NCBI RefSeq assembly: GCF_016745425.1
Contig: NZ_JAERVK010000003.1
Coordinates: 62,001 to 126,000 of the forward strand
Source: Candidatus Methylomicrobium oryzae
GTDB taxonomy: Bacteria > Pseudomonadota > Gammaproteobacteria > Methylococcales > Methylomonadaceae
Direction of reading: 5' to 3'
DNA: 64,000 nucleotides
In this document: in pieces, positions 1 to 64,000 of the stretch
Position numbering within the stretch: the first letter of the stretch is position 1
How the letters are laid out: every line of letters begins with the position of its first letter
Position numbers and translations under genes: made by a program
Notes under the pieces: generated by a model
Seen by the model: the letters and a program-made list of their open reading frames with translations, nothing else
Told to the model about the DNA's origin: nothing
Database searches by the model: none

Positions 1-840
1 CACGTTTCGGCGGTAATTGTATTCTCCGGTCAGCGTCAATTTTTCGCCGTTGTACTGCGCGGACAGCATCAAGGGACGTACAAACGAAGTGCCCGGCCCG
101 AATCTGTCGCCCGCCAGCGGATGGTAATCCAGCTGCAGGTCCGCATAGCTGACCGCGAAGACGTATTCGCCGCCGTTCAGTTCGTAGCTCAGTTGGGTGA
201 CCACGGTGGGTTGGGCCTCAAATTCGCCGCGCGCGAAAGGGCCCAACTGGATCGACCGGATTTCCTGATTGTTGCCCAGCGGAACGACATAGTTGAACTT
301 AAAGTTGAAATCGCCGTACCCGGTATGCTGTTCGGCATAAAATTGGCCGCCGTCGCCGGAAGTCAGCAGCGAGCGCGAGCGTTCGAAATAATTGCCTTGC
401 GGCAACAGGATTGTCGGATGCGTAAATGCGACGTCGCGGGTTTCGTTGTATAACCCCAGCGGCACTTTGACGCGCCCGCCGCGCAGCCCGAGCCGTCCCG
501 ATGTGTATTCCCACAAGGTCAGGTCGGCAAGTCCGTAGTCGACCCGGACGCTGCCGCGATCGATGTTTCCGGCCCGGCGGTAGAGCCCCTGAATCGCAAA
601 GCTCAAGCGGTTAGACGGTTTATAGGACGAATTGAGGCCGATCTCGGTGATGCCGAGGCTGATGCCGTCGTCGCTTTGCCCGAACAGATTATTGTCCGAG
701 GTGTGGAACAGACTTTGCGCGAGAAAGCCGTGCACCTGGATTTCGTCGGGCAAATCTCCGGCTCTGCCCGCCAACGGCAGGCTCCACAGGATGCCCAGAC
801 TCAGCCCGCTATTGATAATCGAACAGACGAATTTGCGCAT
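1..840 (-). CDS. Outer-membrane beta-barrel (porin-like) protein, 3' end cut by window edge
   Basis: The minus-strand frame from the ATG at 840 is open for 280 codons and runs off the left edge, so the C-terminus is missing. The first ~26 residues (MRKFVCSIINSG then a hydrophobic run ending LAGRA) look like a signal peptide. The rest alternates polar and hydrophobic residues with many Gly, Tyr, Asn and Asp, as in bacterial porin barrels; short segments such as LRGGRVKVPLGLYNETRD resemble phosphate-selective/short-chain porins. It overlaps the end of the upstream gene by 32 nt, so the two are probably co-transcribed and translationally coupled; I see no good Shine-Dalgarno at 840. Porin plus small phosphate-binding-like protein is a recurring pair in gammaproteobacteria, usually near a sensor gene. 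Specificity cannot be told from the visible part. Confidence 0.7.
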   Translation of the reverse strand, partial: MRKFVCSIINSGLSLGILWSLPLAGRAGDLPDEIQVHGFLAQSLFHTSDNNLFGQSDDGISLGITEIGLNSSYKPSNRLSFAIQGLYRRAGNIDRGSVRVDYGLADLTLWEYTSGRLGLRGGRVKVPLGLYNETRDVAFTHPTILLPQGNYFERSRSLLTSGDGGQFYAEQHTGYGDFNFKFNYVVPLGNNQEIRSIQLGPFARGEFEAQPTVVTQLSYELNGGEYVFAVSYADLQLDYHPLAGDRFGPGTSFVRPLMLSAQYNGEKLTLTGEYNYRRNV

Positions 841-1255
841 TGCTGTCGGGTTTCTTGCTTACATAGCCGATCGCATTCGGCGTGTTGGTGACTTTTTCGA
901 TCATCTCCCGTTCCGAGTCGAGCTGGACCGGAGCGATGCCGGTACCGGAATAGATCATTCGGTCCCAGGCGCGCCGGAACTGGTGCGGAAACATGTCCAG
1001 GCTGTTCTTGACGAAGTCTTTATGGACCGGGTCGTCGTCGGTCAGCGTAAAAACCTTGATCGGTTCGCCGTTAGGCCAGATCCTCAGATGCATCGCGAAG
1101 ATTGCCCGGGTATCGGCGCGTGAATAATGCGCGGATGGGACCGAGGCGTTGACGATGATTTCCGCCGCCCCCGCGACAACCGGGCACAAGCCCAGGCAAA
1201 CGCCGACGATTGCCGAAGTAATCAGTTTCCTGATGATCGGTTTCCGAAGGCGCAA
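809..1255 (-). CDS. Small periplasmic PstS-like (PBP superfamily) substrate-binding protein
   Basis: This 148-residue protein begins with a clear signal peptide (MRLRKPIIRKLITSAIVGVC, processing near VVAGAAE). The mature part starts with a beta strand (IIVNASVPSAHYSRADTRAIF), has a WPNGEPIKVFTLTDDDPVHKDF segment, and ends with NAIGYVSKKPD. This pattern is typical of short one-domain relatives of phosphate ABC-transporter binding proteins. It is far shorter than true PstS (~320 residues), so it probably binds a ligand for sensing or for its partner rather than feeding an ABC transporter; none is encoded nearby. The following porin-like gene overlaps its 3' end. The family assignment is moderate and the ligand is unknown. 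Confidence 0.65.
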   Translation of the reverse strand: MRLRKPIIRKLITSAIVGVCLGLCPVVAGAAEIIVNASVPSAHYSRADTRAIFAMHLRIWPNGEPIKVFTLTDDDPVHKDFVKNSLDMFPHQFRRAWDRMIYSGTGIAPVQLDSEREMIEKVTNTPNAIGYVSKKPDSNAQIRLFDYQ

Positions 1256-1367
1256 TTTAGCCGTCCCTTGCGCAGGAGCGTCTAGTCACCGGAATCGTCG
1301 GATGATGAATTGAAGACAGTCTTGGCGCTGCGGGCATGAGTCCGTCTTGGGGGAAGAAATTCGGAGT

Positions 1368-3599
1368 TTAAAGTTTTTGCCAGCGCAGGCGGTTTGCATT
1401 GCTGACCACGGTCAGCGAAGACATCGCCATCGCCGCGCCCGCGATCATCGGATTCAGCAGGATGCCGGCGAAAGGATACAAAAGGCCGGCGGCGACCGGA
1501 ATGCTGATCGTGTTGTAGAAAAAAGCGCCGAACAGGTTTTGTTTGATATTGACCACGGTAAGCTGCGACAGCCGGATCACTTCCGGTATTTTCATCAGCG
1601 AGCCCTGCAGGATCACCACGTCCGCGCTTTCGATCGCGACGTCGGTGCCGGTCCCGATGGCGAAGCCGACGTCGGCCTGCGCGAGCGCCGGCGCATCGTT
1701 GATCCCGTCGCCGACCATGCCGACCGTTTCGCCCTGAGCCTGCAGTTCCCTGACCACGGCCGCCTTATCCTGCGGCAGCACTTGCGCCCTGACTTCGGCA
1801 ATGCCGGCTTCCTGCGCGATCGCCTGGGCTGTGATCGGATTGTCGCCGGTCACCATCAGCACGCGGATGCCCTGATTGCGCAGCCGCTGTACCGCAGCGG
1901 CCGAATCGGGCTTGATCGGATCGGCGACGGCAACGATGCCGGCGAACTGCCGGTCGACCGCGAGCAGCATCGGCGTTTTGCCCTCGGCGCTGAGTTTGGC
2001 AAGGTTGTCCTGATGGCTTGCGAGATCGATGCCTTCTTTCTCCAGGAGTTCCCGGTTGCCGAATACGACGCGGCGGCCGCCCTGCGTCGCCTCGACGCCG
2101 TGGCCTGTAATTGCCTTGAATTGCGTCACTTTTTTCGGTTGGACCGTTTGTTCCCGCGCTGCCGCCAGCACGGCCGCCGCCAGCGGATGCTCGGAGCCGG
2201 CTTCGAGGCTGGACGCGAGTTGCAGCACTTCGGTTTCGGAAAAACCGCCGGCGCCTTCGATCGACACGACCTTCGGCTTGCCCTGAGTGACCGTACCGGT
2301 CTTGTCCAGCACCAGGCAGGTCAGTTTGCCGGCTGTTTGCAAGGCGTCGCCTTTGCGGATCAGTATGCCGGTTTGCGCGGCCTTCCCGACCGAAACCATC
2401 ACCGAAATCGGGGTTGCAAGGCCCAGCGCGCAAGGGCAGGCGATTACCAGCACGGTCATCGAGGTGACGAACGCATAACCCAGGGACGGTTCCGGACCGA
2501 AACCGTACCAGACCAGAAAGGTGAAGACCGCCAGACCGATCACGGCCGGCACGAAAATCGCGGAAACCCGGTCGGCCAGTCGCGCGATTTCCGGTTTGCT
2601 GTTCTGCGCCTGGCGCACGCTGTGAATGATCTGGGCCAGCGCGGTATCGCGGCCGATGCGGGTCGCCTTGAACAGGAAGCTGCCGCTTTGATTGATCGTG
2701 CCGGCGGCGACCGTGGAGCCTTCGATTTTTTCGGACGGCATCGGTTCGCCGGTCAGCATCGATTCGTCGACCGACGAGTGGCCTTCGATCAGCACGCCGT
2801 CGACCGCAATTTTTTCGCCGGGGCGGACCCTGAGCGTTTCGCCGAGGCCCACGTCTTCGATCGGCACGTCGAGTTCCGCGCCGTTCCGAACGACCCGGGC
2901 CGTACGCGGCTGCAGGCCGATCAATTGGCGGATCGCGGATGAAGTCTTGCCGCGCGCCCGGGTTTCGAGGCCCGAGCCCAGGTTGATGAATGCCAGGATC
3001 ACGACCGCAGCTTCGAAATAAGCATGCTTGGCCAGGGAGGGCAGGCTGCCGTAATACTCGATCACGATGCAGGAGTAGAGCCAGGCGGCGCCGGTGCCGA
3101 CCGCGATCAGGGTATCCATGTTCGCCTGCCCGGACTGCAGGGCCTTCAGCGCGCCCCGGTAAATGTGCGCGCCCGAATAGACCAGCACCGCCAAGGTTAA
3201 TATCGCGACTTCCGGCCAGAACCAGCGTCCGGTGGCGGAGCCCATGTCCGGCAGCCAGTCCGCCATTTCCAGCAGCATCAGGAGGCCGCCGACGCCGCCT
3301 GCGACCGCCGCTTTTTTCAGCAGCATCCGGTAACGCGCCAGCTCCTGCTCTTCCTGTTCCGCCGGATCTTCGAATCCTTCCATCACCGCCGCTTCGTAGC
3401 CCGCGTCCTTGACGGCTCGGATCAACCGTTCCGGATCGGCTTCGCCTTTTACGGTCGCGGAATGGTCCGCAAAGTTGACGCTGACTTCGGTAACGCCGGA
3501 CACGCCGCTCAGCGCGCTTTCGACGACGCTGACGCAACCGGCGCAGCTCATCCCTAAAATCGACAAGCGCAGTTCGTTCGATGCTTCTTCTTTGCTCAT
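1368..3599 (-). CDS. copA: Copper-translocating P1B-type ATPase CopA
   Basis: The 743-residue protein has one N-terminal heavy-metal-associated domain (GMSCAGC, Cys19 and Cys22), then paired membrane helices, the actuator TGE motif (SMLTGEPMP), the ion-path motif CPC in [13 protein letters not shown], the phosphorylation site DKTGT, the SEHPL histidine-proline motif of the nucleotide-binding domain and the hinge [14 protein letters not shown]. These define a CPx Cu(I) exporter of the inner membrane. A GGAGAG ribosome site precedes the ATG. The CopZ-like chaperone gene lies 33 bp upstream on the same strand, so the two form an operon. Copper export matters in methanotrophs, which accumulate copper for particulate methane monooxygenase. 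Length and motifs are complete; silver cannot be excluded as a further substrate. Confidence 0.95.
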
Positions 3600-3632
3600 G
3601 AGGTCTCTCCGGCGATTCCCATCGGATTCGGA

Positions 3633-3842
3633 TTATTCGACCGAAAAGCCGGCCTCGGCGATCGCCGCCTTGATCGCTTCCAGATCGGTTTTCGCAGCGT
3701 CATAGTCGACGCCGACCTTTTTTTCCTTGCTCGATGCGGTCACCGACAGCACGCCGTCGATCGCGCCCAGTTTGCTTTTGACATTTGCTTCGCAGCCGCC
3801 GCATTTCATTCCGGTAACTGCCAATTCAACGAATTCAGCCAT
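3633..3842 (-). CDS. copZ: CopZ-like HMA-domain copper chaperone
   Basis: This 69-residue protein is a single heavy-metal-associated ferredoxin-like domain with the motif GMKCGGCEANV; two cysteines of the CxxC bind Cu(I). It would hand copper to the neighbouring CopA, which has its own HMA domain. There are two ATGs, at 3848 and 3842. I chose 3842 (MAEFVEL) because the AGGAG ribosome site sits directly against the first ATG but at a good distance from the second. The operon partner copA starts 33 bp downstream. The region upstream (3843-3978) is the divergent promoter region with hflD. I saw no obvious CueR-type operator. Confidence 0.88.
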   Translation of the reverse strand: MAEFVELAVTGMKCGGCEANVKSKLGAIDGVLSVTASSKEKKVGVDYDAAKTDLEAIKAAIAEAGFSVE

Positions 3843-3978
3843 GTTCATTCTCCTCGTATTCGTAATTTCCCGAAGTTATATCATACTCGACTGAAACCGG
3901 ATAATCATGATATAAATGCAGGAGAAGGAGGGGGCGGGCGCTGCTTGCTTTGCTTGGTGAATCACCTTTGCGCGAATC

Positions 3979-4602
3979 ATGGAATTAAAAACACTAACCA
4001 ATCAAACCATCGCATTGGCGGGGGTCGCACAGGCGGCGGCGCTGGTGCAGCAATTGGCGACGCGGGGTACCTGCGATCAGGAGGCGCTGAACGCCAGCAT
4101 CGGAAGTGTGCTGAAAATCGATTCGGAAAGTGTGCTGGATGTTTACGGCGGGCTGAACGGCCTGAAGCTCGGCTTGAGGCAATTGCAGTCGCAAATGACC
4201 GGCTATCGGGTCGATAATCCGGAACAGGCCCGCTATGCGGCAACTCTGGTGTTTCTGGAGAATCAGCTTTCATCGCGGAAGGATTTGCTCGATGCGATCC
4301 GGGTCGGCGTCGAGAAAGCCCAGGCGCAAAGCGAACATTTCGGCCTTCTGCACGAAAACGTGCTGGCCAATCTCGGCGAAGTCTATCACAGTACGGTCAG
4401 CACGCTGCAGCCTCGCATCATGGTCAACGGCGAGCAAACCTACCTGTCGCGGCCCGATACCGTCAACAAGATCAGAGCGCTGCTGCTGGCCGGCATCCGT
4501 TCGGTGATTCTGTGGAAACAATGCGGCGGCGCGCGCTGGAAATTCATTTTTTACCGCAAAAAAATCCAGAAAGAGCTGGAAAACCTGCTGCAGCAGGTTT
4601 GA
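3979..4602 (+). CDS. hflD: HflD family protein (DUF489)
   Basis: The 207-residue alpha-helical protein begins MELKTLTNQTIALAGVAQAA, matching the characteristic start of HflD, and keeps the family's internal segments (LQSQMTGYRVDNPEQARYAATLVFLE; VRALL-like KIRALLLAGIRSVILWKQCGG). In Escherichia coli HflD is a peripheral inner-membrane protein that affects lambda CII and lysogenisation; its housekeeping role is unclear. In many gammaproteobacteria it sits next to mnmA and purB. Here neither is adjacent, and it is followed 7 bp later by an ABC transporter operon with which it may be co-transcribed. No strong ribosome site precedes the ATG. Confidence 0.9.
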   Translation: MELKTLTNQTIALAGVAQAAALVQQLATRGTCDQEALNASIGSVLKIDSESVLDVYGGLNGLKLGLRQLQSQMTGYRVDNPEQARYAATLVFLENQLSSRKDLLDAIRVGVEKAQAQSEHFGLLHENVLANLGEVYHSTVSTLQPRIMVNGEQTYLSRPDTVNKIRALLLAGIRSVILWKQCGGARWKFIFYRKKIQKELENLLQQV

Positions 4603-4609
4603 CGCGATA

Positions 4610-5545
4610 ATGACCGTTCTTGTCGAGGCCAATCATCTGTCCCGTTATTACGGAAGCCAGTGTGCGGTCGACGATATCAGTTTTACGCTGCATCGGGGCG
4701 AAGTGCTGGGCCTTTTGGGACCGAACGGCGCCGGCAAGACCACCACGATGCAGATGCTCTGCGGCAACCTCGCGCCCAGCGCCGGGCAGATCCTGATCAA
4801 CGGCGTCGACCTGCTCGACCGTCCGAAAGAAGCCAAGCGCCATCTGGGCTATCTGCCCGATACACCGCCTTTATACCGGGATTTGACGGTCAACGAATTT
4901 TTGGCCTATTGCGCCGAACTGCACGGGGTTGATAAAAAAGCGATTCCGGGCGCCGTCAAGCGCGTGCAGGAACGCTGCGGGCTGGACGAGGTGCGGGACA
5001 AGCTGATCGGCAACCTTTCGAAAGGCTTCCAGCAACGCACCGGCATCGCCCAGGCGATCCTGCATAGTCCGAAAGTGATCATTCTGGACGAGCCGACGGT
5101 CGGCCTCGATCCCTTGCAAATCCGCGAGATCCGGGCGCTGATCCGCGAACTCGGCCGGGAACACGGCATCATTCTATCGACTCATATTTTGACCGAAGTC
5201 GAAGAGTCCTGCACCCATGTCCAGATTATCCATCAAGGCCGCCTGGTCCTGCACGAGACGATCGCCGGTTTGCAGCGGCACATGCACAGCTGCACGTTGG
5301 AAGTGATTACCCGCATCCCGCCGGATCTGAAGGCGCTGTCGGCCTTGCCGGGCGTGCTGTCGGTCGAGCCTCTGGCCGGCACCCGCCTGTTCGTGCATCA
5401 CGGCGTCGACGACAATCCCGCCAAGCAGATTGCCGAGTTGGTCGTGGCGTCCGGCTGGGGGCTGGAGGAACTGGTACCGGTCAAAAAATCGCTCGAAGAC
5501 GTATTCATCCAATTGACCTGGGAGACGGAGGCGGATTCGGAATGA
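4610..5545 (+). CDS. ABC transporter ATP-binding subunit (GldA-like export type)
   Basis: The 311-residue protein has an N-terminal nucleotide-binding domain: Walker A GPNGAGKTTTMQM, a Q-loop (YLPDTPPLYRDLTV), signature LSKGFQQR, Walker B VIILDEPTVGLDP and the H-loop histidine (STHIL). A C-terminal extension of ~90 residues is typical of ABC-2 type exporters. It overlaps the next gene by four bases (ATGA) and that gene overlaps the third, so the three are translationally coupled. The set ATPase - ABC-2 permease - GldG-like protein is widespread in proteobacteria and related in sequence to gliding-motility GldA/F/G, although these bacteria do not glide by that mechanism. The exported substrate is unknown. 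Confidence 0.92.
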   Translation: MTVLVEANHLSRYYGSQCAVDDISFTLHRGEVLGLLGPNGAGKTTTMQMLCGNLAPSAGQILINGVDLLDRPKEAKRHLGYLPDTPPLYRDLTVNEFLAYCAELHGVDKKAIPGAVKRVQERCGLDEVRDKLIGNLSKGFQQRTGIAQAILHSPKVIILDEPTVGLDPLQIREIRALIRELGREHGIILSTHILTEVEESCTHVQIIHQGRLVLHETIAGLQRHMHSCTLEVITRIPPDLKALSALPGVLSVEPLAGTRLFVHHGVDDNPAKQIAELVVASGWGLEELVPVKKSLEDVFIQLTWETEADSE

Positions 5546-6300
5546 AAATGGCATTCACGATCGCCGCCCGCGAATTCAAATCGCTGTTCCTGTCGCCCTT
5601 GGCTTGGACGCTTCTGGCGATTCTGCAGGCGATCCTGGCCTTTCTGTTTCTGACCCAGGTCGAAGCGTTCAATATGCTGCAGCCGAAACTGGCGGGGCTC
5701 GACAATGCACCCGGGTTGACCGATATCGTGGTGACGCCGCTGTTCGGCAATGCGGGGATCATTTTTCTGCTGGTCACGCCGCTGTTGACGATGCGCCTGA
5801 TTACCGAAGAACGGCGGAACAAGACAATGGCGCTGCTTTTGTCCGCGCCGGTTTCCAATGCCGAGATCGTGCTCGGGAAATATTTCGGCGTGGTCGGCCT
5901 GTTATGGGTGATGGTCGTGCTGACTGCCCTGATGCCCTTGTCCCTGCTGGTCGGCGGCGACCTGGACCTGGGCAAGCTTGCCGCAAACCTGTTCGCGCTG
6001 GCCCTTCTGGCTGCGGCGTTCGCGGCGACCGGCCTTTATACCTCCTGCATTGCAAGTCATCCGACAATCGCCGCGATGACTGCCTTCGGCCTGCTGCTCT
6101 TGCTGTGGATTCTGGACTGGACTGCCGGCATGGGTGAACAGCGGGCTTATGTCTTTGAGTATCTGTCGATACTGCGCCATTTCCAGAATCTGCAAAGCGG
6201 CCTGGTCAGTACCGCCGATGCCGCCTATTTCCTGCTGTTTACCGCCGTTTTTCTCGTGCTGAGCATTCGCCGCCTCGATTACGACCGTCTGCAAAAATGA
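5542..6300 (+). CDS. ABC-2 type permease (GldF-like)
   Basis: The 252-residue integral membrane protein has about six hydrophobic helices, starting after the typical MKMAFTIAAREFKSLFLSPLAW N-terminus of ABC-2 permeases (a cytoplasmic amphipathic helix followed by the first transmembrane helix). The motif LLTMRLITEERRNKTMALLLSAPVSNAEIVLGKYFG is diagnostic for this permease family and lies in the cytoplasmic loop that contacts the ATPase. It overlaps both neighbours by four bases and works with them as one exporter. Substrate unknown. Confidence 0.9.
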   Translation: MKMAFTIAAREFKSLFLSPLAWTLLAILQAILAFLFLTQVEAFNMLQPKLAGLDNAPGLTDIVVTPLFGNAGIIFLLVTPLLTMRLITEERRNKTMALLLSAPVSNAEIVLGKYFGVVGLLWVMVVLTALMPLSLLVGGDLDLGKLAANLFALALLAAAFAATGLYTSCIASHPTIAAMTAFGLLLLLWILDWTAGMGEQRAYVFEYLSILRHFQNLQSGLVSTADAAYFLLFTAVFLVLSIRRLDYDRLQK

Positions 6301-7643
6301 AATTGACGCGCCATGTGCATCAACAAATCCGCCTGAAAAACCGGCTTCTGACTTTGCTGTTTCTGTGCGCGGTGGGGGGGGCGGCCTGGCTGAGTGCGCG
6401 CTATTCGTATCAGGCCGACTGGACGGAGGCCCGCTCGAATACGCTGTCGCCGGCCACCCGGAAGCTGTTGCAGGCAATGTCCGGTAAAGTCAGCGTGACC
6501 GCCTACATCAAGACCGGTTTGCCGATACGCCTGCAGATCGCGCATTTGGTCGACCGCTATACCCATCTCAAGCCGGACCTCAAGCTGGACTTCGTCGACC
6601 CGAACAACGATCCGCAAAAGGCCCGCGAGCTGAATATCGGCGAGGAAGGGCTGGTCGTGGTCGAATATCAGGGCCGCAGCGAAAAACTGAATTTTATCGA
6701 CGAGGCGGCGCTGACCAATGCCTTGCTGCAATTGACGCATGCGGAAGACCGCTGGGTGTCTTTCCTGACCGGACACGGCGAACGTTCGCCCGACGGCGAG
6801 GCGAACTTCGACTTGAACCGCTTCAGCAAGGAGCTGCGGCGGCGCAGGATCAATGCGCAAACGGTCAATCTGGCGAAGCTGCCGGCGATACCGGACAATT
6901 CGGCGCTGCTGGTGATCGCTTCGCCTTCGGTTGCGTTGCTGCCCGGCGAGATCGAGATCGTCAAGCAGTACGTGCAGCGCGGCGGTAATCTGTTGCTTTT
7001 GGCCGATCCGGGCGACAAGACGCTCGATTTCATCTGGCCTCTGCTCGGCCTGCATCCCTTGCCGGGCCGGATAGTCGACAAGGCGGCCAAACTGGCCGGA
7101 ATCAATGATCCGAGCTTCGTGATCGTCAGTGAATACAGCCGCCATCCGGTCACCCGCAATTTCCAGACGCTGACCGTGTATCCCGCGGCGGCCGGTTTCG
7201 ACATCGCTGCCGATATCGATTTCGAGAGTGTCCCTTTGCTGAACAGCGGCCCCGAGTCCTGGACCGAAACCGGACCATTGACCGGAACAATACGTTTCCA
7301 TCCGGACAGCGCCGAAAAGCAAGGGCCGATTACGCTGGCGTACGCCTTGACGCGGAATCTGGAAAACGGCGGCGAACAGCGCATTATTGTGGTCGGCGAC
7401 GGCGACTTTCTTGCGAACACCTATATTGATAACGCCGGCAATCTGGACATGGGGCTGCGCATGATCAATTGGCTGGTCCATGACGACCGTTTTATCGATA
7501 TTCCCGCCAAAACCGCGCCGGACCGGACCCTGAAGCTGACCCTAACCAGCATTGCGGTGATCGGCTTCGGCTTTTTGATCGTGCTGCCGCTTTGCTTGCT
7601 CGTTACCGGATTTACGATCTGGCACCGGCGCAGGCGCCGATGA
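6297..7643 (+). CDS. GldG-family protein with N- and C-terminal membrane anchors
   Basis: The 448-residue protein has a transmembrane helix near residues 17-33 and another near residues 420-440 followed by an arginine-rich cytoplasmic tail (HRRRRR). The large region between them lies in the periplasm and matches the ABC-type uncharacterised transport domain of GldG (YSYQADWTEARSNTLSPATRKLL; FLTGHGERSPDGEANFDLNRFSKEL; LLLLADPGDKT). It is the third gene of the coupled ABC operon. In many related operons a fourth gene for a DUF4340 protein follows; here the next 185 bp contain no such gene, so the operon ends or is shortened. The role of the periplasmic domain is not known. Confidence 0.85.
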   Translation: MKLTRHVHQQIRLKNRLLTLLFLCAVGGAAWLSARYSYQADWTEARSNTLSPATRKLLQAMSGKVSVTAYIKTGLPIRLQIAHLVDRYTHLKPDLKLDFVDPNNDPQKARELNIGEEGLVVVEYQGRSEKLNFIDEAALTNALLQLTHAEDRWVSFLTGHGERSPDGEANFDLNRFSKELRRRRINAQTVNLAKLPAIPDNSALLVIASPSVALLPGEIEIVKQYVQRGGNLLLLADPGDKTLDFIWPLLGLHPLPGRIVDKAAKLAGINDPSFVIVSEYSRHPVTRNFQTLTVYPAAAGFDIAADIDFESVPLLNSGPESWTETGPLTGTIRFHPDSAEKQGPITLAYALTRNLENGGEQRIIVVGDGDFLANTYIDNAGNLDMGLRMINWLVHDDRFIDIPAKTAPDRTLKLTLTSIAVIGFGFLIVLPLCLLVTGFTIWHRRRRR

Positions 7644-7828
7644 GGACATGGCTTTTTCGGTCATTCGTTACCGTGTGGCAGGGTTTTGCGATGAAATCTT
7701 TATTACCCGGTTCCTTACGATTCAGGCCATACGGGCTTATCCTCGGATAGCGGGGAAATCGGCTTGATGTTGATGAGTCAGTGTGCAAGAGCGGTTAACG
7801 CAACCCGCTGCTCCTCTTCGGAGCGATA

Positions 7829-8041
7829 TTAGTCGATGTAGCCGTCATCTTTCATTTTTTTCTCGTCGACATACTCTCGCACCACCAAGGCAGCCCCCAG
7901 GACGACTACAAAGAGTGCAGCAGCGGTAATCGTCAGCTTCAGGAAGATTTCGCCGCTTAACAGAGCGAACCATAACTGGAGCAGAGCAATGACGACCCAG
8001 ATGACGAAGATGGCCAGACAGATGATCGCACCGGTTCTCAT
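7829..8041 (-). CDS. Small two-helix membrane protein, unrecognised
   Basis: The 70-residue protein beginning MRTGAIICLAIFVIWVVIALL has two predicted transmembrane helices (about residues 4-24 and 35-55) and a charged tail ending DEKKMKDDGYID. I do not recognise the family. The frame is open upstream, but the ATG at 8041 overlaps the stop of the upstream DUF4177 gene by four bases, which marks it as the coupled start. The two genes form a small operon; nothing suggests a specific function. Confidence 0.6.
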   Translation of the reverse strand: MRTGAIICLAIFVIWVVIALLQLWFALLSGEIFLKLTITAAALFVVVLGAALVVREYVDEKKMKDDGYID

Positions 8042-8250
8042 TGGTCCCGCTCCATGATGACCAGATAGGCTTCGCGCCTCCATAGGAGCAGCATGCGGCG
8101 AATGTCTTTTTCCATCGTGACCACCTTCCATCCTTGTCTGGCGTTACCGTTCAAAAATTCGCTGAAGCGGACCGGGTCGACTTTGGATGCGCCAAGCAGC
8201 AGAGAGCCGAGCAGGCCTTCCTGATAAATCACGACTTTATATTCTTTCAT
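8038..8250 (-). CDS. DUF4177 domain protein
   Basis: The 70-residue protein has the layout of DUF4177: an initial strand MKEYKVVIYQ, a helix with FLNGNARQGWKVVTMEKD, and a final strand LLWRREAYLVIMERD. The family has no established biochemical role. It overlaps the downstream small membrane protein gene by four bases. No regulatory site was recognised in the 177 bp upstream, which also contain the hairpin at 8368-8395. Confidence 0.7.
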   Translation of the reverse strand: MKEYKVVIYQEGLLGSLLLGASKVDPVRFSEFLNGNARQGWKVVTMEKDIRRMLLLWRREAYLVIMERDQ

Positions 8251-8367
8251 GCAGACCTCGGTTTGGTGTTCAAGTAGGCGTTCATTATAGAAGGAAGAAA
8301 GCGAGTGGCTTTGAAAAATCAGGTAGAGCTTGAGAAGACCGTTCTTCGATGACAGGCCATGCTAAGG

Positions 8368-8395
8368 ACTCCGCCTCAAAGGTTCAAGGCGGAGT
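8368..8395. terminator. Hairpin downstream of the DUF1097 gene
   Basis: The arms ACTCCGCCT (8368-8376) and AGGCGGAGT (8387-8395) form a perfect 9-bp GC-rich stem with a 10-nt loop. It lies about 30 bp after the stop of the minus-strand DUF1097 gene. There is no long T-run, so termination is plausible but not certain. Confidence 0.5.
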
Positions 8396-8427
8396 GTATC
8401 GATCCTTTAGATTGAAGTGTATCGAGA

Positions 8428-8949
8428 TTATTTAGTGGTCCATTTTTCGGCCAACAGCGCCGAAAATTTGCCGAGATAAACTCCGATCACGATCGATACG
8501 GAAATGACCACGAGCGGATTGCTGAACGAAGCGCCGAGCAGAACGTCTTTTGCCATTTTATCCGGTGTCTGCAAGAGGTAGGCGAAAGTCATCGAATATC
8601 CGAACACGCTGGCCGGAATCGCAGACAATTGCGGAATCGCAGCAGCCAGGCACATCACGATCACGGCCACCGTGACGGTCAATGCCGCCATCAACGGGAA
8701 TCCAAGCATCGCGTCGGAGGGCACGTTCAAAAGCAGGAAAGCGGTGACCCAGGCCATGACGACGCCGAAAATGCTGCAAATCAGCGAGCCCTTGAGGGCT
8801 GCATCGTTGGCGCCGAGCGCAAAATAGGTCGCCCAGGGGATTGTTGCCGCCCAGATGAAAAAATAACCATTGAGAGGGCCTACGGCAAAGAATGTCGCGG
8901 CGCCTGCCAGGAGGCCGATACTGAAGGAAAGGGCGGTGAGTTTGTTCAT
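8428..8949 (-). CDS. DUF1097 family inner-membrane protein
   Basis: The 173-residue protein starting MNKLTALSFSIGLLAGAATFF has five or six hydrophobic helices and matches the DUF1097 (YcdZ-like) pattern: small, Gly/Ala-rich, with FIWAATIPWATYFALGAN and a CSIFGVVMAWV segment. The start at 8949 is supported by GGAGAA eight bases upstream; the longer frame lacks such a site. The function of the family is not established. It stands alone between the small-gene operon and lptG. Confidence 0.72.
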   Translation of the reverse strand: MNKLTALSFSIGLLAGAATFFAVGPLNGYFFIWAATIPWATYFALGANDAALKGSLICSIFGVVMAWVTAFLLLNVPSDAMLGFPLMAALTVTVAVIVMCLAAAIPQLSAIPASVFGYSMTFAYLLQTPDKMAKDVLLGASFSNPLVVISVSIVIGVYLGKFSALLAEKWTTK

Positions 8950-9118
8950 ATGATTCTCCATTAAAAACGCCTCGACATTACGGAAAATCAATGGATTTCA
9001 TCAGGGAGGCGGTCCGATGAAAGTCCAGCGCGCTGCATCAGGGTAAAGAACGCAACTTCCGTCCGTTGCCCGGACGGGATGTTAACAAATATTGGCCGCC
9101 GGATAAACCGGGCAACAA

Positions 9119-10189
9119 TCAGGCGTAACTGCGGCGTAATGCCCAATAAGCCGCTAGGAAGGTCAGCAAGCTCGGAAATAAGGCGGTCAGCGGAGCGTTC
9201 AGTTCGTAAATGAGTCCTAAATGCCCGACGATTTTGTCGATAATATTGAATCCCAATCCGATCACCACGCCGATGATCATCCGCGCGCCGACGCTGATCC
9301 CGCGCCTGACGCCGATCACGAAAGGCGCCGAAATCATCAGCATCACGAAGGTCACGAAGGGATTGACCAGGCGGCTCCACAAGGCCAGGTCGAAGACTTG
9401 GGATTTCTGGTGGTTTCGCTTTAGAAAATCGGCATATCTAGCCAGTTCGAGAACGGATAAATTGTCCGGGCTGACCACGGTAATGTCCAGAATCTCGGGT
9501 GCGATCGAAGAATTCAGCCGCTGTTCCGGGAAAGCCGCGGCCCGCATCTTTTCTTTGGAAATATCCGATTGCCTGATTTGCTGCAACTGCCATTGCTCCT
9601 TTCCTAAAAAACTGGCATGGTCGGCATGCAGGGTACTTTGCAAGCGCCGATTTTCATCCAGTTCGTAAATGCTGATGTCGGCCAGATCGCCGTTGTCCTC
9701 GATTTTTCGAACATTGATGAACTTGTTTTTTTCGCGCAGCCAGATTCCATACAAAGTATGGGTTTGAACCGCATCGTGCTTGGCGACGGATTTGATCAGC
9801 TGTGCCTGTCGTTCGGCGAGCGGGGCAACGCATTCGCCGACGCCGATCGAAACGATTACCAGCACTGCCCCGGCGGCCATTACTGCGCGGATAATGCCGG
9901 GTACCGAGAGGCCGGCCGCCTGCATGGCGATCAGTTCGCGGTTATTGGCCATCGCACCGAGGATGAACAGGCTGCCGAGCAGGGCCGAGGCGGGCACCAG
10001 CTCATAGAAGACGCGCGGCGAAGTCAGGGCCAGGTACAGGGCGATTTCTTTGAGCCCGTAGCTGCCTCTGCCCAGATCCTTCATCTCGTCGGTAAAAGTA
10101 AACAGGTTGAACAGGGTTAGCAGAAACAGGATCGCGATCAGCGAGCCCTTCAGGATTTCCTTGACCAAATAGCGGGTTAATACATTCAT
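9119..10189 (-). CDS. lptG: LPS export ABC transporter permease LptG
   Basis: The 356-residue protein has the N-terminal signature MNVLTRYLVKEILKGSLIAILFLLTLFNLF, helices 2-3 with RELIAMQAAGLSVPGIIRA (the coupling helix contacting LptB), a ~150-residue periplasmic beta-jellyroll domain, and three C-terminal helices including NPFVTFVMLMISAPFVIG. It forms the LptB2FG extractor that takes lipopolysaccharide from the inner membrane. It overlaps the lptF stop by four bases. Together lptF and lptG are divergent from pepA, the usual gammaproteobacterial arrangement. LptB lies elsewhere, as is normal. Confidence 0.95.
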   Translation of the reverse strand: MNVLTRYLVKEILKGSLIAILFLLTLFNLFTFTDEMKDLGRGSYGLKEIALYLALTSPRVFYELVPASALLGSLFILGAMANNRELIAMQAAGLSVPGIIRAVMAAGAVLVIVSIGVGECVAPLAERQAQLIKSVAKHDAVQTHTLYGIWLREKNKFINVRKIEDNGDLADISIYELDENRRLQSTLHADHASFLGKEQWQLQQIRQSDISKEKMRAAAFPEQRLNSSIAPEILDITVVSPDNLSVLELARYADFLKRNHQKSQVFDLALWSRLVNPFVTFVMLMISAPFVIGVRRGISVGARMIIGVVIGLGFNIIDKIVGHLGLIYELNAPLTALFPSLLTFLAAYWALRRSYA

Positions 10190-11343
10190 TGGGTTCTCGA
10201 TGCCTTGACTTTAAGCATTAACCATTTCCAGCCGAAAAAGCGGGCGAGGTAGACCAAGCCGATTGCGAGCAGCAAACCATATACGCTGGCCGGACCGAGC
10301 CAGGGCGGAATGACCGCTTTTGTGACCCAGCCCTGGCTGACGCGTTCGAGATTGCCGTAAATGAAAAAAATCAAGAACCCGGTCAGGATATTGCCGTAAA
10401 CGCCGCCGCGGGGAGACAACTGCGCCAGCGGCACCGCGATGAAGCTCAGGAGGAGGGCGCCGAACGGAATCCCCAGGCGCCGCTGCAGCTCGGCGGTTTC
10501 AGGCGGCTTGTCCGAGTTCCACAATCGTTCGCTGGGTAGCGCTTCCCGCAGTTCGCGCACGAAAGCTTCCTTACCGTCGATCCGGACCGCATACTGGTTA
10601 AATTCTTCGATTACATAATCCAGTTCGCCGGGTTGACCCTGAATCCGCTCCCCCTGCTGCAGTACGATATAACGGCCGTCCGGCAGGTCTTCCAGGCGGC
10701 CGGTTTCGGCATTCACGACAGCAAGGGAGCCGCTTTTTTGCCGATGCTGCACAAAAACCTTGTGCATGGTTTTATCCTTGCCGATATCCTCGACGTAAAA
10801 CACCAGATCGCCGCCGCTGTATTCGCTGAATTTGCCGGGAGCAATGCCCCGAATGTCGGCGGATTGCCTGTCCTTGCTGATCAGCTGTTCTGTCGTCGCT
10901 TCCGCCCACGGCGCGACATAAAGCGACAGGCCGGCCGCCGCAAGGCTCAGCGGGACTACGAATTGAAAAACCGACCGGTAAATCGCGCCTGCCCCGGCTC
11001 CTGCGGATTGGAGCGCCGACATTTCCTGGTCGCGGTACATGCGCCCCAACACCATCAGCACGGCCATGAAAGTGGCAGCCGGTAAAAACGTGACTCCGGC
11101 GATGATCGTTCTAAGGCCGAGAATCGTCAGCAGCACGTCGTTCGAGATCTCTCCCGCGATGGCCTGGTCGAGTACTTTGATGAACTTGCGGCTGACGATG
11201 ATCACGACGATTACCGACCAGACCGACAGCATCGTTTTGAAAAGGTCCGTCGCGATCATCCTGTCCAGGACGCCGAACAGCGGCTTTCGTGCCGCATAAG
11301 TGCCTTGCGGCCAGTTTGCCTCCAAGCGCGTCTCCTCAATCAT
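10186..11343 (-). CDS. lptF: LPS export ABC transporter permease LptF
   Basis: The 385-residue partner of LptG shows six transmembrane helices and a central periplasmic jellyroll. Recognisable segments are YRDQEMSALQSAGAGAGAIYRS (coupling helix) and the late helix PFGALLLSFIAVPLAQLSPRGGVYGN, a signature of LptF/G. The N-terminus carries about 25 residues before the usual family start (LDRMIATDLFKTMLSVWSVI), so an internal start is possible, but no better ATG with a ribosome site was seen. First gene of the lptFG operon. Confidence 0.94.
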   Translation of the reverse strand: MIEETRLEANWPQGTYAARKPLFGVLDRMIATDLFKTMLSVWSVIVVIIVSRKFIKVLDQAIAGEISNDVLLTILGLRTIIAGVTFLPAATFMAVLMVLGRMYRDQEMSALQSAGAGAGAIYRSVFQFVVPLSLAAAGLSLYVAPWAEATTEQLISKDRQSADIRGIAPGKFSEYSGGDLVFYVEDIGKDKTMHKVFVQHRQKSGSLAVVNAETGRLEDLPDGRYIVLQQGERIQGQPGELDYVIEEFNQYAVRIDGKEAFVRELREALPSERLWNSDKPPETAELQRRLGIPFGALLLSFIAVPLAQLSPRGGVYGNILTGFLIFFIYGNLERVSQGWVTKAVIPPWLGPASVYGLLLAIGLVYLARFFGWKWLMLKVKASRTQ

Positions 11344-11448
11344 ATTCGTAACAAGTGGTGTATAATCGCCGTAAATTGTTCATTCGCACGGTCTAATTTC
11401 CGGTGCGGATGAATCTACCGAGAGCGATTAGACAGAAAGTAAAAAGCA
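11344..11448. promoter_or_regulatory. Divergent promoter region lptFG / pepA
   Basis: The 105-bp gap separates the divergent lptF and pepA starts. A perfect TATAAT hexamer lies at 11361-11366 on the plus strand, about 80 bp upstream of pepA. No good -35 hexamer is visible at the right spacing, and no operator was recognised. Confidence 0.4.
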
Positions 11449-12936
11449 ATGGATTATTTTATAGAAAGTGCGCCCATAGAAAAACTGCAATCTGATTGCA
11501 TCATCGTTGGCATTTACCAGGAAGGCCCACTGACGCCGGCGGCGTCGGCACTCGACGGCCTGACCCGCGGGCTTGTAAAGAAAATTGTCGAGCGCGGCGA
11601 TCTGAGCGGTAAGAACGGCGAAACGGTGCTGGTCAATGCGCTGCCGGAGGGTGGCATCGAGCGTTTATTATTGGTCGGGCTTGGGAAAAAGGATGCTCTG
11701 AACGCCAAAACGTACCGTAAAGCACTTGCGGCCGCCGTCAATGGCCTCAAAAGAACGATCGTCAAATCGGCCGTTTGCTGCCTCGGCGAAGCGGAAGTCA
11801 AAGGCGCCGATTCGGCCTGGAAAATCCGCCAGATCGTGGAGGTCTTCAATGATGCGATTTACCAGTTTACTCAGCTGAAAGCGGAAAAAGAGCCCGATTC
11901 CAAACTGCAAAGCGTTGTGATCAGCGCGCCGGAAAGCGAGCGGGCGGCCGCCGAAAAGGGGCTCCTGCAGGGTAAGGCGATTGCGGCGGCGATGGAGTTG
12001 ACCAAGACGCTCGGCGATTTGCCGGGCAATATCTGTACCCCCTCCTATCTGGCCGAGCAGGCCCTTGAACTTGCCCGCTTCGATAAATTGACCGTGAATA
12101 TTCTCGAAGAAACCGAGATGGCGGCGCTCGGAATGGGGTCTTTGCTGTCCGTCTCGCGCGGCAGCCGCCAGCCGGCCAAATTGATCGCGCTCGAGTATCA
12201 GGGCGGCGAGCGCAACAGCAAGCCGATCGTACTGATCGGCAAAGGGTTGACCTTCGACGCGGGCGGCATTTCGCTGAAGCCGGCGCAGGGTATGGACGAA
12301 ATGAAATACGACATGTGCGGCGGCGCGACCGTGCTGGGCGTGCTGCAGGCCGTTGCCGAAATGCGGTTGCCGCTGAACGTGGTCGGCCTGGTGCCTTCTT
12401 CCGAGAATCTTCCCGACGGCGATGCGAACAAGCCGGGCGACATCGTGACCAGCATGTCCGGCAAGACGATCGAAATCCTGAATACCGACGCGGAAGGCCG
12501 CCTGATCCTGTGCGATACGCTGACCTACGCCGAGCGCTATAACCCCGACGTGGTGATCGACATGGCGACCCTGACCGGCGCCTGCCTGGTCGCACTGGGC
12601 CGGGTGCCGAGCGGCCTGCTCGGCAATGACGACGCTCTGTGCAACGATCTCATCGCAGCGAGCGAGACCGCAGTCGACAGCGTCTGGCGCCTGCCGCTCT
12701 GGGAAGAATATCAGGAACTCTTAAAGTCGCCTTTTGCGGATATGGCCAATGTCGGCGGCAAGGATGCGGGCACGATTACCGCCGCCTGCTTCCTGTCCCG
12801 CTTCGCCGAAAACTTCCGTTGGGCGCACCTGGATATCGCCGGCACCGCCTGGCGCACCGGCTCCAACAAAGGCGCAACCGGACGTCCGGTGCCGCTGTTG
12901 TGCCAGTACCTGATCAACCGCAGCCAGAAGGCTTAA
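11449..12936 (+). CDS. pepA: Leucyl aminopeptidase PepA (M17)
   Basis: The 495-residue protein has the M17 two-domain layout: an N-terminal macro-like domain (residues ~1-170) and a C-terminal catalytic domain. The latter contains [28 protein letters not shown], and the signature [10 protein letters not shown] (two-metal site Asp and Glu, catalytic Arg), followed by [13 protein letters not shown]. It releases N-terminal amino acids from peptides in the cytoplasm; in enterobacteria it also binds DNA in Xer recombination and carAB control. It is followed by holC and valS, the conserved pepA-holC-valS order. Confidence 0.96.
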
Positions 12937-12954
12937 GCCGCCGTTTCAGGATCG

Positions 12955-13383
12955 ATGCCCGAGGTTGCGTTCTATGTCCTGGTTTCCGAAGACGAACAGC
13001 AGCGGCTGCTGTTCGTCTGCAAGCTCGTCGAAAAGGCTTATCGGAGCGGCAGCTTTTGCTATGTGCGGACCGATACCGACACACAGGCCCAAAAGCTCGA
13101 CGATTTGCTCTGGACTTTTCGACGCGGCAGTTTCATTCCTCATCAGCTTTATACGGGAGCCGATCCCTCCTTTGAGAACGTCATTCTGATCGGCTCCTCC
13201 GAGCCGCCGCTCCCCTGGCAAAAGGTGATCGTCAATGTGTCCATTCAATTTCCCGAACACATGGATCAGGCCGAGCGAATTCTAGAAATTGTCGACGACA
13301 CGCCTGAAATCAAATCGGCGGGCCGGCAACGTTATCGTCGCTATCAGCAATTAGGTTTAACGCCCGTTACTCACAAGGTTTAA
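12955..13383 (+). CDS. holC: DNA polymerase III chi subunit HolC
   Basis: The 142-residue protein begins MPEVAFYVLVSEDEQQRLLFVCKLVEKAYRSG and contains the chi-family segments LDDLLWTFRRGSFIPHQLY and ILIGSSEPPLP. HolC links the clamp-loader (via HolD psi) to single-strand-binding protein. It starts 18 bp after pepA and is followed by valS after 52 bp, the standard order. Length agrees with the family (~145). Confidence 0.93.
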   Translation: MPEVAFYVLVSEDEQQRLLFVCKLVEKAYRSGSFCYVRTDTDTQAQKLDDLLWTFRRGSFIPHQLYTGADPSFENVILIGSSEPPLPWQKVIVNVSIQFPEHMDQAERILEIVDDTPEIKSAGRQRYRRYQQLGLTPVTHKV

Positions 13384-13435
13384 TCCTTTTTTCAACTCAT
13401 TTCATTCTTTGCTTTAGAAAAACAATAATCGATTA

Positions 13436-16231
13436 ATGGATAAAACATACGCCCCGCACTCCATCGAACAACGCTGGTACAACACTTGGGAAGAAAACGG
13501 CTATTTTGCCGCCAAAGCCGAAGGCGACTCCTACTGCATCATGATTCCGCCGCCCAACGTGACAGGCAGCCTGCACATGGGCCATGCGTTCCAGGATACG
13601 ATCATGGACGCCTTGATCCGTTATCACCGGATGCAGGGGCACAGCACTTTGTGGCAGGTCGGCACCGACCATGCCGGGATCGCGACGCAGATGGTCGTCG
13701 AGCGCCTGTGCAATGCAGAAGGCAAAACCCGCCACGATTACGGGCGCGAGAAATTTGTCGAACGGATCTGGCAATGGAAGGAAGAGTCCGGCGGGATGAT
13801 CACCAAACAATTGCGCCGGATGGGTTCCTCGGTCGATTGGCGCCGCGAACGCTTTACGATGGACCAGGGCATGTCCGATGCGGTGCAGGAAGTGTTTATC
13901 CGCCTCTATGAGGAAGGCCTGATTTACCGCGGCAAGCGGCTGGTCAACTGGGATCCGGTGCTGCATACCGCGGTTTCCGATCTCGAGGTGCTGTCCGAAG
14001 AAGAAAGCGGCTCGATGTGGCACATCCGTTATCCGCTGTCGAACGGGCAGGGGCATCTGATCGTCGCGACCACGCGGCCCGAAACCTTGCTCGGCGATGC
14101 GGCGGTCGCGATCCATTCCGGCGACGAGCGTTATAAGCACCTGATCGGCGAGTTTCTGGAACTGCCTTTGACCGGGCGCCGAATTCCGGTCATCGCGGAC
14201 GATTACGTCGATCCCGAATTCGGCACCGGTTGCGTAAAGATTACGCCGGCGCACGATTTCAACGATTACGAGGTCTGGACCCGGCACCGTGCCAATACGG
14301 TGATCCAGAACCTGCCGCACGGCGGCTTGATCAACATTTTTACCCGCGACGCGAGCGTGGCGGACGATGAACTGATTCCGGAAAAATACCGCGGGCTCGA
14401 CCGTTTCGAGGCGCGTAAACGGATCGTGGCCGATCTCGAAGCGGCGGGCCTGCTCGAAAAAATCGCCGACCACAAGCTGATGGTGCCGCGCGGCGACCGC
14501 ACCGGCGCGGTGATCGAACCGTTCCTGACCGACCAGTGGTATGTCAGCGTGGCGCCCCTTGCGAAGCCTGCGATCGAGGCGGTCGAGAACGGCGACATCA
14601 AATTCGTGCCGGACAACTGGAAGAACACCTATTTCGAATGGATGCGCAACATCCAGGACTGGTGCATTTCCCGGCAAATCTGGTGGGGGCACCGGATTCC
14701 GGCCTGGTACGACGAGGCCGGCAATACCTATGTCGGCCGCTCCGAGCAGGCGATCCGCGAACAGCATAATCTGCCGGCGGAATATCCGCTGCGCCGGGAC
14801 GAAGACGTACTCGATACCTGGTTCTCGTCCGCGCTGTGGCCGTTTTCGACGCTGGGCTGGCCGGACAAAACGCCGGAATTGGCGCGCCACTATCCGACCA
14901 GCGTATTGGTGACCGGTTTCGACATCATTTTCTTCTGGGTGGCCCGGATGATCATGATGGGTCTGAAGTTCAAGGGTGACGTGCCGTTCAGGGAGGTGTA
15001 CATCCACGGCCTGGTGCGCGATGCGGAAGGCCAGAAAATGTCCAAGTCGAAAGGCAACGTGCTCGACCCGATCGACATCATCGACGGGATCGACCTCGAA
15101 AGCCTGGTCGCGAAACGGATTTCGGGCATGATGCAGCCGCATCTGGCGAAAAAAATCGAACAGGCGACCCGCAAACAGTTTCCGGACGGCATCCCGTCGT
15201 TTGGCACCGACGCTTTGCGCTTCACGTTCGCCTCGCTGGCTTCGACCGGGCGCGACATCCGCTTCGATCTGGCGCGCACCGAAGGCTACCGGAACTTCTG
15301 CAACAAGCTCTGGAATGCGGCGCGTTACGTATTGATGAATACCGAGGGAATGGATAACGGTTTATCGGGCGAGCCTATGAGCTTAACCCAGGTCGACCGC
15401 TGGATCCTGGCGCGACTGAACCACGTGATCGACTCGACCCGCCAGGCGATCGACCATTACCGTTTCGACCTGGCCGCCCAGTCGATCTACGAATTCATCT
15501 GGAACGAGTTCTGCGATTGGTATCTGGAACTGGCGAAAATTTCGCTGCAGGCAGACGATCCGGCGCTGCAGCGGGGCACCCGCAATACCCTGGTGACTGT
15601 GCTCGAAACCGCCTTGCGGCTCGCGCATCCGATTATCCCATTCATCACCGAGGAAATCTGGCAGCGGGTTGCGCCGCTGGCCGGCATAAAGGGCGAAACG
15701 ATCATGCGGCAGCCGTATCCGGTGACCGATCCTGCGCTGGACGATCCGGAAGCGGTGGCCGAAACCGAGTGGGTGATGAACTTTATCCTGGGCGTGCGCC
15801 GGATACGCGGCGAGATGAACATCGCACCGGGCAAGCCGCTGTCGATATTACTGCAGAACGGCAGTGAGAAGGATCGGGTTTATTTCGAAAGCAGCCGGAT
15901 GTACCTGCACAAGCTGGGCCGTCTGGAGTCGGCTACCTGGCTGGCCGATGAAGAGGCCGCTCCGGAGTCGGCGATTGCTCTGGTCGGCGCCTTGAAAATC
16001 CTGATCCCGATGGCGGGCTTGATCGACAAGGACGCCGAATTGGCCCGCCTAGACAAGGAAATTCAAAAGATTCAGAAGGAACTGCCGCGCGTCGAGGGCA
16101 AGCTAAACAATTCCGACTTCGTGAATAAGGCGCCGGCCGAGGTGCTGAAGAAAGAAGAGCAAAAGCTGACCGAGTTGCGTTCCTCGTTGGATAATCTCGA
16201 ACAACAGCGCCGAAAAATCCAGAGTCTGTAA
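13436..16231 (+). CDS. valS: Valyl-tRNA synthetase
   Basis: The 931-residue class Ia synthetase carries the HIGH-type motif in [16 protein letters not shown] near residue 40, the CP1 editing domain ([18 protein letters not shown]), the KMSKS motif ([15 protein letters not shown]), an anticodon-binding helical domain, and a C-terminal coiled-coil arm ([20 protein letters not shown] onwards). It charges tRNA-Val and edits Thr mischarging. The start ATG follows a 52-bp gap after holC; no strong ribosome site or T-box was seen. Length is normal (~950). Confidence 0.97.
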
Positions 16232-16342
16232 TGGCAGGCAAAGCACGAAATAGATCCGCTTTCTTTTGCAGGTTTGTCTTGTAGTTGCCGGCCGATCATC
16301 TATATTTAGTATCAAATTCTCTATTTGATGCTCAATATAGCG

Positions 16343-18055
16343 ATGTCTACGCCAACGACCGAATTTCTTTTTAATGGTATTACCAAGTGCCTCATTCAGA
16401 AAGGCTTTCTTTCTGAAAACGAGGCACGAACTCATTCGCAGGAAGCGGTAAAGAAAAACGTTTCTCTGGTGAGTTATCTTGTTGCCAATAAGCTGGTTAG
16501 CGCCAGAACGATCGCGTCCGTCGCTTCGGCCGAGTTCGGGGTGCCTTTTCTCGAACTCGATGCGCTCGATTTAAAATCGTTGCCGGTCAAATTGATCAAC
16601 GAAAAATTGATCATCAAATATCAGATCCTGCCGCTGTTCGTGCGCGGCAAAACGATCTTTGTCGCAATGGCCGACCCGACGAACCATCAACCGTTCGACG
16701 AAATCAAGTTTCAAACCCGCCTGCATCCCGAATGCATCATTGTCGAAGAAGATAAGCTGCACAAGGCGATTGAGGCCGCTCTCGAGGCGCCCGAGACGTC
16801 GATCGCGAGCTTACTCGACGAAGATCTCGGCAACCTCGCGGTTTCCAGTGTCGAAGAAGAGGCGGCCAAGAACGAAGTCAATTCGGACGTGGACGATGCG
16901 CCGATCGTCCGCTTCGTGAATAAAATCCTACTCGACTCAGTCAAGAAAGGCGCTTCCGATATCCATTTCGAACCTTACGAAAAAAACTTCCGTATCCGTT
17001 TCCGTACCGATGGTATGCTGCACGAGGTCGCAAGTCCTCCGTCGTCGGTCGCCACCAAGGTAATTTCCCGGATCAAGGTGATGGCCAGGCTGGACATCGC
17101 TGAACGCCGGGTGCCTCAGGACGGACGGATCAAGTTGATCGTTTCTAAGAACCGCACGCTGGATTTTCGGGTCAATACTTGCCCGACCCTGTTCGGCGAA
17201 AAGGTCGTGCTCCGTTTGCTCGATCCGACCAGCGCCCAGTTGGGCATCGAGAAATTGGGTTTCGAGCCTGACCAACAGAAACTTTTTCTGGATGCGATCA
17301 ATCGGCCTTATGGTTTGGTGCTGGTTACGGGGCCGACCGGCAGCGGTAAAACCGTATCGCTCTATACCGGACTGAATATCCTGAACACGATCGAACGCAA
17401 TATCTCAACGGCCGAGGATCCGGTCGAAATTACCGTGGAAGGCATCAATCAGGTCAACATGAACGTGAAGGCAGGCCTGACTTTCGCCGGCGCCTTGCGC
17501 GCCTTTTTACGGCAAGACCCGGATGTGATCATGGTCGGCGAAATTCGCGACCTCGAAACCGCCGAGATTGCGATCAAAGCGGCCCAAACCGGCCACTTGG
17601 TGCTTTCTACCCTGCATACGAACGATGCGCCGCAGACGTTGAACCGGCTAATGCAAATGGGCATTCCGGCCTTCAACATAGTCTCGTCGATCAATCTGAT
17701 TATGGCCCAGCGTCTAGCGCGCCGTTTATGCCAGCATTGCAAGGAGCCTGCCGACTATCCGGAAAATGTATTGATTTCGACCGGTTTTAAACCGGAAGAA
17801 TTGAAAGCGCTGCGTATCTACAAGCCTGTCGGCTGCGAACATTGTACGAACGGATACAAAGGCCGGGTCGGCATTTATCAGGTGATGACGCTGAGCGAGG
17901 ATATGCGCCGGCTGATCCTTGAAGGGGGCAACGCGATGCAGTTGGCCGATCAGGCGAAAGCCGAGGGGATCAACGATCTGCGCGCATCCGGCCTGAACAA
18001 AGTGCGCCAGGGCGTGACGAGTATTGAAGAAATTGACCGGGTGACGAAGGAATAA
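16343..18055 (+). CDS. pilB: Type IV pilus extension ATPase PilB
   Basis: The protein (570 residues from the chosen ATG) has an N-terminal GSPII_E_N domain (residues ~15-150) and a secretion-ATPase domain. The latter holds Walker A GPTGSGKTVSLYTGL, the Asp box EDPVEITVEGINQVN, Walker B DPDVIMVGEIRDLETAEIA, the His box TGHLVLSTLHTNDAPQTL, and a C-terminal tetracysteine zinc motif (CQHC ... CEHC). I chose MSTPTTEF at 16343; starts at 16328 (ATG) or 16325 (TTG) are possible, and none has a strong ribosome site. It powers pilus assembly with PilC and is followed 5 bp later by pilC. Confidence 0.95.
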   Translation: MSTPTTEFLFNGITKCLIQKGFLSENEARTHSQEAVKKNVSLVSYLVANKLVSARTIASVASAEFGVPFLELDALDLKSLPVKLINEKLIIKYQILPLFVRGKTIFVAMADPTNHQPFDEIKFQTRLHPECIIVEEDKLHKAIEAALEAPETSIASLLDEDLGNLAVSSVEEEAAKNEVNSDVDDAPIVRFVNKILLDSVKKGASDIHFEPYEKNFRIRFRTDGMLHEVASPPSSVATKVISRIKVMARLDIAERRVPQDGRIKLIVSKNRTLDFRVNTCPTLFGEKVVLRLLDPTSAQLGIEKLGFEPDQQKLFLDAINRPYGLVLVTGPTGSGKTVSLYTGLNILNTIERNISTAEDPVEITVEGINQVNMNVKAGLTFAGALRAFLRQDPDVIMVGEIRDLETAEIAIKAAQTGHLVLSTLHTNDAPQTLNRLMQMGIPAFNIVSSINLIMAQRLARRLCQHCKEPADYPENVLISTGFKPEELKALRIYKPVGCEHCTNGYKGRVGIYQVMTLSEDMRRLILEGGNAMQLADQAKAEGINDLRASGLNKVRQGVTSIEEIDRVTKE

Positions 18056-18060
18056 ACGAC

Positions 18061-19281
18061 ATGGCACAACAAGCTGAACAAATCGATTTTATCTGGGACG
18101 GGGTCGACAAGGCCGGCAATAAAATCAAGAATCGTCCTATCTCGGCGCTCAGCGAGACAATTGCCAAAGCCGACCTGAAAAGGCAGGGATTCCGCGTCGT
18201 TCGAATCAGAAAAAAACCGAAACCCTTATTTAAAAAGGTACAGAAAATCACCGCCGGCGATATCGCGGTCTTTGCACGGCAACTGGCGACCATGCTTCAG
18301 GCCGGCGTTCCTTTGGTCCAGTCTTTCGATATTATCGGCAAGGGCCACGAGAACCCGAGCATGCAGACCATGCTGTTGTCGATCAAGGCCAGTATTGAAG
18401 GCGGCAACACGCTGGCGCAGTCTTTGCGCGAACATTCGATCTATTTCGACGAATTGTTCTGCAATCTGGTCGAGGCTGGCGAACAGGCAGGGGTTTTAGA
18501 GGCTCTGCTCGACAAAATTGCGACCTATAAGGAAAAAACCGAGTCGATCAAGAAGAAGATCAAGAAAGCGCTGACCTATCCTGTGGCGGTAATCATTGTC
18601 GCCGTGATCGTGACCGTGATTCTATTGATGTTCGTCGTGCCGGTGTTCGAGGAGTTGTTTCAAAGCTTCGGCGCGGATTTGCCGGCTTTTACGCAAATGT
18701 TCATCAACATGTCGAAATGGATGAGAAGCTGGTGGTGGATCTTGTTCGGATCGATCGGCGGCGTTGTTTATACCTTTTCTTATTTCAAGAAACGGTCCTA
18801 TGCGTTTAATCACGCGCTGGACAGAATCTTGCTGAAGGTGCCTGTGGTGGGGATGATTTTGAATAAATCCTCAATCGCGCGTTTTGCCAGAACCTTGTCC
18901 ACAATGTCGGCTGCCGGGGTGCCGCTCGTCGAAGCGCTGGAATCGGTTGCCGGCGCTTGTGGTAACATAGTCTATGCCGACGTGGTCCTGAAAATGCGCG
19001 AAGAGGTCGCGACCGGGCAGCGGCTGCAGTTTGCGATGCAGCAGAGTAATCTGTTTCCGCATATGGTCCAGCAAATGGTTGCGATCGGCGAAGAGTCCGG
19101 TTCAATGGACGCGATGCTTGCCAAGGTCGCGGATTTTTACGAAGAAGAGGTCGACAATTTAATCGACAATTTGAGCAGCCTAATGGAGCCGTTGATCATG
19201 GCTATCCTCGGCATTATGGTCGGCAGCCTGTTGATCGCGATGTATCTGCCTATTTTCAAACTCGGTGCCGCCGTAGGCTAA
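18061..19281 (+). CDS. pilC: Type IV pilus inner-membrane platform protein PilC
   Basis: The 406-residue protein contains two GSPII_F repeats. Each begins with the family pattern (FARQLATMLQAGVPLVQSFDIIG near residue 75; FARTLSTMSAAGVPLVEALESVAG near residue 278), with transmembrane helices after each repeat (VAVIIVAVIVTVILLMFVVPVFEELF; the C-terminal LIMAILGIMVGSLLIAMYLPIF). It anchors the assembly ATPase PilB to the membrane. The order pilB-pilC-pilD is conserved; no pilA pilin gene lies next to it here. Confidence 0.95.
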   Translation: MAQQAEQIDFIWDGVDKAGNKIKNRPISALSETIAKADLKRQGFRVVRIRKKPKPLFKKVQKITAGDIAVFARQLATMLQAGVPLVQSFDIIGKGHENPSMQTMLLSIKASIEGGNTLAQSLREHSIYFDELFCNLVEAGEQAGVLEALLDKIATYKEKTESIKKKIKKALTYPVAVIIVAVIVTVILLMFVVPVFEELFQSFGADLPAFTQMFINMSKWMRSWWWILFGSIGGVVYTFSYFKKRSYAFNHALDRILLKVPVVGMILNKSSIARFARTLSTMSAAGVPLVEALESVAGACGNIVYADVVLKMREEVATGQRLQFAMQQSNLFPHMVQQMVAIGEESGSMDAMLAKVADFYEEEVDNLIDNLSSLMEPLIMAILGIMVGSLLIAMYLPIFKLGAAVG

Positions 19282-19333
19282 AATTCGGCTGGATGCGCGC
19301 TTATTCCCGTCAATCAAGGATATTTTTAATTAC

Positions 19334-20224
19334 ATGACTGTTCTGAGCGATTTTTTGCCTTACATCGTTTTTGTGGTCGGATTGATGGTCGGCAGTTTTT
19401 TAAACGTGGTGATCTATCGCCTGCCGATCATGATGTACGGAGGCTGGCGCAAGGAATGCATCGAATTTCTGGAGCTGGCGCCGGAGGCTGTACCGCTTCC
19501 GCAAAGCGGTCGTCCTCTCCCTTTAACCGAAGAAGAGCCTTTCAATTTGGTGCTGCCCTTATCGCGCTGTCCGTCCTGTAAGGCGCCGATCAAGCCTTAT
19601 CAAAATATTCCGGTATTAAGCTACCTGTTTTTAAAGGGTAAATGCGCGCACTGCGGCGCCCGGATTTCCGGCCGTTATCCCGCGATCGAACTGTTGACTG
19701 CGGTGCTTTCCGCAGCAGTCGCATGGCATTTCGGCTATACCCTGCAAACCCTGTTCGCGCTGCTGCTGACCTGGTCGTTGATCGCCTTGACCTTTGTCGA
19801 CATCGACCATCATCTGCTGCCCGACTCGATTACCCTGCCGATGCTCTGGATCGGGCTGATCCTGAGTTTGGGCGGGGTTTTCACCGATGCGCATTCCAGC
19901 ATTATCGGCGCGGCAGCCGGCTATGGTTCGCTCTGGCTCGTATACCAGTTGTTCAAGCTGGCTACCGGCAAAGAAGGGATGGGCTTTGGAGATTTCAAGT
20001 TGCTGGCGCTCTTCGGTGCCTGGCTTGGATGGCAGAGCCTGCCGTTGATCGTTTTGCTGTCCACCCTGACCGGAGCGGTTTTAGGGATTGCCTCGATCGT
20101 TTTCGTCAAGCGCGACCATTCCGTACCCATCCCTTTCGGACCCTATCTGGCGATCGCCGGCTGGATTGCGCTGCTCTGGGGAGAATCGATCAATCGGCTT
20201 TATCTTGCCTCGATCGGCTTTTGA
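19334..20224 (+). CDS. pilD: Prepilin peptidase / N-methyltransferase PilD
   Basis: The 296-residue polytopic protein has the N-terminal DiS_P_DiS domain with four cysteines in two CxxC pairs (CPSC ... CAHC), the motif GSFLNVVIYRLP, and the aspartyl protease catalytic pair: Asp in FVDIDHHLLPD and Asp in GFGDFKLLALFG (the GxGD motif). It cleaves the leader of type IV prepilins and type II pseudopilins and methylates the new N-terminus. It lies between pilC and coaE, as in Pseudomonas. Confidence 0.96.
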   Translation: MTVLSDFLPYIVFVVGLMVGSFLNVVIYRLPIMMYGGWRKECIEFLELAPEAVPLPQSGRPLPLTEEEPFNLVLPLSRCPSCKAPIKPYQNIPVLSYLFLKGKCAHCGARISGRYPAIELLTAVLSAAVAWHFGYTLQTLFALLLTWSLIALTFVDIDHHLLPDSITLPMLWIGLILSLGGVFTDAHSSIIGAAAGYGSLWLVYQLFKLATGKEGMGFGDFKLLALFGAWLGWQSLPLIVLLSTLTGAVLGIASIVFVKRDHSVPIPFGPYLAIAGWIALLWGESINRLYLASIGF

Positions 20225-20236
20225 GCGTTTTGACCG

Positions 20237-20869
20237 ATGCTGAAAGTGGGCCTGACAGGCGGGATCGGCTGCGGCAAAACGACGGTTTCCAATCTGTTTG
20301 CGGAGAGGGGCGTTCCGATCCTGGATGCCGATCAGGCCGCCCGCGAATTGACCGAAAAAGGGCAACCCGCGCTGGATCGGATTCGCGAGGCATTCGGCAT
20401 GCAAGTCTTTAACCCGGACGGTTCCCTGAATCGCCTGCAATTGAAAAAACTCATTTTTGCCGATGCCGGCAAAAAACAGCAGCTCGAAGCGATCCTGCAT
20501 CCTATGATTCTGGCTGCCTTGGCCGCGAAAGCCGAACGGCTCGATGTCCCCTATTGCATTCTGAGCATCCCATTGTTGTTTGAATCCAAGCTGGAACCGT
20601 TCGTCGACCGGATCCTGGTGGTCGATTGCCCGCTCGAACTCCAGATCGAACGCGTCAGCAGACGAGACAAGTTAGACCTCAAAGTCATCCGTGCGATCAT
20701 CGACAGCCAGGTTTCACGGGACTATCGGCGAAAGCATGCAGACGACCTCTTGGACAACTCACAGGCTGACAATCCACTTGCAGAACAAGTCAAAAAACTG
20801 CACAATTTATACCTTTCTTTAAGTCCCTGTCAGCATAAACTTACCTGTGACCAACAAAATCACTTATGA
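20237..20869 (+). CDS. coaE: Dephospho-CoA kinase
   Basis: The 210-residue P-loop kinase begins MLKVGLTGGIGCGKTTVSNLF, with the Walker A typical of CoaE, then VPILDADQAARELTEKGQP (substrate-binding Asp) and a lid segment IERVSRRDKLDLKVIRAIIDSQ. It makes coenzyme A from dephospho-CoA. The gene begins 12 bp after pilD and its 3' end overlaps the GTG start of zapD by 23 bp. Confidence 0.95.
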   Translation: MLKVGLTGGIGCGKTTVSNLFAERGVPILDADQAARELTEKGQPALDRIREAFGMQVFNPDGSLNRLQLKKLIFADAGKKQQLEAILHPMILAALAAKAERLDVPYCILSIPLLFESKLEPFVDRILVVDCPLELQIERVSRRDKLDLKVIRAIIDSQVSRDYRRKHADDLLDNSQADNPLAEQVKKLHNLYLSLSPCQHKLTCDQQNHL

Positions 20870-21617
20870 ATTTCCTCTCAACGAACGCATCCGGGTTTTC
20901 ATTAGGCTGGAACAACTTTTCAAACAATTCAATCATTTTCTAAACGGAGCCTCCGTTTGGGACAAACGCGCTGCGCTGAACGTATTGCTCGACATCATGA
21001 CGATTTTCAGCCGCAACGATTTGAAATCGGAACTGCTAAAAGAACTGGACCGCAATAGCAAAGCCCTGAATAAGCTTGCACACAGTCAGGGGGTAGACTC
21101 GGAAAAACTGAATCAATTGCTCGGCGAGGTGAGTCAAACCAGCAAGAAACTTTACGCGTCAAGCGGCAAGATCGGAATTCATGTGATGGAAAGCGATTTG
21201 TTCCAAAGCATCGCCCAGAGAAGCTCGATCCCCGGCGGTACCTGTTCTTTCGATCTGCCGGAGTTTCATTATTGGCTGGAGCAGGAGGAGCCGATCCGGC
21301 TGAAGGATCTCCAGCAATGGAGCAGCCCTTTCAACGATATCAGAAACGCGATCGATCTGATCCTGAACCTGATCCGCAACAGCAGCGACGAAACCCGGGA
21401 AATCGCCAAAGCGGGCTTTTTTCAGATTTCCCTGGACCGCAGCCAGCCTTATCAGCTGGTAAAAGTCAGCCTGGACAAATCGTTGCGCTATTTTGCCGAA
21501 ATCAGCGGCGGCAAGCACCGCTGCACCGTGCGCTTCATGGTGCCTTCCCACGACGAAAAACGCCCCCTGCAAAGCAGCGACGACGTACCTTTCACCTTAT
21601 CCTGCTGTCAATTTTAA
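20847..21617 (+). CDS. zapD: Cell division protein ZapD
   Basis: The 256-residue protein matches ZapD (DUF1342): it begins [21 protein letters not shown], has an alpha-helical N-terminal domain, and a C-terminal beta domain with [30 protein letters not shown]. ZapD cross-links FtsZ filaments at the Z-ring. The start is GTG at 20847 within the end of coaE; no ATG precedes the conserved ITYEFP segment. It shares one base with the yacG start (TAATG). The coaE-zapD-yacG order is conserved. Confidence 0.95.
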
Positions 21618-21820
21618 TGCCGGAGAAACAGGCTGCATTGAAAGTCAAATGCCCCGTCTGCCAACGTCCGGTGGAATGGACGGCGGACTATCCGTTCCGG
21701 CCGTTCTGCTCCGAACGCTGCAAATTGATCGATCTCGGCGCCTGGGCGGCCGAAGAAAACCGGATTTCCGAAGATCTTCCCGATTCGGGCGACACGGAAG
21801 ACGGTTTTCCGTATCACTGA
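21617..21820 (+). CDS. yacG: DNA gyrase inhibitor YacG (zinc-binding)
   Basis: The 67-residue protein has the YacG four-cysteine zinc site ([10 protein letters not shown] ... [23 protein letters not shown]), followed by an acidic flexible tail. In E. coli YacG binds GyrB and blocks DNA binding by gyrase. Its ATG overlaps the zapD stop by one base. It ends 14 bp before the end of the convergent mutT gene. Confidence 0.93.
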
Positions 21821-21834
21821 TCCGTTGCCTGCCG

Positions 21835-22785
21835 TTAGCCGAGAAACGTCCTGATGCCGGCAATGCCCTGTGCGCCGGCATCGCGGGCGGCACTTAAATC
21901 TTTTTTCGTCAAACCGCCCAACGCATACACTGGGATATTGCTCCCTTCGGCGAGCGCGGCAAAACGTTCCCATCCCAATGCAGGCGTTTCGGGGTGGGTA
22001 AGGGTCGGCAGCACGGGGGCCAGAACCGCGAAATCGGCACCGATCTTCCGGGCATGTTCGAGTTCTTGCAGATTATGGCACGAGGCGCCGATCCAGCGGT
22101 AGCCGGAAGGCCGTTCGCTTAAAGCGAGCAAGTCGCGGGCGGTCAGGTGCAGACCGCGAACCCGATGCTGACCGTAATTCGCGGTGGAATTGATCAGCAG
22201 CGCGGCACCGTGTTTCGAGCATAGCGGAGAGGCGATTGCCAGGAATTCGTCAATCCGGTCGCGTGAAGAAGTTTTCAGACGCGCCTGGATCAGCCTGATG
22301 TCTTGCGCCAGAAGTTTATGCAAATCCTCCATCAGGTCGCCGCTGATTTGGTCGTCGAGGATCGCATAAAAAGGCGGAAGCTGGGCGGCGGCGATGATCG
22401 GCCGGTTGGCGGCCGGAAAGGCGAACTGATTCAATTCGCTCGGTTCGACCCAGCGAATCGGCTGCCCTTGACACCCCCTTGCCGTGCCGGAAAAGCGCTC
22501 GACCAGAAAGACCCGCAGGGTAACGTCCCGGTCGGGATAACGGTGATGGATCGTTATTAGCCGGGCTGCAGAAAGGGTGTCGATATCCAGTTCTTCCTTG
22601 AGTTCCCTGGCTAAAGCCTGCTCCGGCGTTTCTCCGGCTTCGATCTTGCCGCCCGGGAACTCCCAGAGTCCGCCCTGATGCAGCGATTCATCGCGGCGGG
22701 CGATCAATATCCTGCCGTCCGCGCTTTTGATTACGCCGGCCGCGACCTGCAGGAATTTTTGCGCTGCCTTTCGAAAATGATTCAC
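21835..22785 (-). CDS. mutT: Nudix hydrolase MutT fused to a thiamine-phosphate-synthase-like domain
   Basis: The 316-residue protein is a fusion. Residues ~10-135 form a MutT-type Nudix domain with the Nudix box GGKIEAGETPEQALARELKEELDI, which would hydrolyse 8-oxo-dGTP. Residues ~145-316 resemble ThiE: a TIM barrel with LINSTANYGQHRVRGLHLTARDL, IGASCHNLQELEHARKIGADFAVLAPVLPT and a YALGGLTKKDLSAARDAGAQGIAGI end. This fusion is known in many gammaproteobacteria; whether the ThiE-like part is active is unclear. It lies 18 bp after argJ and is probably co-transcribed with it. Confidence 0.93.
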   Translation of the reverse strand: MNHFRKAAQKFLQVAAGVIKSADGRILIARRDESLHQGGLWEFPGGKIEAGETPEQALARELKEELDIDTLSAARLITIHHRYPDRDVTLRVFLVERFSGTARGCQGQPIRWVEPSELNQFAFPAANRPIIAAAQLPPFYAILDDQISGDLMEDLHKLLAQDIRLIQARLKTSSRDRIDEFLAIASPLCSKHGAALLINSTANYGQHRVRGLHLTARDLLALSERPSGYRWIGASCHNLQELEHARKIGADFAVLAPVLPTLTHPETPALGWERFAALAEGSNIPVYALGGLTKKDLSAARDAGAQGIAGIRTFLG

Positions 22786-22803
22786 CTGGGTTTCCGGTCC
22801 GGA

Positions 22804-24018
22804 TCAGGTTCGGTATTCCGCGTTGATCTTGACGTAGTCGTAGGAAAAATCGCAGGTCAAGACTTCCTGGCGGGCATCGCCCCGGCCCAGTTTGACCGTT
22901 ACGCGGATTTCCTCGCGGTCCATTACTTCCTGGCCCGCTTCTTCGGTATAGTCGTCGGCGCGCCCGCCTTCCCGGACGATGCAGACGTCGTCCAGGAATA
23001 TCCGGATATTTTCCAGCACCATGTCGTCTACGCCGGCGCGCCCGACCGCGGCCAGAATCCGTCCCCAGTTCGGGTCGCTCGCAAAAAATGCGGTTTTGAC
23101 CAGCGGCGAGTGCGCGATCGTTTTCGCGACGCGGACCGCTTCTTCGTCACTTTGCGCTTCTTCGACCACGATCCTCATCAGCTTGGTCGCGCCTTCGCCA
23201 TCCCGCACGATCGCTTCGGCCAGGCTTTTGCAGACATCCAGCAACGTATCGGCGAAGCGGACGTAATGTTCGGAGTCCGGCAGGATTTCCGGCGCCTCCG
23301 AAAGCCCGCTGGCCATCACGACCAGCGCGTCGTTGGTCGAAGTGTCGCCGTCGACGGTGATCCGGTTGAAGGACAGTTCGGCGGCGCGCGCCAGACATTG
23401 CTGCAATAAGTCGCGGCCGATCTTCGCATCGGTAGCGACGAACGAAAGCATCGTCGCCATGTTCGGCTGGATCATGCCGGCGCCTTTGGCGATGCCGTTG
23501 AAAGTGACCGTCCGGCCGTCGAGTTCGATCGTTTTCGTAACGCCTTTCGGAAACGTATCGGTTGTCATGATCGCGCGGGCGGCCTTGTCCCAGTGGCCGG
23601 GAGCCAGATTGCGCACGGCTTCGGGAAGCGCAGTGCCGATCTTGTCGATCGGCAGCGGCATGCCGATTACGCCTGTTGAAAAGGGCAGCACCTGTTCGGT
23701 CGAGCCGCCGGTCAGCCGTGCCAGCTCTTCGCATGTCGTGAACGCATCCTGGAGCCCTTGTTTGCCGGTGCCTGCGTTGGCGTTGCCCGAATTGATCAGC
23801 AGCCAGCGCGGTGCGGCCGCCAAGTGTTTTCTGGCGACCAGCACAGGGGCGGCGCAGAAGGCATTCTGGGTAAAGACGGCCGCGCAGCTGCCGTGCTCGG
23901 CCATTTCGAATACCAAAAGATCGTCCCGGACGCTTTGCTTGATGCCGGCACACACGGTGCCCAAACGAATGCCCGGAATTTCCGGCATGTTCGGAAAATC
24001 GCAGCGACCTACCGCCAT
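22804..24018 (-). CDS. argJ: Bifunctional ornithine acetyltransferase / N-acetylglutamate synthase ArgJ
   Basis: The 404-residue protein starts MAVGRCDFPNMPEIPGIRLG, supported by a GAGGAA ribosome site; the frame is open upstream but without one. It has LLINSGNANAGTG, the oxyanion-site STGVIG, and the autoprocessing motif KGAGMIQPNMATMLSF, where cleavage before the Thr of AT-M-L gives alpha and beta chains and makes that Thr the nucleophile. It recycles the acetyl group in arginine synthesis. argH is in this window at 41-42 kb but not linked. Upstream is a 236-bp gap with a palindrome at 24169. Confidence 0.95.
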   Translation of the reverse strand: MAVGRCDFPNMPEIPGIRLGTVCAGIKQSVRDDLLVFEMAEHGSCAAVFTQNAFCAAPVLVARKHLAAAPRWLLINSGNANAGTGKQGLQDAFTTCEELARLTGGSTEQVLPFSTGVIGMPLPIDKIGTALPEAVRNLAPGHWDKAARAIMTTDTFPKGVTKTIELDGRTVTFNGIAKGAGMIQPNMATMLSFVATDAKIGRDLLQQCLARAAELSFNRITVDGDTSTNDALVVMASGLSEAPEILPDSEHYVRFADTLLDVCKSLAEAIVRDGEGATKLMRIVVEEAQSDEEAVRVAKTIAHSPLVKTAFFASDPNWGRILAAVGRAGVDDMVLENIRIFLDDVCIVREGGRADDYTEEAGQEVMDREEIRVTVKLGRGDARQEVLTCDFSYDYVKINAEYRT

Positions 24019-24168
24019 GGTGAGTTCCTCGTCAATAAAAATAAAAAAACATTGAGTGTTTGGCTCGGCTCCCACGTTCCGGCGCTCGTTGTTATACACA
24101 TTGGGTAGCCTGCTCCGATAAACGGACCGGCAGGAGTCCGAAGCTTGCTTTGCATTACTCCTGAATAC

Positions 24169-24194
24169 GGCGTTCAAAGCTAGCTTTGAACGCC
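24169..24194. repeat. Perfect 26-bp palindrome between tusA-like gene and argJ
   Basis: GGCGTTCAAAGC (24169-24180), a TA dinucleotide and the exact reverse complement (24183-24194) make a perfect palindrome. It lies 61 bp beyond the stop of the minus-strand TusA-like gene and about 150 bp upstream of argJ. It may act as a terminator stem or be a REP-like repeat; there is no T-run. Confidence 0.6.
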
Positions 24195-24254
24195 ACTGCT
24201 TGAGTTTTGCAGGACTATAACAATGAGCGTTCCAGAGCGGGAGCGCAGTGCGGC

Positions 24255-24491
24255 TTATCCGTTCTGCCCGCCGACTTCGATTAGGATTACATATTCGTGA
24301 TTGCCGCTGTGCGTTTCAAGCACGGTATGGCCGTGAATGCGGCACCAGGCCGGAATATCCTGCATCACGCCGGGGTCGGTGCAGATGACTTCCAAATGGG
24401 CGCCGGGACGCATTTCTTTGATCTTGTTCTGGGTGCGGATCACCGGCAGCGGGCATAACAGCCGCCGCGCGTTCAGGATTTCCCGGTTCAT
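24255..24491 (-). CDS. TusA-family sulfur-carrier protein
   Basis: The 78-residue protein beginning MNREILNARRLLCPLPVIRT has the TusA/SirA fold signature: the CPxP motif (Cys carries a persulfide in TusA), a following helix KIKEMRPGAHLEVICTDPGVMQDIPAWC and a terminal strand HEYVILIEV. I chose the ATG at 24491, which overlaps the stop of the upstream PP-loop gene (ATGA); an ATG nine bases further upstream is possible. The tight coupling suggests that it supplies sulfur to that PP-loop enzyme. The genuine TusA of tRNA thiolation normally lies elsewhere, so this is likely a dedicated paralogue. Confidence 0.85.
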   Translation of the reverse strand: MNREILNARRLLCPLPVIRTQNKIKEMRPGAHLEVICTDPGVMQDIPAWCRIHGHTVLETHSGNHEYVILIEVGGQNG

Positions 24492-25528
24492 ATGTACCAT
24501 TCCTGGGGCAGTTCTTTCGCTAGCGGTTTGACCCGGAGCGTCCGTTCCAAGCCGTCCTTGTCCGTGATCTTCACGTCGACCTGTTCGGCTTCGCGGCCCT
24601 GGCCGTAGCGTGCGGTAATGCCGGCCGCGAGATACAGATCTTCCGCGGAAGGCGAGCCGTCGATCAATACCAAGGGGCCGTTATGGCTGGTGGCCGCCAT
24701 GCTGACGAATTCTTTCCGATAGCCTTGCAGGAACCGGCCTTCGCCTTCCTCGCGCGCGACGATCAGTTTGAAATGGGGGGCAGGGCGGATGTGGCGGCCG
24801 ACTTTCAGCAGCATCACGTCGTCGAGCTCGTAATCCTTGTGGCCGTGCGCCTGCCATAGATCGGCCAGCTTGGCCGAATAATTTTTGTCGGTTAAAAAGC
24901 AGCAGCCGCCGGCCGGCTGCGAATACTCGTGAAAGCCGTAGCGTTCGGCCATTTCCATTTGCGGTTTGCGCGAACGTCCGCTGAAGTCGTGCAGTTTCTC
25001 GCGGTCGATCCAGCCCTCGCGCTCGGGCAACGTCGGCGTCAAGTTTCTTGCGCACAGGGGCCGGAGCAGCAGATCGTCGGCGCCCGATTCCCTGGCCACG
25101 ACCGGCATCGTATCCTTGCGCTGCGACATCGGCCGCTGGCCGATCACCTCGCCGGTGATGATGAAGTCGAAGCCGTTTTCGGCAATCCACTGCTTGGCCT
25201 TGTTCACCATGAAGATCTTGCAGTCCAGGCAGGGGTTCAAATGCGCGCCGTAGCCGTGCTTCGGGTTGATCAGCACGTTTTTGTACTCTTCGATCACGTC
25301 GATGATGTGCAGCTTGATGCCGAGCTGCTCGGCCACCCAGAGCGAATTATTGCGCTTCGGTTTGGCGCGGTCTTTTTCGCGGATCGCATGGGTATGGCCT
25401 TCCACGCAAAAACCGGTGAAAAAATTGATGCCTTCGACATGGATGCCCTGGTCCATCACCGTTTTTGCAGCCAGCATCGAATCCAGGCCGCCGGAAATCA
25501 GCGCGACGGCTTTGCGTTGTGTGTTCAT
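24488..25528 (-). CDS. PP-loop ATPase, MnmA/ThiI-like putative sulfurtransferase
   Basis: The 346-residue protein begins with an ATP-pyrophosphatase loop, ALISGGLDSMLAAKTVMDQG, followed by a helix-rich Rossmann domain with NPCLDCKIFM (a CxxC) and FIITGEVIGQRPMSQRKD, and a C-terminal domain with PAGGCCFLTDKNYS. These features recall tRNA 2-thiouridylase MnmA and the catalytic half of ThiI. It lacks the THUMP domain and full length of ThiI and differs from canonical MnmA. Database names vary. The coupled TusA-like gene indicates a sulfur-relay role, perhaps tRNA thiolation or a related cofactor. Substrate is unproven. Confidence 0.8.
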   Translation of the reverse strand: MNTQRKAVALISGGLDSMLAAKTVMDQGIHVEGINFFTGFCVEGHTHAIREKDRAKPKRNNSLWVAEQLGIKLHIIDVIEEYKNVLINPKHGYGAHLNPCLDCKIFMVNKAKQWIAENGFDFIITGEVIGQRPMSQRKDTMPVVARESGADDLLLRPLCARNLTPTLPEREGWIDREKLHDFSGRSRKPQMEMAERYGFHEYSQPAGGCCFLTDKNYSAKLADLWQAHGHKDYELDDVMLLKVGRHIRPAPHFKLIVAREEGEGRFLQGYRKEFVSMAATSHNGPLVLIDGSPSAEDLYLAAGITARYGQGREAEQVDVKITDKDGLERTLRVKPLAKELPQEWYI

Positions 25529-25648
25529 CTCGGGTAAATCAAAAAAGCGGCTATTATAACCGGTAATTTTTCAAGTTGGCTTCACTTCTCTACGGCTTAT
25601 CCTAAACTGAATCCAGGTTATATCTCACTGTTAGCGGATTAAGCGATT

Positions 25649-26815
25649 ATGGAATTCAAAGATTATTTAAAAATTCTGGTGCAGCACGACGGCTCCGATC
25701 TTTACCTGACGGTCGATGCGCCGCCTGCGGCCAAATTTCAGGGTACATTGAAGCCGCTCGAAAACATCAAATTGACCAAGGAGCGGCTCAAGGAAATCGC
25801 CTACGGCCTGATGGACGAGGATCAGCAAAAAGCCTTCGAACATCAGCCCGAACTAAATCTGGCGCTCTCGGAGCCGGGCATCGGCCGTTTCCGGGTCAAT
25901 ATTTTTAAGCAGCGTAACAGCTTCGCGTTGGTGATCCGGAACATCAAGGTCGACATTCCGAATGCGGACAAACTGGGCCTGCCGGAGATATTGAAAAAAG
26001 TGATCATGGAAAAGCGCGGCCTGATTCTGTTCGTCGGCGGCACCGGTTCCGGAAAATCGACCTCCTTGGCCGCGCTGATCGACCACCGCAACGCCAATTC
26101 GTCGGGCCATATCATCACGATCGAGGACCCGATCGAATACATCCATCCGCACAAGAAATCGCTGGTCAACCAGCGCGAGGTCGGCGTCGACACGCTGAGT
26201 TATGAGGACGCGCTGAAGAACACGCTGCGGCAGGCGCCCGACGTGATCCTGATCGGTGAAATCCGTAGCCAGGAAACGATGGAGCACGCGCTGGCGTTTG
26301 CCGAAACCGGTCATCTCTGCCTGTCCACGCTGCATGCGAACAACGCGAATCAGGCACTGGACCGGATCATCAATTTCTTCCCCGAAGAGCGCCGGAATCA
26401 GTTGCTGCTCGATCTGTCGCTGAATTTGAAAGCGTTCGTTTCCCAGCGCCTGGTGCCGACGGTCGACGGCAAGCGCACCGCCGCGATCGAGATTCTGCTC
26501 GGCACGCAACTGGTCCGCGACCTGATTCAGAAAGGCGATATCCACAGCATCAAGGAAGCGATGGAGAAATCCGAAAATGTCGGAATGCAGACCTTCGACA
26601 GCCACTTGCTGCGCCTTTACAAGTCGGGCGTGATTTCGCTCGAGGAAGCGCTGCAGAATTCCGATTCCCCGAACAACCTGAAACTGAAGATCAATCTGAG
26701 CGAAGGCAAGGGCTCGGCTGCGGCCAAAACCGGCGATGCGGCTCAAGACGGCGGGCTTGGTTCCTTGTCGCTGCAGGCGATTCAGAAAGAAGAAGAGGAA
26801 GAAGAGGGAACCTAA
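25649..26815 (+). CDS. pilU: Type IV pilus retraction ATPase PilU
   Basis: The 388-residue ATPase starts MEFKDYLKILVQHDGSDLYLTVDAPP and has Walker A VGGTGSGKSTSLAALIDH, the Asp box IEDPIEYIHPHKKSLVNQREVGVDT, Walker B PDVILIGEIRSQETMEHALAF and the His box TGHLCLSTLHANNANQALDRI. The acidic C-terminal tail (EEEEEEGT) and the FPEERRNQLLLDLSLNLKAFVSQRLVP segment favour PilU over PilT. It helps PilT in pilus retraction; pilT is not adjacent. Its stop overlaps the end of convergent putA by four bases. Confidence 0.92.
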   Translation: MEFKDYLKILVQHDGSDLYLTVDAPPAAKFQGTLKPLENIKLTKERLKEIAYGLMDEDQQKAFEHQPELNLALSEPGIGRFRVNIFKQRNSFALVIRNIKVDIPNADKLGLPEILKKVIMEKRGLILFVGGTGSGKSTSLAALIDHRNANSSGHIITIEDPIEYIHPHKKSLVNQREVGVDTLSYEDALKNTLRQAPDVILIGEIRSQETMEHALAFAETGHLCLSTLHANNANQALDRIINFFPEERRNQLLLDLSLNLKAFVSQRLVPTVDGKRTAAIEILLGTQLVRDLIQKGDIHSIKEAMEKSENVGMQTFDSHLLRLYKSGVISLEEALQNSDSPNNLKLKINLSEGKGSAAAKTGDAAQDGGLGSLSLQAIQKEEEEEEGT

Positions 26816-29800
26816 AACAAGGCTTCGGACAACAGCGCCGCATTCCCCCCGATCGCCGCGCTGTTGATCGTGACCGTCTGTTCGGAAGCCAGGCGGCGCA
26901 GATAATCCGGACCGCCGGCTTTCGGTCCGGTTCCGGACAATCCCATCCCCCCGAACGGCTGTACGCCGACCACCGCGCCGATCATGTTTCGATTGATGTA
27001 GATATTGCCGACGCGTGCCCGCTCGACGATGAACCGGATATGGCTTTGGATCCGGCTCTGTATGCCCAGGGTCAGACCGTAGCCGATTCCGTTGATCTGC
27101 TCGATGACTTCGGCTAATTTATTCGCGCGATAGCGTACCAGATGCAATATGGGACCGAAAATTTCCTGTTCGAGCTGGCCTATCTGGTCGATTTCGATCA
27201 GCGTCGGCGGAAAGAAGCTGCCATGTTTCAATTCAGGGGATAAAGGCATCCGATAAAGAATCTTCGCCTGACTCCGCATGTTTTCGACATGACTCGCCAG
27301 CTGATTTGCGGCCTGGGCATTGATCACCGGTCCGATGTCGGTCGCCAAAAGTCCGGGATCGCCGATATTCAACTCCCGCATCGCGCCGCTCAAAAGCTCG
27401 ATCACGCGGTCCGCGATTTCTTCCTGCACATACAGGACCCGTAACGCGGAACAGCGCTGCCCTGCGCTGTTGAAAGCCGAAAGGGCCGCGTCCATCACCA
27501 GCTGCTCGATATGCGCCGAACTGTCCGCGATCATCGCGTTCTGGCCGCCGGTTTCGGCGATCAGCGGCACGATTGCAGGTTGATGCTGTGCAAGCGTCCG
27601 GTTAATCGAGCGTGCGGTAGCGGTGGAGCCGGTAAATACGACGCCGCCCAGACCCGGAACGGTCAATAAATGACTGCCGATCAGGCCGCCCTCGGCAGGC
27701 AGAAATTGCAGAACTTCGGCCGGGATGCCGGCCTGGTGCATCACCTGGATGCAGCGCATCGCAGTCAAGGAGGTCTGGGCGGCAGGCTTGGCGATGACCG
27801 TATTGCCTGCGGCCAGCGCCCCGGCGACCTGGCCGAGAAAAATGGCGATCGGGAAGTTCCACGGACTGATGCAGACCACCGCGCCGCGCCCGGTTTGCGA
27901 CAGGTAGTTTTCTTCGCCGGTGGGCCCCGGCATCCGCGTCGGCTTTCCGAACAGTTTGCCGGCTTCGGCCGCATAATAGCGGCAAAAATCGACCGCCTCG
28001 CGCACTTCGGCCAGCGCGTCCCGGATCGTGCGGCCACCCTCGCGGACGCACAGCGAAACCAGTTCAAGCCGGTGCGCTTCCAACAGTCCGGCCGCTCGGT
28101 TCAGATAGGCGGTGCGTTCGGCGACCGGAACCCGCCGCCACTCCGAAAAAGCCTGTAAGGCGGAAGAAGCGGCCTTGCCGACCGTTTCCGGGTCCGCATA
28201 AGTTATTTCGCCGATTTGCAGGTGTCGATCGCAGGGATTGAATACCGGCTGTTTGGAGCCATGGCCGGGCCTGCCGTCGATCAATGGATGCGCCTGCCAT
28301 TTGCGTTCGGCCAGTGCGTCGAGTTCGGCCTGCAGGCCGTCTGCGATGCGGGGAGTGCTCAGGTTGGTCCCGGCCGAATTCAGGCGTTCCGGGCCGAAAA
28401 GATCGGCCGGCCGAACTATCCGCACAGGCGCCTCCCGCAATTTAACGATCGGATCCTCGATGATTTGCTCCAAGCTGATCGAGGGATTTTCGACCCGGTT
28501 CAGGAATGAGGTATTGGCTCCGTTTTCGAGCAGGCGCCGGACCAGATACGGCAGCAGGTCGTCGAAATTGCCGACCGGCGCATAAACCCGGCAGGCCTGC
28601 GAGTGATCTTTCGCCAGTTCCGCGTAAAACGCTTCACCCATCCCATGCAGCCGCTGAAATTCGAAATCTGCATCCGGTTTCGCCATCGTCAGGATCGCGG
28701 CGGCGGTATGGGCGTTATGAGTCGCGAATTGCGGGTAAAATGCTTCGGGATGCGCAAGCATCGCTTCCGCGCAGGCCAGGTAAGAGGCATCGGTCGCGCT
28801 TTTGCGGGTAAATACCGGATAGCCTTCAAGCCCCAGTTCTTGTGCGCGTTTGATTTCACCGTCCCAGTAGGCCCCTTTGACCAGCCTGAGCGGAATCCGG
28901 CGCCGGTGCCTTTCAGACAGCGCGGCCAGCCAGTGAATCACGGGCAGCGCGCGTTTTTGATATGCCTGCACGGCCAATCCGAAACCCTCCCATCCCTGAA
29001 GCTCCGGTTGGGCATATACCCACTCAAAAATATCCAGCGACAGGTCCAGCCGTTCCGATTCTTCGGCATCGACGGTCAGATTGATGTTTGCGGCACACGC
29101 CACGCGGCTCAAATCGAGCAGCTTGCGGCTCAGTTCGCCGACCGCACGCTGTTTTTGCAGGGGTTCGTAGCGGGGGCAAAGCGCCGACAATTTGACCGAT
29201 ATGCCGGAATTTACGAGAGGATTGTTAAACGCTGCAATTTCAGCCAGCTGTTTGATCGCCTGCCGGTAGGCTTCAAAGTAATGCTCTGCATCCGCCGATG
29301 TCAATGCCGCCTCCCCAAGCATGTCGAACGAATAGCGTGCGCCGGACTCTGCAGCCAGCTTACCCACGGCACCTTCGATTGTTTCATCGAACACGAACTG
29401 GTCCGCGAGTAACTGCATTCCTTGTTTGACCGCAGTGCGGATCAACGGCGCACTCAGTTTTCCCAGCCAGTCGTCGTCCCCTAGACCTTCGATCCTCCCG
29501 GTTATCGACAGGGCGCCATTCAGCAATTTGACCAGCAGCGTATCGTGCGTTGTGCGATGCCGGCTCCAATCCACCGAGCCTAATTTGTCCCGCAAAAATA
29601 TATCTTGAGTGGCGGAATCGGGTATACGCAACAAGGCTTCGGCAATCTCCATCAGCACGAGACCTTCTTGAGTGTTCAGTTGATATTCATGCAGCAGCGT
29701 ATTGACCAGGGATTGGCGGCCGCTTTCGGTTCGGACTGCAACGACGAGCTTGCCTGCCAATTGGGCGGAGACGGATGGATCGTAGTTTTTTAAGCTTTCG

Positions 29801-29886
29801 ACAAGCGACGCCGATAGCTGTTCTTCATCGGCGAGATAAGTTGCGTCAATGGCGGCGCGCAGGGCAGGTAACGGATCAGCGTTCAT
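26812..29886 (-). CDS. putA: Bifunctional proline dehydrogenase / P5C dehydrogenase PutA, without DNA-binding domain
   Basis: The 1024-residue enzyme has an N-terminal arm, a FAD-dependent proline dehydrogenase barrel (residues ~180-480, with LRLVKGAYWDGEIKRAQELGL and QFATHNAHTAAAI), and an aldehyde dehydrogenase domain (residues ~560-1000). The latter includes SPWNFPIAIFLGQVAGALAAGNTVIAKPA, the general-base region LIAETGGQNAMI and the catalytic Cys in SAGQRCSALRVLY. It oxidises proline to glutamate with substrate channelling. It is shorter than trifunctional enterobacterial PutA (~1320) and lacks the ribbon-helix-helix repressor domain, so it should not regulate its own gene. Both active sites look intact. 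Confidence 0.95.
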   Translation of the reverse strand: MNADPLPALRAAIDATYLADEEQLSASLVESLKNYDPSVSAQLAGKLVVAVRTESGRQSLVNTLLHEYQLNTQEGLVLMEIAEALLRIPDSATQDIFLRDKLGSVDWSRHRTTHDTLLVKLLNGALSITGRIEGLGDDDWLGKLSAPLIRTAVKQGMQLLADQFVFDETIEGAVGKLAAESGARYSFDMLGEAALTSADAEHYFEAYRQAIKQLAEIAAFNNPLVNSGISVKLSALCPRYEPLQKQRAVGELSRKLLDLSRVACAANINLTVDAEESERLDLSLDIFEWVYAQPELQGWEGFGLAVQAYQKRALPVIHWLAALSERHRRRIPLRLVKGAYWDGEIKRAQELGLEGYPVFTRKSATDASYLACAEAMLAHPEAFYPQFATHNAHTAAAILTMAKPDADFEFQRLHGMGEAFYAELAKDHSQACRVYAPVGNFDDLLPYLVRRLLENGANTSFLNRVENPSISLEQIIEDPIVKLREAPVRIVRPADLFGPERLNSAGTNLSTPRIADGLQAELDALAERKWQAHPLIDGRPGHGSKQPVFNPCDRHLQIGEITYADPETVGKAASSALQAFSEWRRVPVAERTAYLNRAAGLLEAHRLELVSLCVREGGRTIRDALAEVREAVDFCRYYAAEAGKLFGKPTRMPGPTGEENYLSQTGRGAVVCISPWNFPIAIFLGQVAGALAAGNTVIAKPAAQTSLTAMRCIQVMHQAGIPAEVLQFLPAEGGLIGSHLLTVPGLGGVVFTGSTATARSINRTLAQHQPAIVPLIAETGGQNAMIADSSAHIEQLVMDAALSAFNSAGQRCSALRVLYVQEEIADRVIELLSGAMRELNIGDPGLLATDIGPVINAQAANQLASHVENMRSQAKILYRMPLSPELKHGSFFPPTLIEIDQIGQLEQEIFGPILHLVRYRANKLAEVIEQINGIGYGLTLGIQSRIQSHIRFIVERARVGNIYINRNMIGAVVGVQPFGGMGLSGTGPKAGGPDYLRRLASEQTVTINSAAIGGNAALLSEALF

Positions 29887-30001
29887 TTTGAGTTGAAGCG
29901 GGCAGGCATGAATTTCGAAAGCCGTGACGGAATGAAAAATTTCTGATTCAGACTATCATGTAAACGTTTTCCCATAACTTGCAACCCTTAGAGTAAAGCC
30001 C

Positions 30002-30337
30002 ATGGAAATGTATCCGAAAAAAACCTGTTCGATCGATCGGCTGGTGACCCAGCCGAAACTTGTCGAGGCCGCTAAAACCGGCACCAAAACCCAGCAGCGC
30101 CGGGACGGCGTGTACGGCTGGCCGGGAGAAACTTTTATCCTCGACGGCCAGGCATTCGTGATTACCGATCTGGTCCGCCAACGGCTGGGCGATCTGACCG
30201 ACCAGGACGCCCGGGCGGAAGGGTTTCCGGACCTGGAAACTTACAAAGGGTTGATCATTCGAATGCATCCCGGCATGGAATGGAATCCGGACAGTCTGGT
30301 TTGGGTGCACAGTTTCGCCGCACTGGTAGAAGTGTGA
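30002..30337 (+). CDS. ASCH-domain-like protein
   Basis: The 111-residue protein has the layout of small ASCH proteins: VEAAKTGTKTQQRRDG near the start, a WPGETFILDGQAFVITDLVRQRLGDL strand-turn region, then the recurring DQDARAEGFPDLETYKGLI and a final HSFAALVEV strand. ASCH domains belong to the PUA-like superfamily and are thought to bind RNA or nucleosides; some have N4-acetylcytidine amidohydrolase activity. Divergent from putA, with 115 bp between. No specific role can be given. Confidence 0.72.
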   Translation: MEMYPKKTCSIDRLVTQPKLVEAAKTGTKTQQRRDGVYGWPGETFILDGQAFVITDLVRQRLGDLTDQDARAEGFPDLETYKGLIIRMHPGMEWNPDSLVWVHSFAALVEV

Positions 30338-30366
30338 GGAACGCGTATTATCAGTCTTGCTGACGA

Positions 30367-31419
30367 TCAGGAATAACACATCACCCGGTTGCGCCCGGCC
30401 TGTTTACCCCGATAGAGCGCAATATCCGCCAATTTGATGCTTTTCTCTATCGGGTGTTCCGTTCGATGTTCGCAAAGACCGATCGTCAGGGTCACCGAAT
30501 AGTCTTTACCGTCTATCTGGAAAACGTGTTCCGCCACTGTTGCGCAGATTTTTTCGGCCAGCACCCGGGCCCCGTCAAGGTCCGTGTGCGGCAACAACAG
30601 CAGGAATTCCTCTCCGCCCCAGCGGGCCAGCGTATCGCCCTTGCGCAACTGCCGTTTGACGAATTCGGCGACCGCACTGAGAATCTGGTCGCCCGTCTCA
30701 TGCCCATAGTTATCGTTGATTTTTTTGAAATGGTCGATGTCGACGAACGCCACTGACAGAGCGGTCTGCTCTCTCTCCGCCAATTTTCCTTGTTGAAGCA
30801 GAAAGTCGAGCATTCGGCGCCGATTGTACAAACCGGTCAACGGATCGGTATGAGCCTGTTTTTCGAGTTCCTGTTCCAGGTAGATCGAAGCCAGGCGGAA
30901 GTAGTAGCTGATCACGCCCTGTGCGGCGAATGCAATCACGATATTGGTGCGGTCAAGCAGTTTGACTAGATTGTCTGAAAGCAGGGGACTGGGCGGACGG
31001 TTGGAGGTATAGATGCTGAGCAGCAGAAATTCGATGCAAAGCGCGACCGAGATAAATATGATCGCTTTTCCCTCGAATCGGTTATTGAACAACGTGAACG
31101 GGACGGCGGCGAACAGGTAATACTGAAAACCCGCTTGCCAGCCTACCGTCGGAACGACAAGCAGAGTATGTGAAATCACTTCGACCGTCATCAACAGGAT
31201 GGCCGTATTGTAACGGTCTTGGTGATTCATTAACCACGCGCTGATCCAAAGGATCGAACTGGCGATGTTCAAAAAGGACAATTCGGGGAAGCCCAGGGCG
31301 TAAAATATCGGTATGAGGGCTAGATGAACCAGAATGCCGATATAGCCGACCGAATTGATCACCATAAAAATACGGTAATTATGCCGGCTATGGCTACCGT
31401 TTCCCGCAATCCTGTTCAT
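30367..31419 (-). CDS. Membrane-bound diguanylate cyclase (GGDEF)
   Basis: The 350-residue protein has six hydrophobic helices (residues ~10-180), then a GGDEF domain beginning at AHTDPLTGLYNRRRMLDFLL and containing the active-site RWGGEEFLLLLP. GGEEF is an active variant. No RxxD inhibitory site is evident five residues before it. The start at 31419 is supported by GAGGTGG; the longer frame lacks a site. It would make cyclic di-GMP at the inner membrane; the sensory input is unknown. It could influence the type IV pili coded in this window, which is an inference only. Confidence 0.9.
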   Translation of the reverse strand: MNRIAGNGSHSRHNYRIFMVINSVGYIGILVHLALIPIFYALGFPELSFLNIASSILWISAWLMNHQDRYNTAILLMTVEVISHTLLVVPTVGWQAGFQYYLFAAVPFTLFNNRFEGKAIIFISVALCIEFLLLSIYTSNRPPSPLLSDNLVKLLDRTNIVIAFAAQGVISYYFRLASIYLEQELEKQAHTDPLTGLYNRRRMLDFLLQQGKLAEREQTALSVAFVDIDHFKKINDNYGHETGDQILSAVAEFVKRQLRKGDTLARWGGEEFLLLLPHTDLDGARVLAEKICATVAEHVFQIDGKDYSVTLTIGLCEHRTEHPIEKSIKLADIALYRGKQAGRNRVMCYS

Positions 31420-31578
31420 GCCACCTCTACCTTTATTCCCAAAAAGCTTCGCCGATGACAAACGCGAAGCTCTCATCCAACAGATGAATTTCGGATGATG
31501 GGGTTAATGTGGGGATTATCTTAAGTTGCCTATAATCCTTGTGCAAGTTTAAAATGTCATAAACCTTAAATAATAAGG

Positions 31579-32520
<942 letters not shown>

Positions 32521-32571
32521 TCAGGGCAGGTGGGCCTTCGTCTCCGGAAGGCGGACAATATCTATCGAATA

Positions 32572-32586
32572 TGTTATATTATCACA
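32572..32586. promoter_or_regulatory. Zur-box-like operator upstream of zur
   Basis: TGTTATATTATCACA resembles the Zur core GTTATA-N-TATAAC with one base changed in the right half. It lies 26 bp upstream of the zur ATG and 76 bp upstream of divergent hemF. This placement fits autoregulation of zur. It is a similarity by eye and was not scored. Confidence 0.5.
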
Positions 32587-32611
32587 ACTTTGTTAGTTCA
32601 TTCGCCTTCTC

Positions 32612-33118
32612 ATGCGCTCGTCTTCCTCCTCATCCGCCCATGCTTCGGCAAAACACGACCATACCAAATGCATCAGCGCCGCCCTGGACACCGCCGAGCA
32701 GCTTTGCGTGGTGCGCGGCGTGCAATTGACGCCGATCCGCCTGCAGGTTTTGAAACTGATCTGGGAAAGCCACCAAGCGGTCAAAGCGTATGAGCTGCTG
32801 GACCGCCTGAAGCCCTTGAAGCAGGAAGCCAAACCGGCGACGGTTTACCGGGCGCTCGATTTTTTGATCGAACAGGGACTGATCCACCGGATCGAAAGCC
32901 TGAATGCGTTTATCGGCTGCCATTATTCCGGCCAGCAGCACGAGCAATTATTGCTGATCTGCAAAGAGTGTCACGAAGTCGAAGAGCGCTCCGCACCCGC
33001 GGTGATGGACGCGCTGTCGTCCGAAATCGACCAGGCCGGCTTCATCGCCCACAGCAAAGCGATCGAAATTCATGGAATTTGCGCCAAGTGCTCGAAAGAG
33101 ACGGATGCGCAGGGATAA
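32612..33118 (+). CDS. zur: Fur-family transcriptional regulator, Zur-like
   Basis: The 168-residue protein has a winged-helix domain (QLTPIRLQVLKLIWESHQAVKAYELLDRLK, then PATVYRALDFLIEQGLIHRI, the recognition region of Fur proteins) and a C-terminal dimerisation domain with two CxxC pairs (CKEC and CAKC) for a structural zinc. The serine-rich start and the lack of the His-rich HHDH motif of Fur favour Zur. With zinc bound it should repress zinc uptake. A Zur-box-like palindrome lies just upstream. No zinc transporter gene is adjacent. Confidence 0.85.
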   Translation: MRSSSSSSAHASAKHDHTKCISAALDTAEQLCVVRGVQLTPIRLQVLKLIWESHQAVKAYELLDRLKPLKQEAKPATVYRALDFLIEQGLIHRIESLNAFIGCHYSGQQHEQLLLICKECHEVEERSAPAVMDALSSEIDQAGFIAHSKAIEIHGICAKCSKETDAQG

Positions 33119-33463
33119 ATTGCAAACTCGCCTCCGCTTTTAAGGCTTTCCCGAAGCCATCCTTTACTGCGGCGCCGGTCGGTTCCCGGTTCGGCGCTTT
33201 TTCCTCGCCCCGTCTTGATACCTTACCCGCGATCATCCATACTTCGAGCACTTCTATGTCGCTGAATGTGTCCGGCCGGCTGATCCGTTTTTATTCCGAT
33301 CAGGCGCTCGGCAAAACGGCCGTATTGGTGAGGGTGGGATGGCAATTTTTTGCGCGATGATCCGGTTCAATCCGAAAAAATGCAGATCATGCAAAGAAGC
33401 GGTCTAATTCGCTGCGAACTGGAACTAGGGGACCGATTGATGGAATCATTCGGGTAGAAGCCG
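33119..33463. other. Gap between zur and hydrolase gene; no gene recognised
   Basis: About 345 bp without a convincing coding region. A 34-codon frame from the ATG at 33256 ends at 33360 but shows no recognisable family or ribosome site. No repeat or hairpin stood out. Confidence 0.5.
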
Positions 33464-34141
33464 ATGAAAGACATGTTCTTGACCGAGATTGAAAAAGATT
33501 CCGAAGCGATCGTATTGCTGCACGGACTGAAACGCACCCGCCGCAGTATGGAGAAGGCGGCTAGGTTGCTGGCGGATTTCGGTTACAAAATCGTGAATCT
33601 CGACTATCCATCCACCCGGCAGGCCGTGGAGCCGTTGGCGCTGGCGTGTATCGGGCGGGCAGTGCGGGAATGCGAGGCCTCCGGAGTCGGCAAGGTCCAT
33701 TTCCTGACCCATTCGATGGGTGGGATACTGGTCCGCTATTACCTGTCGGTCGAGCCGATCGAAAAGCTGGGACGGGTAGTGATGCTGGCGCCGCCGAACG
33801 GGGGCAGTGAGATTGTCGATAAACTGGGAGGCTGGCGGCTGTTTTATCTGCTCAACGGTCCGGCCGGGCTACAGCTCGGCACAGGGCATGACAGCCTGCC
33901 GAATCGGCTCGGCAAAGTCGATTTCGAGGCCGGCGTGATCGCCGGCGACAGGACGATCAACCCTTGGCTGTCGCTGCTGTTCCAGGATCCGAACGATGGC
34001 AAGGTGGCGGTCAGCCGAACGCAGGTCGAAGGAATGCGCGATTTTATCGTGCTGCCTTATTCCCACACCTTCATTATGCGGCGCAACTCGGTCATCCGCC
34101 AAGCATTGCATTTCATACAGCAGGGGCGCTTTTTCAAATAA
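33464..34141 (+). CDS. Alpha/beta hydrolase, lipase-like
   Basis: The 225-residue cytoplasmic protein has an alpha/beta hydrolase core: the oxyanion region IVLLHGLKRTRRSMEKAARLL, the nucleophile elbow THSMGGILVRYYL with Ser as nucleophile, APPNGGSEIVDKL, and a likely catalytic His in LPYSHTFIMRR. The pattern resembles class 2 lipase/PGAP1-like esterases found in many proteobacteria. There is no signal peptide. The substrate is unknown. A second ATG three codons in (33473) is possible. It is convergent with the lytic transglycosylase gene. Confidence 0.85.
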   Translation: MKDMFLTEIEKDSEAIVLLHGLKRTRRSMEKAARLLADFGYKIVNLDYPSTRQAVEPLALACIGRAVRECEASGVGKVHFLTHSMGGILVRYYLSVEPIEKLGRVVMLAPPNGGSEIVDKLGGWRLFYLLNGPAGLQLGTGHDSLPNRLGKVDFEAGVIAGDRTINPWLSLLFQDPNDGKVAVSRTQVEGMRDFIVLPYSHTFIMRRNSVIRQALHFIQQGRFFK

Positions 34142-34149
34142 GCCGCTTA

Positions 34150-34812
34150 TTATTGAACGGTAGTCCGGTTGGCTTGCGCCAACTGGAGTTGTTCGGTCAG
34201 ACGGGCCGTCGTTTTCATCTGTTTATAGATGCGCATCACCTTGTCGGGATAGCGCGAGCCTTTGCTCAAGCTCCCGTTATAGCGCAGCAAGGTGCGCCGG
34301 ATATTGCCGTTGCTGACATCTTTGTACTGCGCCAGGATATGGCTGCCGAGCGAAATGTTTTTACGCGGATCGTACAAAGCGGGCAGGCCGCCGATCCTTT
34401 TGACTTTTTTGGGATGAGCCTTGGCCAGAACCTGCATTAGACCACGCGCGCCGGCCGGACTGACCGCCTTTTCCTTGAATTTCGACTCGACCGCGATTAC
34501 GGCCAGGATCAGTTCGGGCTGCAGCCCTTGCTTCAAACCGTTCCGGAACGCTTCGGAAACGATCGTTGCCGCCTTGCTTTCGGAAATTTTGAAGCGCTCT
34601 TTGATGTAGCCTGACAAAGCCCTGATTTTTAAATTATTCGGGTCGATGCTGACCGCTTCTTTCGGAAATTCATGTACGTCGTTTGCGTCGATTTTTAAGG
34701 TGGGCGCAACGATCCGCGAAGGTTGTTGAGTAAGACCGGCGCCGATCAGAAACAGCATCGGGATGGTGACGGTATCGTGGTAAGCGCGCTTCAGCAAGAT
34801 TTGAGTTCGCAT
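34150..34812 (-). CDS. Lytic murein transglycosylase (SLT domain)
   Basis: The 220-residue protein has an N-terminal hydrophobic signal segment (residues ~17-30) and a soluble lytic transglycosylase domain: LILAVIAVESKFKEKAVSPAGARGLMQVLAKAHPK contains the catalytic Glu (in VESKF) and the GLMQ motif; YDPRKNISLGSHILAQY and LRYNGS complete it. It would cleave peptidoglycan in the periplasm. It is too short for MltC or Slt70 and has no LysM domain. The 337-bp region upstream is non-coding. Confidence 0.88.
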   Translation of the reverse strand: MRTQILLKRAYHDTVTIPMLFLIGAGLTQQPSRIVAPTLKIDANDVHEFPKEAVSIDPNNLKIRALSGYIKERFKISESKAATIVSEAFRNGLKQGLQPELILAVIAVESKFKEKAVSPAGARGLMQVLAKAHPKKVKRIGGLPALYDPRKNISLGSHILAQYKDVSNGNIRRTLLRYNGSLSKGSRYPDKVMRIYKQMKTTARLTEQLQLAQANRTTVQ

Positions 34813-35149
34813 ATTCGGCCTCTTGGTTTTAAGGATGCCGTTTCAGCGCCACACCGCTGGACAGACCCCGGATTGAACGGCAATATCAGGCAAAAGGTCA
34901 TGACAATTGCCGGAAAAATAAGGAAAAAATAAGTTTCAATAACAGACTCGCCGGGTTTTCAAGACGGGGGCAGCTTATCGCATTACGGTGACCGGTGCAA
35001 ACTTTCGAGCCCTGTTTGCGCGGTTAAAAAAGGCAGGGGCGGTTTCAATCATGGTGTAGAATTGGCATAAAAATTGTTTTTCAAATCATTAAATTTTAAG
35101 TATTTATTTTTTAACTAGGTGATACGAGTCGGCGCTGGCAAACGTATAT
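34813..35149. other. AT-rich intergenic region, no gene
   Basis: The stretch lies upstream of the lytic transglycosylase gene and downstream of the M28 peptidase gene. It becomes AT-rich towards 35060-35120. I saw no reading frame, clear promoter pair or terminator. Confidence 0.5.
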
Positions 35150-37465
35150 TCAAAGAGGATAAAATCGGCGCAAAATCACCGCATCCACCGGCAACGATGA
35201 CCATGAGCGTATTGGAATCGTATCTTCCGGACGCATTTTCCAGTTTTTCTGCCAAATTTCGTCCAGATCGCGACGAATTTCGATAATTTCCAGCGTTTTC
35301 ATTCGCTCAGCAGCCGGCAGCACAAATCTAAACTCGGCTTCTTTGGAGCGAAGCCCATGGAATTCGATAAATTCAACTGGCGGGCCGGAAGCGTCTTTTT
35401 GATAAATCAATTGACTGTCGGCATAAATTTGGACCGCCTGACTAAGGTTTTGGGCCTTTAAGCGAATCAGCGGAGCATCGCGCCGCGACCGAATACGGAT
35501 GTCCAGATAGTTTTTTTCCTCCCGGGTACGTTCTTCCGCGATGCTGACGTTGGGCGCGGCGAGCCGGACGGGAGCGGTTTCCCGGACGAGCAGGCGTCCG
35601 GCAGGAACGAAATCTTCGAAAATGCCCGCGCGGCTGACTGCAGGCTTCGCGCCCAGAAATTGCCGGGTCCAGTCATCGGGTTCGGAGTCGTAACTGAACC
35701 AGCGCGCCGTGTTCGAGACGCTGTCCCACGCATAAACGATGCTGTCGGGCTGCGGCCGGTCCGGACTGAAACCGGCAAGGCGGTCTGCCCGGATCAATAA
35801 AATCAATGACGCGGTCAGGAATAGGGCCGGCAGCTTCCGGCCGAATGCACGGTAAAGCGGGTCCAGGGCGGGGGAAACCAATGCCAGCGCCGATGCAATG
35901 ATGAGCATCAGCAGCCGGTCGGCGTGGAAGCCGAGGGCATGATGGGCCAGATAAAGCGTCGGTGCGACAATGATCCAAACGGCAGCCGAACAGAGGCCGG
36001 TGATGAGGGTTACGCTTCTGCCGCTCAGAAACAGGCCGAGCGTCCAGGCGACGGCCATCATAAAGCCGGGAACCGCGGTAAAAAATACGCCGCCCGGAAA
36101 TTCCAGCGCCAGATAAATGCCGGCGGCGAGCCAGATGCACAGCACGGCCGCCGCATATTCGCGCAGCTTGAGCCATCGGCGCAGGCCCGCATGCAGCAGC
36201 ATGAATGAAGCGGCGGTGAGGCAGCAGGCCGCAAAAAAATAGCATTCCGCATTGTACGGTTCCGGCAGCCGGCGATAATTTCCGTAGACCTGCATCAGGC
36301 CGGCATGGAAGGCATAATTGATGAGCGCGATCAAACCGATCTGCAGCAGGAAAATGCCCGGTTGCAGAAAATAATGTCCGATCCTGCGCCGGCGATAGAC
36401 GGCTTCGGCGATTGCGAGCAGTAAAAACGACATCAGGAGAACGGCAGTTGCCAGCAACGGGAAATGATCGTCCAGCGAAAAGAGGAACAATTTGCCGAAA
36501 GGCAGGTTGAAATAACCGAGGCTGCCTTTTGGGCCTGGAACGGAAAGATCGGCATCGGCGAAATGCCGGGCCAGCTGCAGCATGTTCCGGCCCTGCAGAG
36601 CGAAGGTGCGCACGTCCAGGCGTTCCGGATTGTCAAGCCGGGTATGGTAATCGGTCCAGCCTTTGATGAACGCGAAATTCATCCCGGGAATGCCGGCTTC
36701 CCGAAACACGGTGAAGTCGGTGTCGTTGTGCAGCAGTTTTTTATAGAACGAAAACATCAGCGACGAGGCGAACGGTTGTACCGCGGCCTCTGCATAATGT
36801 TCGACCAGCCGGGCGTTGGGTTCGCTGGTCTCGAACATCAAAAGCATCCCTTTGTTGCCGCGCGCCTCGAAATTGAGCGCGATCCGGCAATCTTTCGCCC
36901 ACGGGTGCCGCTCGACGAACGCCCGGCTGCCTAAAAGCCCCAATTCTTCGGCATCGGAAAATAAAAAGATCAGGTCGTTTTGGAGAGGAGGGCTCTGTTT
37001 CAGGATCCGCAGGACTTCCAGCATCGAGGCGACCGCCGCGCCGTCGTCAGCGGCGCCCGGCGCGTTTTCGGCCGAGTCGTAATGGCCCGCGATCAGCACG
37101 GCGCCTCGATGGGCTTTTCCGGCTACGCGCGCCAGGATGTTTTTGATCCGAGCGGCTTTGACGAACGGTTTCGGGTAATAGAACCGTGCCGAAGCGAGCG
37201 TTTCCTGTATTTCGGCCCGATAGCCGAGAGCGGCGATTTGTTCGAGCAGGTAGACGGCAACCGCCGCATGCGCCGGGGAGCCGACCGGATGCGGTTCGGC
37301 CGCGATATGCCGCACATGCGAAAGCGCACGTTCGGCCGAATAAGCGAAAGCTTCCGGTTCCTGTTGGATGCCCGGAGGAGTCAGCATCCGGCTGCATGCC
37401 CAAAACGCTAGAGTCCAGGCCAGAACGATAGCAAAAGCCTGTTGTAAGGCGGGTCGTTTGTACAT
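35150..37465 (-). CDS. Membrane-anchored M28 zinc metallopeptidase
   Basis: The 771-residue protein starts MYKRPALQQAFAIVLAWTLAF with a signal-anchor helix. Residues ~70-310 form an M28 aminopeptidase domain with metal ligands in IAGHYDSAENAPGAADDGAAV (His and Asp), FLFSDAEELGLLGS (the Glu-Glu pair) and LLHNDTDFTVF (His). Then come about nine transmembrane helices (residues ~350-590) and a C-terminal extracytoplasmic beta domain. This resembles the fungal vacuolar membrane protease type, also found in bacteria. The start was chosen at 37465 because the upstream extension has no membrane or family features. Substrates are unknown. It is divergent from the smbP-like gene. Confidence 0.87.
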   Translation of the reverse strand: MYKRPALQQAFAIVLAWTLAFWACSRMLTPPGIQQEPEAFAYSAERALSHVRHIAAEPHPVGSPAHAAVAVYLLEQIAALGYRAEIQETLASARFYYPKPFVKAARIKNILARVAGKAHRGAVLIAGHYDSAENAPGAADDGAAVASMLEVLRILKQSPPLQNDLIFLFSDAEELGLLGSRAFVERHPWAKDCRIALNFEARGNKGMLLMFETSEPNARLVEHYAEAAVQPFASSLMFSFYKKLLHNDTDFTVFREAGIPGMNFAFIKGWTDYHTRLDNPERLDVRTFALQGRNMLQLARHFADADLSVPGPKGSLGYFNLPFGKLFLFSLDDHFPLLATAVLLMSFLLLAIAEAVYRRRRIGHYFLQPGIFLLQIGLIALINYAFHAGLMQVYGNYRRLPEPYNAECYFFAACCLTAASFMLLHAGLRRWLKLREYAAAVLCIWLAAGIYLALEFPGGVFFTAVPGFMMAVAWTLGLFLSGRSVTLITGLCSAAVWIIVAPTLYLAHHALGFHADRLLMLIIASALALVSPALDPLYRAFGRKLPALFLTASLILLIRADRLAGFSPDRPQPDSIVYAWDSVSNTARWFSYDSEPDDWTRQFLGAKPAVSRAGIFEDFVPAGRLLVRETAPVRLAAPNVSIAEERTREEKNYLDIRIRSRRDAPLIRLKAQNLSQAVQIYADSQLIYQKDASGPPVEFIEFHGLRSKEAEFRFVLPAAERMKTLEIIEIRRDLDEIWQKNWKMRPEDTIPIRSWSSLPVDAVILRRFYPL

Positions 37466-37649
37466 GTCGGACGAGAAGAAGCATGGAAGGAAAGTCAAGT
37501 TTAAACGGCTGTTTCGGAACTGACAATTTATGAAATTGTCAAACCCATACGCTTCCTTTAGAAGCGCTTGAACGTGTACCAAAGAGGTTCTTCCGGCCGT
37601 TTCCGACGGAGGCCGGGAGACGGATTTTTTTTACTTTGGGAGGTAAAAA

Positions 37650-37997
37650 ATGAACAAGATAAAGTTGTTGGGCCTTGGGTTATTGATGCTTCTGGGCTCT
37701 ACGTCGTTCGCAGTTGCCGAGGAGCACGCCGCCGCGGCATTGGATCACGCCCAGCAAGCAGTAACTCATGGCAAGGCCGGCCATGCCTCCGTACTGGTGG
37801 AGCATGCGACAGAGGCATTGAAACACGCCCGCGCCGCTTCGGAAGTTGCCAAAGGCGAATCCAAAACCCATATCGATGCGGGGGTCAAATCGCTGGAATC
37901 TGCGATCGAACACGGAAAGATGGGCACAGGACATGAGCCGCAAGCTACCAAAGCCGCTGAGGAAGCGGTCGAACACCTGAAACAGGGCAATAAGTAA
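37650..37997 (+). CDS. smbP: Small metal-binding protein, SmbP-like
   Basis: The 115-residue protein has a signal peptide (MNKIKLLGLGLLMLLGSTSFAVA, cut before EEH) and a mature all-helical region rich in His and Ala with repeated xHAxxAxxH spacing (AALDHAQQAVTHGKAGHASVLVEHATEALKHARAA ... SAIEHGKMGTGHEP). This matches SmbP, a periplasmic four-helix copper-binding protein first described in Nitrosomonas europaea. A strong GGGAGGT ribosome site sits 7 bp before the ATG. A copper buffering role would fit a methanotroph. A bidirectional hairpin follows at 38014. Confidence 0.82.
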   Translation: MNKIKLLGLGLLMLLGSTSFAVAEEHAAAALDHAQQAVTHGKAGHASVLVEHATEALKHARAASEVAKGESKTHIDAGVKSLESAIEHGKMGTGHEPQATKAAEEAVEHLKQGNK

Positions 37998-38013
37998 GCG
38001 TCTCTATTGAGAC

Positions 38014-38039
38014 AGGGCGGCTGAGGATGCAGCCGCCCT
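38014..38039. terminator. Hairpin between smbP and cyaA (convergent)
   Basis: AGGGCGGCTG (38014-38023) and CAGCCGCCCT (38030-38039) form a perfect 10-bp stem with a 6-nt loop between two convergent genes. It can serve both strands; the following bases (T, then GAAAAG) are a weak tail on the plus side. Confidence 0.7.
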
Positions 38040-38049
38040 TGAAAAGAGG

Positions 38050-40866
38050 CTAGCGCTTACCGTTAAGCTGCGCTTCGATTTTTTCCTTGTATTCGAGAAA
38101 ATGCAGCGTTTGTAAGGCGTCGGTTCCAGCCAGCCCGAACGCGGAAGGGGACAGATTGAGCTCAGTAATATAAACAGGATAAGTCTGGCCGTTTTTCCTG
38201 AACTCGATGATCCGTTCGCTGACGGTCTGGAATAGGCGATTGCCGTATTGCCGGGAATTGAATTCCTCCCCGTTCCAACGTACGGTGACGAGGTCGGCGC
38301 TGCCCAGACAGGTTCCGGAAATGCTCAAAGGATTCTGATCATGGCCCATCGGCAAATGGAACGGTACGGGACGGCATTGCCAGCCGGTCTCCGGACGCTT
38401 GTCGATTTGATAAAACTGCATCGAGGCGGCTTCGGTGGTTTTCCTGGCGAGGAGGGAATGCAGGAAGCGGGCATACTGGTTGACCAGCTGGACCGTCGCC
38501 GCATCCGAATGCCTGCGGATATACAGCGAGCCTTTCTCATCCAGTACGTATATCCGGGCGCCGTTATTTTCCTGCAGGATGAAACATTGCACCGTGTGAG
38601 GCAGATTTTCCCGGTAAATAGCCGGAATGGGCGTTTCCTCCAATACCTCCGCATCGAACGTTACCGACCCGTAAAGCTTTCTCGGGCTGCTCAGGATTTC
38701 AATGAGCCGGGCTTCATCATCGGCCTGCTGATACTGCAAAAGGCCGTTTTGGCGTGAAAACACGAAATAACGGCCGCTGCCCGCCATAAAATAACGGGGA
38801 GCGGGATTTTCCGGACCGCTGCGATGGAGTCTGCGCAGGTCCTCAAACAGCCTTTCGATATGCTGGATGATGCGGCGGTCATGCCCGGGTTTTTCGCAGA
38901 CGACCGACAACCGATTCCCGTCTCCCGATTGCAGCGTTTCGTTCACGATCTCGATCAGACAATTGCACAATCCTTCAATACCCTGCTCGTGGCGGGTCAG
39001 GATTTCATTCCAGTGGTTGACCGATACCCGGTCGACCGTTTCTACCAGACATTCGCGCGATGCGCCGCAGCTCAACGGATTGCCTTGGACCGGCACGGCA
39101 AACCGGCCCGTTTCCGTTTGCGGCGTTTGACCGATATTGATGATCAGCAGCGAATGCGTCAGGCTGTTGTGGGCGGCATAATTGCCGAGCGAATCGGAGA
39201 AATCGAAATAGTTTTTGAAAAACCCGTCCAGATGTTCAAGGAGTGCGTTTAATTCGCCGCAGGTCGGATGGATCGATTCGGCATTGCAGCGGACAGGCGT
39301 ATCCTGCCGGTAAAATTTGTTTACGCTGACCCAGCATAAGAGCTCGATCAGGGTCGACCGGCGGTAAATCGGGATCTGCAAGGCGGCATTCTGCCGATTT
39401 TTCCTTCCGCAGAACAGACGCCATTCGGGATTTTTCGGGGCGGACCGGTCTTCGACGATCGTCAGATCGGGTTTGACCGGGAGTTCGTTTCCTGAGGCGG
39501 TGATGATTTCTACCTTGCCGTGCTTGGGCTCGAAAAATGCGCTCAGTTTCCGCGCAAGCAGCTTGATGTCGTTTTTTTGCGGGATTTCGGATTGGATATG
39601 GTCGTAGATTAATTGAATGATTTTGTTGTAACAGAGCGTCAATTGACTGATGATCAGGGTATTTTCGGCCAAGAGTTCTTCAATGCCCCACGCGTCCGGT
39701 TCAATCGGTGCTGCAGGCGGCGGATCCTGCAATCGCCAACTCAGGGAAATCTCGCGAAAATAGTCCTCTCCTGCGGGCAGGGTGCCGGTTTGCCCGAGAT
39801 TTCCTCCGGCCGTATTGATCTTGCGGTAAAAAAACTGCCGTATCAGGGCCAGTCTTGTAGGGCTTTGCGATTTGAGCAGATAGTCTTCCAGCCGGAGGTA
39901 CAGCAGCACATAGGGATCGGTTCGCGGGCCGGTCAATTCGCCTTCGTACACGGCGCGCTTGATTTCCGAGCACAGCCAGTTGACGTGCGGGTATTCGCTT
40001 GCATAGCACTCCATCAGCGACAATTTCAATAAAGATTTGTAGGGCGAATGCAGCGCCTTGTAAACGTGCCATTGCGTAGCGCCGAGAAATTCGTTGGCGG
40101 GGACGGCCGCCAGACCGCCCAGGTCGAGAATCCGGTCTGCGTCGATCATGCGGCGTTCGACCAGATAGGCCAGATAATGCGGGTAATCGTGTTCGCGCCA
40201 GGGCGGCACCAGCCACCAGGCCAGATCCTTGCCGGCGATATAAACCGAAGTGCGGTAAAACTCTTCAAGCAGTAAATAATGCTGGGTTTCGCCGCTGCTG
40301 TCCGCGGAAACCGGTTTTTTCCGGGCAAGCAGGAACTGCTCGCTGTTGATCAGGAAAAAGTGCACTTCCAGGTGTAGCGAGGCGGCCCAATTCTCGATCG
40401 CCTGCACCTTTTTCTGCAGTTCGTCGAATTCCGGCGCGGTCAAACCGCTCCGATGGCATAACCATACATCCATATCGCTGGTTAGCGTGAAAGCGATGCT
40501 GCCGGCGCTGCCCATCAGAAACAGGCCGTCGATCGCCGCCTTGCCGTTATTGCGCTTTTGCGGACGGTAACTGAAGCCTGAGCCGATTTGCCGGGCGGCT
40601 TCGAGCGCACGTTTGTCGGGCCGGTAACCGTAAATGCCGGCCGGCGTCGCCGGCGAGACAAACCCCGGCAAGGCCGGATCGTTGATATCGAGGACCAGCG
40701 GCAGCGCATCCAGAAATTGCCGCTGAGGAGAGGTCAGAACGTGGCGGATGCTCTCGCGCTTGAAATGATGGAATTTTCTAAACCGGTCCGCAATGACTTG
40801 AAGATCGTCGAAACCGATTTGATCTTCGGAAGAGTCTGATTGTAGGGTTGAAAGTCGGTCTGACAC
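38050..40866 (-). CDS. cyaA: Class I adenylate cyclase CyaA
   Basis: The 938-residue protein matches class I (enterobacterial type) adenylate cyclase. The catalytic N-terminal part (residues ~1-430) contains FLMGSAGSIAFTLTSDMDVWLCH, with the GS and DxD of the nucleotidyltransferase fold, and WWLVPPWREHDYPHYLAYLVERRMIDADRILDLGG. The C-terminal half is the regulatory region controlled by the PTS in E. coli. It makes cAMP in the cytoplasm. No crp gene is in the window. It stands alone, upstream of argH on the same strand with 125 bp between argH's end and its start. Confidence 0.95.
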   Translation of the reverse strand: MSDRLSTLQSDSSEDQIGFDDLQVIADRFRKFHHFKRESIRHVLTSPQRQFLDALPLVLDINDPALPGFVSPATPAGIYGYRPDKRALEAARQIGSGFSYRPQKRNNGKAAIDGLFLMGSAGSIAFTLTSDMDVWLCHRSGLTAPEFDELQKKVQAIENWAASLHLEVHFFLINSEQFLLARKKPVSADSSGETQHYLLLEEFYRTSVYIAGKDLAWWLVPPWREHDYPHYLAYLVERRMIDADRILDLGGLAAVPANEFLGATQWHVYKALHSPYKSLLKLSLMECYASEYPHVNWLCSEIKRAVYEGELTGPRTDPYVLLYLRLEDYLLKSQSPTRLALIRQFFYRKINTAGGNLGQTGTLPAGEDYFREISLSWRLQDPPPAAPIEPDAWGIEELLAENTLIISQLTLCYNKIIQLIYDHIQSEIPQKNDIKLLARKLSAFFEPKHGKVEIITASGNELPVKPDLTIVEDRSAPKNPEWRLFCGRKNRQNAALQIPIYRRSTLIELLCWVSVNKFYRQDTPVRCNAESIHPTCGELNALLEHLDGFFKNYFDFSDSLGNYAAHNSLTHSLLIINIGQTPQTETGRFAVPVQGNPLSCGASRECLVETVDRVSVNHWNEILTRHEQGIEGLCNCLIEIVNETLQSGDGNRLSVVCEKPGHDRRIIQHIERLFEDLRRLHRSGPENPAPRYFMAGSGRYFVFSRQNGLLQYQQADDEARLIEILSSPRKLYGSVTFDAEVLEETPIPAIYRENLPHTVQCFILQENNGARIYVLDEKGSLYIRRHSDAATVQLVNQYARFLHSLLARKTTEAASMQFYQIDKRPETGWQCRPVPFHLPMGHDQNPLSISGTCLGSADLVTVRWNGEEFNSRQYGNRLFQTVSERIIEFRKNGQTYPVYITELNLSPSAFGLAGTDALQTLHFLEYKEKIEAQLNGKR

Positions 40867-40991
40867 GAAGCCGTCTTCAGGAAGTTTTTTCCTTAAGTAT
40901 AGTACATGAGGGGGCTTCCTTGTCTGCGGACGAAAGGGCGCGGATTCCGATTTTCCGGCTCTTTCCGAGGAAGCCCGTCGTTTCGGTTATT

Positions 40992-42389
40992 TCAGGAGCC
41001 GGCCGCCATGGTTTGCCGTGCGGTCCGGATCGCTTCCCGGACCGTTTCCGGCGCGGTGCCGCCGATATGTTTACGGGATGCGACCGAGCCTTCCAAAGTC
41101 AGGGACTCGAACACATCGGCGTCGATCAGCGGCGAAAACTGCTGCAGTTCGGCCAGCGTCAGTTCGGACAGGTCGCGCCCCGTAGTCAGGCCCAGCCGCA
41201 CGGCCAGACCGACGGCTTCATGCGCATCGCGGAACGCCATGCCTTTGCGGACCAGATAATCGGCCAGATCGGTTGCAGTGGCGAAGCCCTGTTTTGCCGA
41301 TTTGTACATGTTTTCCTTCTTGGCCCGGATGTGCGGCACCATGTCGGCATAGGCGCGCAGGCAGTTGATCACCGTATCGACCGTGTCGAACAGCGGTTCC
41401 TTGTCTTCCTGGTTGTCCTTGTTGTAGGCGAGCGGCTGGCTTTTCATCAGCATCAGCAAAGACACCAGGTGCCCGGTCACCCGGCCGGACTTGCCGCGCA
41501 CCAGCTCCGGCACATCGGGATTTTTCTTTTGCGGCATGATCGACGAGCCGGTGCAGAAAGCGTCCGGAATTTCGATGAAGTTGAATTGGGCGCTGGACCA
41601 GAGAATCAGCTCCTCCGAGAAGCGCGACAGATGCATCATCAGCAGGCTCGCAGCCGCCGTGAATTCGATCGCGAAATCGCGGTCGCTGACCGAATCGAGC
41701 GAGTTGGCCGAGGGCCGGCTGAAGCCGAGCAGTTCGGCGGTCAAGGCGCGGTCGATCGGGTAACTGGTGCCGGCCAGGGCGGCCGCGCCGAGCGGCATCA
41801 CGTTGATCCGCTTCAGGCAGTCCCGGAAGCGCTCGCGGTCGCGCTGCAGCATTTCGAACCAGGCCATCAGATGATGGCCGAAGGTGATCGGCTGCGCGAC
41901 CTGCAAATGCGTGAAGCCGGGCATGATCGTGCCGGCGTTTATTTCGGCCAGATCCAAGATTGCGGTTTGCAGCCGGTTCAGCTGGTTTTCGATCTGGCCG
42001 GTTTCGCTGCGCAGGTACAGACGGATGTCGGTTGCGACCTGATCGTTGCGCGAGCGGCCGGTATGCAGCTTCTTGCCGGCGATCCCGATCAGGTCGGTCA
42101 GCCGCGCCTCGATGTTCATATGTACGTCTTCCTGCTTGATCGACCAGGTAAACTCGCCGCGTTCGATTTCTCCCGCAATCTGCCTGAGCCCTTGTTCGAT
42201 CGCCGCGCATTCGTCATCGGTCAGGATGCCGGTCTTGGCGAGCATCTTTGCATGCGCGATCGAGCCTTGAATGTCCTGTGCGGCCATCCGTTTGTCGAAA
42301 TCGACAGAAGCGGTAAAAATTTCGACGAAGGCATCGGTTGCCTCGGCAAAGCGGGCGCTGGAAAGTTTTTCGGTGTTAACGTTGGTCAT
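40992..42389 (-). CDS. argH: Argininosuccinate lyase
   Basis: The 465-residue enzyme of the fumarase/aspartase superfamily has [39 protein letters not shown], and the superfamily signature [12 protein letters not shown] with the catalytic Ser in the flexible loop. It splits argininosuccinate into arginine and fumarate. The N-terminus ([32 protein letters not shown]) is complete. argG is not adjacent. The 725 bp upstream contain no gene. Confidence 0.96.
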
Positions 42390-43114
42390 GGGGTAAACGG
42401 GGTCAAGTCAGAAGCGGATGATGAAGCATCATTCCCGGAGCGGTCAAAAAATGCGCCGATTATATCAGGTTTGAAAACCTTTTTTCGTTTCCCCGGCCCG
42501 CAGCTCAACCAGGCTCAATCAAGAAGCTGGCCGGATAGGCTGGAACCCCAGAGCAGTTGATGTTTGGTGTCCCTTCTCAAGGGTCTCAAACAGCGGCCAG
42601 CCTGCTATATAAGGATATTCCCTGCCGTATCGGCCGGGCCGCAAAGCGGTTTGAACTTGAAACGCTACGCGGTAAGCGACGGGCAAAGAAAGCCCGTTTT
42701 GATGTTGAGCGCCGAAGGGCCGATGCCTGATGACAAAGGGTGTGGCGCTGTTACACCCCTCGTTGTCCAAGGCGTTAACTGTCTCACTTCGGCCGATTGT
42801 GTTGAAAGGGTCGATTTTTGGCCAATTTCAGCCGATTTGACCCTGCGTATAGCGGGTCACGCAATGTTCTGAATATCCCTACATTTTGAGATAAGCCGCT
42901 TTCTATCCCAAACCGATTTTTTCAACACAATCCGCCATTAACAGCCAGTTGCTCTTTTACACCGGGCGACTGGTCAAAGTATGGAGCAGTCATTCAATGC
43001 GTATCATTAATCGAAAAGCCTTCCTTCCATGCGTAAAAACAAGGTCAAGAATAAAATTAAACGACTTGAATAGACCACAGTTTACTGTCGGCTCGATTCG
43101 GTGGTTATCTTTTT
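42390..43114. other. Gene-poor region upstream of argH with repeat remnants
   Basis: No convincing gene is seen over 725 bp. The stretch holds a 138-bp inverted-repeat element (annotated separately). Short frames on either strand here have no family resemblance. Confidence 0.5.
42795..42932. repeat. 138-bp MITE-like element with 13-bp perfect inverted ends
   Basis: GATTGTGTTGAAA (42795-42807) and its exact reverse complement TTTCAACACAATC (42920-42932) bound a non-coding stretch. The size, perfect ends and lack of coding sequence suggest a miniature inverted-repeat transposable element or a deleted insertion sequence. I could not identify a flanking target duplication with confidence. Confidence 0.5.
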
Positions 43115-43549
43115 TTACCTCTGCAAACTCAACATTATCACGCCAGAAAAAACCAACAAGACTCCACACAGTCCTTGTACCGACAGCTTCTGCTCCGGAA
43201 AAAGCAACAGCGCAGCGAAGGTGATCACAAGGATTTGGCCCGCCTTGACTGCTGAGGCGTACCCAGGATTTGGAGCCAGTTTCAGGGCTTCTATATCGGC
43301 AAGATTCCCAATGCATGCAAAAACCGAAGCCAGTGCGAGGAGACCAAGAGCTTGCCAGCTTATGCCCAACTGAAAACCTCGCTTCATGCCCAAGATTAAG
43401 TAGAGAACCGACGTAAACGTGAACAGGTAGAGCAAAATAAGGGGAGTAGGCAGCACATAAGTCAGTTTCTTGAGAATCAGTGCCATACAGGCGAAACTGA
43501 ACATGCCAATCAAAGCGGCAACAAACCAACTTATTTGAAAGAAAGCCAT
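43115..43549 (-). CDS. Short EamA-type (drug/metabolite transporter superfamily) membrane protein
   Basis: The 144-residue protein has about five hydrophobic helices with the DMT half-transporter pattern: FACMALILKKL near the N-terminus, LIGNLADIEALKLAPNPGYASAVKAGQILVITFAALLLFPEQKLSVQGLCGVLLVFSGVIML at the end. It is half the size of ordinary ten-helix EamA exporters, so it would act as a dimer like SMR proteins, or is the remnant of a longer gene. Lower GC and flanking repeats hint at horizontal acquisition. Substrate unknown. Confidence 0.72.
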   Translation of the reverse strand: MAFFQISWFVAALIGMFSFACMALILKKLTYVLPTPLILLYLFTFTSVLYLILGMKRGFQLGISWQALGLLALASVFACIGNLADIEALKLAPNPGYASAVKAGQILVITFAALLLFPEQKLSVQGLCGVLLVFSGVIMLSLQR

Positions 43550-44283
43550 ATGAAATTTGCTAAAAGAGATAGCGTTTGCTGTGAGAGGCTACGGTAAGCG
43601 GGTGAACCCCACGGGAAAATGTCCGCTCGATGGAAAGGTTCGGCGTGGTTAGAAATCGATGCCGGACGAACCGGCCTGACAGCTCGGATATTTGCGTTGG
43701 AAGACATTAGCGCCATTTGCGCCATAAACGTTGCTACATTGCGCTTCCAGACACTCCCTTCGATAAACAGACTGCCCATGATCAGTGCCTTCCGCACCCC
43801 GAGGCCGCTGCACCCTGATTGTTGCGATTGATGTAGCCTATCTGGGTCGTCGCTGTACTGCCGCTACGGAATGCTTTCTGAAGCTTAACAAATAATTAGA
43901 GTGTTTCAAATAGCATCCAGTTGGGATGAATTCATGGCAATTAGGTCACTGTATCTCCTCAGGAGGCTCATTGTCGAGCTTCGTTGGATAGTTGAGATGG
44001 AGTTTCTTTTTTTAAGACAGTCCATTATGTAAAACTGGCTAGCCTTAAACCTTTTCAGTGAAATGACTGATTCAGGTCGAACTCAAGCTCCCTATGTCGG
44101 GTCTGATTTACAGGAGGAAGCGTCTTTACCATCAAAAAAAAGAAGCGACCTACAACCCTCGCATTGGATTTTCCACTGGGGTAAGAAGATCACCCGATGG
44201 GGAAATGACGGTTTTCGAAGGGATAAACAGAACTTATGATGCCATCTGCCAGAGTAACGAAGCTGATGCTTAGCGAGGGACTA
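43550..44283. other. Gene-poor region, no supported gene
   Basis: The 734 bp between the EamA-type gene and the cell-wall hydrolase gene contain only short frames with no recognisable product. GC content looks lower than the surroundings. No clear repeat or tRNA was found. Confidence 0.5.
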
Positions 44284-44772
44284 ATGAAGACCAACCCACG
44301 ATGCTGTAAAGCACCACCCTTCAGCGCCCTTTGGCGCCGCGTTGCTCCCGGGGCCAGCTGGCTTCTGCGAGAGGCGTTTATCTTAAGCACGCAGATACTT
44401 GTAATTATGATTGCACTCCTAAGCCCCGCGGCCCAGGCCAATGATCTGAGTTGCCTCACCCGCATCATCTACCGTGAGGCGGGCGGAAAGTCCGTTGAAG
44501 CGGTAGCGATTACCGCCCGCGCTGCGATCAATCGGGCCCAAAAGCAACGCACGACCGCCTGCGGATTGATCCGTAAGGGCACCGTAAAAGCCAAACCCGT
44601 ACCCATATCCCTAGCGCCTTACTTCAAAGCCATTGCCAGAGCGGCGTTGTATTCCAAGCACGATATCGCCAAAGGGGCAGATTCTTGGAATACCGGGCGC
44701 AAGCCGCGCTATAAAGGCGCGATCAAACGTCAGGCTGGAGGCCAGGTTTACTATGCAATGCGAGAGAATTAA
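44284..44772 (+). CDS. Cell-wall hydrolase, SleB-like (Hydrolase_2)
   Basis: The 162-residue protein has an N-terminal hydrophobic segment (ILSTQILVIMIALLSPAAQA) that is a signal or anchor, preceded by an unusually long positively charged region. The exported part begins DLSCLTRIIYREAGGKSVEAVAITARAAINRAQ, which matches the start of the SleB/CwlJ hydrolase domain (catalytic Glu in YREA), and ends DSWNTGRKPRYKGAIKRQAGGQVYYAM. The start at 44284 has a GAGG site. It would cut peptidoglycan; such orphan genes are often phage- or island-associated. It lies in a gene-poor stretch. Confidence 0.75.
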   Translation: MKTNPRCCKAPPFSALWRRVAPGASWLLREAFILSTQILVIMIALLSPAAQANDLSCLTRIIYREAGGKSVEAVAITARAAINRAQKQRTTACGLIRKGTVKAKPVPISLAPYFKAIARAALYSKHDIAKGADSWNTGRKPRYKGAIKRQAGGQVYYAMREN

Positions 44773-44953
44773 GTGGAAAACTCAAGAGTTATTTTCAGAC
44801 TGATTCAAACAGTAGTCTGAAGTGACGACAGCGCTAAATGAAAAACTGGAAGAGTTGCTTTATTTATCATACAAGTCGTTCCGGAGGGAGAGGGGACTTA
44901 TCCGGAGCTTCCTAATAAGCGGAATCTGAAAAGACTTGAAGAAATTGTTTAGC

Positions 44954-45910
44954 TCAAGGCTTGACCGCCACGCCCCAGGGATAGTGTCCGACCCCGATCG
45001 ATTGGCGGACGCTCATCGTTTCGAGGTCGATGATCGAAATGTCGTTGCTGACGCCGTTGGTCGTGTACAGCCGTTTTTGATCCGGGGAAAAGGCCAAATT
45101 CCAGACCCGCTGGCCGACCAGGAAATAATTTTTGACTTCAAACGTCTCCGCATCGACCTGTGCGACCCGGTTCGCAGGGCCCAAAGCGATATAGGCCCAT
45201 TTGCGGTTCCGGTCGATCGCGACGCCGACCGGCTGGATATTGTCCGGCGTCACGCCCGGAACCTCAAACTTGACCGTCTTGACGATCCGGCGCGTCTCCG
45301 CATCGATTACGGCCGCCGTTCCTCCCAGTTCCGAGCTGACCCACAGCTGCTTGCCGTCGGGGGTAAACGTCACTCCCCGCGGGCGCGTATCGACCAGCGT
45401 GTTGTCGACGATCTCCAGGCTTTTCTGATCGATCCAGTGCACCATGTTGGTCGCTTCGGAGGCGTTTACAACCCATTTCGAATCCGGGCTGACGGCGACC
45501 GGTTCCGGCTCGACTCCGACCTTGATCTTTTTGACGGCTTTTTTCGAAGCGATATCGATCACGGTGACCAAGCTATCGTCTTCGTTCGAGACATAGAGCC
45601 GGTTGCCCTCGGGATTCATCGCGAAGGTTTCCGGATCGTCGCCGGAGGGCAGGGTGCCGATCACCTTCAGCGTCTCCGTATCGACGATCTGCAGCGTGTC
45701 GTCATCGCCGGCGGCGATGTAAAGATGCCGCCGGTCCTTGCCGAGCACGATCCCGCGCGGACGCCGGCCGACCGGCACGGTTTTCAGCAGCTTGCCTTCG
45801 ACGGGATCGACTACCGCCAGCGCGTTGTCTTTTTCCAGGGTCACGAAAAGGGTTTCGGCGTACGCCGGGCCTCCGGCCAGAAGCAGAATCGTATAAACAA
45901 GGCGTTTCAT
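44954..45910 (-). CDS. PQQ-dependent catabolism-associated YVTN beta-propeller protein
   Basis: The 318-residue protein has a signal peptide (MKRLVYTILLLAGGPAYA) and seven YVTN-type beta-propeller blades with recurring motifs (RRPRGIVLGKDRRHLYIAAGDDDTLQIVDTETLKV; EPVAVSPDSKWVVNASEATN; RPRGVTFTPDGKQLWVSSELGGTAAVIDAETRR; DQKRLYTTNGVSNDISIIDLETM). It fits the family of periplasmic propellers found with PQQ-dependent alcohol oxidation genes. The start was set at 45910 because the signal peptide begins there. It is downstream of mxaB on the same strand (67 bp) and may be co-transcribed. Its exact role is not known. Confidence 0.85.
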   Translation of the reverse strand: MKRLVYTILLLAGGPAYAETLFVTLEKDNALAVVDPVEGKLLKTVPVGRRPRGIVLGKDRRHLYIAAGDDDTLQIVDTETLKVIGTLPSGDDPETFAMNPEGNRLYVSNEDDSLVTVIDIASKKAVKKIKVGVEPEPVAVSPDSKWVVNASEATNMVHWIDQKSLEIVDNTLVDTRPRGVTFTPDGKQLWVSSELGGTAAVIDAETRRIVKTVKFEVPGVTPDNIQPVGVAIDRNRKWAYIALGPANRVAQVDAETFEVKNYFLVGQRVWNLAFSPDQKRLYTTNGVSNDISIIDLETMSVRQSIGVGHYPWGVAVKP

Positions 45911-45977
45911 AAAATTTCCGACAGAGGGGAATAACGTATTTTTCGGGAACAGCCCCGGTATGCAAAGAAAAATCGGG

Positions 45978-46661
45978 TCATACGGTTTCGAAAGGTCCCG
46001 CGGCGCCGGCATAGGGCGACTGGATCAAACCGTGGCGGCTGGCCAGCAAGGTCATTTCCGCCATCGTCTTGACTTCGAGTTTGTCTTTGATCGCGGTGCT
46101 GTGATTGCATACGGTCTTGTAGCTCAGGCACAGCCTTTCGGCTATCTCGCGCGGAGTCAGGCCGTTCACCAGCAGGCGGAAAATATCGAACTCGCGCGGC
46201 GAGAGCTGTTTGATGCTGTCGGCTTTGTCCTGCTCGTTCACCATCGAAATCGCCACCCTTTGCGCCAATTCCGGTGCGATAAAAGTGCCGCCTTGTGCGA
46301 TCTTGCATACCGCGGTAATCAGCGTATCCGGTACGCTGGATTTGATGATGTAGCCTCTCGCTCCGGCCTTCAATGCCCGAGAGGCGTAGATCGGCTCGTC
46401 ATGAATGCTGAATACCAGGATTTTGCAGCGCGGATCGCGCTGCATCAGCCGGCGGATCGATTCGAAGCCGCCGATGCCGGGCATCGAAATATCCAGCACC
46501 ACCACGTCCGGATGCTGCCGGTCGTATAACTGGCAAGCGCTTTCACCGCGGTCGGTTTCATAGATCATGCCGATGCTGTCGCACAAGGAAAGATAGGTTT
46601 TGTAGCCGGCTCTCACCACCGCATGATCGTCCACTAAGAGGACGCTGATTTTTTCAGGCAT
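45978..46661 (-). CDS. mxaB: LuxR/NarL-type response regulator MxaB
   Basis: The 227-residue protein has a receiver domain (VLLVDDHAVVRAGYK; phosphoacceptor Asp in VVVLDISMPG; KAGARGYIIKSS with the conserved Lys) and a C-terminal LuxR-type helix-turn-helix (LSPREFDIFRLLVNGLTPREIAERLCLSYKTVCNHSTAIKDKLEV). AAGGAGAC precedes the ATG. In methylotrophs MxaB controls methanol dehydrogenase expression; in Methylotuvimicrobium buryatense it acts with the kinase MxaY in the calcium/lanthanide dehydrogenase switch. Its position in the mxa locus supports the name. Its own upstream region carries three copies of the GGAA-N3-TTCC motif, suggesting autoregulation. The last ~10 residues are variable. Confidence 0.85.
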   Translation of the reverse strand: MPEKISVLLVDDHAVVRAGYKTYLSLCDSIGMIYETDRGESACQLYDRQHPDVVVLDISMPGIGGFESIRRLMQRDPRCKILVFSIHDEPIYASRALKAGARGYIIKSSVPDTLITAVCKIAQGGTFIAPELAQRVAISMVNEQDKADSIKQLSPREFDIFRLLVNGLTPREIAERLCLSYKTVCNHSTAIKDKLEVKTMAEMTLLASRHGLIQSPYAGAAGPFETV

Positions 46662-46720
46662 GCTCGTCTCCTTAAAAAAATAAGCGGGCATGATCCCTGT
46701 TATCGGCGACAAAATCCATA

Positions 46721-46831
46721 GGAAAAATTCCTGAATTTTTAGCTTGCATCAGCGCAGAACCTGGCGTGAACCGCTGAATCTTTAATACAGACGTACCGGA
46801 AAAATTCCTTAAGTATTAAAGGAAAAATTCC
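46721..46831. promoter_or_regulatory. Array of GGAA-N3-TTCC motifs upstream of mxaB
   Basis: Three exact copies of GGAAAAATTCC lie at 46721-46731, 46798-46808 and 46821-46831; the last two are exactly 23 bp apart. A degenerate fourth (GGAAATTTTTT) follows at 46846. They are 60-170 bp upstream of the mxaB ATG, within the divergent gap to the frame at 46991. The same motif pair recurs at 48417, 62331 and 63387. I infer a response-regulator binding site. Confidence 0.6.
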
Positions 46832-46990
46832 CTAACCGGATTTCGGGAAATTTTTTAAAATCATTCCCTCCAGCACTTATAGCGGAGTTGTACCGGCCTG
46901 ATTGTTGCGCCGTTATAAACCTTGAAATGCTGGGTAATTCCTCATGAGCTGTCACGGAAATGAGATGTCCCCTCGGCAAGGAAGTGAGCG

Positions 46991-47368
46991 ATGCGCGACA
47001 GGCCGTTTGTTGCTCGACTGTCTGTCCTCATCGCTCCGGCTTCCTCCGTGTTTGTGCCGACATGGTGGGGGCAGACCGTAAAAAGCAGGATCAGTGATCG
47101 TCTTCTTCTCATTCGGTCTGCAGGCGCTTGCGTTGCGCCTGCAGATTTTTTTGCCGGGACGGCAACGGAAGCTTGGCCGCAAGAGGAGCATTCAAAAAGA
47201 GACGAGATTAAGCGGCAGTCTTCCGGCGGCAAAGGGATTGAATGGCCGCTCAGTCCGGCAGTTGTCGATTTCCGGCTTGTACGCGATAGGGAAGCGCGAT
47301 CCATCCGTTGGCCGAGCGGAGCCGAAGTCAAAAATTCTTCTGCTGCGCGCGCTATGAAAATGCTCTAA
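46991..47368 (+). CDS. Possible small exported protein, doubtful ORF
   Basis: The 125-codon frame starts MRDRPFVARLSVLIAPASSVFVP, which could be a weak signal segment, and ends with a lysine/arginine-rich stretch. I recognise no family, there is no clear ribosome site, and an opposite-strand frame covers the same DNA. It is kept because it is divergent from mxaB behind the motif array and is followed nine bases later by a GC-rich hairpin. Real coding status is uncertain. Confidence 0.25.
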   Translation: MRDRPFVARLSVLIAPASSVFVPTWWGQTVKSRISDRLLLIRSAGACVAPADFFAGTATEAWPQEEHSKRDEIKRQSSGGKGIEWPLSPAVVDFRLVRDREARSIRWPSGAEVKNSSAARAMKML

Positions 47369-47376
47369 AACACGAT

Positions 47377-47396
47377 GGGCCGGCGTCGGCCGGCCC
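47377..47396. terminator. GC-rich hairpin after the secreted protein gene
   Basis: GGGCCGGC (47377-47384), loop GTCG and GCCGGCCC (47389-47396) make a perfect 8-bp stem. On the minus strand it lies 35 bp after the end of the secreted protein gene and is followed by a short TTTT run, so it is a plausible terminator for that gene. Confidence 0.65.
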
Positions 47397-47430
47397 GCAT
47401 GAAAAATGCTGAGTTCCGTCTGGCGGCCGT

Positions 47431-48288
47431 TCACGGCGCTGCCGTTTCGGCCGTAGCACCGGCGGGTGCATAGCCGTTGACTTCGATTTCGAGGAGCGGC
47501 TGGCCTTCTTGCCCCATTTGGCGGAATTTCAAGGCGCCGGGGAGAACGACGGGAGCCTCGCCGGCGGCGCAGGCGGTTTTAACCAGAAGCCATGGGGAAT
47601 CCCGGTACGAGGAACCGTCGTCGTCGCGGTAATTCAAATCGGTCGAGAAATCGACCCAGTTTTCGTCGATGGGCGCTTCGTCGACCAGAGGCTGCGCTTC
47701 GCTCTCGCTTTCCGGCTCGAAAACCAGCGAGGTACTGGTCAGCCCTGCGCGGTAGACGACTTCGTCGGCGTTCGAGGTGAACCAGTAAGCGATTTCGGGC
47801 GCCCGGCCTTCGACTCCGCCGCGGAGAATATCGTTGATTTCGAAGAACTGCTTGCCCGGCGTGATGCGGTCGGCATCGACATTGTTCAGGCGGATCTTGG
47901 CGCCGTAAATGCAGCGGCTTTCTGACTCATTGCGCCAGACCCGGTCGGTCACGAAGCCGACAGTGATCTTGACGGGCCTGAATCTTCTGTTGAATCCATT
48001 CAGGACGAGGGGGCGCCTGGCATTCTTGATTTGCTTGTAGCCGTCGGGAATCTTCGGAATGGCGCAAGTATTGTTGGCTCCGCCGTTGGGCTCGAACGTA
48101 GGAGGAATGGAGCCTTCTTCGTCGGCGCCGAATTCGCCCGTCAAGTTGCAAAGCGTGTAGGCCGAAAGTCCCCCTTCTTCAACGTCGAACCCTTCTTCGG
48201 ATAAGGCGATGAAACCGGTGGCCATCGCGGAGGTGGAGCCGAGCCATAGCGCGCCGAGCAAGGCGCTGTGCAGTATGTATTGGTTCAT
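47431..48288 (-). CDS. Secreted acidic protein divergent from the TonB receptor, unrecognised
   Basis: The 285-residue protein has a typical signal peptide (MNQYILHSALLGALWLGSTSAMA) and an acidic mature part with four cysteines (in TLCNLT, NTCAIP, RCIYGA, KTACAAG), enough for two disulfides. Acidic patches include EEGFDVEEGG, FEPESESEAQ and DLNYRDDDGSSYRD, the last resembling a metal-binding loop. I do not recognise a family. It is divergent from a large TonB-dependent receptor with a 229-bp gap holding the GGAA-N3-TTCC pair, so the two are probably co-regulated. It may be a surface or periplasmic partner of the receptor; this is inference. Confidence 0.8.
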   Translation of the reverse strand: MNQYILHSALLGALWLGSTSAMATGFIALSEEGFDVEEGGLSAYTLCNLTGEFGADEEGSIPPTFEPNGGANNTCAIPKIPDGYKQIKNARRPLVLNGFNRRFRPVKITVGFVTDRVWRNESESRCIYGAKIRLNNVDADRITPGKQFFEINDILRGGVEGRAPEIAYWFTSNADEVVYRAGLTSTSLVFEPESESEAQPLVDEAPIDENWVDFSTDLNYRDDDGSSYRDSPWLLVKTACAAGEAPVVLPGALKFRQMGQEGQPLLEIEVNGYAPAGATAETAAP

Positions 48289-48416
48289 GGTTTTCTCTGT
48301 TGTTATTGAACGTTTACCCTCTACGGCCGGACCTCGCTTTTATCCGGACGCAGAGCCCATCGATCCGTCCCTGTGCAAGGCGGTCGATGATACGCGTTGG
48401 CCCGGCGCTAACGAAG

Positions 48417-48450
48417 GGAAAAAGTCACTGAATAAACCGGGAAAATTTCC
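48417..48450. promoter_or_regulatory. GGAA-N3-TTCC motif pair between receptor and secreted-protein genes
   Basis: An exact site (GGAA-AAT-TTCC at 48440-48450) lies in a 15-bp palindrome CGGGAAAATTTCCCG. A degenerate copy (GGAA-AAA-GTCA) starts exactly 23 bp earlier at 48417. The pair is about 70-100 bp upstream of the receptor ATG and 130-160 bp upstream of the divergent gene. It matches the pairs upstream of mxaF, mxaB and mxaD/mxaY. Confidence 0.55.
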
Positions 48451-48517
48451 CGTGATGAATGGCTTGCCGCTTTTTATCATAGTCGGCCGCTTTCCGAGAT
48501 TTTTTACCCGCCGTCCT

Positions 48518-51500
48518 ATGTTGTCTTCAAAATCCGCCCTTTTTTCACCGTATGGACGGCGTTTGCGTCCATTATGCCTGTTGGCGTTCGCTGCATGGAC
48601 CGATCCGGCTGTTTCCGAAAACGTTGACGAACCCGGTCCCGACGAACTCGAGACCGTGACCGTCGAAGAGGAGAAATTGACCCGGCTCGGGCCGTGGGAA
48701 GGGCTGCAGTTAGCCCGGGAAGAAATCCCGGCGAACGTGCAGTCGCTGAGCGACAAAGACATCAAGTCGTCCATGGCGACCAGCCTGGGCGATTTGATGA
48801 ACGGCAAGCTTCAGTCGGTCAACGTGAACGATTATGCGGGCAATCCGTTTCAGATGGACATTACCTTCCGCGGCTTTTCCGCCTCGCCGCAACTCGGTAC
48901 GCCGCAAGGGCTCTCGGTCTTTCTGGACGGCGTCAGGGTCAACGAACCGTTCGGCGATGTCGTCAACTGGGACCTCATCCCGATGAACGCTTTGGCCGGG
49001 CTCGATGTGTTTCCGGGTTCCAATCCCCTGTTCGGGTTGAATACGCTGGGCGGCGCATTGGCTTTGCGCACGAAGAACGGATTCGACGATGCCGGCGTGG
49101 ATGTCAGTTTTCAAGGCGGTTCCTGGGACCGCAAAAAAGGCGAACTGACCGCCGGCTGGAACAAAGGGAAACTCGGCGCTTTTGTCGCATTTACCGGTTT
49201 CGACGAGGAAGGCTGGCGGGTCAATTCTCCCTCACAGGTCAATCAAGGCTTTGCCCGGTTCGATTGGCGGGACGATCATTTTTCGCTGCGTTTCAGCACC
49301 CTGGCGGTCGGCAACACGCTGCTCGGCAACGGTTTGATACCGAAGGACATGTACAATCAAAATCCGGCGTCGGTGTTTACTTCGCCGGACCGCACCGAAA
49401 ACGAGCTGCAGCAATATAATCTGGGCGGCGAGCTTTTTTTCAGCGACAACCTGAGCCTGACCGGCCAGATCTATCGCCGCGACAGCCGCCGCACCGCGCT
49501 GGCCGGGGACATTTACGAGGATTTCGACGAGATGGACGAAGGCCGGGGGGCAAACAAGCTGGAGGCGGTTCCAGAGCAGCCGGCGGCCAATGGCCAGCCC
49601 GTGCCCGTCTGCCGATACCAGGACGTCAATCGCGACAATATTCCGGATTATTACCTCGTGAAAGATCTCAACGGAGACGACTATCTCGACGACGACGAAT
49701 ACGAGGTCATCGACCGCAGCACCATTAACGCTCCGCTGAATTGGAAGCTTGCGGAAGACAATGTCGAGTTGCTGCCGCCGTTGAACGCAAACGACGGATG
49801 CGGGCGTCTTCGCTACAACAATCCGGGCGGCCCCGGTTCGCCGGTGCGTCCGCGCAACGGGAAGGCATGGCCCGCAGGCTCCGCCGCTTCCAAAGGCTGG
49901 GTCGAAGGCACGCCGATCGGCGTGTTGAGCAATACCGAGATCGGGCAGCAGACGGACGGCGCTTCCCTGCAATTGAACTGGAACAGCGATCGGCATAAAT
50001 TCATGCTCGGCACATCGATCGATGCGGCCGATACCGACTTCGAAACCAGCCAGCGCTTGGGATTGATCGACGCGGCGCATCGCCTCTACAGCGATCCGGC
50101 AAACATCGACCCCATTTATCTGGCCGCCCGCGAAGATATCCGCAACAATTCGTTTACCGGAAAATCCACGACATTCAGCGGTTATTTCAGCGAAACCTAT
50201 TCCCCCAGGGAAAATCTGCATCTCAGCGTTTCCGGGCGTTTCAACCGGACGCGCGTGAAAAACCGCGTTCGGGCCCGGACGCGCGCCGGCTTCGAAGCGC
50301 TGCACCAGATTCTCGACATCCATAAAGTCAGGCCCAACGTCATCCTTTGCAGCGGAACCGATCCGGATACCTGCCCGGCCGAGGCGAACTACAACATCGG
50401 CGAGTTCGACCAGGACGTCAGGCAGCCGCTCGATCCGACGCTGGGATTGGGGCGGTACAGCGAAACGCCGACCGCCGAAACGTTCGACTATACCTCGTTC
50501 AATCCGTCGGTCGGGATCAGTTACCTGCCATTTAAGGACAGGGCGGTTTTTTATAAGGATTTGAACCTGTTTTTCAACTGGAGCCAGGGGACGCGTACGC
50601 CGTCGAGCGTCGAACTGGGCTGCGCCTATGACGGAACGCTGGTGCCGGAGAACCCCGGCGATCCCGAGTCGCCTTTGACGCCGAAGAGCTTTGCCTCCGT
50701 GGGCGGGGCCTGCACGCTGCCTACCGCGCTTTCCGGCGATCCTTTCCTGCCGCAGATTTTCGCCAACAGTTTCGAATTCGGCATGCGCGGCAAGTTTTTT
50801 GGGGATTTGGAATGGAACGCCGCCGTTTACCGCACCGATCTCGAAGACGATATCTATCTGGTCGGCCTGACGCCGGACCGCAGTTTCTTCGATACCATCG
50901 GCAATACCCGCCGGCAGGGGATCGAATTCGGTTTTTCCGGAAAAGCCGGCATCGTCGACTTCAGCCTGAATTACGGCTATACCGATGCGACCTTCCAGTC
51001 TCCCCTGGTCATGGTCAGCCCGCACAATAGCAGCGCGGCGGTGATCGCGCCCGACGATTACGATTATTTGAGCCAGGTGCAATACGACAGCAAAGGGCGG
51101 CCTTTGAACGCGTTGGACGACATGATCGAAATCAAGCCGGGCGACCGCATGCCGGGCATTCCCCTGCATAACATCAATGCGTCGTTGAATTTTCATCTGA
51201 CCCCGAAATGGGAGTTCGGCATCAATATGATCGCCCATTCATCGTCCTTCGTGAGAGGCAACGAAAACAACGCGCACAGCCAGGGCAATTACGATTACTA
51301 TTACGGATACGACACCAGCATCAGCCGGGAACGGTTGTTGCTGCGGGGGCAGCCGTTCAACGATGCGGGCAGCGTCGCCGGCTACGCCATTTTCAATCTG
51401 AAAACCCGCTACCAGATTACCCAAGGCTTATCGGTATTCGGCATGGTCAATAACCTGTTCGACCGCCGCTACGCGACCGCGGGGCGCCTCGGCATCAATC

Positions 51501-51640
51501 CGTTCTCTCCTTCGGAGCGGGGCGCGATCGGACCCAGCGGCTGGAACTACAATTCACGGGACTGGCAAAACAGCACTTTCATCGGTCCGGGCGCGCCGCG
51601 CGCCTTCTGGGTGGGGCTCGATTACAAGTTCGAACTTTGA
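48518..51640 (+). CDS. TonB-dependent outer-membrane receptor with an EF-hand-like loop
   Basis: The 1040-residue protein has a signal region (MLSSKSALFSPYGRRLRPLCLLAFAAW), a TonB-box-like ELETVTVEEEK, a plug domain (residues ~60-190: ANVQSLSDKDIKSSMATSLGDLMNG, DITFRGFSASPQLGTPQGLSVFLDGVRVNEPFGD) and a 22-strand type barrel ending YKFEL. Residues 369-394 form an acidic insert, DVNRDNIPD then DLNGDDYLDDDE, resembling EF-hand and thrombospondin type 3 calcium loops. The start at 48518 gives the best signal peptide; an ATG at 48455 is possible. It lies inside the methanol dehydrogenase locus behind the shared motif pair. Cargo unknown; a calcium or lanthanide chelate is a hypothesis. Its end overlaps the convergent membrane gene by 19 bp. 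Confidence 0.88.
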   Translation: MLSSKSALFSPYGRRLRPLCLLAFAAWTDPAVSENVDEPGPDELETVTVEEEKLTRLGPWEGLQLAREEIPANVQSLSDKDIKSSMATSLGDLMNGKLQSVNVNDYAGNPFQMDITFRGFSASPQLGTPQGLSVFLDGVRVNEPFGDVVNWDLIPMNALAGLDVFPGSNPLFGLNTLGGALALRTKNGFDDAGVDVSFQGGSWDRKKGELTAGWNKGKLGAFVAFTGFDEEGWRVNSPSQVNQGFARFDWRDDHFSLRFSTLAVGNTLLGNGLIPKDMYNQNPASVFTSPDRTENELQQYNLGGELFFSDNLSLTGQIYRRDSRRTALAGDIYEDFDEMDEGRGANKLEAVPEQPAANGQPVPVCRYQDVNRDNIPDYYLVKDLNGDDYLDDDEYEVIDRSTINAPLNWKLAEDNVELLPPLNANDGCGRLRYNNPGGPGSPVRPRNGKAWPAGSAASKGWVEGTPIGVLSNTEIGQQTDGASLQLNWNSDRHKFMLGTSIDAADTDFETSQRLGLIDAAHRLYSDPANIDPIYLAAREDIRNNSFTGKSTTFSGYFSETYSPRENLHLSVSGRFNRTRVKNRVRARTRAGFEALHQILDIHKVRPNVILCSGTDPDTCPAEANYNIGEFDQDVRQPLDPTLGLGRYSETPTAETFDYTSFNPSVGISYLPFKDRAVFYKDLNLFFNWSQGTRTPSSVELGCAYDGTLVPENPGDPESPLTPKSFASVGGACTLPTALSGDPFLPQIFANSFEFGMRGKFFGDLEWNAAVYRTDLEDDIYLVGLTPDRSFFDTIGNTRRQGIEFGFSGKAGIVDFSLNYGYTDATFQSPLVMVSPHNSSAAVIAPDDYDYLSQVQYDSKGRPLNALDDMIEIKPGDRMPGIPLHNINASLNFHLTPKWEFGINMIAHSSSFVRGNENNAHSQGNYDYYYGYDTSISRERLLLRGQPFNDAGSVAGYAIFNLKTRYQITQGLSVFGMVNNLFDRRYATAGRLGINPFSPSERGAIGPSGWNYNSRDWQNSTFIGPGAPRAFWVGLDYKFEL

Positions 51641-52179
51641 CCGGCCGTGCCGTTTCGGCCGGGTTGTGCAACGGCCGTCTCGCCGCCGGGGCGCCGTTCC
51701 AAAGCTATCCCGTCGAAGTAGCTCCATGCGCCGGCCGCGCCCGCAGCGATCGTCAGCGGCCACAGATAGGCATCGACATACGCCGCCGAAAACGCGATCA
51801 GGCCCAGAAAAACGCCGAGCAGCGTGAAGCGCCGGCCGTTTTTCAATCCGTCGGTATAAGCGCCCATTGCCAGGACCAGCAGAATCAGCAGGCCGGTTTC
51901 CTCATGATACAGCCTGCCGGCATTGTGGTAGGCATAGATGACAACCGTCGCGAATACGCAGCCGGCCCAGTGCAGCAGGCGCGGCTGGAGGCTTTTCCGG
52001 TCATTCCGGTTGTCCAGGTAGGCCGGTGCGACCGTGGCCAGTCCCAGGACGAACAGCATGAACAGCCAGTAATAATGGCAATGGTCTTGGGCATTGCGGG
52101 TGATGTAAGCGCCCAATAAAGACAGCGCCAGTAAGCCGACGAACAAACGGTGCGGGGTTAATGGGATGTTATTGATCAT
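51622..52179 (-). CDS. Six-helix membrane protein at the end of the mxa operon, unrecognised
   Basis: The 185-residue protein has about six transmembrane helices: FVGLLALSLLGAYI, YYWLFMLFVLGLATVAPAYL, WAGCVFATVVIYAYHNAG, GLLILLVLAMGAYTDG, FTLLGVFLGLIAFSAAYVDAYLWPLTIAAGAAG. It also has a histidine pair motif (DHCHYYW) and a hydrophilic C-terminal tail. I do not recognise the family. It lies 104 bp downstream of mxaL on the same strand, after a REP palindrome, and so may be the last gene of the operon. mxaE and mxaH, which follow in other methylotrophs, are not evident, and this is not clearly either. Confidence 0.75.
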   Translation of the reverse strand: MINNIPLTPHRLFVGLLALSLLGAYITRNAQDHCHYYWLFMLFVLGLATVAPAYLDNRNDRKSLQPRLLHWAGCVFATVVIYAYHNAGRLYHEETGLLILLVLAMGAYTDGLKNGRRFTLLGVFLGLIAFSAAYVDAYLWPLTIAAGAAGAWSYFDGIALERRPGGETAVAQPGRNGTAGQSSNL

Positions 52180-52258
52180 ATCGACATTCTAAAGTTGGGT
52201 TGAAAGTTTGTTTATCGGCTTCGTGTCCGCCCCGCGCCCGCCGGCATGATGAACCGCC

Positions 52259-52311
52259 CGTAGGGTACGCTGCGCGTACCTTTTCATAAGGTACGCGCAG
52301 CGTACCCTACG
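52259..52311. repeat. REP-like palindrome overlapping the mxaL 3' end
   Basis: A perfect 22-bp inverted repeat (left arm CGTAGGGTACGCTGCGCGTA plus CC at 52259-52280, right arm 52290-52311) has a 9-nt loop. The mxaL stop codon lies in the loop and the right arm encodes the last residues of MxaL (VVGYAART). It belongs to a family with three more copies in the mxa region. Confidence 0.85.
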
Positions 52312-53297
52312 ACTTTTCGCCGAATGGAGAGCAACGCATTTTTTAACCGCCTCAGGCCGAACGGCCAGTACACGATCACCGTCATCAAGAGGGCAAACAG
52401 GGCCGGTTGCCGGCGCACGTCACCGGCAACTTTTTTGGTCAGCGCGAATTCGGGACGCTGCACCGCCTCGGCCAGTGCCTCCGCATCGCTCAGCCGCGCA
52501 TAGCGGAGTCCCGCAGCGAGCGCCAGCTCTTCCAGGTAAGTTTCGTGCAGCGCGCTCAGATGCTCGCTGCCGGTCACCTTGGCGCTGCCGAACGGGGCAT
52601 TGCGGGCGTTGTAGCCTTCGATCTGCGACGGATCCAGGTTCGATTCGCCGAACGAAGAGCGGTGCGGCACGTCGTCGGCCGTGTAATAACCGGCGGGTTC
52701 GCCGCGACTGTCGAACTTCGGAATCGGCACGGCGGTCAGGCCGCCGACGCCGACGATAATACCCTTGACCTTGCCCTTCAGCGCGGAAAAGTCGGGCCGA
52801 TACCGCGGATTCGGCGGCGGCGCTTCATGGCCGTCGGTGATGAAAACGACGGACCCGTCCCGGTGTTGCAGCATCTCCAGCGTATTCATCAGGCCCTGGG
52901 CGATGTTGCTGTCGGCGGCCCAGGCCATGCGCCAGTCGATCTGGGCAATCGCGGCGTCGATTTCCGCATACGAACCGCACACCTCGATCGGTTCGAACAG
53001 CAGCGTCGAGCGCCGTTCGGTGAACAGCCCCAGTCCGACTCTGGACTGGCAGGGCAGTTTGACCAAAAGGTCGCGCAAGTTCCGTTTGACGAATTCGAGC
53101 CGGCTGACCGCGCGGCCGTCCTGCGTAGAGTCGGCCGCATTCATGCTGCGGGTGATGTCGACGATGAAGGTCAGGTTGTAAACCGGCCGTTCCTGTTCCT
53201 CGGCAGGGCGCGCAAACAGTACCCCCATTGCCAGAACCGCCAGCAGCAGGCATACCGTTCGATAGTCTTTCCACGAAAAATTCATCATTTGAAGCAT
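52284..53297 (-). CDS. mxaL: Methanol dehydrogenase maturation protein MxaL (von Willebrand A domain)
   Basis: The 337-residue protein has an N-terminal membrane helix (VCLLLAVLAMGVLFA), a von Willebrand factor A domain with the metal-site DITRSMNAADST (residues ~50-62) and DGRAVSRLEFVKRNLRDLL, and a second helix near the C-terminus (LFALLMTVIVYWPFG). With MxaA and MxaK it is needed for calcium insertion in methanol dehydrogenase. The ATG at 53297 abuts the mxaK stop; ATGs at 53288 and 53285 are alternatives. The C-terminal ~9 residues come from a REP-like palindrome, so this tail is probably not part of the original gene. Confidence 0.9.
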   Translation of the reverse strand: MLQMMNFSWKDYRTVCLLLAVLAMGVLFARPAEEQERPVYNLTFIVDITRSMNAADSTQDGRAVSRLEFVKRNLRDLLVKLPCQSRVGLGLFTERRSTLLFEPIEVCGSYAEIDAAIAQIDWRMAWAADSNIAQGLMNTLEMLQHRDGSVVFITDGHEAPPPNPRYRPDFSALKGKVKGIIVGVGGLTAVPIPKFDSRGEPAGYYTADDVPHRSSFGESNLDPSQIEGYNARNAPFGSAKVTGSEHLSALHETYLEELALAAGLRYARLSDAEALAEAVQRPEFALTKKVAGDVRRQPALFALLMTVIVYWPFGLRRLKNALLSIRRKVVGYAARTL

Positions 53298-53864
53298 TTA
53301 CGGTAAACCGCGCGGAAATCCCGGCACGGTTGTCCATAACTGGGTTTTCTGCTGCACGGTTTCGTCCTCGTCGTCCGGCGAAATCCGGTCCATTTCCGGG
53401 AGCAGCCGCATCGCGGCTTCGAGATTGTACTTGGCGTCCCACTGCCGGCTGTCCAGCGCCAGCGACTGCCGGTAGGCCTGTTTGGCCAATCCGGCGAGCG
53501 GCAGGGCGGCAGCGATGTCCATCGTTTCGGCGTGAGCGATCGCCTGTTCGAGATACAGGTTGCCGAGGTTGTAGCGGCTTCTGGCCCGCTGCGCGGCATC
53601 GCCGTGGTCGATGACCAGGCTCAGCGTCGCCAGCGCCTCGTCGTAGCGGTGCTTGTTTTTCAGATAATACGCCCTGGCCAGCCGCAGCTCGAAGGGGCCG
53701 CCGATGACGGGTTCGACCTCGACGTCGCGGCCCGATACGAGGCGGGAGATCAGCGCATTGTTGGCCTGAATCCGGTACAGATCGGCCGCCCCGTAGAGCA
53801 TGGCAAGAAGGCCCACGGCCAGCGTCAGCCAGAGCAGGGGATGGAGTAGCTGTCTCGTGTTCAT
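53298..53864 (-). CDS. mxaK: Methanol dehydrogenase accessory protein MxaK
   Basis: The 188-residue protein starts MNTRQLLHPLLWLTLAVGLLAMLYGAADLYRI with a membrane anchor, followed by a TPR-like helical region (YYLKNKHRYDEALATLSLVIDHGD; SRYNLGNLYLEQAIAHAE; QWDAKYNLEAAMRLLPEMD). It matches MxaK by size, fold and position between mxaC and mxaL. It overlaps mxaC by four bases and abuts mxaL, so translation is coupled. It takes part in calcium insertion in methanol dehydrogenase, likely as a scaffold for the vWA proteins. Confidence 0.9.
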   Translation of the reverse strand: MNTRQLLHPLLWLTLAVGLLAMLYGAADLYRIQANNALISRLVSGRDVEVEPVIGGPFELRLARAYYLKNKHRYDEALATLSLVIDHGDAAQRARSRYNLGNLYLEQAIAHAETMDIAAALPLAGLAKQAYRQSLALDSRQWDAKYNLEAAMRLLPEMDRISPDDEDETVQQKTQLWTTVPGFPRGLP

Positions 53865-54859
53865 GGTTTCGCTTCCGTTTTGACTTCGGCGCCCTTGAGC
53901 GCCAGCAGCAGGAGCAGCAGGATAAAGGAGGCCCGGTAACAGAGTCCGCTCAGATCCTGCCGGGGGATCCGTTCGAAATAATGGATCGGCAGATTTTCGA
54001 GCCGGCTGATGTCGGCGATGGCCTGCTTCATCGCATCGGGGCTTTCCGCCTGGTAGGCTTGATAAGGAATGTTCAGGCTGGTGAAAAACTGGTGCAGATA
54101 GCGCTCCGGCATCGCCTGCGCGTTGTCGTCGCGCGGATCGGCAGGTTGATCGTAAATGCCCGGACTATTAGCCGTGCGCAGAAACAGCCAGTACAGGCGA
54201 ACCTGTTTTTCCTTGAACCATTGCCGGAGTTTCTGTTCGCTGTCGGGATCGATCGCCGCCGCGCCGTCGGACACCAGGACGATTAGCCGCGATCCGGAGA
54301 CGATCGGCCGTTCGAAAAACGACAATGCCATCCCCAGGCCCTTGCTGACATGGGTATAGGCGAGTGCCGGCGTCGCGGTCGCCGCGATCGCGGCCTTGAC
54401 CGCCTCCTTGTTTTCGGTCATCGGCATCACGAACAGCGGCGCGGTGCTGTATTCGGCTACGCCGATCAGATCGTGCTCGCGCCGGTTCACGAAATCGGTC
54501 AGCAGACGCCGGGCGGCGGCGGATTTGGATTCTTCGCCTTCGTTACCGTTCGGCGCGCGGCCGGCGAAGCTGTTGTCCATGCTGTTGCTGCGGTCCAGAA
54601 GCAGCACGATTTCGGCGCCGTGGCCGATGCGTTCGACGCTTTGGCCGCGGCGGTGCAACCCGGCCATGCCGAGCACCAGGCCGGCCATCGCCAGCATCGC
54701 GAACAGCCGGATCAGCCAGTCCAGCAGCCCGGACAGCGGGTCGGGCGGCAGCAGCATCAGGCCCGGATGGGCATGTTCGCGCATGCCTTTGCCGACCAGC
54801 GGCAGCAACGCCAACGGCAGCGCGGTCAGCAACCACGGCGATTCCACGCCCAGATTCAT
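53861..54859 (-). CDS. mxaC: MxaC, von Willebrand A membrane protein for MDH maturation
   Basis: The 332-residue protein has the BatA-like layout: N-terminal helices (ESPWLLTALPLALLPLV and WLIRLFAMLAMAGLVLGMAGLHRRGQ), a vWA domain with the metal site VLLLDRSNSMDNSFAG (near residue 95) and LIVLVSDGAAAIDPD, and a C-terminal helix. Start at 54859 overlaps the mxaA stop (ATGA); it overlaps mxaK by four bases downstream. Position in mxaRSACKL and domain make-up support the assignment. Confidence 0.92.
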   Translation of the reverse strand: MNLGVESPWLLTALPLALLPLVGKGMREHAHPGLMLLPPDPLSGLLDWLIRLFAMLAMAGLVLGMAGLHRRGQSVERIGHGAEIVLLLDRSNSMDNSFAGRAPNGNEGEESKSAAARRLLTDFVNRREHDLIGVAEYSTAPLFVMPMTENKEAVKAAIAATATPALAYTHVSKGLGMALSFFERPIVSGSRLIVLVSDGAAAIDPDSEQKLRQWFKEKQVRLYWLFLRTANSPGIYDQPADPRDDNAQAMPERYLHQFFTSLNIPYQAYQAESPDAMKQAIADISRLENLPIHYFERIPRQDLSGLCYRASFILLLLLLALKGAEVKTEAKP

Positions 54860-55734
54860 CGGCTGCCCCGTTCGATTTGCCGGCAAGCTTGGCAGAGCGC
54901 GGTCAGTTTTTGCCGGTCCAGCGCCGTTGCGGAGACATTGCGGCTGAAAAAATAATGGTTGGAATAATTGAAAAACCAGTTCAGTTGGCTATCCAAACGG
55001 CGGTACTCGGGATGGGCCTCGTAAAAGCCGGCCAGCTGACGCTGATACAGCGGCTGCCGGTTCAACGCGTTCAGTGCCCGGTGCACGGTGCGCAGGGCTT
55101 CGGCCATGTCTTTTTCGGGGATTCGGGACAGCCGTTTCAATGCCTGCTTGAACAGGGTGCGCCGCCGCAAAGCCGGGAAATAGCCGTACAGGAACGTGAG
55201 CGCGCCGGCTGCGGCCGCCGCGGCGCCCGAACCTGCCGTAATCAGAATCATTGCCTGGCGCGTGTCCAGCTGCGGCGGCAAGCTGTCGGGCCGGATCGAA
55301 GCCCCGCCTTCGGCGCTTTTGACCGCCAGATCGCGCAGCGGCGACATCGTAAAACGCCAGGGCGGGATCTCTTTGTTGAAAGCGCTGCCGCCGCTGCCGA
55401 ATTGGAGGGTAAAGCCGGGCAGGGTCAGGGTTCTGACCGTCAGCGGTGCGTAAAATACCTGGTAGCGAAGGTCGATCCGGTAGCGTTGGCCGTCCTGTTC
55501 GACCTCCACCCTGTTCAGGTTCAGCCAGCGGTTGAGCGGACCTTCGGCCGGCAGGCTGGCGGTGTTCAGCGTGATGCCGGAGCGGGTCTCGATCAGAATC
55601 TTCTCCCGAATCTCGTCGCCGATCACATAGCCGAAAGGCCTTGGCGTTTCGACCTCGAAGCGGATCAGCGCTTCCTCGGGCGCGCCGGAGCAGCCTAGCA
55701 GCAGTAAGGGAGTCAGGATCAATAGGCGTTTCAT
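54856..55734 (-). CDS. mxaA: MxaA lipoprotein for MDH calcium insertion
   Basis: The 292-residue protein starts MKRLLILTPLLLLGCSGAP with a lipobox (LLGC), then a periplasmic beta domain (ETPRPFGYVIGDEIREKILIETRSG; VRTLTLPGFTLQF), a transmembrane helix near residues 175-195 (MILITAGSGAAAAAAGALTFLYGYF) and a cytoplasmic helical tail. MxaA is required for incorporation of Ca2+ into methanol dehydrogenase. The start overlaps the mxaS stop by four bases; the frame is open well upstream but the lipoprotein signal fixes the start. Confidence 0.92.
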   Translation of the reverse strand: MKRLLILTPLLLLGCSGAPEEALIRFEVETPRPFGYVIGDEIREKILIETRSGITLNTASLPAEGPLNRWLNLNRVEVEQDGQRYRIDLRYQVFYAPLTVRTLTLPGFTLQFGSGGSAFNKEIPPWRFTMSPLRDLAVKSAEGGASIRPDSLPPQLDTRQAMILITAGSGAAAAAAGALTFLYGYFPALRRRTLFKQALKRLSRIPEKDMAEALRTVHRALNALNRQPLYQRQLAGFYEAHPEYRRLDSQLNWFFNYSNHYFFSRNVSATALDRQKLTALCQACRQIERGSR

Positions 55735-56570
55735 GCCGCTCTCTGGTGTAAATAGCGATTGATGGCGGGAATGTCGCAGTGTTCGATGAACAGCGGCTCG
55801 CTGCCGAAGGCGCGAAAGGCCCCGATCAGGTGCTGCCGGCGTTTCGCGTAGGCGGCGATGATCCGTTCCCGGAGAGACGGGCGCATGACCAGGGTGCGGG
55901 AGACGCTGCTTTCGATGTCGCGGACGGACAGCAAGCCCCAGGAAGGCAGTTGCCGGTATTCGCCCGCATCCCACAGTATCAAAGGAACGATGTCGTGCAT
56001 TTGCAGGGAAGCCAGCAGGTCGCGCAGGTGCGCGAGCGGAAAATGGGCGTCGGTCAATAGAAACAGCAGCGCCCGTTCGGCGGGCAGATACGCGGCGGCA
56101 TTCCTGAGTCCGGATGCGCTGCCGGACAATTCGGCGGTTTCGAGCCGGCAGGCGAGGCGGGATACCGCCGCCTCATGCAGACCGGTAGGCAGCAGCCAGT
56201 GCGGCTCGATGCTTTCGGACGCGCCGATGAAGCCGAAGCGGTCTCCATAGCCAAAGGCCGAGCGCGCGAGCGTGCGCAGCAGGGCGGTCAGGATCTTCTG
56301 CTTGCCGGCATGGCCCATCGACCCGGACAGGTCGGCGAGCAGATACACGTCGATCCGGCTCGGCTGCCGGTAGGCGCGTACGTGAAAATGTTCGAAAGGG
56401 TCGAGCACGCTGGCCCGAAGGTCGAGGCGGCGGGGATCGTTGCTCGCGGCCAGCGGCTGGTGCTGTTTGAACAGCAGCCCCGCGCCGCTCATACGGCCCG
56501 GGTGCGCGCCGGGGTACACCGCGCCGGACAGCCAGTGCAAACGGTAATGAAGAAGATCGGCTTCAGGCAT
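55731..56570 (-). CDS. mxaS: MxaS, DUF58/vWA-like protein
   Basis: The 279-residue cytoplasmic protein contains DLRASVLDPFEHFHVRAYRQPSRIDVYLLADLSGSMGHAGKQK, where DLSGSMG is the metal-dependent adhesion site of a vWA domain within a DUF58 protein, and RALLFLLTDAHFPLAHLRDLL. Such proteins work with MoxR-type AAA+ ATPases (here mxaR, just upstream). Position and length match MxaS of methylotroph clusters. It overlaps mxaA by four bases. The 198-bp gap upstream contains a palindrome and a REP element. Confidence 0.9.
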   Translation of the reverse strand: MPEADLLHYRLHWLSGAVYPGAHPGRMSGAGLLFKQHQPLAASNDPRRLDLRASVLDPFEHFHVRAYRQPSRIDVYLLADLSGSMGHAGKQKILTALLRTLARSAFGYGDRFGFIGASESIEPHWLLPTGLHEAAVSRLACRLETAELSGSASGLRNAAAYLPAERALLFLLTDAHFPLAHLRDLLASLQMHDIVPLILWDAGEYRQLPSWGLLSVRDIESSVSRTLVMRPSLRERIIAAYAKRRQHLIGAFRAFGSEPLFIEHCDIPAINRYLHQRAA

Positions 56571-56608
56571 GGATTGGCGTTATATCGTCATTTCTCTGGA
56601 GCCCTGTG

Positions 56609-56628
56609 CGGGAAGTTCGAACTTCCCG
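56609..56628. repeat. Perfect 20-bp palindrome between mxaR and mxaS
   Basis: CGGGAAGTTC is followed directly by its reverse complement GAACTTCCCG. It stands next to a REP-like element (56633-56710). It may be an operator or simply part of the repeat cluster; it does not have the N3 spacing of the mxa motif. Confidence 0.55.
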
Positions 56629-56632
56629 GGAT

Positions 56633-56710
56633 TGTAGGGTACGCTGCGCGTACCTTGTGGGGTGTTTGCCGTCCGAATACGTACAAAAGGTAGGCGCAGC
56701 GTACCCTACA
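56633..56710. repeat. REP-like palindrome copy 2 (between mxaR and mxaS)
   Basis: Arms of 24 bp (56633-56656 and 56687-56710) starting TGTAGGGTACGCTGCGCGTA pair with one mismatch around a 30-nt loop. Same family as 52259-52311. Confidence 0.8.
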
Positions 56711-56768
56711 CCGTTCATGGCGATCGAGTGCCGGGTGGATAATTCATGATTCATCGCAATGCCGGCAA

Positions 56769-57788
56769 TTAAGGTGCGGCGACCTGCTGCAGGATCGCAG
56801 CGGCCAGTTGCGGCACCAGTTGTTCCTTACGGTAACCGTACACCGGATTGATGAAAAGGCGGTGCCGGGTGCACACCTCGAATATCGCCTGTACGTCTTC
56901 CGGCAGCACGTAGTCGCGCGCTTCCAGCCAGGCGCGGGTCTTGGCGGCGCGGATCAGGTAACTCATGCCGCGCGGGCTTGCGCCGCTGAGCAGCAGCTGT
57001 TTCATGTCCACGTCGGCTAGGTGAATGCCGTAGCGTGCGGGATCTTGGGTAGCCTGCCAAAGGTCCAGCGCATAGCGGCGCAGCTTCGGGCTAGTCTGGA
57101 TTTTTTCCTGCACCGTTTGCGCCAGATCATTCAGGCGGTCGTAGGCGATCCCGCCGGGATCGATGCCGGCGATCAGGCGGTCGACATCATGAAAACGGGG
57201 GTCGAACATCAACTGCTCGAGCAGGGCCTCGTCGTCCGGCCGCTCGATGCGGATTTCCATCATGAAGCGGTCTTTCGCGGCGGCCGGCAGTTCGAAGGTT
57301 TCTTGCCTTTCGACCCGGTTGCGGTCTGCGAATACCTGAAAGTGCGGCATCGCATGTTCGCGGTTGAAGGCATTGACGCTGCGTTCGGCCATTGCCCGGA
57401 GCAGCAGTGAATGCACCTGCGGGCGGGCGCGATTGATCTCGTTGAAGAAAAACGTGCTGAGCCTTTCGCCCTGTTTGAGGAGAGGGCCGGGATCGACGCG
57501 CGGACGGCCGTTTTCGTCGAGATAGGTGTAATAGATCAGATCGGCGGGCATCAGATCGATGGTGCCCTCGATGCGTTCGAAATAGCCGCCGAGCCCTTGC
57601 GCGACCGCGCGCAGCAGGGTCGTCTTGCCGACCCCGACATGGCCTTCGAGCAATACGTGGCCGCGCGCGAAAACCGCAATCACGATCTGTCTGACGGCCG
57701 GCTGTATGCCGATCACGGTTTGATTGAGCTGTTGTTCAAACCGCAGCGCCCGTTCGCGCCATTGGATTAATTCCGCATCGTTCATCAT
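56769..57788 (-). CDS. mxaR: MoxR-type AAA+ ATPase MxaR
   Basis: The 339-residue AAA+ ATPase has a Walker A (GHVLLEGHVGVGKTTLLRAVAQGLGG), Walker B (RLSTFFFNEINRARPQVHSLLLRAMAE, DE-type region) and sensor motifs, with LSGASPRGMSYLIRAAKTRAWLEARDYVLPEDVQAIF in the lid, all typical of MoxR. Two adjacent ATGs (57788, 57785) can start it; the longer open frame upstream has no family match. It works with the vWA proteins MxaS, MxaC and MxaL in maturing methanol dehydrogenase. A 700-bp repeat-rich gap separates it from mxaI. Confidence 0.93.
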   Translation of the reverse strand: MMNDAELIQWRERALRFEQQLNQTVIGIQPAVRQIVIAVFARGHVLLEGHVGVGKTTLLRAVAQGLGGYFERIEGTIDLMPADLIYYTYLDENGRPRVDPGPLLKQGERLSTFFFNEINRARPQVHSLLLRAMAERSVNAFNREHAMPHFQVFADRNRVERQETFELPAAAKDRFMMEIRIERPDDEALLEQLMFDPRFHDVDRLIAGIDPGGIAYDRLNDLAQTVQEKIQTSPKLRRYALDLWQATQDPARYGIHLADVDMKQLLLSGASPRGMSYLIRAAKTRAWLEARDYVLPEDVQAIFEVCTRHRLFINPVYGYRKEQLVPQLAAAILQQVAAP

Positions 57789-58050
57789 GGAAATTCGAAA
57801 AAAACTCCGGCAGACACATGCCGGAGTATTGAGTGGTATATTAGTCAAAGAACGAACTGGAACCGGCCTTGCCGTCCGCGGCTGGTCACCGCGAACGCCC
57901 AAGGCTCGCCGCCGGTTCCGGGTAATGCTGCAGCGATATTCATAGAAAGAGGTATCGCACATACAGCGATACCCTCGACAGGGAAATATCGATGCCGGTA
58001 AAAATCGCCAGCTGGATTTTCACTTCTTTTCCGTAAGCTTCATGAACACT

Positions 58051-58373
58051 CCGTAGGGTACGCTCGACTGCATGGGCAGAGATTTGCCTCCTGCAAATCT
58101 TCTGCATTCACGCCCTCCCTGGCGTTCATGCAGGAGGTAGGCAGAAAACCGCTTCTGCGTTTTCTGCATTCGCCATACCCTTGTGGTTTAGCAATGCAGA
58201 AGCAATTGCCGACGACTGCAAGGATGCAGGAGTTAGAGCAACGCATGGAGCAGTTGCCGACGACTGTAAGGATGCAGGAGTTAGAGCAACGCATGGAGCA
58301 GTTGCCGAGCGCGTACCTTTCGGTATCATCGCCACGAACTATTTCAAAGGTACGCAGAGCGTACCTTACAAGC
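58051..58373. repeat. Split REP-like element between mxaI and mxaR
   Basis: The left arm (CCGTAGGGTACGCT at 58051-58064) and the remaining REP parts (GCGTACCTTT at 58311-58320 and AAGGTACGCAGAGCGTACCT near 58347-58367) are separated by about 245 bp. The insert contains two stem-loops (58080-58100 and 58141-58167) and the tandem 48-bp repeats. This looks like one REP copy interrupted by another repeat. Confidence 0.6.
58206..58301. repeat. Two tandem copies of a 48-bp repeat
   Basis: Units begin at 58206 and 58254 and differ by a single base (GCAAGG versus GTAAGG); a third start (TTGCCGAG) follows at 58302. A diverged copy in reverse orientation lies at about 60254-60303 in the mxaF-mxaJ gap. 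Short frames across it are repeat-derived and not considered coding. Confidence 0.85.
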
Positions 58374-58374
58374 T

Positions 58375-58467
58375 GGTTACCACGCGCCGGCGTGGTAACC
58401 CAGTGCCGGACGCGCCAGCGTCACGAGACACAGGCGCGTCGTAACCGCATTCCCACGCAGCGCGTGG
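58375..58467. terminator. Three consecutive stem-loops downstream of mxaI
   Basis: In the direction of transcription the mxaI stop is followed by stems CCACGC/GCGTGG (58453-58467), GACGCGCC/GGCGCGTC (58409-58440) and an 11-bp perfect stem GGTTACCACGC with loop GCCG (58375-58400). None has a T-run. They may cause partial termination or protect the 3' end of the structural-gene mRNA. Confidence 0.5.
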
Positions 58468-58489
58468 AAACGAGAAACCCGGACATGCC

Positions 58490-58771
58490 TCAGATTTCGT
58501 CCACGTCGTAAACGAACTTGCCGGTCTTGTTGAAATGTTCCCAGCGCTTCTGATTGCGCGCTTCCATTTCGGCGATCGACTGCGATTGTTTGTTCAGTTC
58601 GTTGGGGTCGTGTTTCGGGTCGTATTTGCTGCCTTCGACCTTGTCGGGATAGCCCGGCTTCGGCTCCCAGCACACGCCGGGCTCCTTGCAGTGGGTGCCG
58701 TCGTAGGCTGCCGCGGTGAAGGCCGTTGCCGCCAACAGGGCGGCAGTGCTGAGCAAGAAAAACTTTTTCAT
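58490..58771 (-). CDS. mxaI: Methanol dehydrogenase small (beta) subunit MxaI
   Basis: The 93-residue precursor has a signal peptide (MKKFFLLSTAALLAATAFTAAA) and a mature part YDGTHCKEPGVCWEPKPGYP, with the two cysteines that form the subunit's disulfide, then a long lysine-rich helix (NELNKQSQSIAEMEARNQKRWEHFNKTGKFVYDVDEI). This is the characteristic small subunit that wraps MxaF in the periplasm. The start at 58771 is fixed by the signal peptide. It lies 14 bp after mxaG. Presence of MxaI confirms a calcium-type enzyme, since XoxF enzymes lack it. Confidence 0.97.
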   Translation of the reverse strand: MKKFFLLSTAALLAATAFTAAAYDGTHCKEPGVCWEPKPGYPDKVEGSKYDPKHDPNELNKQSQSIAEMEARNQKRWEHFNKTGKFVYDVDEI

Positions 58772-58785
58772 CTCGGATCTCCTCG

Positions 58786-59262
58786 TTATTGTTGTAACCA
58801 TTTGGCTTTTTTCGGATCGCCATGATAGATGTCGCGAATCCAGGCCATGATCAATAGCATGTCGTCGGTATTCAAGTTGACGTATTGTGGTCCCATCATG
58901 CCGTTCGCGCCGCCGAACAGCAGCTCGAACAGGCCCTTGTCGGTCGCGTTGGCAGGATAGGTCCAGTAGTCGTCTGCCAGGCCCGGCCCCAGTTTGCCTT
59001 CGGCTTCGTGGCCGTGGCAGCCCGAGCAGGCGGTCATGAACAGGTCATGGCCTTTTTTGACCGCTTCCGCGTCGCCGTTGTAAGGGTTTTTTCCCGTTTC
59101 CTTGAACTGTTTGAAGGCTTCGGTATCCCCGCCTTTCTTGGCGACGCTCAAATCCAGCACTTCGCCGGTGATCGCGTTATGGAAAGTGATTTCCGCGATC
59201 GCGACCGAGCTCAATAGGGCGAGGCTCAGCGATGTAGCGGCAAAAATGTGTGTCGTTTTCAT
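58786..59262 (-). CDS. mxaG: Cytochrome cL, MxaG
   Basis: The 158-residue precursor has a signal peptide (to about residue 23, VAIA), the heme c motif CSGCH at residues 79-83, and the DYWTYPANATDKGLFELLFGGANGMMGPQYVNLNTDDMLLIMAWIRDIYHGDP segment that includes the axial Met and is typical of cytochrome cL. It is the specific periplasmic electron acceptor of methanol dehydrogenase. Gene order mxaF-J-G-I is conserved. Confidence 0.96.
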   Translation of the reverse strand: MKTTHIFAATSLSLALLSSVAIAEITFHNAITGEVLDLSVAKKGGDTEAFKQFKETGKNPYNGDAEAVKKGHDLFMTACSGCHGHEAEGKLGPGLADDYWTYPANATDKGLFELLFGGANGMMGPQYVNLNTDDMLLIMAWIRDIYHGDPKKAKWLQQ

Positions 59263-59283
59263 AGTTTTCCAGGTTGTTTTTAA

Positions 59284-60126
59284 TTATCCGGCTGATTCCG
59301 GTTCGTCCAGCAAAGGCATGCCTTCTTCTTCCAAGAGATCCTCGATATCGTCCTCGGCCTCTTCCAGCGCCTTGTTCAATTCCGCGAGCAGGGCAGGTTT
59401 GTCCTTGCGCACGCCGACCGAGGTGCTGTAATGATGGCCGACCTTCTGGCCGTCCGCGCGCTTGTTGTCGTCGGGGATCACGGTCATGGTCAGCGGTGAC
59501 TGCGACGCTTTCACATAGCGCGCCGCCGCCGGTCCCCACAGTACCGCGATCTCGGCGTTGCCGGCAGCGACTTCGGATACCAGCTTCGCATGATCATATT
59601 TCACGTACTGGTTGCGCTTCGACTTGAAGCCGACCAGTTCCTGCGAATAGTTGAACATGTCGTTGTAGCGGCCTATCGCGCGCAGCATCGTTTCGGCCGG
59701 CGTTCCCGGCACGAAGGCGATCTTCTTGGCCTTGCGCAACGCCTCGCTGTTCCAGTTTTCTACTTCCGGACCATTCTCTTCGCGGGTAATGAACACGTAG
59801 CCGGAACGGTAATAAGGCCGGGTCGTCAGGACTCTCGGGTCGCCGGCGTCGACGCCCAACGTGACGTCGCACAGGCCTTTGTCGAGATAGTCCCGCACGT
59901 AATAGCGCGGGTCGGTCCAATAGACCATCTCGACCGGCCTGTTCAGGGTTTTGCCGAGCAGGGACGCGATCTTGTTTTCGAAGCCTTCGCCTTTTTTGTT
60001 CGAATACGGCATTTCGTCTTCGGCCGCGCAGACTTTTAACGGCTCCTGGGCCGTTGCCGGGGGATTGGCGGCGAGCAAGCCCGCCGTCAGGCTGAAAGCG
60101 GCCGATAACAGTTTTATTTGATCCAT
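59284..60126 (-). CDS. mxaJ: MxaJ periplasmic protein
   Basis: The 280-residue protein has a signal peptide (MDQIKLLSAAFSLTAGLLAANPPATA) and a type 3 extracellular solute-binding fold: EPLKVCAAEDEMPYSNKKGEGFENKIASLLGKTLNRPVEMVYW, LDKGLCDVTLGVDAGDPRVLTTRPYYRSGYVFI and AVLWGPAAARYVK. An acidic C-terminal tail follows. MxaJ associates with methanol dehydrogenase and aids its assembly. The start at 60126 is set by the signal peptide. A 203-bp repeat-containing gap separates it from mxaF. Confidence 0.94.
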   Translation of the reverse strand: MDQIKLLSAAFSLTAGLLAANPPATAQEPLKVCAAEDEMPYSNKKGEGFENKIASLLGKTLNRPVEMVYWTDPRYYVRDYLDKGLCDVTLGVDAGDPRVLTTRPYYRSGYVFITREENGPEVENWNSEALRKAKKIAFVPGTPAETMLRAIGRYNDMFNYSQELVGFKSKRNQYVKYDHAKLVSEVAAGNAEIAVLWGPAAARYVKASQSPLTMTVIPDDNKRADGQKVGHHYSTSVGVRKDKPALLAELNKALEEAEDDIEDLLEEEGMPLLDEPESAG

Positions 60127-60175
60127 TTTGGGGTTTCTCTTGGGGTGCATATTGATCCGTGCGGATTCGTAGATT

Positions 60176-60316
60176 CGTAGGATGGGTAGAGGCGCTAGCC
60201 GAAACCCATCGATCAAAACCCATCAAGGAATAACTTGATGGGTTTCGCTTCGCTCTCGGCAACTGCTCCCTGCGTTGCCCTACCTCCTGCATCCTTGCAG
60301 TCGTACCCATCCTACG
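60176..60316. repeat. 141-bp inverted-repeat element between mxaF and mxaJ
   Basis: The ends CGTAGGATGGGTA (60176-60188) and TACCCATCCTACG (60304-60316) are perfect 13-bp inverted repeats. Inside are a hairpin around GAAACCCATC/GATGGGTTTC and, at about 60254-60303, a reversed copy of the 48-bp repeat found at 58206. It is non-coding and MITE-like. Confidence 0.75.
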
Positions 60317-60329
60317 TTGTCTGCATCGA

Positions 60330-62141
60330 TCAGCTATCCAGTGCGAAGACCATCACGCCGCCGCCCTGCTGGGTGTAGTGCGCGAGTTCCTTGAAGGCGC
60401 CCACCGCGCCCAAACCGGCTGTCGGATCCTGCAGGTCGAACACCAGGCCGACGCCCGGCCAGCCGCCGACGCCGTAATAGATCGCGACGTACTGCTTGCC
60501 GTCATGCCCGTAGGTGATCGGATGGCCGATGACGCCGGAAGGCAGCTTGAATTTCCACAGTTCCTTGCCGTTGCGCGAATCCAGCGCCTTGATGTAGCCG
60601 TCGAGCGTGCCGTAGAACACCAGGTCGCCCGCGGTCGCCATGGTGCCGCCCCAGACCGCGAATTTTTCCTGCACTTCCCAGTCGAATTTGCCGGTCACCG
60701 AGTTCATCGCCTTGACCTGGCCGAGCGTGCCTTTCGGGCCCGGATACATGTTCAGCGTCGCACCCACGAAGAACTGGCCTGCGCGATAAGGCAGCATGAA
60801 CGGTTCCCAGTCCATGCAGATGTGGTTGATGCCCATGAAGAACAGGTTCTTCTCGGGATCGTAGGATTCGATACCCTGGTTGTGGTAACCCATCGCCGAC
60901 GGGCAGATGCCCTTCGCCTGGTGGTCCATGTGGGTCGAATATTCGGGGTCGCGGACCGGCAGGCCGGTTTTCAGGTCGACCTTTTTGACCCAGTTGACCG
61001 TATCGTCGATCTTGAACGCGTTGACCAGGTCGCCGTTTTCGCGGTTCAGGGTATAGACCAGGCCGTTGCGGTCCGGGTGGGTCAGGAGCTTGGTCATTTT
61101 GCCGTCGACCATCTGCTCGGACAGGCCCATGTAGTTGACGCCCGCGTAATCCCATTCGTCATGCGGCGTCTTTTGGTAGCCGAATTTGGCCTCGCCGGTG
61201 TCGATGTCGCGGCCCCAGATGGTCATCGTCCATTTGTTGTCGCCGGGGCGCATCGTTTCGTTCCACGGCGCGGGATTGCCCGATCCGTAGTAGAGCATGT
61301 CCAGTTCGGGGTCGAACGCATACCAGCCCCAGTTGGTGCCGCCGCCGATCTTCCAGGCGTCGCCTTCCCAGGTTTTCAGGCCCAGGCCGAATTGGCCGTA
61401 GTGGGGGTTATGGCTGTTGAAGTCTTTGGACAGCTTGATGTCTTCGTCGGGCCCTGTCGCATAGACGCGCCAGGCCTGCTTGCCGTCCTTGATGTAATAG
61501 GCGGTCGCATAGCCGCGGACGCCCAGTTCCGCACCGGAAGAGCCGACGATCACCTTATCTTTCGCGACGAACGGCGCGATGGTCAGCGTCGAACCCATCG
61601 CGATGTCCGAGTTTTCCATTTTCCAGAGCAATTCGCCGGTTTTCGCGTGCAGCGCGACGATATGGCCATCCAGTTGGTTCAGGAAAACGGTCGCCGGATA
61701 GTCGGGACCTGCCGGCGCATAGGCCACGCCACGGTTGACTACGTCGCAGCAGGCGACCGCGCGCGCGGCCGGATTTTGCTTCGGCTTGTACTGCCACAAA
61801 ATCTTGTCGGGGTTATTCAAATCGATCGCATAGACGTTGTTCGGATACGGGGTATGTACGTACATGATGCCGTCGACGACCAGCGGTCCGCCTTCATGGC
61901 CGTTCAATACGCCGGTCGAAAACGACCAGACCGGTTTCAGATGATGCACGTTGCGTGTATTGATTTGCGTCATCTTGCTGAAATGGGTCGCGCTGTAATC
62001 CTTGGTCTGCATGACCCAGTTGGTGTCTTCTTTCGACAGCCTGTCCAGTTCTTTGTTGGCCTCTGCCGGCAGCGCGGCCGCCAGAAACGCGCCGCCGCAA
62101 GCGAGCGACGCGGCGGTGCGGGTGATTTTGGAAATCCGCAT
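60330..62141 (-). CDS. mxaF: Methanol dehydrogenase large subunit MxaF (PQQ, calcium type)
   Basis: The 603-residue precursor has a signal peptide ([20 protein letters not shown], ending near PAEA) and an eight-bladed PQQ propeller. It shows the vicinal Cys-Cys in AVACCDVV, tryptophan-docking repeats, and the catalytic region [13 protein letters not shown]. The Asp of WDY is the catalytic base, and the residue two further on is Ala; lanthanide-dependent XoxF has Asp there. This, with mxaI and mxaG, shows a calcium enzyme. It oxidises methanol to formaldehyde in the periplasm. The strong GGAGGGGG site fixes the start. Upstream are the GGAA-N3-TTCC pair and a REP element. Confidence 0.98.
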
Positions 62142-62330
62142 AATTCCCCCTCCAAGGGTTGTTTTTATTGAGCTGAATTTGAAAAGCCTGGATCCGGCGC
62201 CTCGGTAAATCGGATATTCGGCCTTCTTGATCAAAACGTTCACAGGGGTACCGAAGCGCGGATCCGAGCAGGCGACATGGTAGCCGAGCGGGGGAGGCGG
62301 GCGTTACGGAATAAACCTTCAAATCGGCTA

Positions 62331-62364
62331 GGAAAAAATCCGAAAAATCGAAAAGAAAAATTCC
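62331..62364. promoter_or_regulatory. GGAA-N3-TTCC motif pair upstream of mxaF
   Basis: GGAA-AAA-ATCC (62331-62341) and AGAA-AAA-TTCC (62354-62364), each with one mismatch, start exactly 23 bp apart. They lie 190-223 bp upstream of the mxaF ATG. A weaker site (AGAC-AAA-TTCC) is at 62388. The spacing and core match the pairs at mxaB, mxaD/mxaY and the TonB receptor. Confidence 0.55.
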
Positions 62365-62407
62365 TGGACGCGGTTTTTCGTGGGTTGAGACAAATTCCTA
62401 TTTTCAG

Positions 62408-62469
62408 CTGTAGGGTACGCTGTGCGTACCATTGGGGGACTGAAACGGTACGCACAGAGTACCCTACAG
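62408..62469. repeat. REP-like palindrome upstream of mxaF
   Basis: Arms of 23 bp (62408-62430 and 62447-62469), beginning CTGTAGGGTACGCTGTGCGT, pair with one mismatch around a 16-nt loop. Fourth copy of the mxa-region REP family; it separates the mxaF motif pair from the mxaD end. Confidence 0.8.
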
Positions 62470-62798
62470 CGGTTTGTGCCTTTTGGGGTAACCCAAGCTG
62501 GGCAAAAGGTGTATCACGAGGAATTCTCGTCAGGGTAATCAGGGGGGAAGTGAGATTACCCAGAGTCTTAACGGCATTTGAGGGTATGCCGGGCGCGAGA
62601 CGGTATGGCGGCCGATCCGTGCTGCGAGACTCCGGTGTCCGGCTTTCGCGACGGGCTGGCCTATGCATCGCGCGATCGAAGGAGCGATGGCAGTAAACCA
62701 TGGCAGGGCAGACCGTGCCGTTAAGCCGGCTCGGTTCGATTCATGCTCCCTCGACCGGCTCGGTCAGGGTATTTGCCGCCGGCCGGCAAGCCCGGCGT
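62470..62798. other. Intergenic stretch mxaD to REP, no gene
   Basis: The 330 bp after the mxaD stop have open frames on both strands without family resemblance or ribosome sites. A GC-rich imperfect inverted repeat near 62775-62800 (GCCGGCCGGC region) may help to terminate mxaD. Confidence 0.45.
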
Positions 62799-63329
62799 TT
62801 ATTTTTCGAGCTTGCTCTTCAGGCCGTCCAGCCCGTTTTTCAGGAAGGCGGTGACCGCTTTGACCGCGGCTTCGTCGTTCAGTTTTTCCGGCGGGGTATT
62901 GCCGGTATCGCCGCGATAAAAGCGGCTTTTCATGGTCACGATCGATGTGCCTTCGGCCTCGCCCGTCTTGACCTGGATTTCCATCGAGTAGGAACTGGCC
63001 GGAAATGCCTCGATGTTTTCCTTTTTGAGCCGGTAGCTGTATTCATGGTCCTTGTCGCTGTAATAATCCAGTTCTTCGGTCAGCTGGCCGCCGTTGTGCA
63101 GAGTCAGGGTACGGACGCCGCCCGACTCGTGCTTGCCGTCGCCGGTGCTTTCCTTCACGTCCGGATGCCAGTCGGCAATCGTGCCGAACTCTTTGACCGC
63201 GTCCCAGACCTTTTTGAAGGGCGCATTGATCGTAATGCTTTCCAGCCCCTTTTGCGGCGTGGGTCCATGCGCCTGTGCGGCGAAAGGAAAGAGCAGGATG
63301 CCCAATAAAATGACGAATGATCGCTTCAT
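62799..63329 (-). CDS. mxaD: MxaD, SRPBCC-family periplasmic protein
   Basis: The 176-residue protein has a signal peptide (MKRSFVILLGILLFPFAAQA) and a START/SRPBCC domain (SITINAPFKKVWDAVKEFGTIADWHPDVKESTGDG, then VRTLTLHNGGQLTEELDYYSDKDHEYSYRL). It matches MxaD, which promotes the interaction of methanol dehydrogenase with cytochrome cL. The start at 63329 is set by the signal peptide. Here it lies upstream of mxaF rather than after mxaL, and is divergent from mxaY with a shared motif pair between. Confidence 0.92.
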   Translation of the reverse strand: MKRSFVILLGILLFPFAAQAHGPTPQKGLESITINAPFKKVWDAVKEFGTIADWHPDVKESTGDGKHESGGVRTLTLHNGGQLTEELDYYSDKDHEYSYRLKKENIEAFPASSYSMEIQVKTGEAEGTSIVTMKSRFYRGDTGNTPPEKLNDEAAVKAVTAFLKNGLDGLKSKLEK

Positions 63330-63386
63330 GATGTCGTGTCCGTAATGAAATGGGCCATTATCGAAAGCTTTGCCGAAATCATGGAG

Positions 63387-63420
63387 GGGAATTTTCCCGA
63401 AAGAAAGCGGGGAGATTTCC
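63387..63420. promoter_or_regulatory. GGAA-N3-TTCC-type motif pair between mxaD and mxaY
   Basis: GGGA-ATT-TTCC (63387-63397) and GGGA-GAT-TTCC (63410-63420) start exactly 23 bp apart. They are 58-91 bp upstream of the mxaD ATG and 94-127 bp upstream of the mxaY ATG. The spacing equals that of the other three motif pairs. Confidence 0.55.
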
Positions 63421-63513
63421 TTTTTACGGTTGCGGCGGAAAGCGGTTGACATGAGACGCGCGTTACGGAACACTCCCGGCTTGTCGAAAACCGCTATTTC
63501 CTTAATTTCTACG

Positions 63514-64000
63514 ATGCGTCCCCGAACGATGAGCCTGCGCTATCAAATCAATGTCCGAATTCTGTTGTCCTCGTTATGCATTCTGCTGCTCGGCGGCAGC
63601 ATTGCGATCTGGCAGGCGCGGCAGGCGGTCAACGAAGAAATCGACGCCTCGGTCAATATGGCGGTGCGACTGATTCAGTTCGGTTTTTCGCAGACCTTGT
63701 TCAACGAAGCCGAGTGGCTAAGACGAATCAATTCGCTGAAGGAAACGCGCCATTTGGAGATCCAGCTGCAGGCGCCCTCGGGGCAGGTGCTGAACGTGGC
63801 GCAAAAAGAAACGGGAAAGTCCGATGCCGAACAGCCTCCGCAGTGGTTCATCGCGCTGGTCGGCGGCAAGCACAGCAAAACCGAACAGCCGATCGTCACC
63901 GCGGACGGCAAACAATTCACCCTGCTGATTCGGGCCAATCCGCTCGACGAGATTACCGAAGTCTGGGGCGAGAGCGTCACGTTTTTCATCTCGCTCTCGG
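63514..64000 (+). CDS. mxaY: Sensor histidine kinase MxaY, N-terminal part (cut by window edge)
   Basis: The frame from the ATG at 63514 stays open to the right edge (162 codons). It begins MRPRTMSLRYQINVRILLSSLCILLLGGSIAIWQARQAV, a transmembrane helix followed by a periplasmic region (EEIDASVNMAVRLIQFGFSQ ... RHLEIQLQAPSGQVLNVAQKE). This is the LapD/MoxY-type N-terminal domain, followed by the start of a second membrane helix (ESVTFFISLS). The kinase core lies outside. An ATG at 63529 or 63451 is possible. In Methylotuvimicrobium MxaY governs the lanthanide-dependent dehydrogenase switch; MxaB at the other end of the locus is the likely partner. Confidence 0.85.
   Translation, partial: MRPRTMSLRYQINVRILLSSLCILLLGGSIAIWQARQAVNEEIDASVNMAVRLIQFGFSQTLFNEAEWLRRINSLKETRHLEIQLQAPSGQVLNVAQKETGKSDAEQPPQWFIALVGGKHSKTEQPIVTADGKQFTLLIRANPLDEITEVWGESVTFFISLS

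Follow-up and report, generated by a model that had tools for sequence, protein, structure and literature searches.

The methanol locus of Candidatus Methylomicrobium oryzae carries an 11-bp inverted repeat, GGAA-N3-TTCC, that is rare in the genome as pairs, conserved in relatives, regularly spaced and placed at a recurrent distance from predicted −10 hexamers. The repeat is probably the operator through which NarL/LuxR response regulators of the MxaB type, namely MxaB and a paralogue linked to mxaY or lanA, operate the lanthanide switch. We infer which proteins bind, that they activate the promoters instead of repressing them, and that lanthanides are the signal.

Box pairs in the window and the genome

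The stretch of DNA analysed here (64,000 nucleotides; hereafter, the window) had been reported in a preliminary description to contain four pairs of the box, and all eight half-sites were found in place: 46798/46821 (no mismatches), 48417/48440 (two and none), 62331/62354 and 63387/63410 (one in each half-site). At a spacing of 23 bp and with up to two mismatches, the window contains four pairs, whereas the remaining spacings between 11 and 80 bp give none or one each (mean, 0.22). Allowing three mismatches gave five pairs (0.49 expected), a number reached by 0 of 100 dinucleotide shuffles. For single boxes with one mismatch, the window showed no clear excess (45 compared with 34.6 expected; 8 of 100 shuffles were as high). 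Three boxes had been overlooked in the preliminary description: an exact one at 46721, a third mxaF repeat at 62308 and one upstream of lanA on contig C62.

The genome scan proposed in that description confirmed that pairs are rare outside the named promoters. Across 4,726,425 bp, only five pairs with up to two mismatches were found, comprising the four named above and one at position 199245 of contig C59, which lies within a frame bearing a ZipA domain (a zipA-like gene). Four of the five stand at the four named promoters, and we rejected the idea that promoters in general carry the pair. With up to three mismatches there were 36 pairs genome-wide compared with 12 for the reversed control, and single GGAAWWWTTCC sites numbered 29 compared with 6 for the control. 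Of these 29, five belong to the upstream regions of mxaB, the lanA2 receptor gene and lanA; each of the remaining 24 overlaps an open frame of 100 amino acids or more outside the switch promoters, and 22 of those frames have a Pfam match (the exceptions being L191 and L192), although the box ahead of a NifQ domain (L199) may be intergenic. This open-frame test discriminates weakly, because three of the five switch boxes (those at 46721, 48440 and lanA) are likewise covered by frame extensions or antisense frames.

Promoter arrangement

The gene at 45978–46661 (minus strand), which we take to be mxaB on the basis of Pfam domains, orthologues and its place in the tree, encodes a response regulator with receiver (PF00072, E = 4.4e-26) and GerE/LuxR (PF00196, E = 4.7e-13) domains. 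Its promoter-proximal box, GGAATTTTTCC (46721–46731, minus strand), is an exact match located 25 bp upstream of a predicted −10 hexamer, GATCAT (46690–46695, minus strand), an offset that is also the best one in the mxaB set. The distal pair (46798–46831, minus strand) consists of two exact boxes 23 bp apart. The 46721 box was the best and only significant match (E = 3.9e-4) of promoter model R1, which was built without this genus; the model did not report the mxaD and lanA2 sites, with 150 of 629 candidates scored. One proximal box with a distal pair would probably provide autoactivation or a cascade.

Three repeats precede the gene at 60330–62141 (minus strand), presumably mxaF, which encodes the methanol dehydrogenase large subunit and is 76–99% identical in 29 relatives with the locus. 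Repeats R1 (GGAATTTTTCT; 62354–62364) and R2 (GGATTTTTTCC; 62331–62341) have one mismatch each, and R3 (AGGTTTATTCC, followed by GTAACG; 62308–62318) is degenerate, with three; all are on the minus strand, as is a predicted −10 hexamer, TACCAT (62277–62282), 25 bp from R3. The next gene, at 62799–63329 (minus strand), for which relatives were found and which we, like the preliminary description, assume to be mxaD, has a box pair at 63387–63420 (minus strand; one mismatch per box), the proximal box of which is 24 bp from a predicted −10 hexamer, GATAAT (63357–63362, minus strand). This fourth pair had been assigned to both mxaD and the divergent mxaY. The assignment is supported for mxaD; mxaY has a TTGACA of its own (63446–63451, plus strand) that is likely to be the −35 element of a separate promoter. 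The −10 hexamer of the pair faces mxaD and mxaY has this separate element, so that feedback on mxaY in Candidatus Methylomicrobium oryzae is no more than possible. The mxaY gene (63451–64000, plus strand) encodes a histidine kinase with LapD_MoxY_N, HAMP, HisKA_3 and HATPase_c domains; it runs past the window end (the full gene is in L046), and its start may be at 63531.

The remaining pair (48417–48450; one degenerate and one exact box) lies between two divergent genes, and each box is 24 bp from a TATCAT that faces one of them (predicted −10 hexamers at 48475–48480, plus strand, and 48387–48392, minus strand). The plus-strand gene, here called lanA2 (48518–51640; start assumed, as the frame is open upstream), encodes a long, putatively LanA-like TonB-dependent receptor of 1,040 amino acids with Plug and beta-barrel domains. 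Near full-length orthologues of lanA2 were found in 8 of 61 genomes, including Candidatus Methylomicrobium oryzae. The minus-strand gene (47431–48288) encodes a secreted protein of 285 amino acids that had homologues in G002 and G025 (54–59%) and no match in Pfam or NCBIfam. The box on contig C62 lies upstream of lanA, a second, shorter LanA-like receptor gene; boxes of lanA-like genes are often about 40 bp from the −10 hexamer, a second offset beside that of 24–25 bp.

Altogether, five predicted promoters of the window have a −10-like hexamer 24–25 bp from a box. We propose that each 11-bp palindrome holds one regulator dimer and that boxes repeated every 22–23 bp would align the dimers on almost the same face of the helix. 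The gene-nearest box, centred at about −43, would abut the −35 region, from where a class II activator could recruit RNA polymerase, a geometry with which the position of the box relative to the predicted −10 is consistent. Such an arrangement may drive mxaF (three boxes), mxaB (one proximal box and a distal pair), mxaD (a pair) and the divergent lanA2 receptor and secreted-protein genes (a pair), all of which would be expected to be wanted under lanthanide scarcity. A phased array of NarL/FixJ (LuxR–GerE) operators is known for BvgA at the fha promoter, where inverted-repeat dimer sites for a receiver–GerE protein are likewise about 22 bp (about two helical turns) apart and the last site abuts the −35 region; in contrast, the core here is GGAA-N3-TTCC and the regulon concerns lanthanides and methanol.

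For xoxF, the preliminary description had included the promoter in its proposed scan, and the pair was absent: upstream of the xoxF-like gene at position 141049 of contig C32 there is neither a pair with up to three mismatches nor a GGAAWWWTTCC site. Among relatives, 3 of 20 xoxF regions have an exact box and 3 of 20 (G008, G012 and G057) a 23-bp pair with up to three mismatches. With no pair upstream of xoxF in Candidatus Methylomicrobium oryzae, we rejected the possibility that the pair controls this gene directly; control may be indirect.

Conservation among relatives

An exact box was present in orthologous upstream regions of lanA2 (8 of 8), lanA-like genes (17 of 22), mxaF (10 of 29), mxaB (8 of 21), mxaD (7 of 30) and mxaY (3 of 26), leaving many regions without one (19 for mxaF, 13 for mxaB and 23 each for mxaD and mxaY). 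Control dyads (AAGG, GAAG, GAGA and AGAG) gave 0 in the same regions, and GGAA with other gaps or AGGA-N2 gave 0–2 per set. When one region was taken per genus and gene (126 regions of mxaF, mxaB, mxaD, mxaY, xoxF and LanA-like receptor genes), exact boxes occurred in 46 (shuffled mean, 1.12; maximum, 4 in 100 shuffles) and the 23-bp pair in 17 (0.03 in shuffles; maximum, 1). Pooled by genus without the mxaF and xoxF sets, the best offset from box to −10 hexamer was 25 bp (4.59; maximum of 500 shuffles, 4.08); no such peak appeared for mxaF and xoxF when these sets were scored without an anchor.

The spacing had been described as exactly 23 bp, which is correct for the Candidatus Methylomicrobium oryzae genome but not for its relatives, in which it is 22 or 23 bp. 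Pairs with up to three mismatches in mxaD regions (n = 30) were 22 bp apart in 12 and 23 bp apart in 10, and three of the eight lanA2 regions had each spacing, with 37 bp in G029 and 32 bp in G012. Some relatives' regions also have 33–37 bp, beside 22–23 bp. The array tests show inverted-repeat sites in promoters, in tandem at 22–23 bp (in helical phase) and at 32–37 bp in some regions.

For mxaF and mxaB alone, a mismatch-based spacing count was flat because R2 and R3 are degenerate, and the triplet became visible only when the 400-bp mxaF regions were anchored on TTC[CT]GTA (with anchors closer than 75 bp to the region start dropped). Such an anchor was found in 22 of 29 regions; a second TTC lies upstream of it in all 22 (at 22 bp in 11 and 23 bp in 11), a third at 43–46 bp in 21 and a TAnnAT 24–25 bp downstream in 16. 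The seven remaining regions had no anchor (G016, G058 and G055), GTC in its place (G046), an anchor too near the region end (G007) or anchors that are not the array (G047 and G041). The preliminary description had made its reading depend on conservation at orthologous mxa promoters, and the mxaF array is conserved in these 22 of 29 regions.

The 24 boxes within frames and the lack of clear enrichment of one-mismatch singles in the window would suit AT-rich palindromes that arose by chance, or a dispersed repeat. However, the 22–23-bp pairs, their promoter position, the −10 offset and the cross-genus conservation all exceed shuffles, and chance occurrence, contradicted by the shuffle and spacing controls, was rejected, its probability being close to nil.

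Candidate regulators and reach of the box

The attribution of the box to MxaB in the preliminary description agrees with the coherent gene set and the NarL/LuxR-style phased inverted repeats, but genomes without MxaB keep the box, and therefore the paralogue next to mxaY or lanA would have to read it too. Among genomes that lack an MxaB-clade protein and have the MxaY-linked paralogue, G009, G003 and G013 have an exact box at lanA-like genes, and G024, G004 and G023 have a box with one mismatch at mxaY; the best matches in G009, G003, G013 and G024 were 46–53%. In Candidatus Methylomicrobium oryzae, the paralogue is encoded on contig C62 and has receiver (6.2e-27) and LuxR/GerE helix–turn–helix (1.1e-11) domains by Pfam. 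The recognition helices of the two clades are very similar, and by sequence MxaB and the paralogue are indistinguishable as candidate binders. The proposed single regulon of four units is supported by the boxes for mxaF, mxaB, mxaD and the LanA-like receptor gene and gains lanA as a further putative member; membership of mxaY is possible.

Alternatively, the paralogue could be the main reader of the mxa boxes, with MxaB acting downstream or through another element. Such a scheme would fit the genomes that keep the box without MxaB, the location of the paralogue near mxaY in 22 of 26 MxaY loci and, in a report on Methylomicrobium (Methylotuvimicrobium) buryatense, the action of MxaY upstream of mxaB (PMC5018670). 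We consider it unlikely, given that the genomes with the mxaF array have MxaB or its sister regulator (family f4), which the tree places with MxaB, that many relatives have mxaB and mxaF in divergent orientation, and that in the same report the mxaB mutant is said to resemble the mxaY mutant and to have less mxaF transcript (PMC5018670). Reading of the box by both MxaB and the paralogue is also compatible with the M. buryatense switch as portrayed there, in which the same regulators act, MxaY raises mxaF and mxaB transcripts and lowers xoxF transcripts, and targets are defined at the transcript level; by comparison, the present analysis offers a proposed operator, mxaD and receptor genes as additional targets, and an xoxF without the pair. 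The PedS2/PedR2 system of Pseudomonas putida, a two-component system of the LuxR type, likewise acts as a lanthanide switch, in this case for PQQ dehydrogenases; unlike here, no operator motif was found in the accessible part of the report (PMC12997753). Our literature search found neither an MxaB binding site nor a defined DNA target of the lanthanide switch.

That the boxes are bound by an unrelated regulator with coincidental control of lanthanide and methanol genes seems very improbable, as they adjoin the regulator, kinase and receptor cluster in Methylococcales, Thiodiazotropha and Paraburkholderia, in loci that were fetched by the regulator. Of 48 exact boxes in 80 named MxaB-like loci, 39 are situated no more than 450 bp upstream of the start of a switch gene; this zone makes up 15.4% of positions and holds 5 of 41 control dyads. 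We lean towards the view that GGAA-N3-TTCC, single or in 22–23-bp pairs and triplets, is an ancient lanthanide-switch operator that extends from methanotrophic Gammaproteobacteria to Paraburkholderia and travels with the cluster of regulator, kinase and LanA-like receptor. If so, the box would be a sequence key for reading lanthanide regulons from genomes, even in bacteria that are not known to be methylotrophic, as well as a marker for lanthanide-regulated genes and an aid to engineering lanthanide-responsive promoters. It predicts LanA-like receptor genes, mxaD and the secreted protein as new switch members, and a concrete operator with fixed promoter geometry would open the link between regulator and promoter to simple tests.

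Across 151 family genomes, pairs with up to one mismatch occurred in 20 places compared with 2 for the control; 13 are outside long frames and adjoin mxa, mxaB, mxaD or mxaY-regulator genes, six are inside open frames and one has no gene assignment. In Paraburkholderia, Caballeronia and Burkholderia, all 12 loci have a 22-bp pair with up to two mismatches (10 also score at 23 bp), and exact-box pairs in 11 loci lie, by gene positions, between the kinase and the LanA-like receptor.

A proposed paired operator at the methanol promoters

The operator, an 11-bp box (GGAA-N3-TTCC) paired at 23 bp, is real, specific and conserved. Scanning the window, which spans 62001–126000 of contig C32, recovered all four pairs of the preliminary description exactly where they had been placed and bore out the singularity of their spacing (four pairs with ≤2 mismatches at 23 bp, where other spacings average 0.22). 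Genome-wide, the 34-bp pair pattern with ≤2 mismatches occurs only five times—at the four reported places and within a frame with a ZipA domain; at ≤3 mismatches, there were 36 occurrences versus 12 for a reversed control. Among 151 family genomes, 18 carry 23-bp pairs with ≤1 mismatch, at 20 places versus 2 for the control. Thirteen of these pairs lie outside long frames and adjoin mxaB, mxaD, the mxaY-regulator operon or an mxaR-like gene (locus L307; gene named by eye), six lie within open frames of ≥111 aa and one, at locus L305, was placed in neither group.

At mxaF, the two claimed repeats (62354 and 62331) are part of an array of three, the third of which (62308) ends in TTCC-GTAACG and is followed 25 bp later by TACCAT. 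An inverted repeat upstream of this array (CTGTAGGGTAC...GTACCCTACAG; 62408–62469), also present in the sister genome, looks like a small mobile repeat. The reported mxaB pair lies farther upstream than an exact, promoter-proximal box at 46721, which stands 25 bp before GATCAT. Within 46798–46860 on the plus strand, this distal pair is followed by CTAAC, somewhat like mxaF promoters; it could be what remains of a divergent mxaF promoter in an ancestor. The pair between the divergent genes for a secreted protein and a long LanA-like TonB-dependent receptor (lanA2) has TATCAT at 24 bp on either side, so that either gene could be served by a box of its own. The fourth pair, assigned to both mxaD and mxaY, faces mxaD (GATAAT at 24 bp); for mxaY, there is a separate TTGACA at 63446. 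Between these two genes, the minus strand carries an element resembling the third mxaF repeat (GGGAGTGTTCCGTAACG; 63467–63477), with no obvious −10 at 25 bp.

Distance from box to −10

The −10 score was averaged downstream of boxes without selecting for a −10. Its mean peaked at offset 24 for mxaD and at 25 for mxaB, mxaY, lanA2 and the lanA-like genes; peaks lay elsewhere for mxaF (14) and xoxF (39), the former because the mxaF sites scored were mostly other than the proximal box. After pooling by genus (97 sites, none from the mxaF or xoxF sets), the peak at offset 25 stood above all 500 shuffles; a second peak, at offset 40, came from lanA-like boxes with a T run after them. With its centre at about −43, beside a poor −35, the box has the position expected for a class II activator, and additional boxes of an array would fall near −66 and −89, a geometry that would resemble that of BvgA arrays.

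Conservation within and beyond Methylococcales

We compared orthologue upstream regions from up to 61 genomes—mostly Methylococcales, judging from the records with organism names—and counted only matches with a fetched locus. The array is conserved at orthologous mxaF promoters, where 22 of 29 regions passed a test for the anchor TTC[CT]GTA. The next repeat upstream is 22 bp away in 11 of the 22 and 23 bp away in 11; the spacing of exactly 23 bp claimed earlier holds for all four window pairs but not for every mxaF array of the relatives. A third repeat lies 43–46 bp upstream in 21 of the 22 anchored regions, TAnnAT follows at a distance of 24 or 25 bp in 16, and a Methylobacter sp. MAG (L211) has a 22-bp unit in near-perfect copies. 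Among loci of named genomes with an MxaB orthologue, 14 of 15 matched the anchor pattern (L223 did not); the match in L224, whose repeats end in TTCC-TTAACG, is probably false.

Exact boxes were found upstream of lanA2 (8/8), lanA-like genes (17/22), mxaF (10/29), mxaB (8/21), mxaD (7/30), mxaY (3/26) and xoxF (3/20), the mxaF and mxaB sets overlapping rather than being independent because the two genes are divergent in many relatives. When each genus contributed a single region per gene, exact boxes occurred in 46 of 126 regions (shuffled mean, 1.12) and 23-bp pairs in 17 (shuffled, 0.03), with spacings of 22 bp (n = 10) and 36 bp (n = 9) ranking second and third. Many of the 20 xoxF leaders (L134, L135–L153; by eye) contain the palindrome AAACTAATATTAGTC, preceded by GTGA...TCAC arms, which could be a separate xoxF operator or RNA element.

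In the best 80 loci among the matches listed from named genomes, 39 of 48 exact boxes fell in the 450 bp before the start codon side of a switch-gene homologue, a zone covering 15.4% of all positions, versus 5 of 41 for eight control dyads; nearness to the regulator cluster is partly built in, as loci were fetched by regulator, but the pair is not. Among the matches listed, all 12 Paraburkholderia, Caballeronia and Burkholderia loci have a pair (≤2 mismatches; best spacing, 22 bp), and ten score at 23 bp too. The box lies between the kinase and LanA-like receptor genes in the 11 with an exact box (all except L288). P. xenovorans LB400 has, in one row, what we take to be pqq genes, the regulator, kinase, pair and receptor.

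Candidate regulators and LanA-like receptors

MxaB-clade proteins (21 sequences) formed one group in the tree (support, 100/100). Regulators of family f4 linked to mxaF fell on its side, and MxaY-linked regulators of family f1 formed a separate clade; the recognition helices of the two clades are KTVCNHGTAIK-like and KTVANYGTQIK-like, respectively. Many mxaY operons of relatives have a single AAAAGAATTTTTCCTATAG-like box, including in genomes that lack an MxaB-clade protein (for example, G024, G004 and G023), which suggests that the proposed 'MxaB box' is the box of MxaB's regulator family, kept also without MxaB itself. That the mxa arrays are read by MxaB is the likeliest case but unproven; our search of the open-access literature found no MxaB binding site. 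In Methylomicrobium buryatense, MxaY is reported to raise mxaF and mxaB transcripts and to lower xoxF transcripts without lanthanum (PMC5018670). The best-supported reading is that MxaB-family regulators would act as phased class II activators under lanthanide control, with a protein that may differ by promoter.

The MxaY-linked paralogue lies ≤1.5 kb from mxaY in 22 of 26 loci, the exceptions being the source genome, its sister genome (G001), G028 and G019. In the source genome, mxaY adjoins mxaD, and the paralogue adjoins a shorter LanA-like gene on contig C62, with an exact box (C62:157849) between them, just upstream of the receptor gene. The receptor in the window (48518–51640; 1,040 aa) is an additional, long form, which 8 of the 61 genomes carry at nearly its full length and G005 as a fragment; the names lanA and lanA2 are presumptive, resting on the mutual similarity of the two. 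Near the paralogue and lanA-like gene is a repeat-spacer array of GTTTTCCCCGGCCTTATGCCGGGGCCTCATTGAAGC units (L047:4421–5501; contig C62), apparently a CRISPR.
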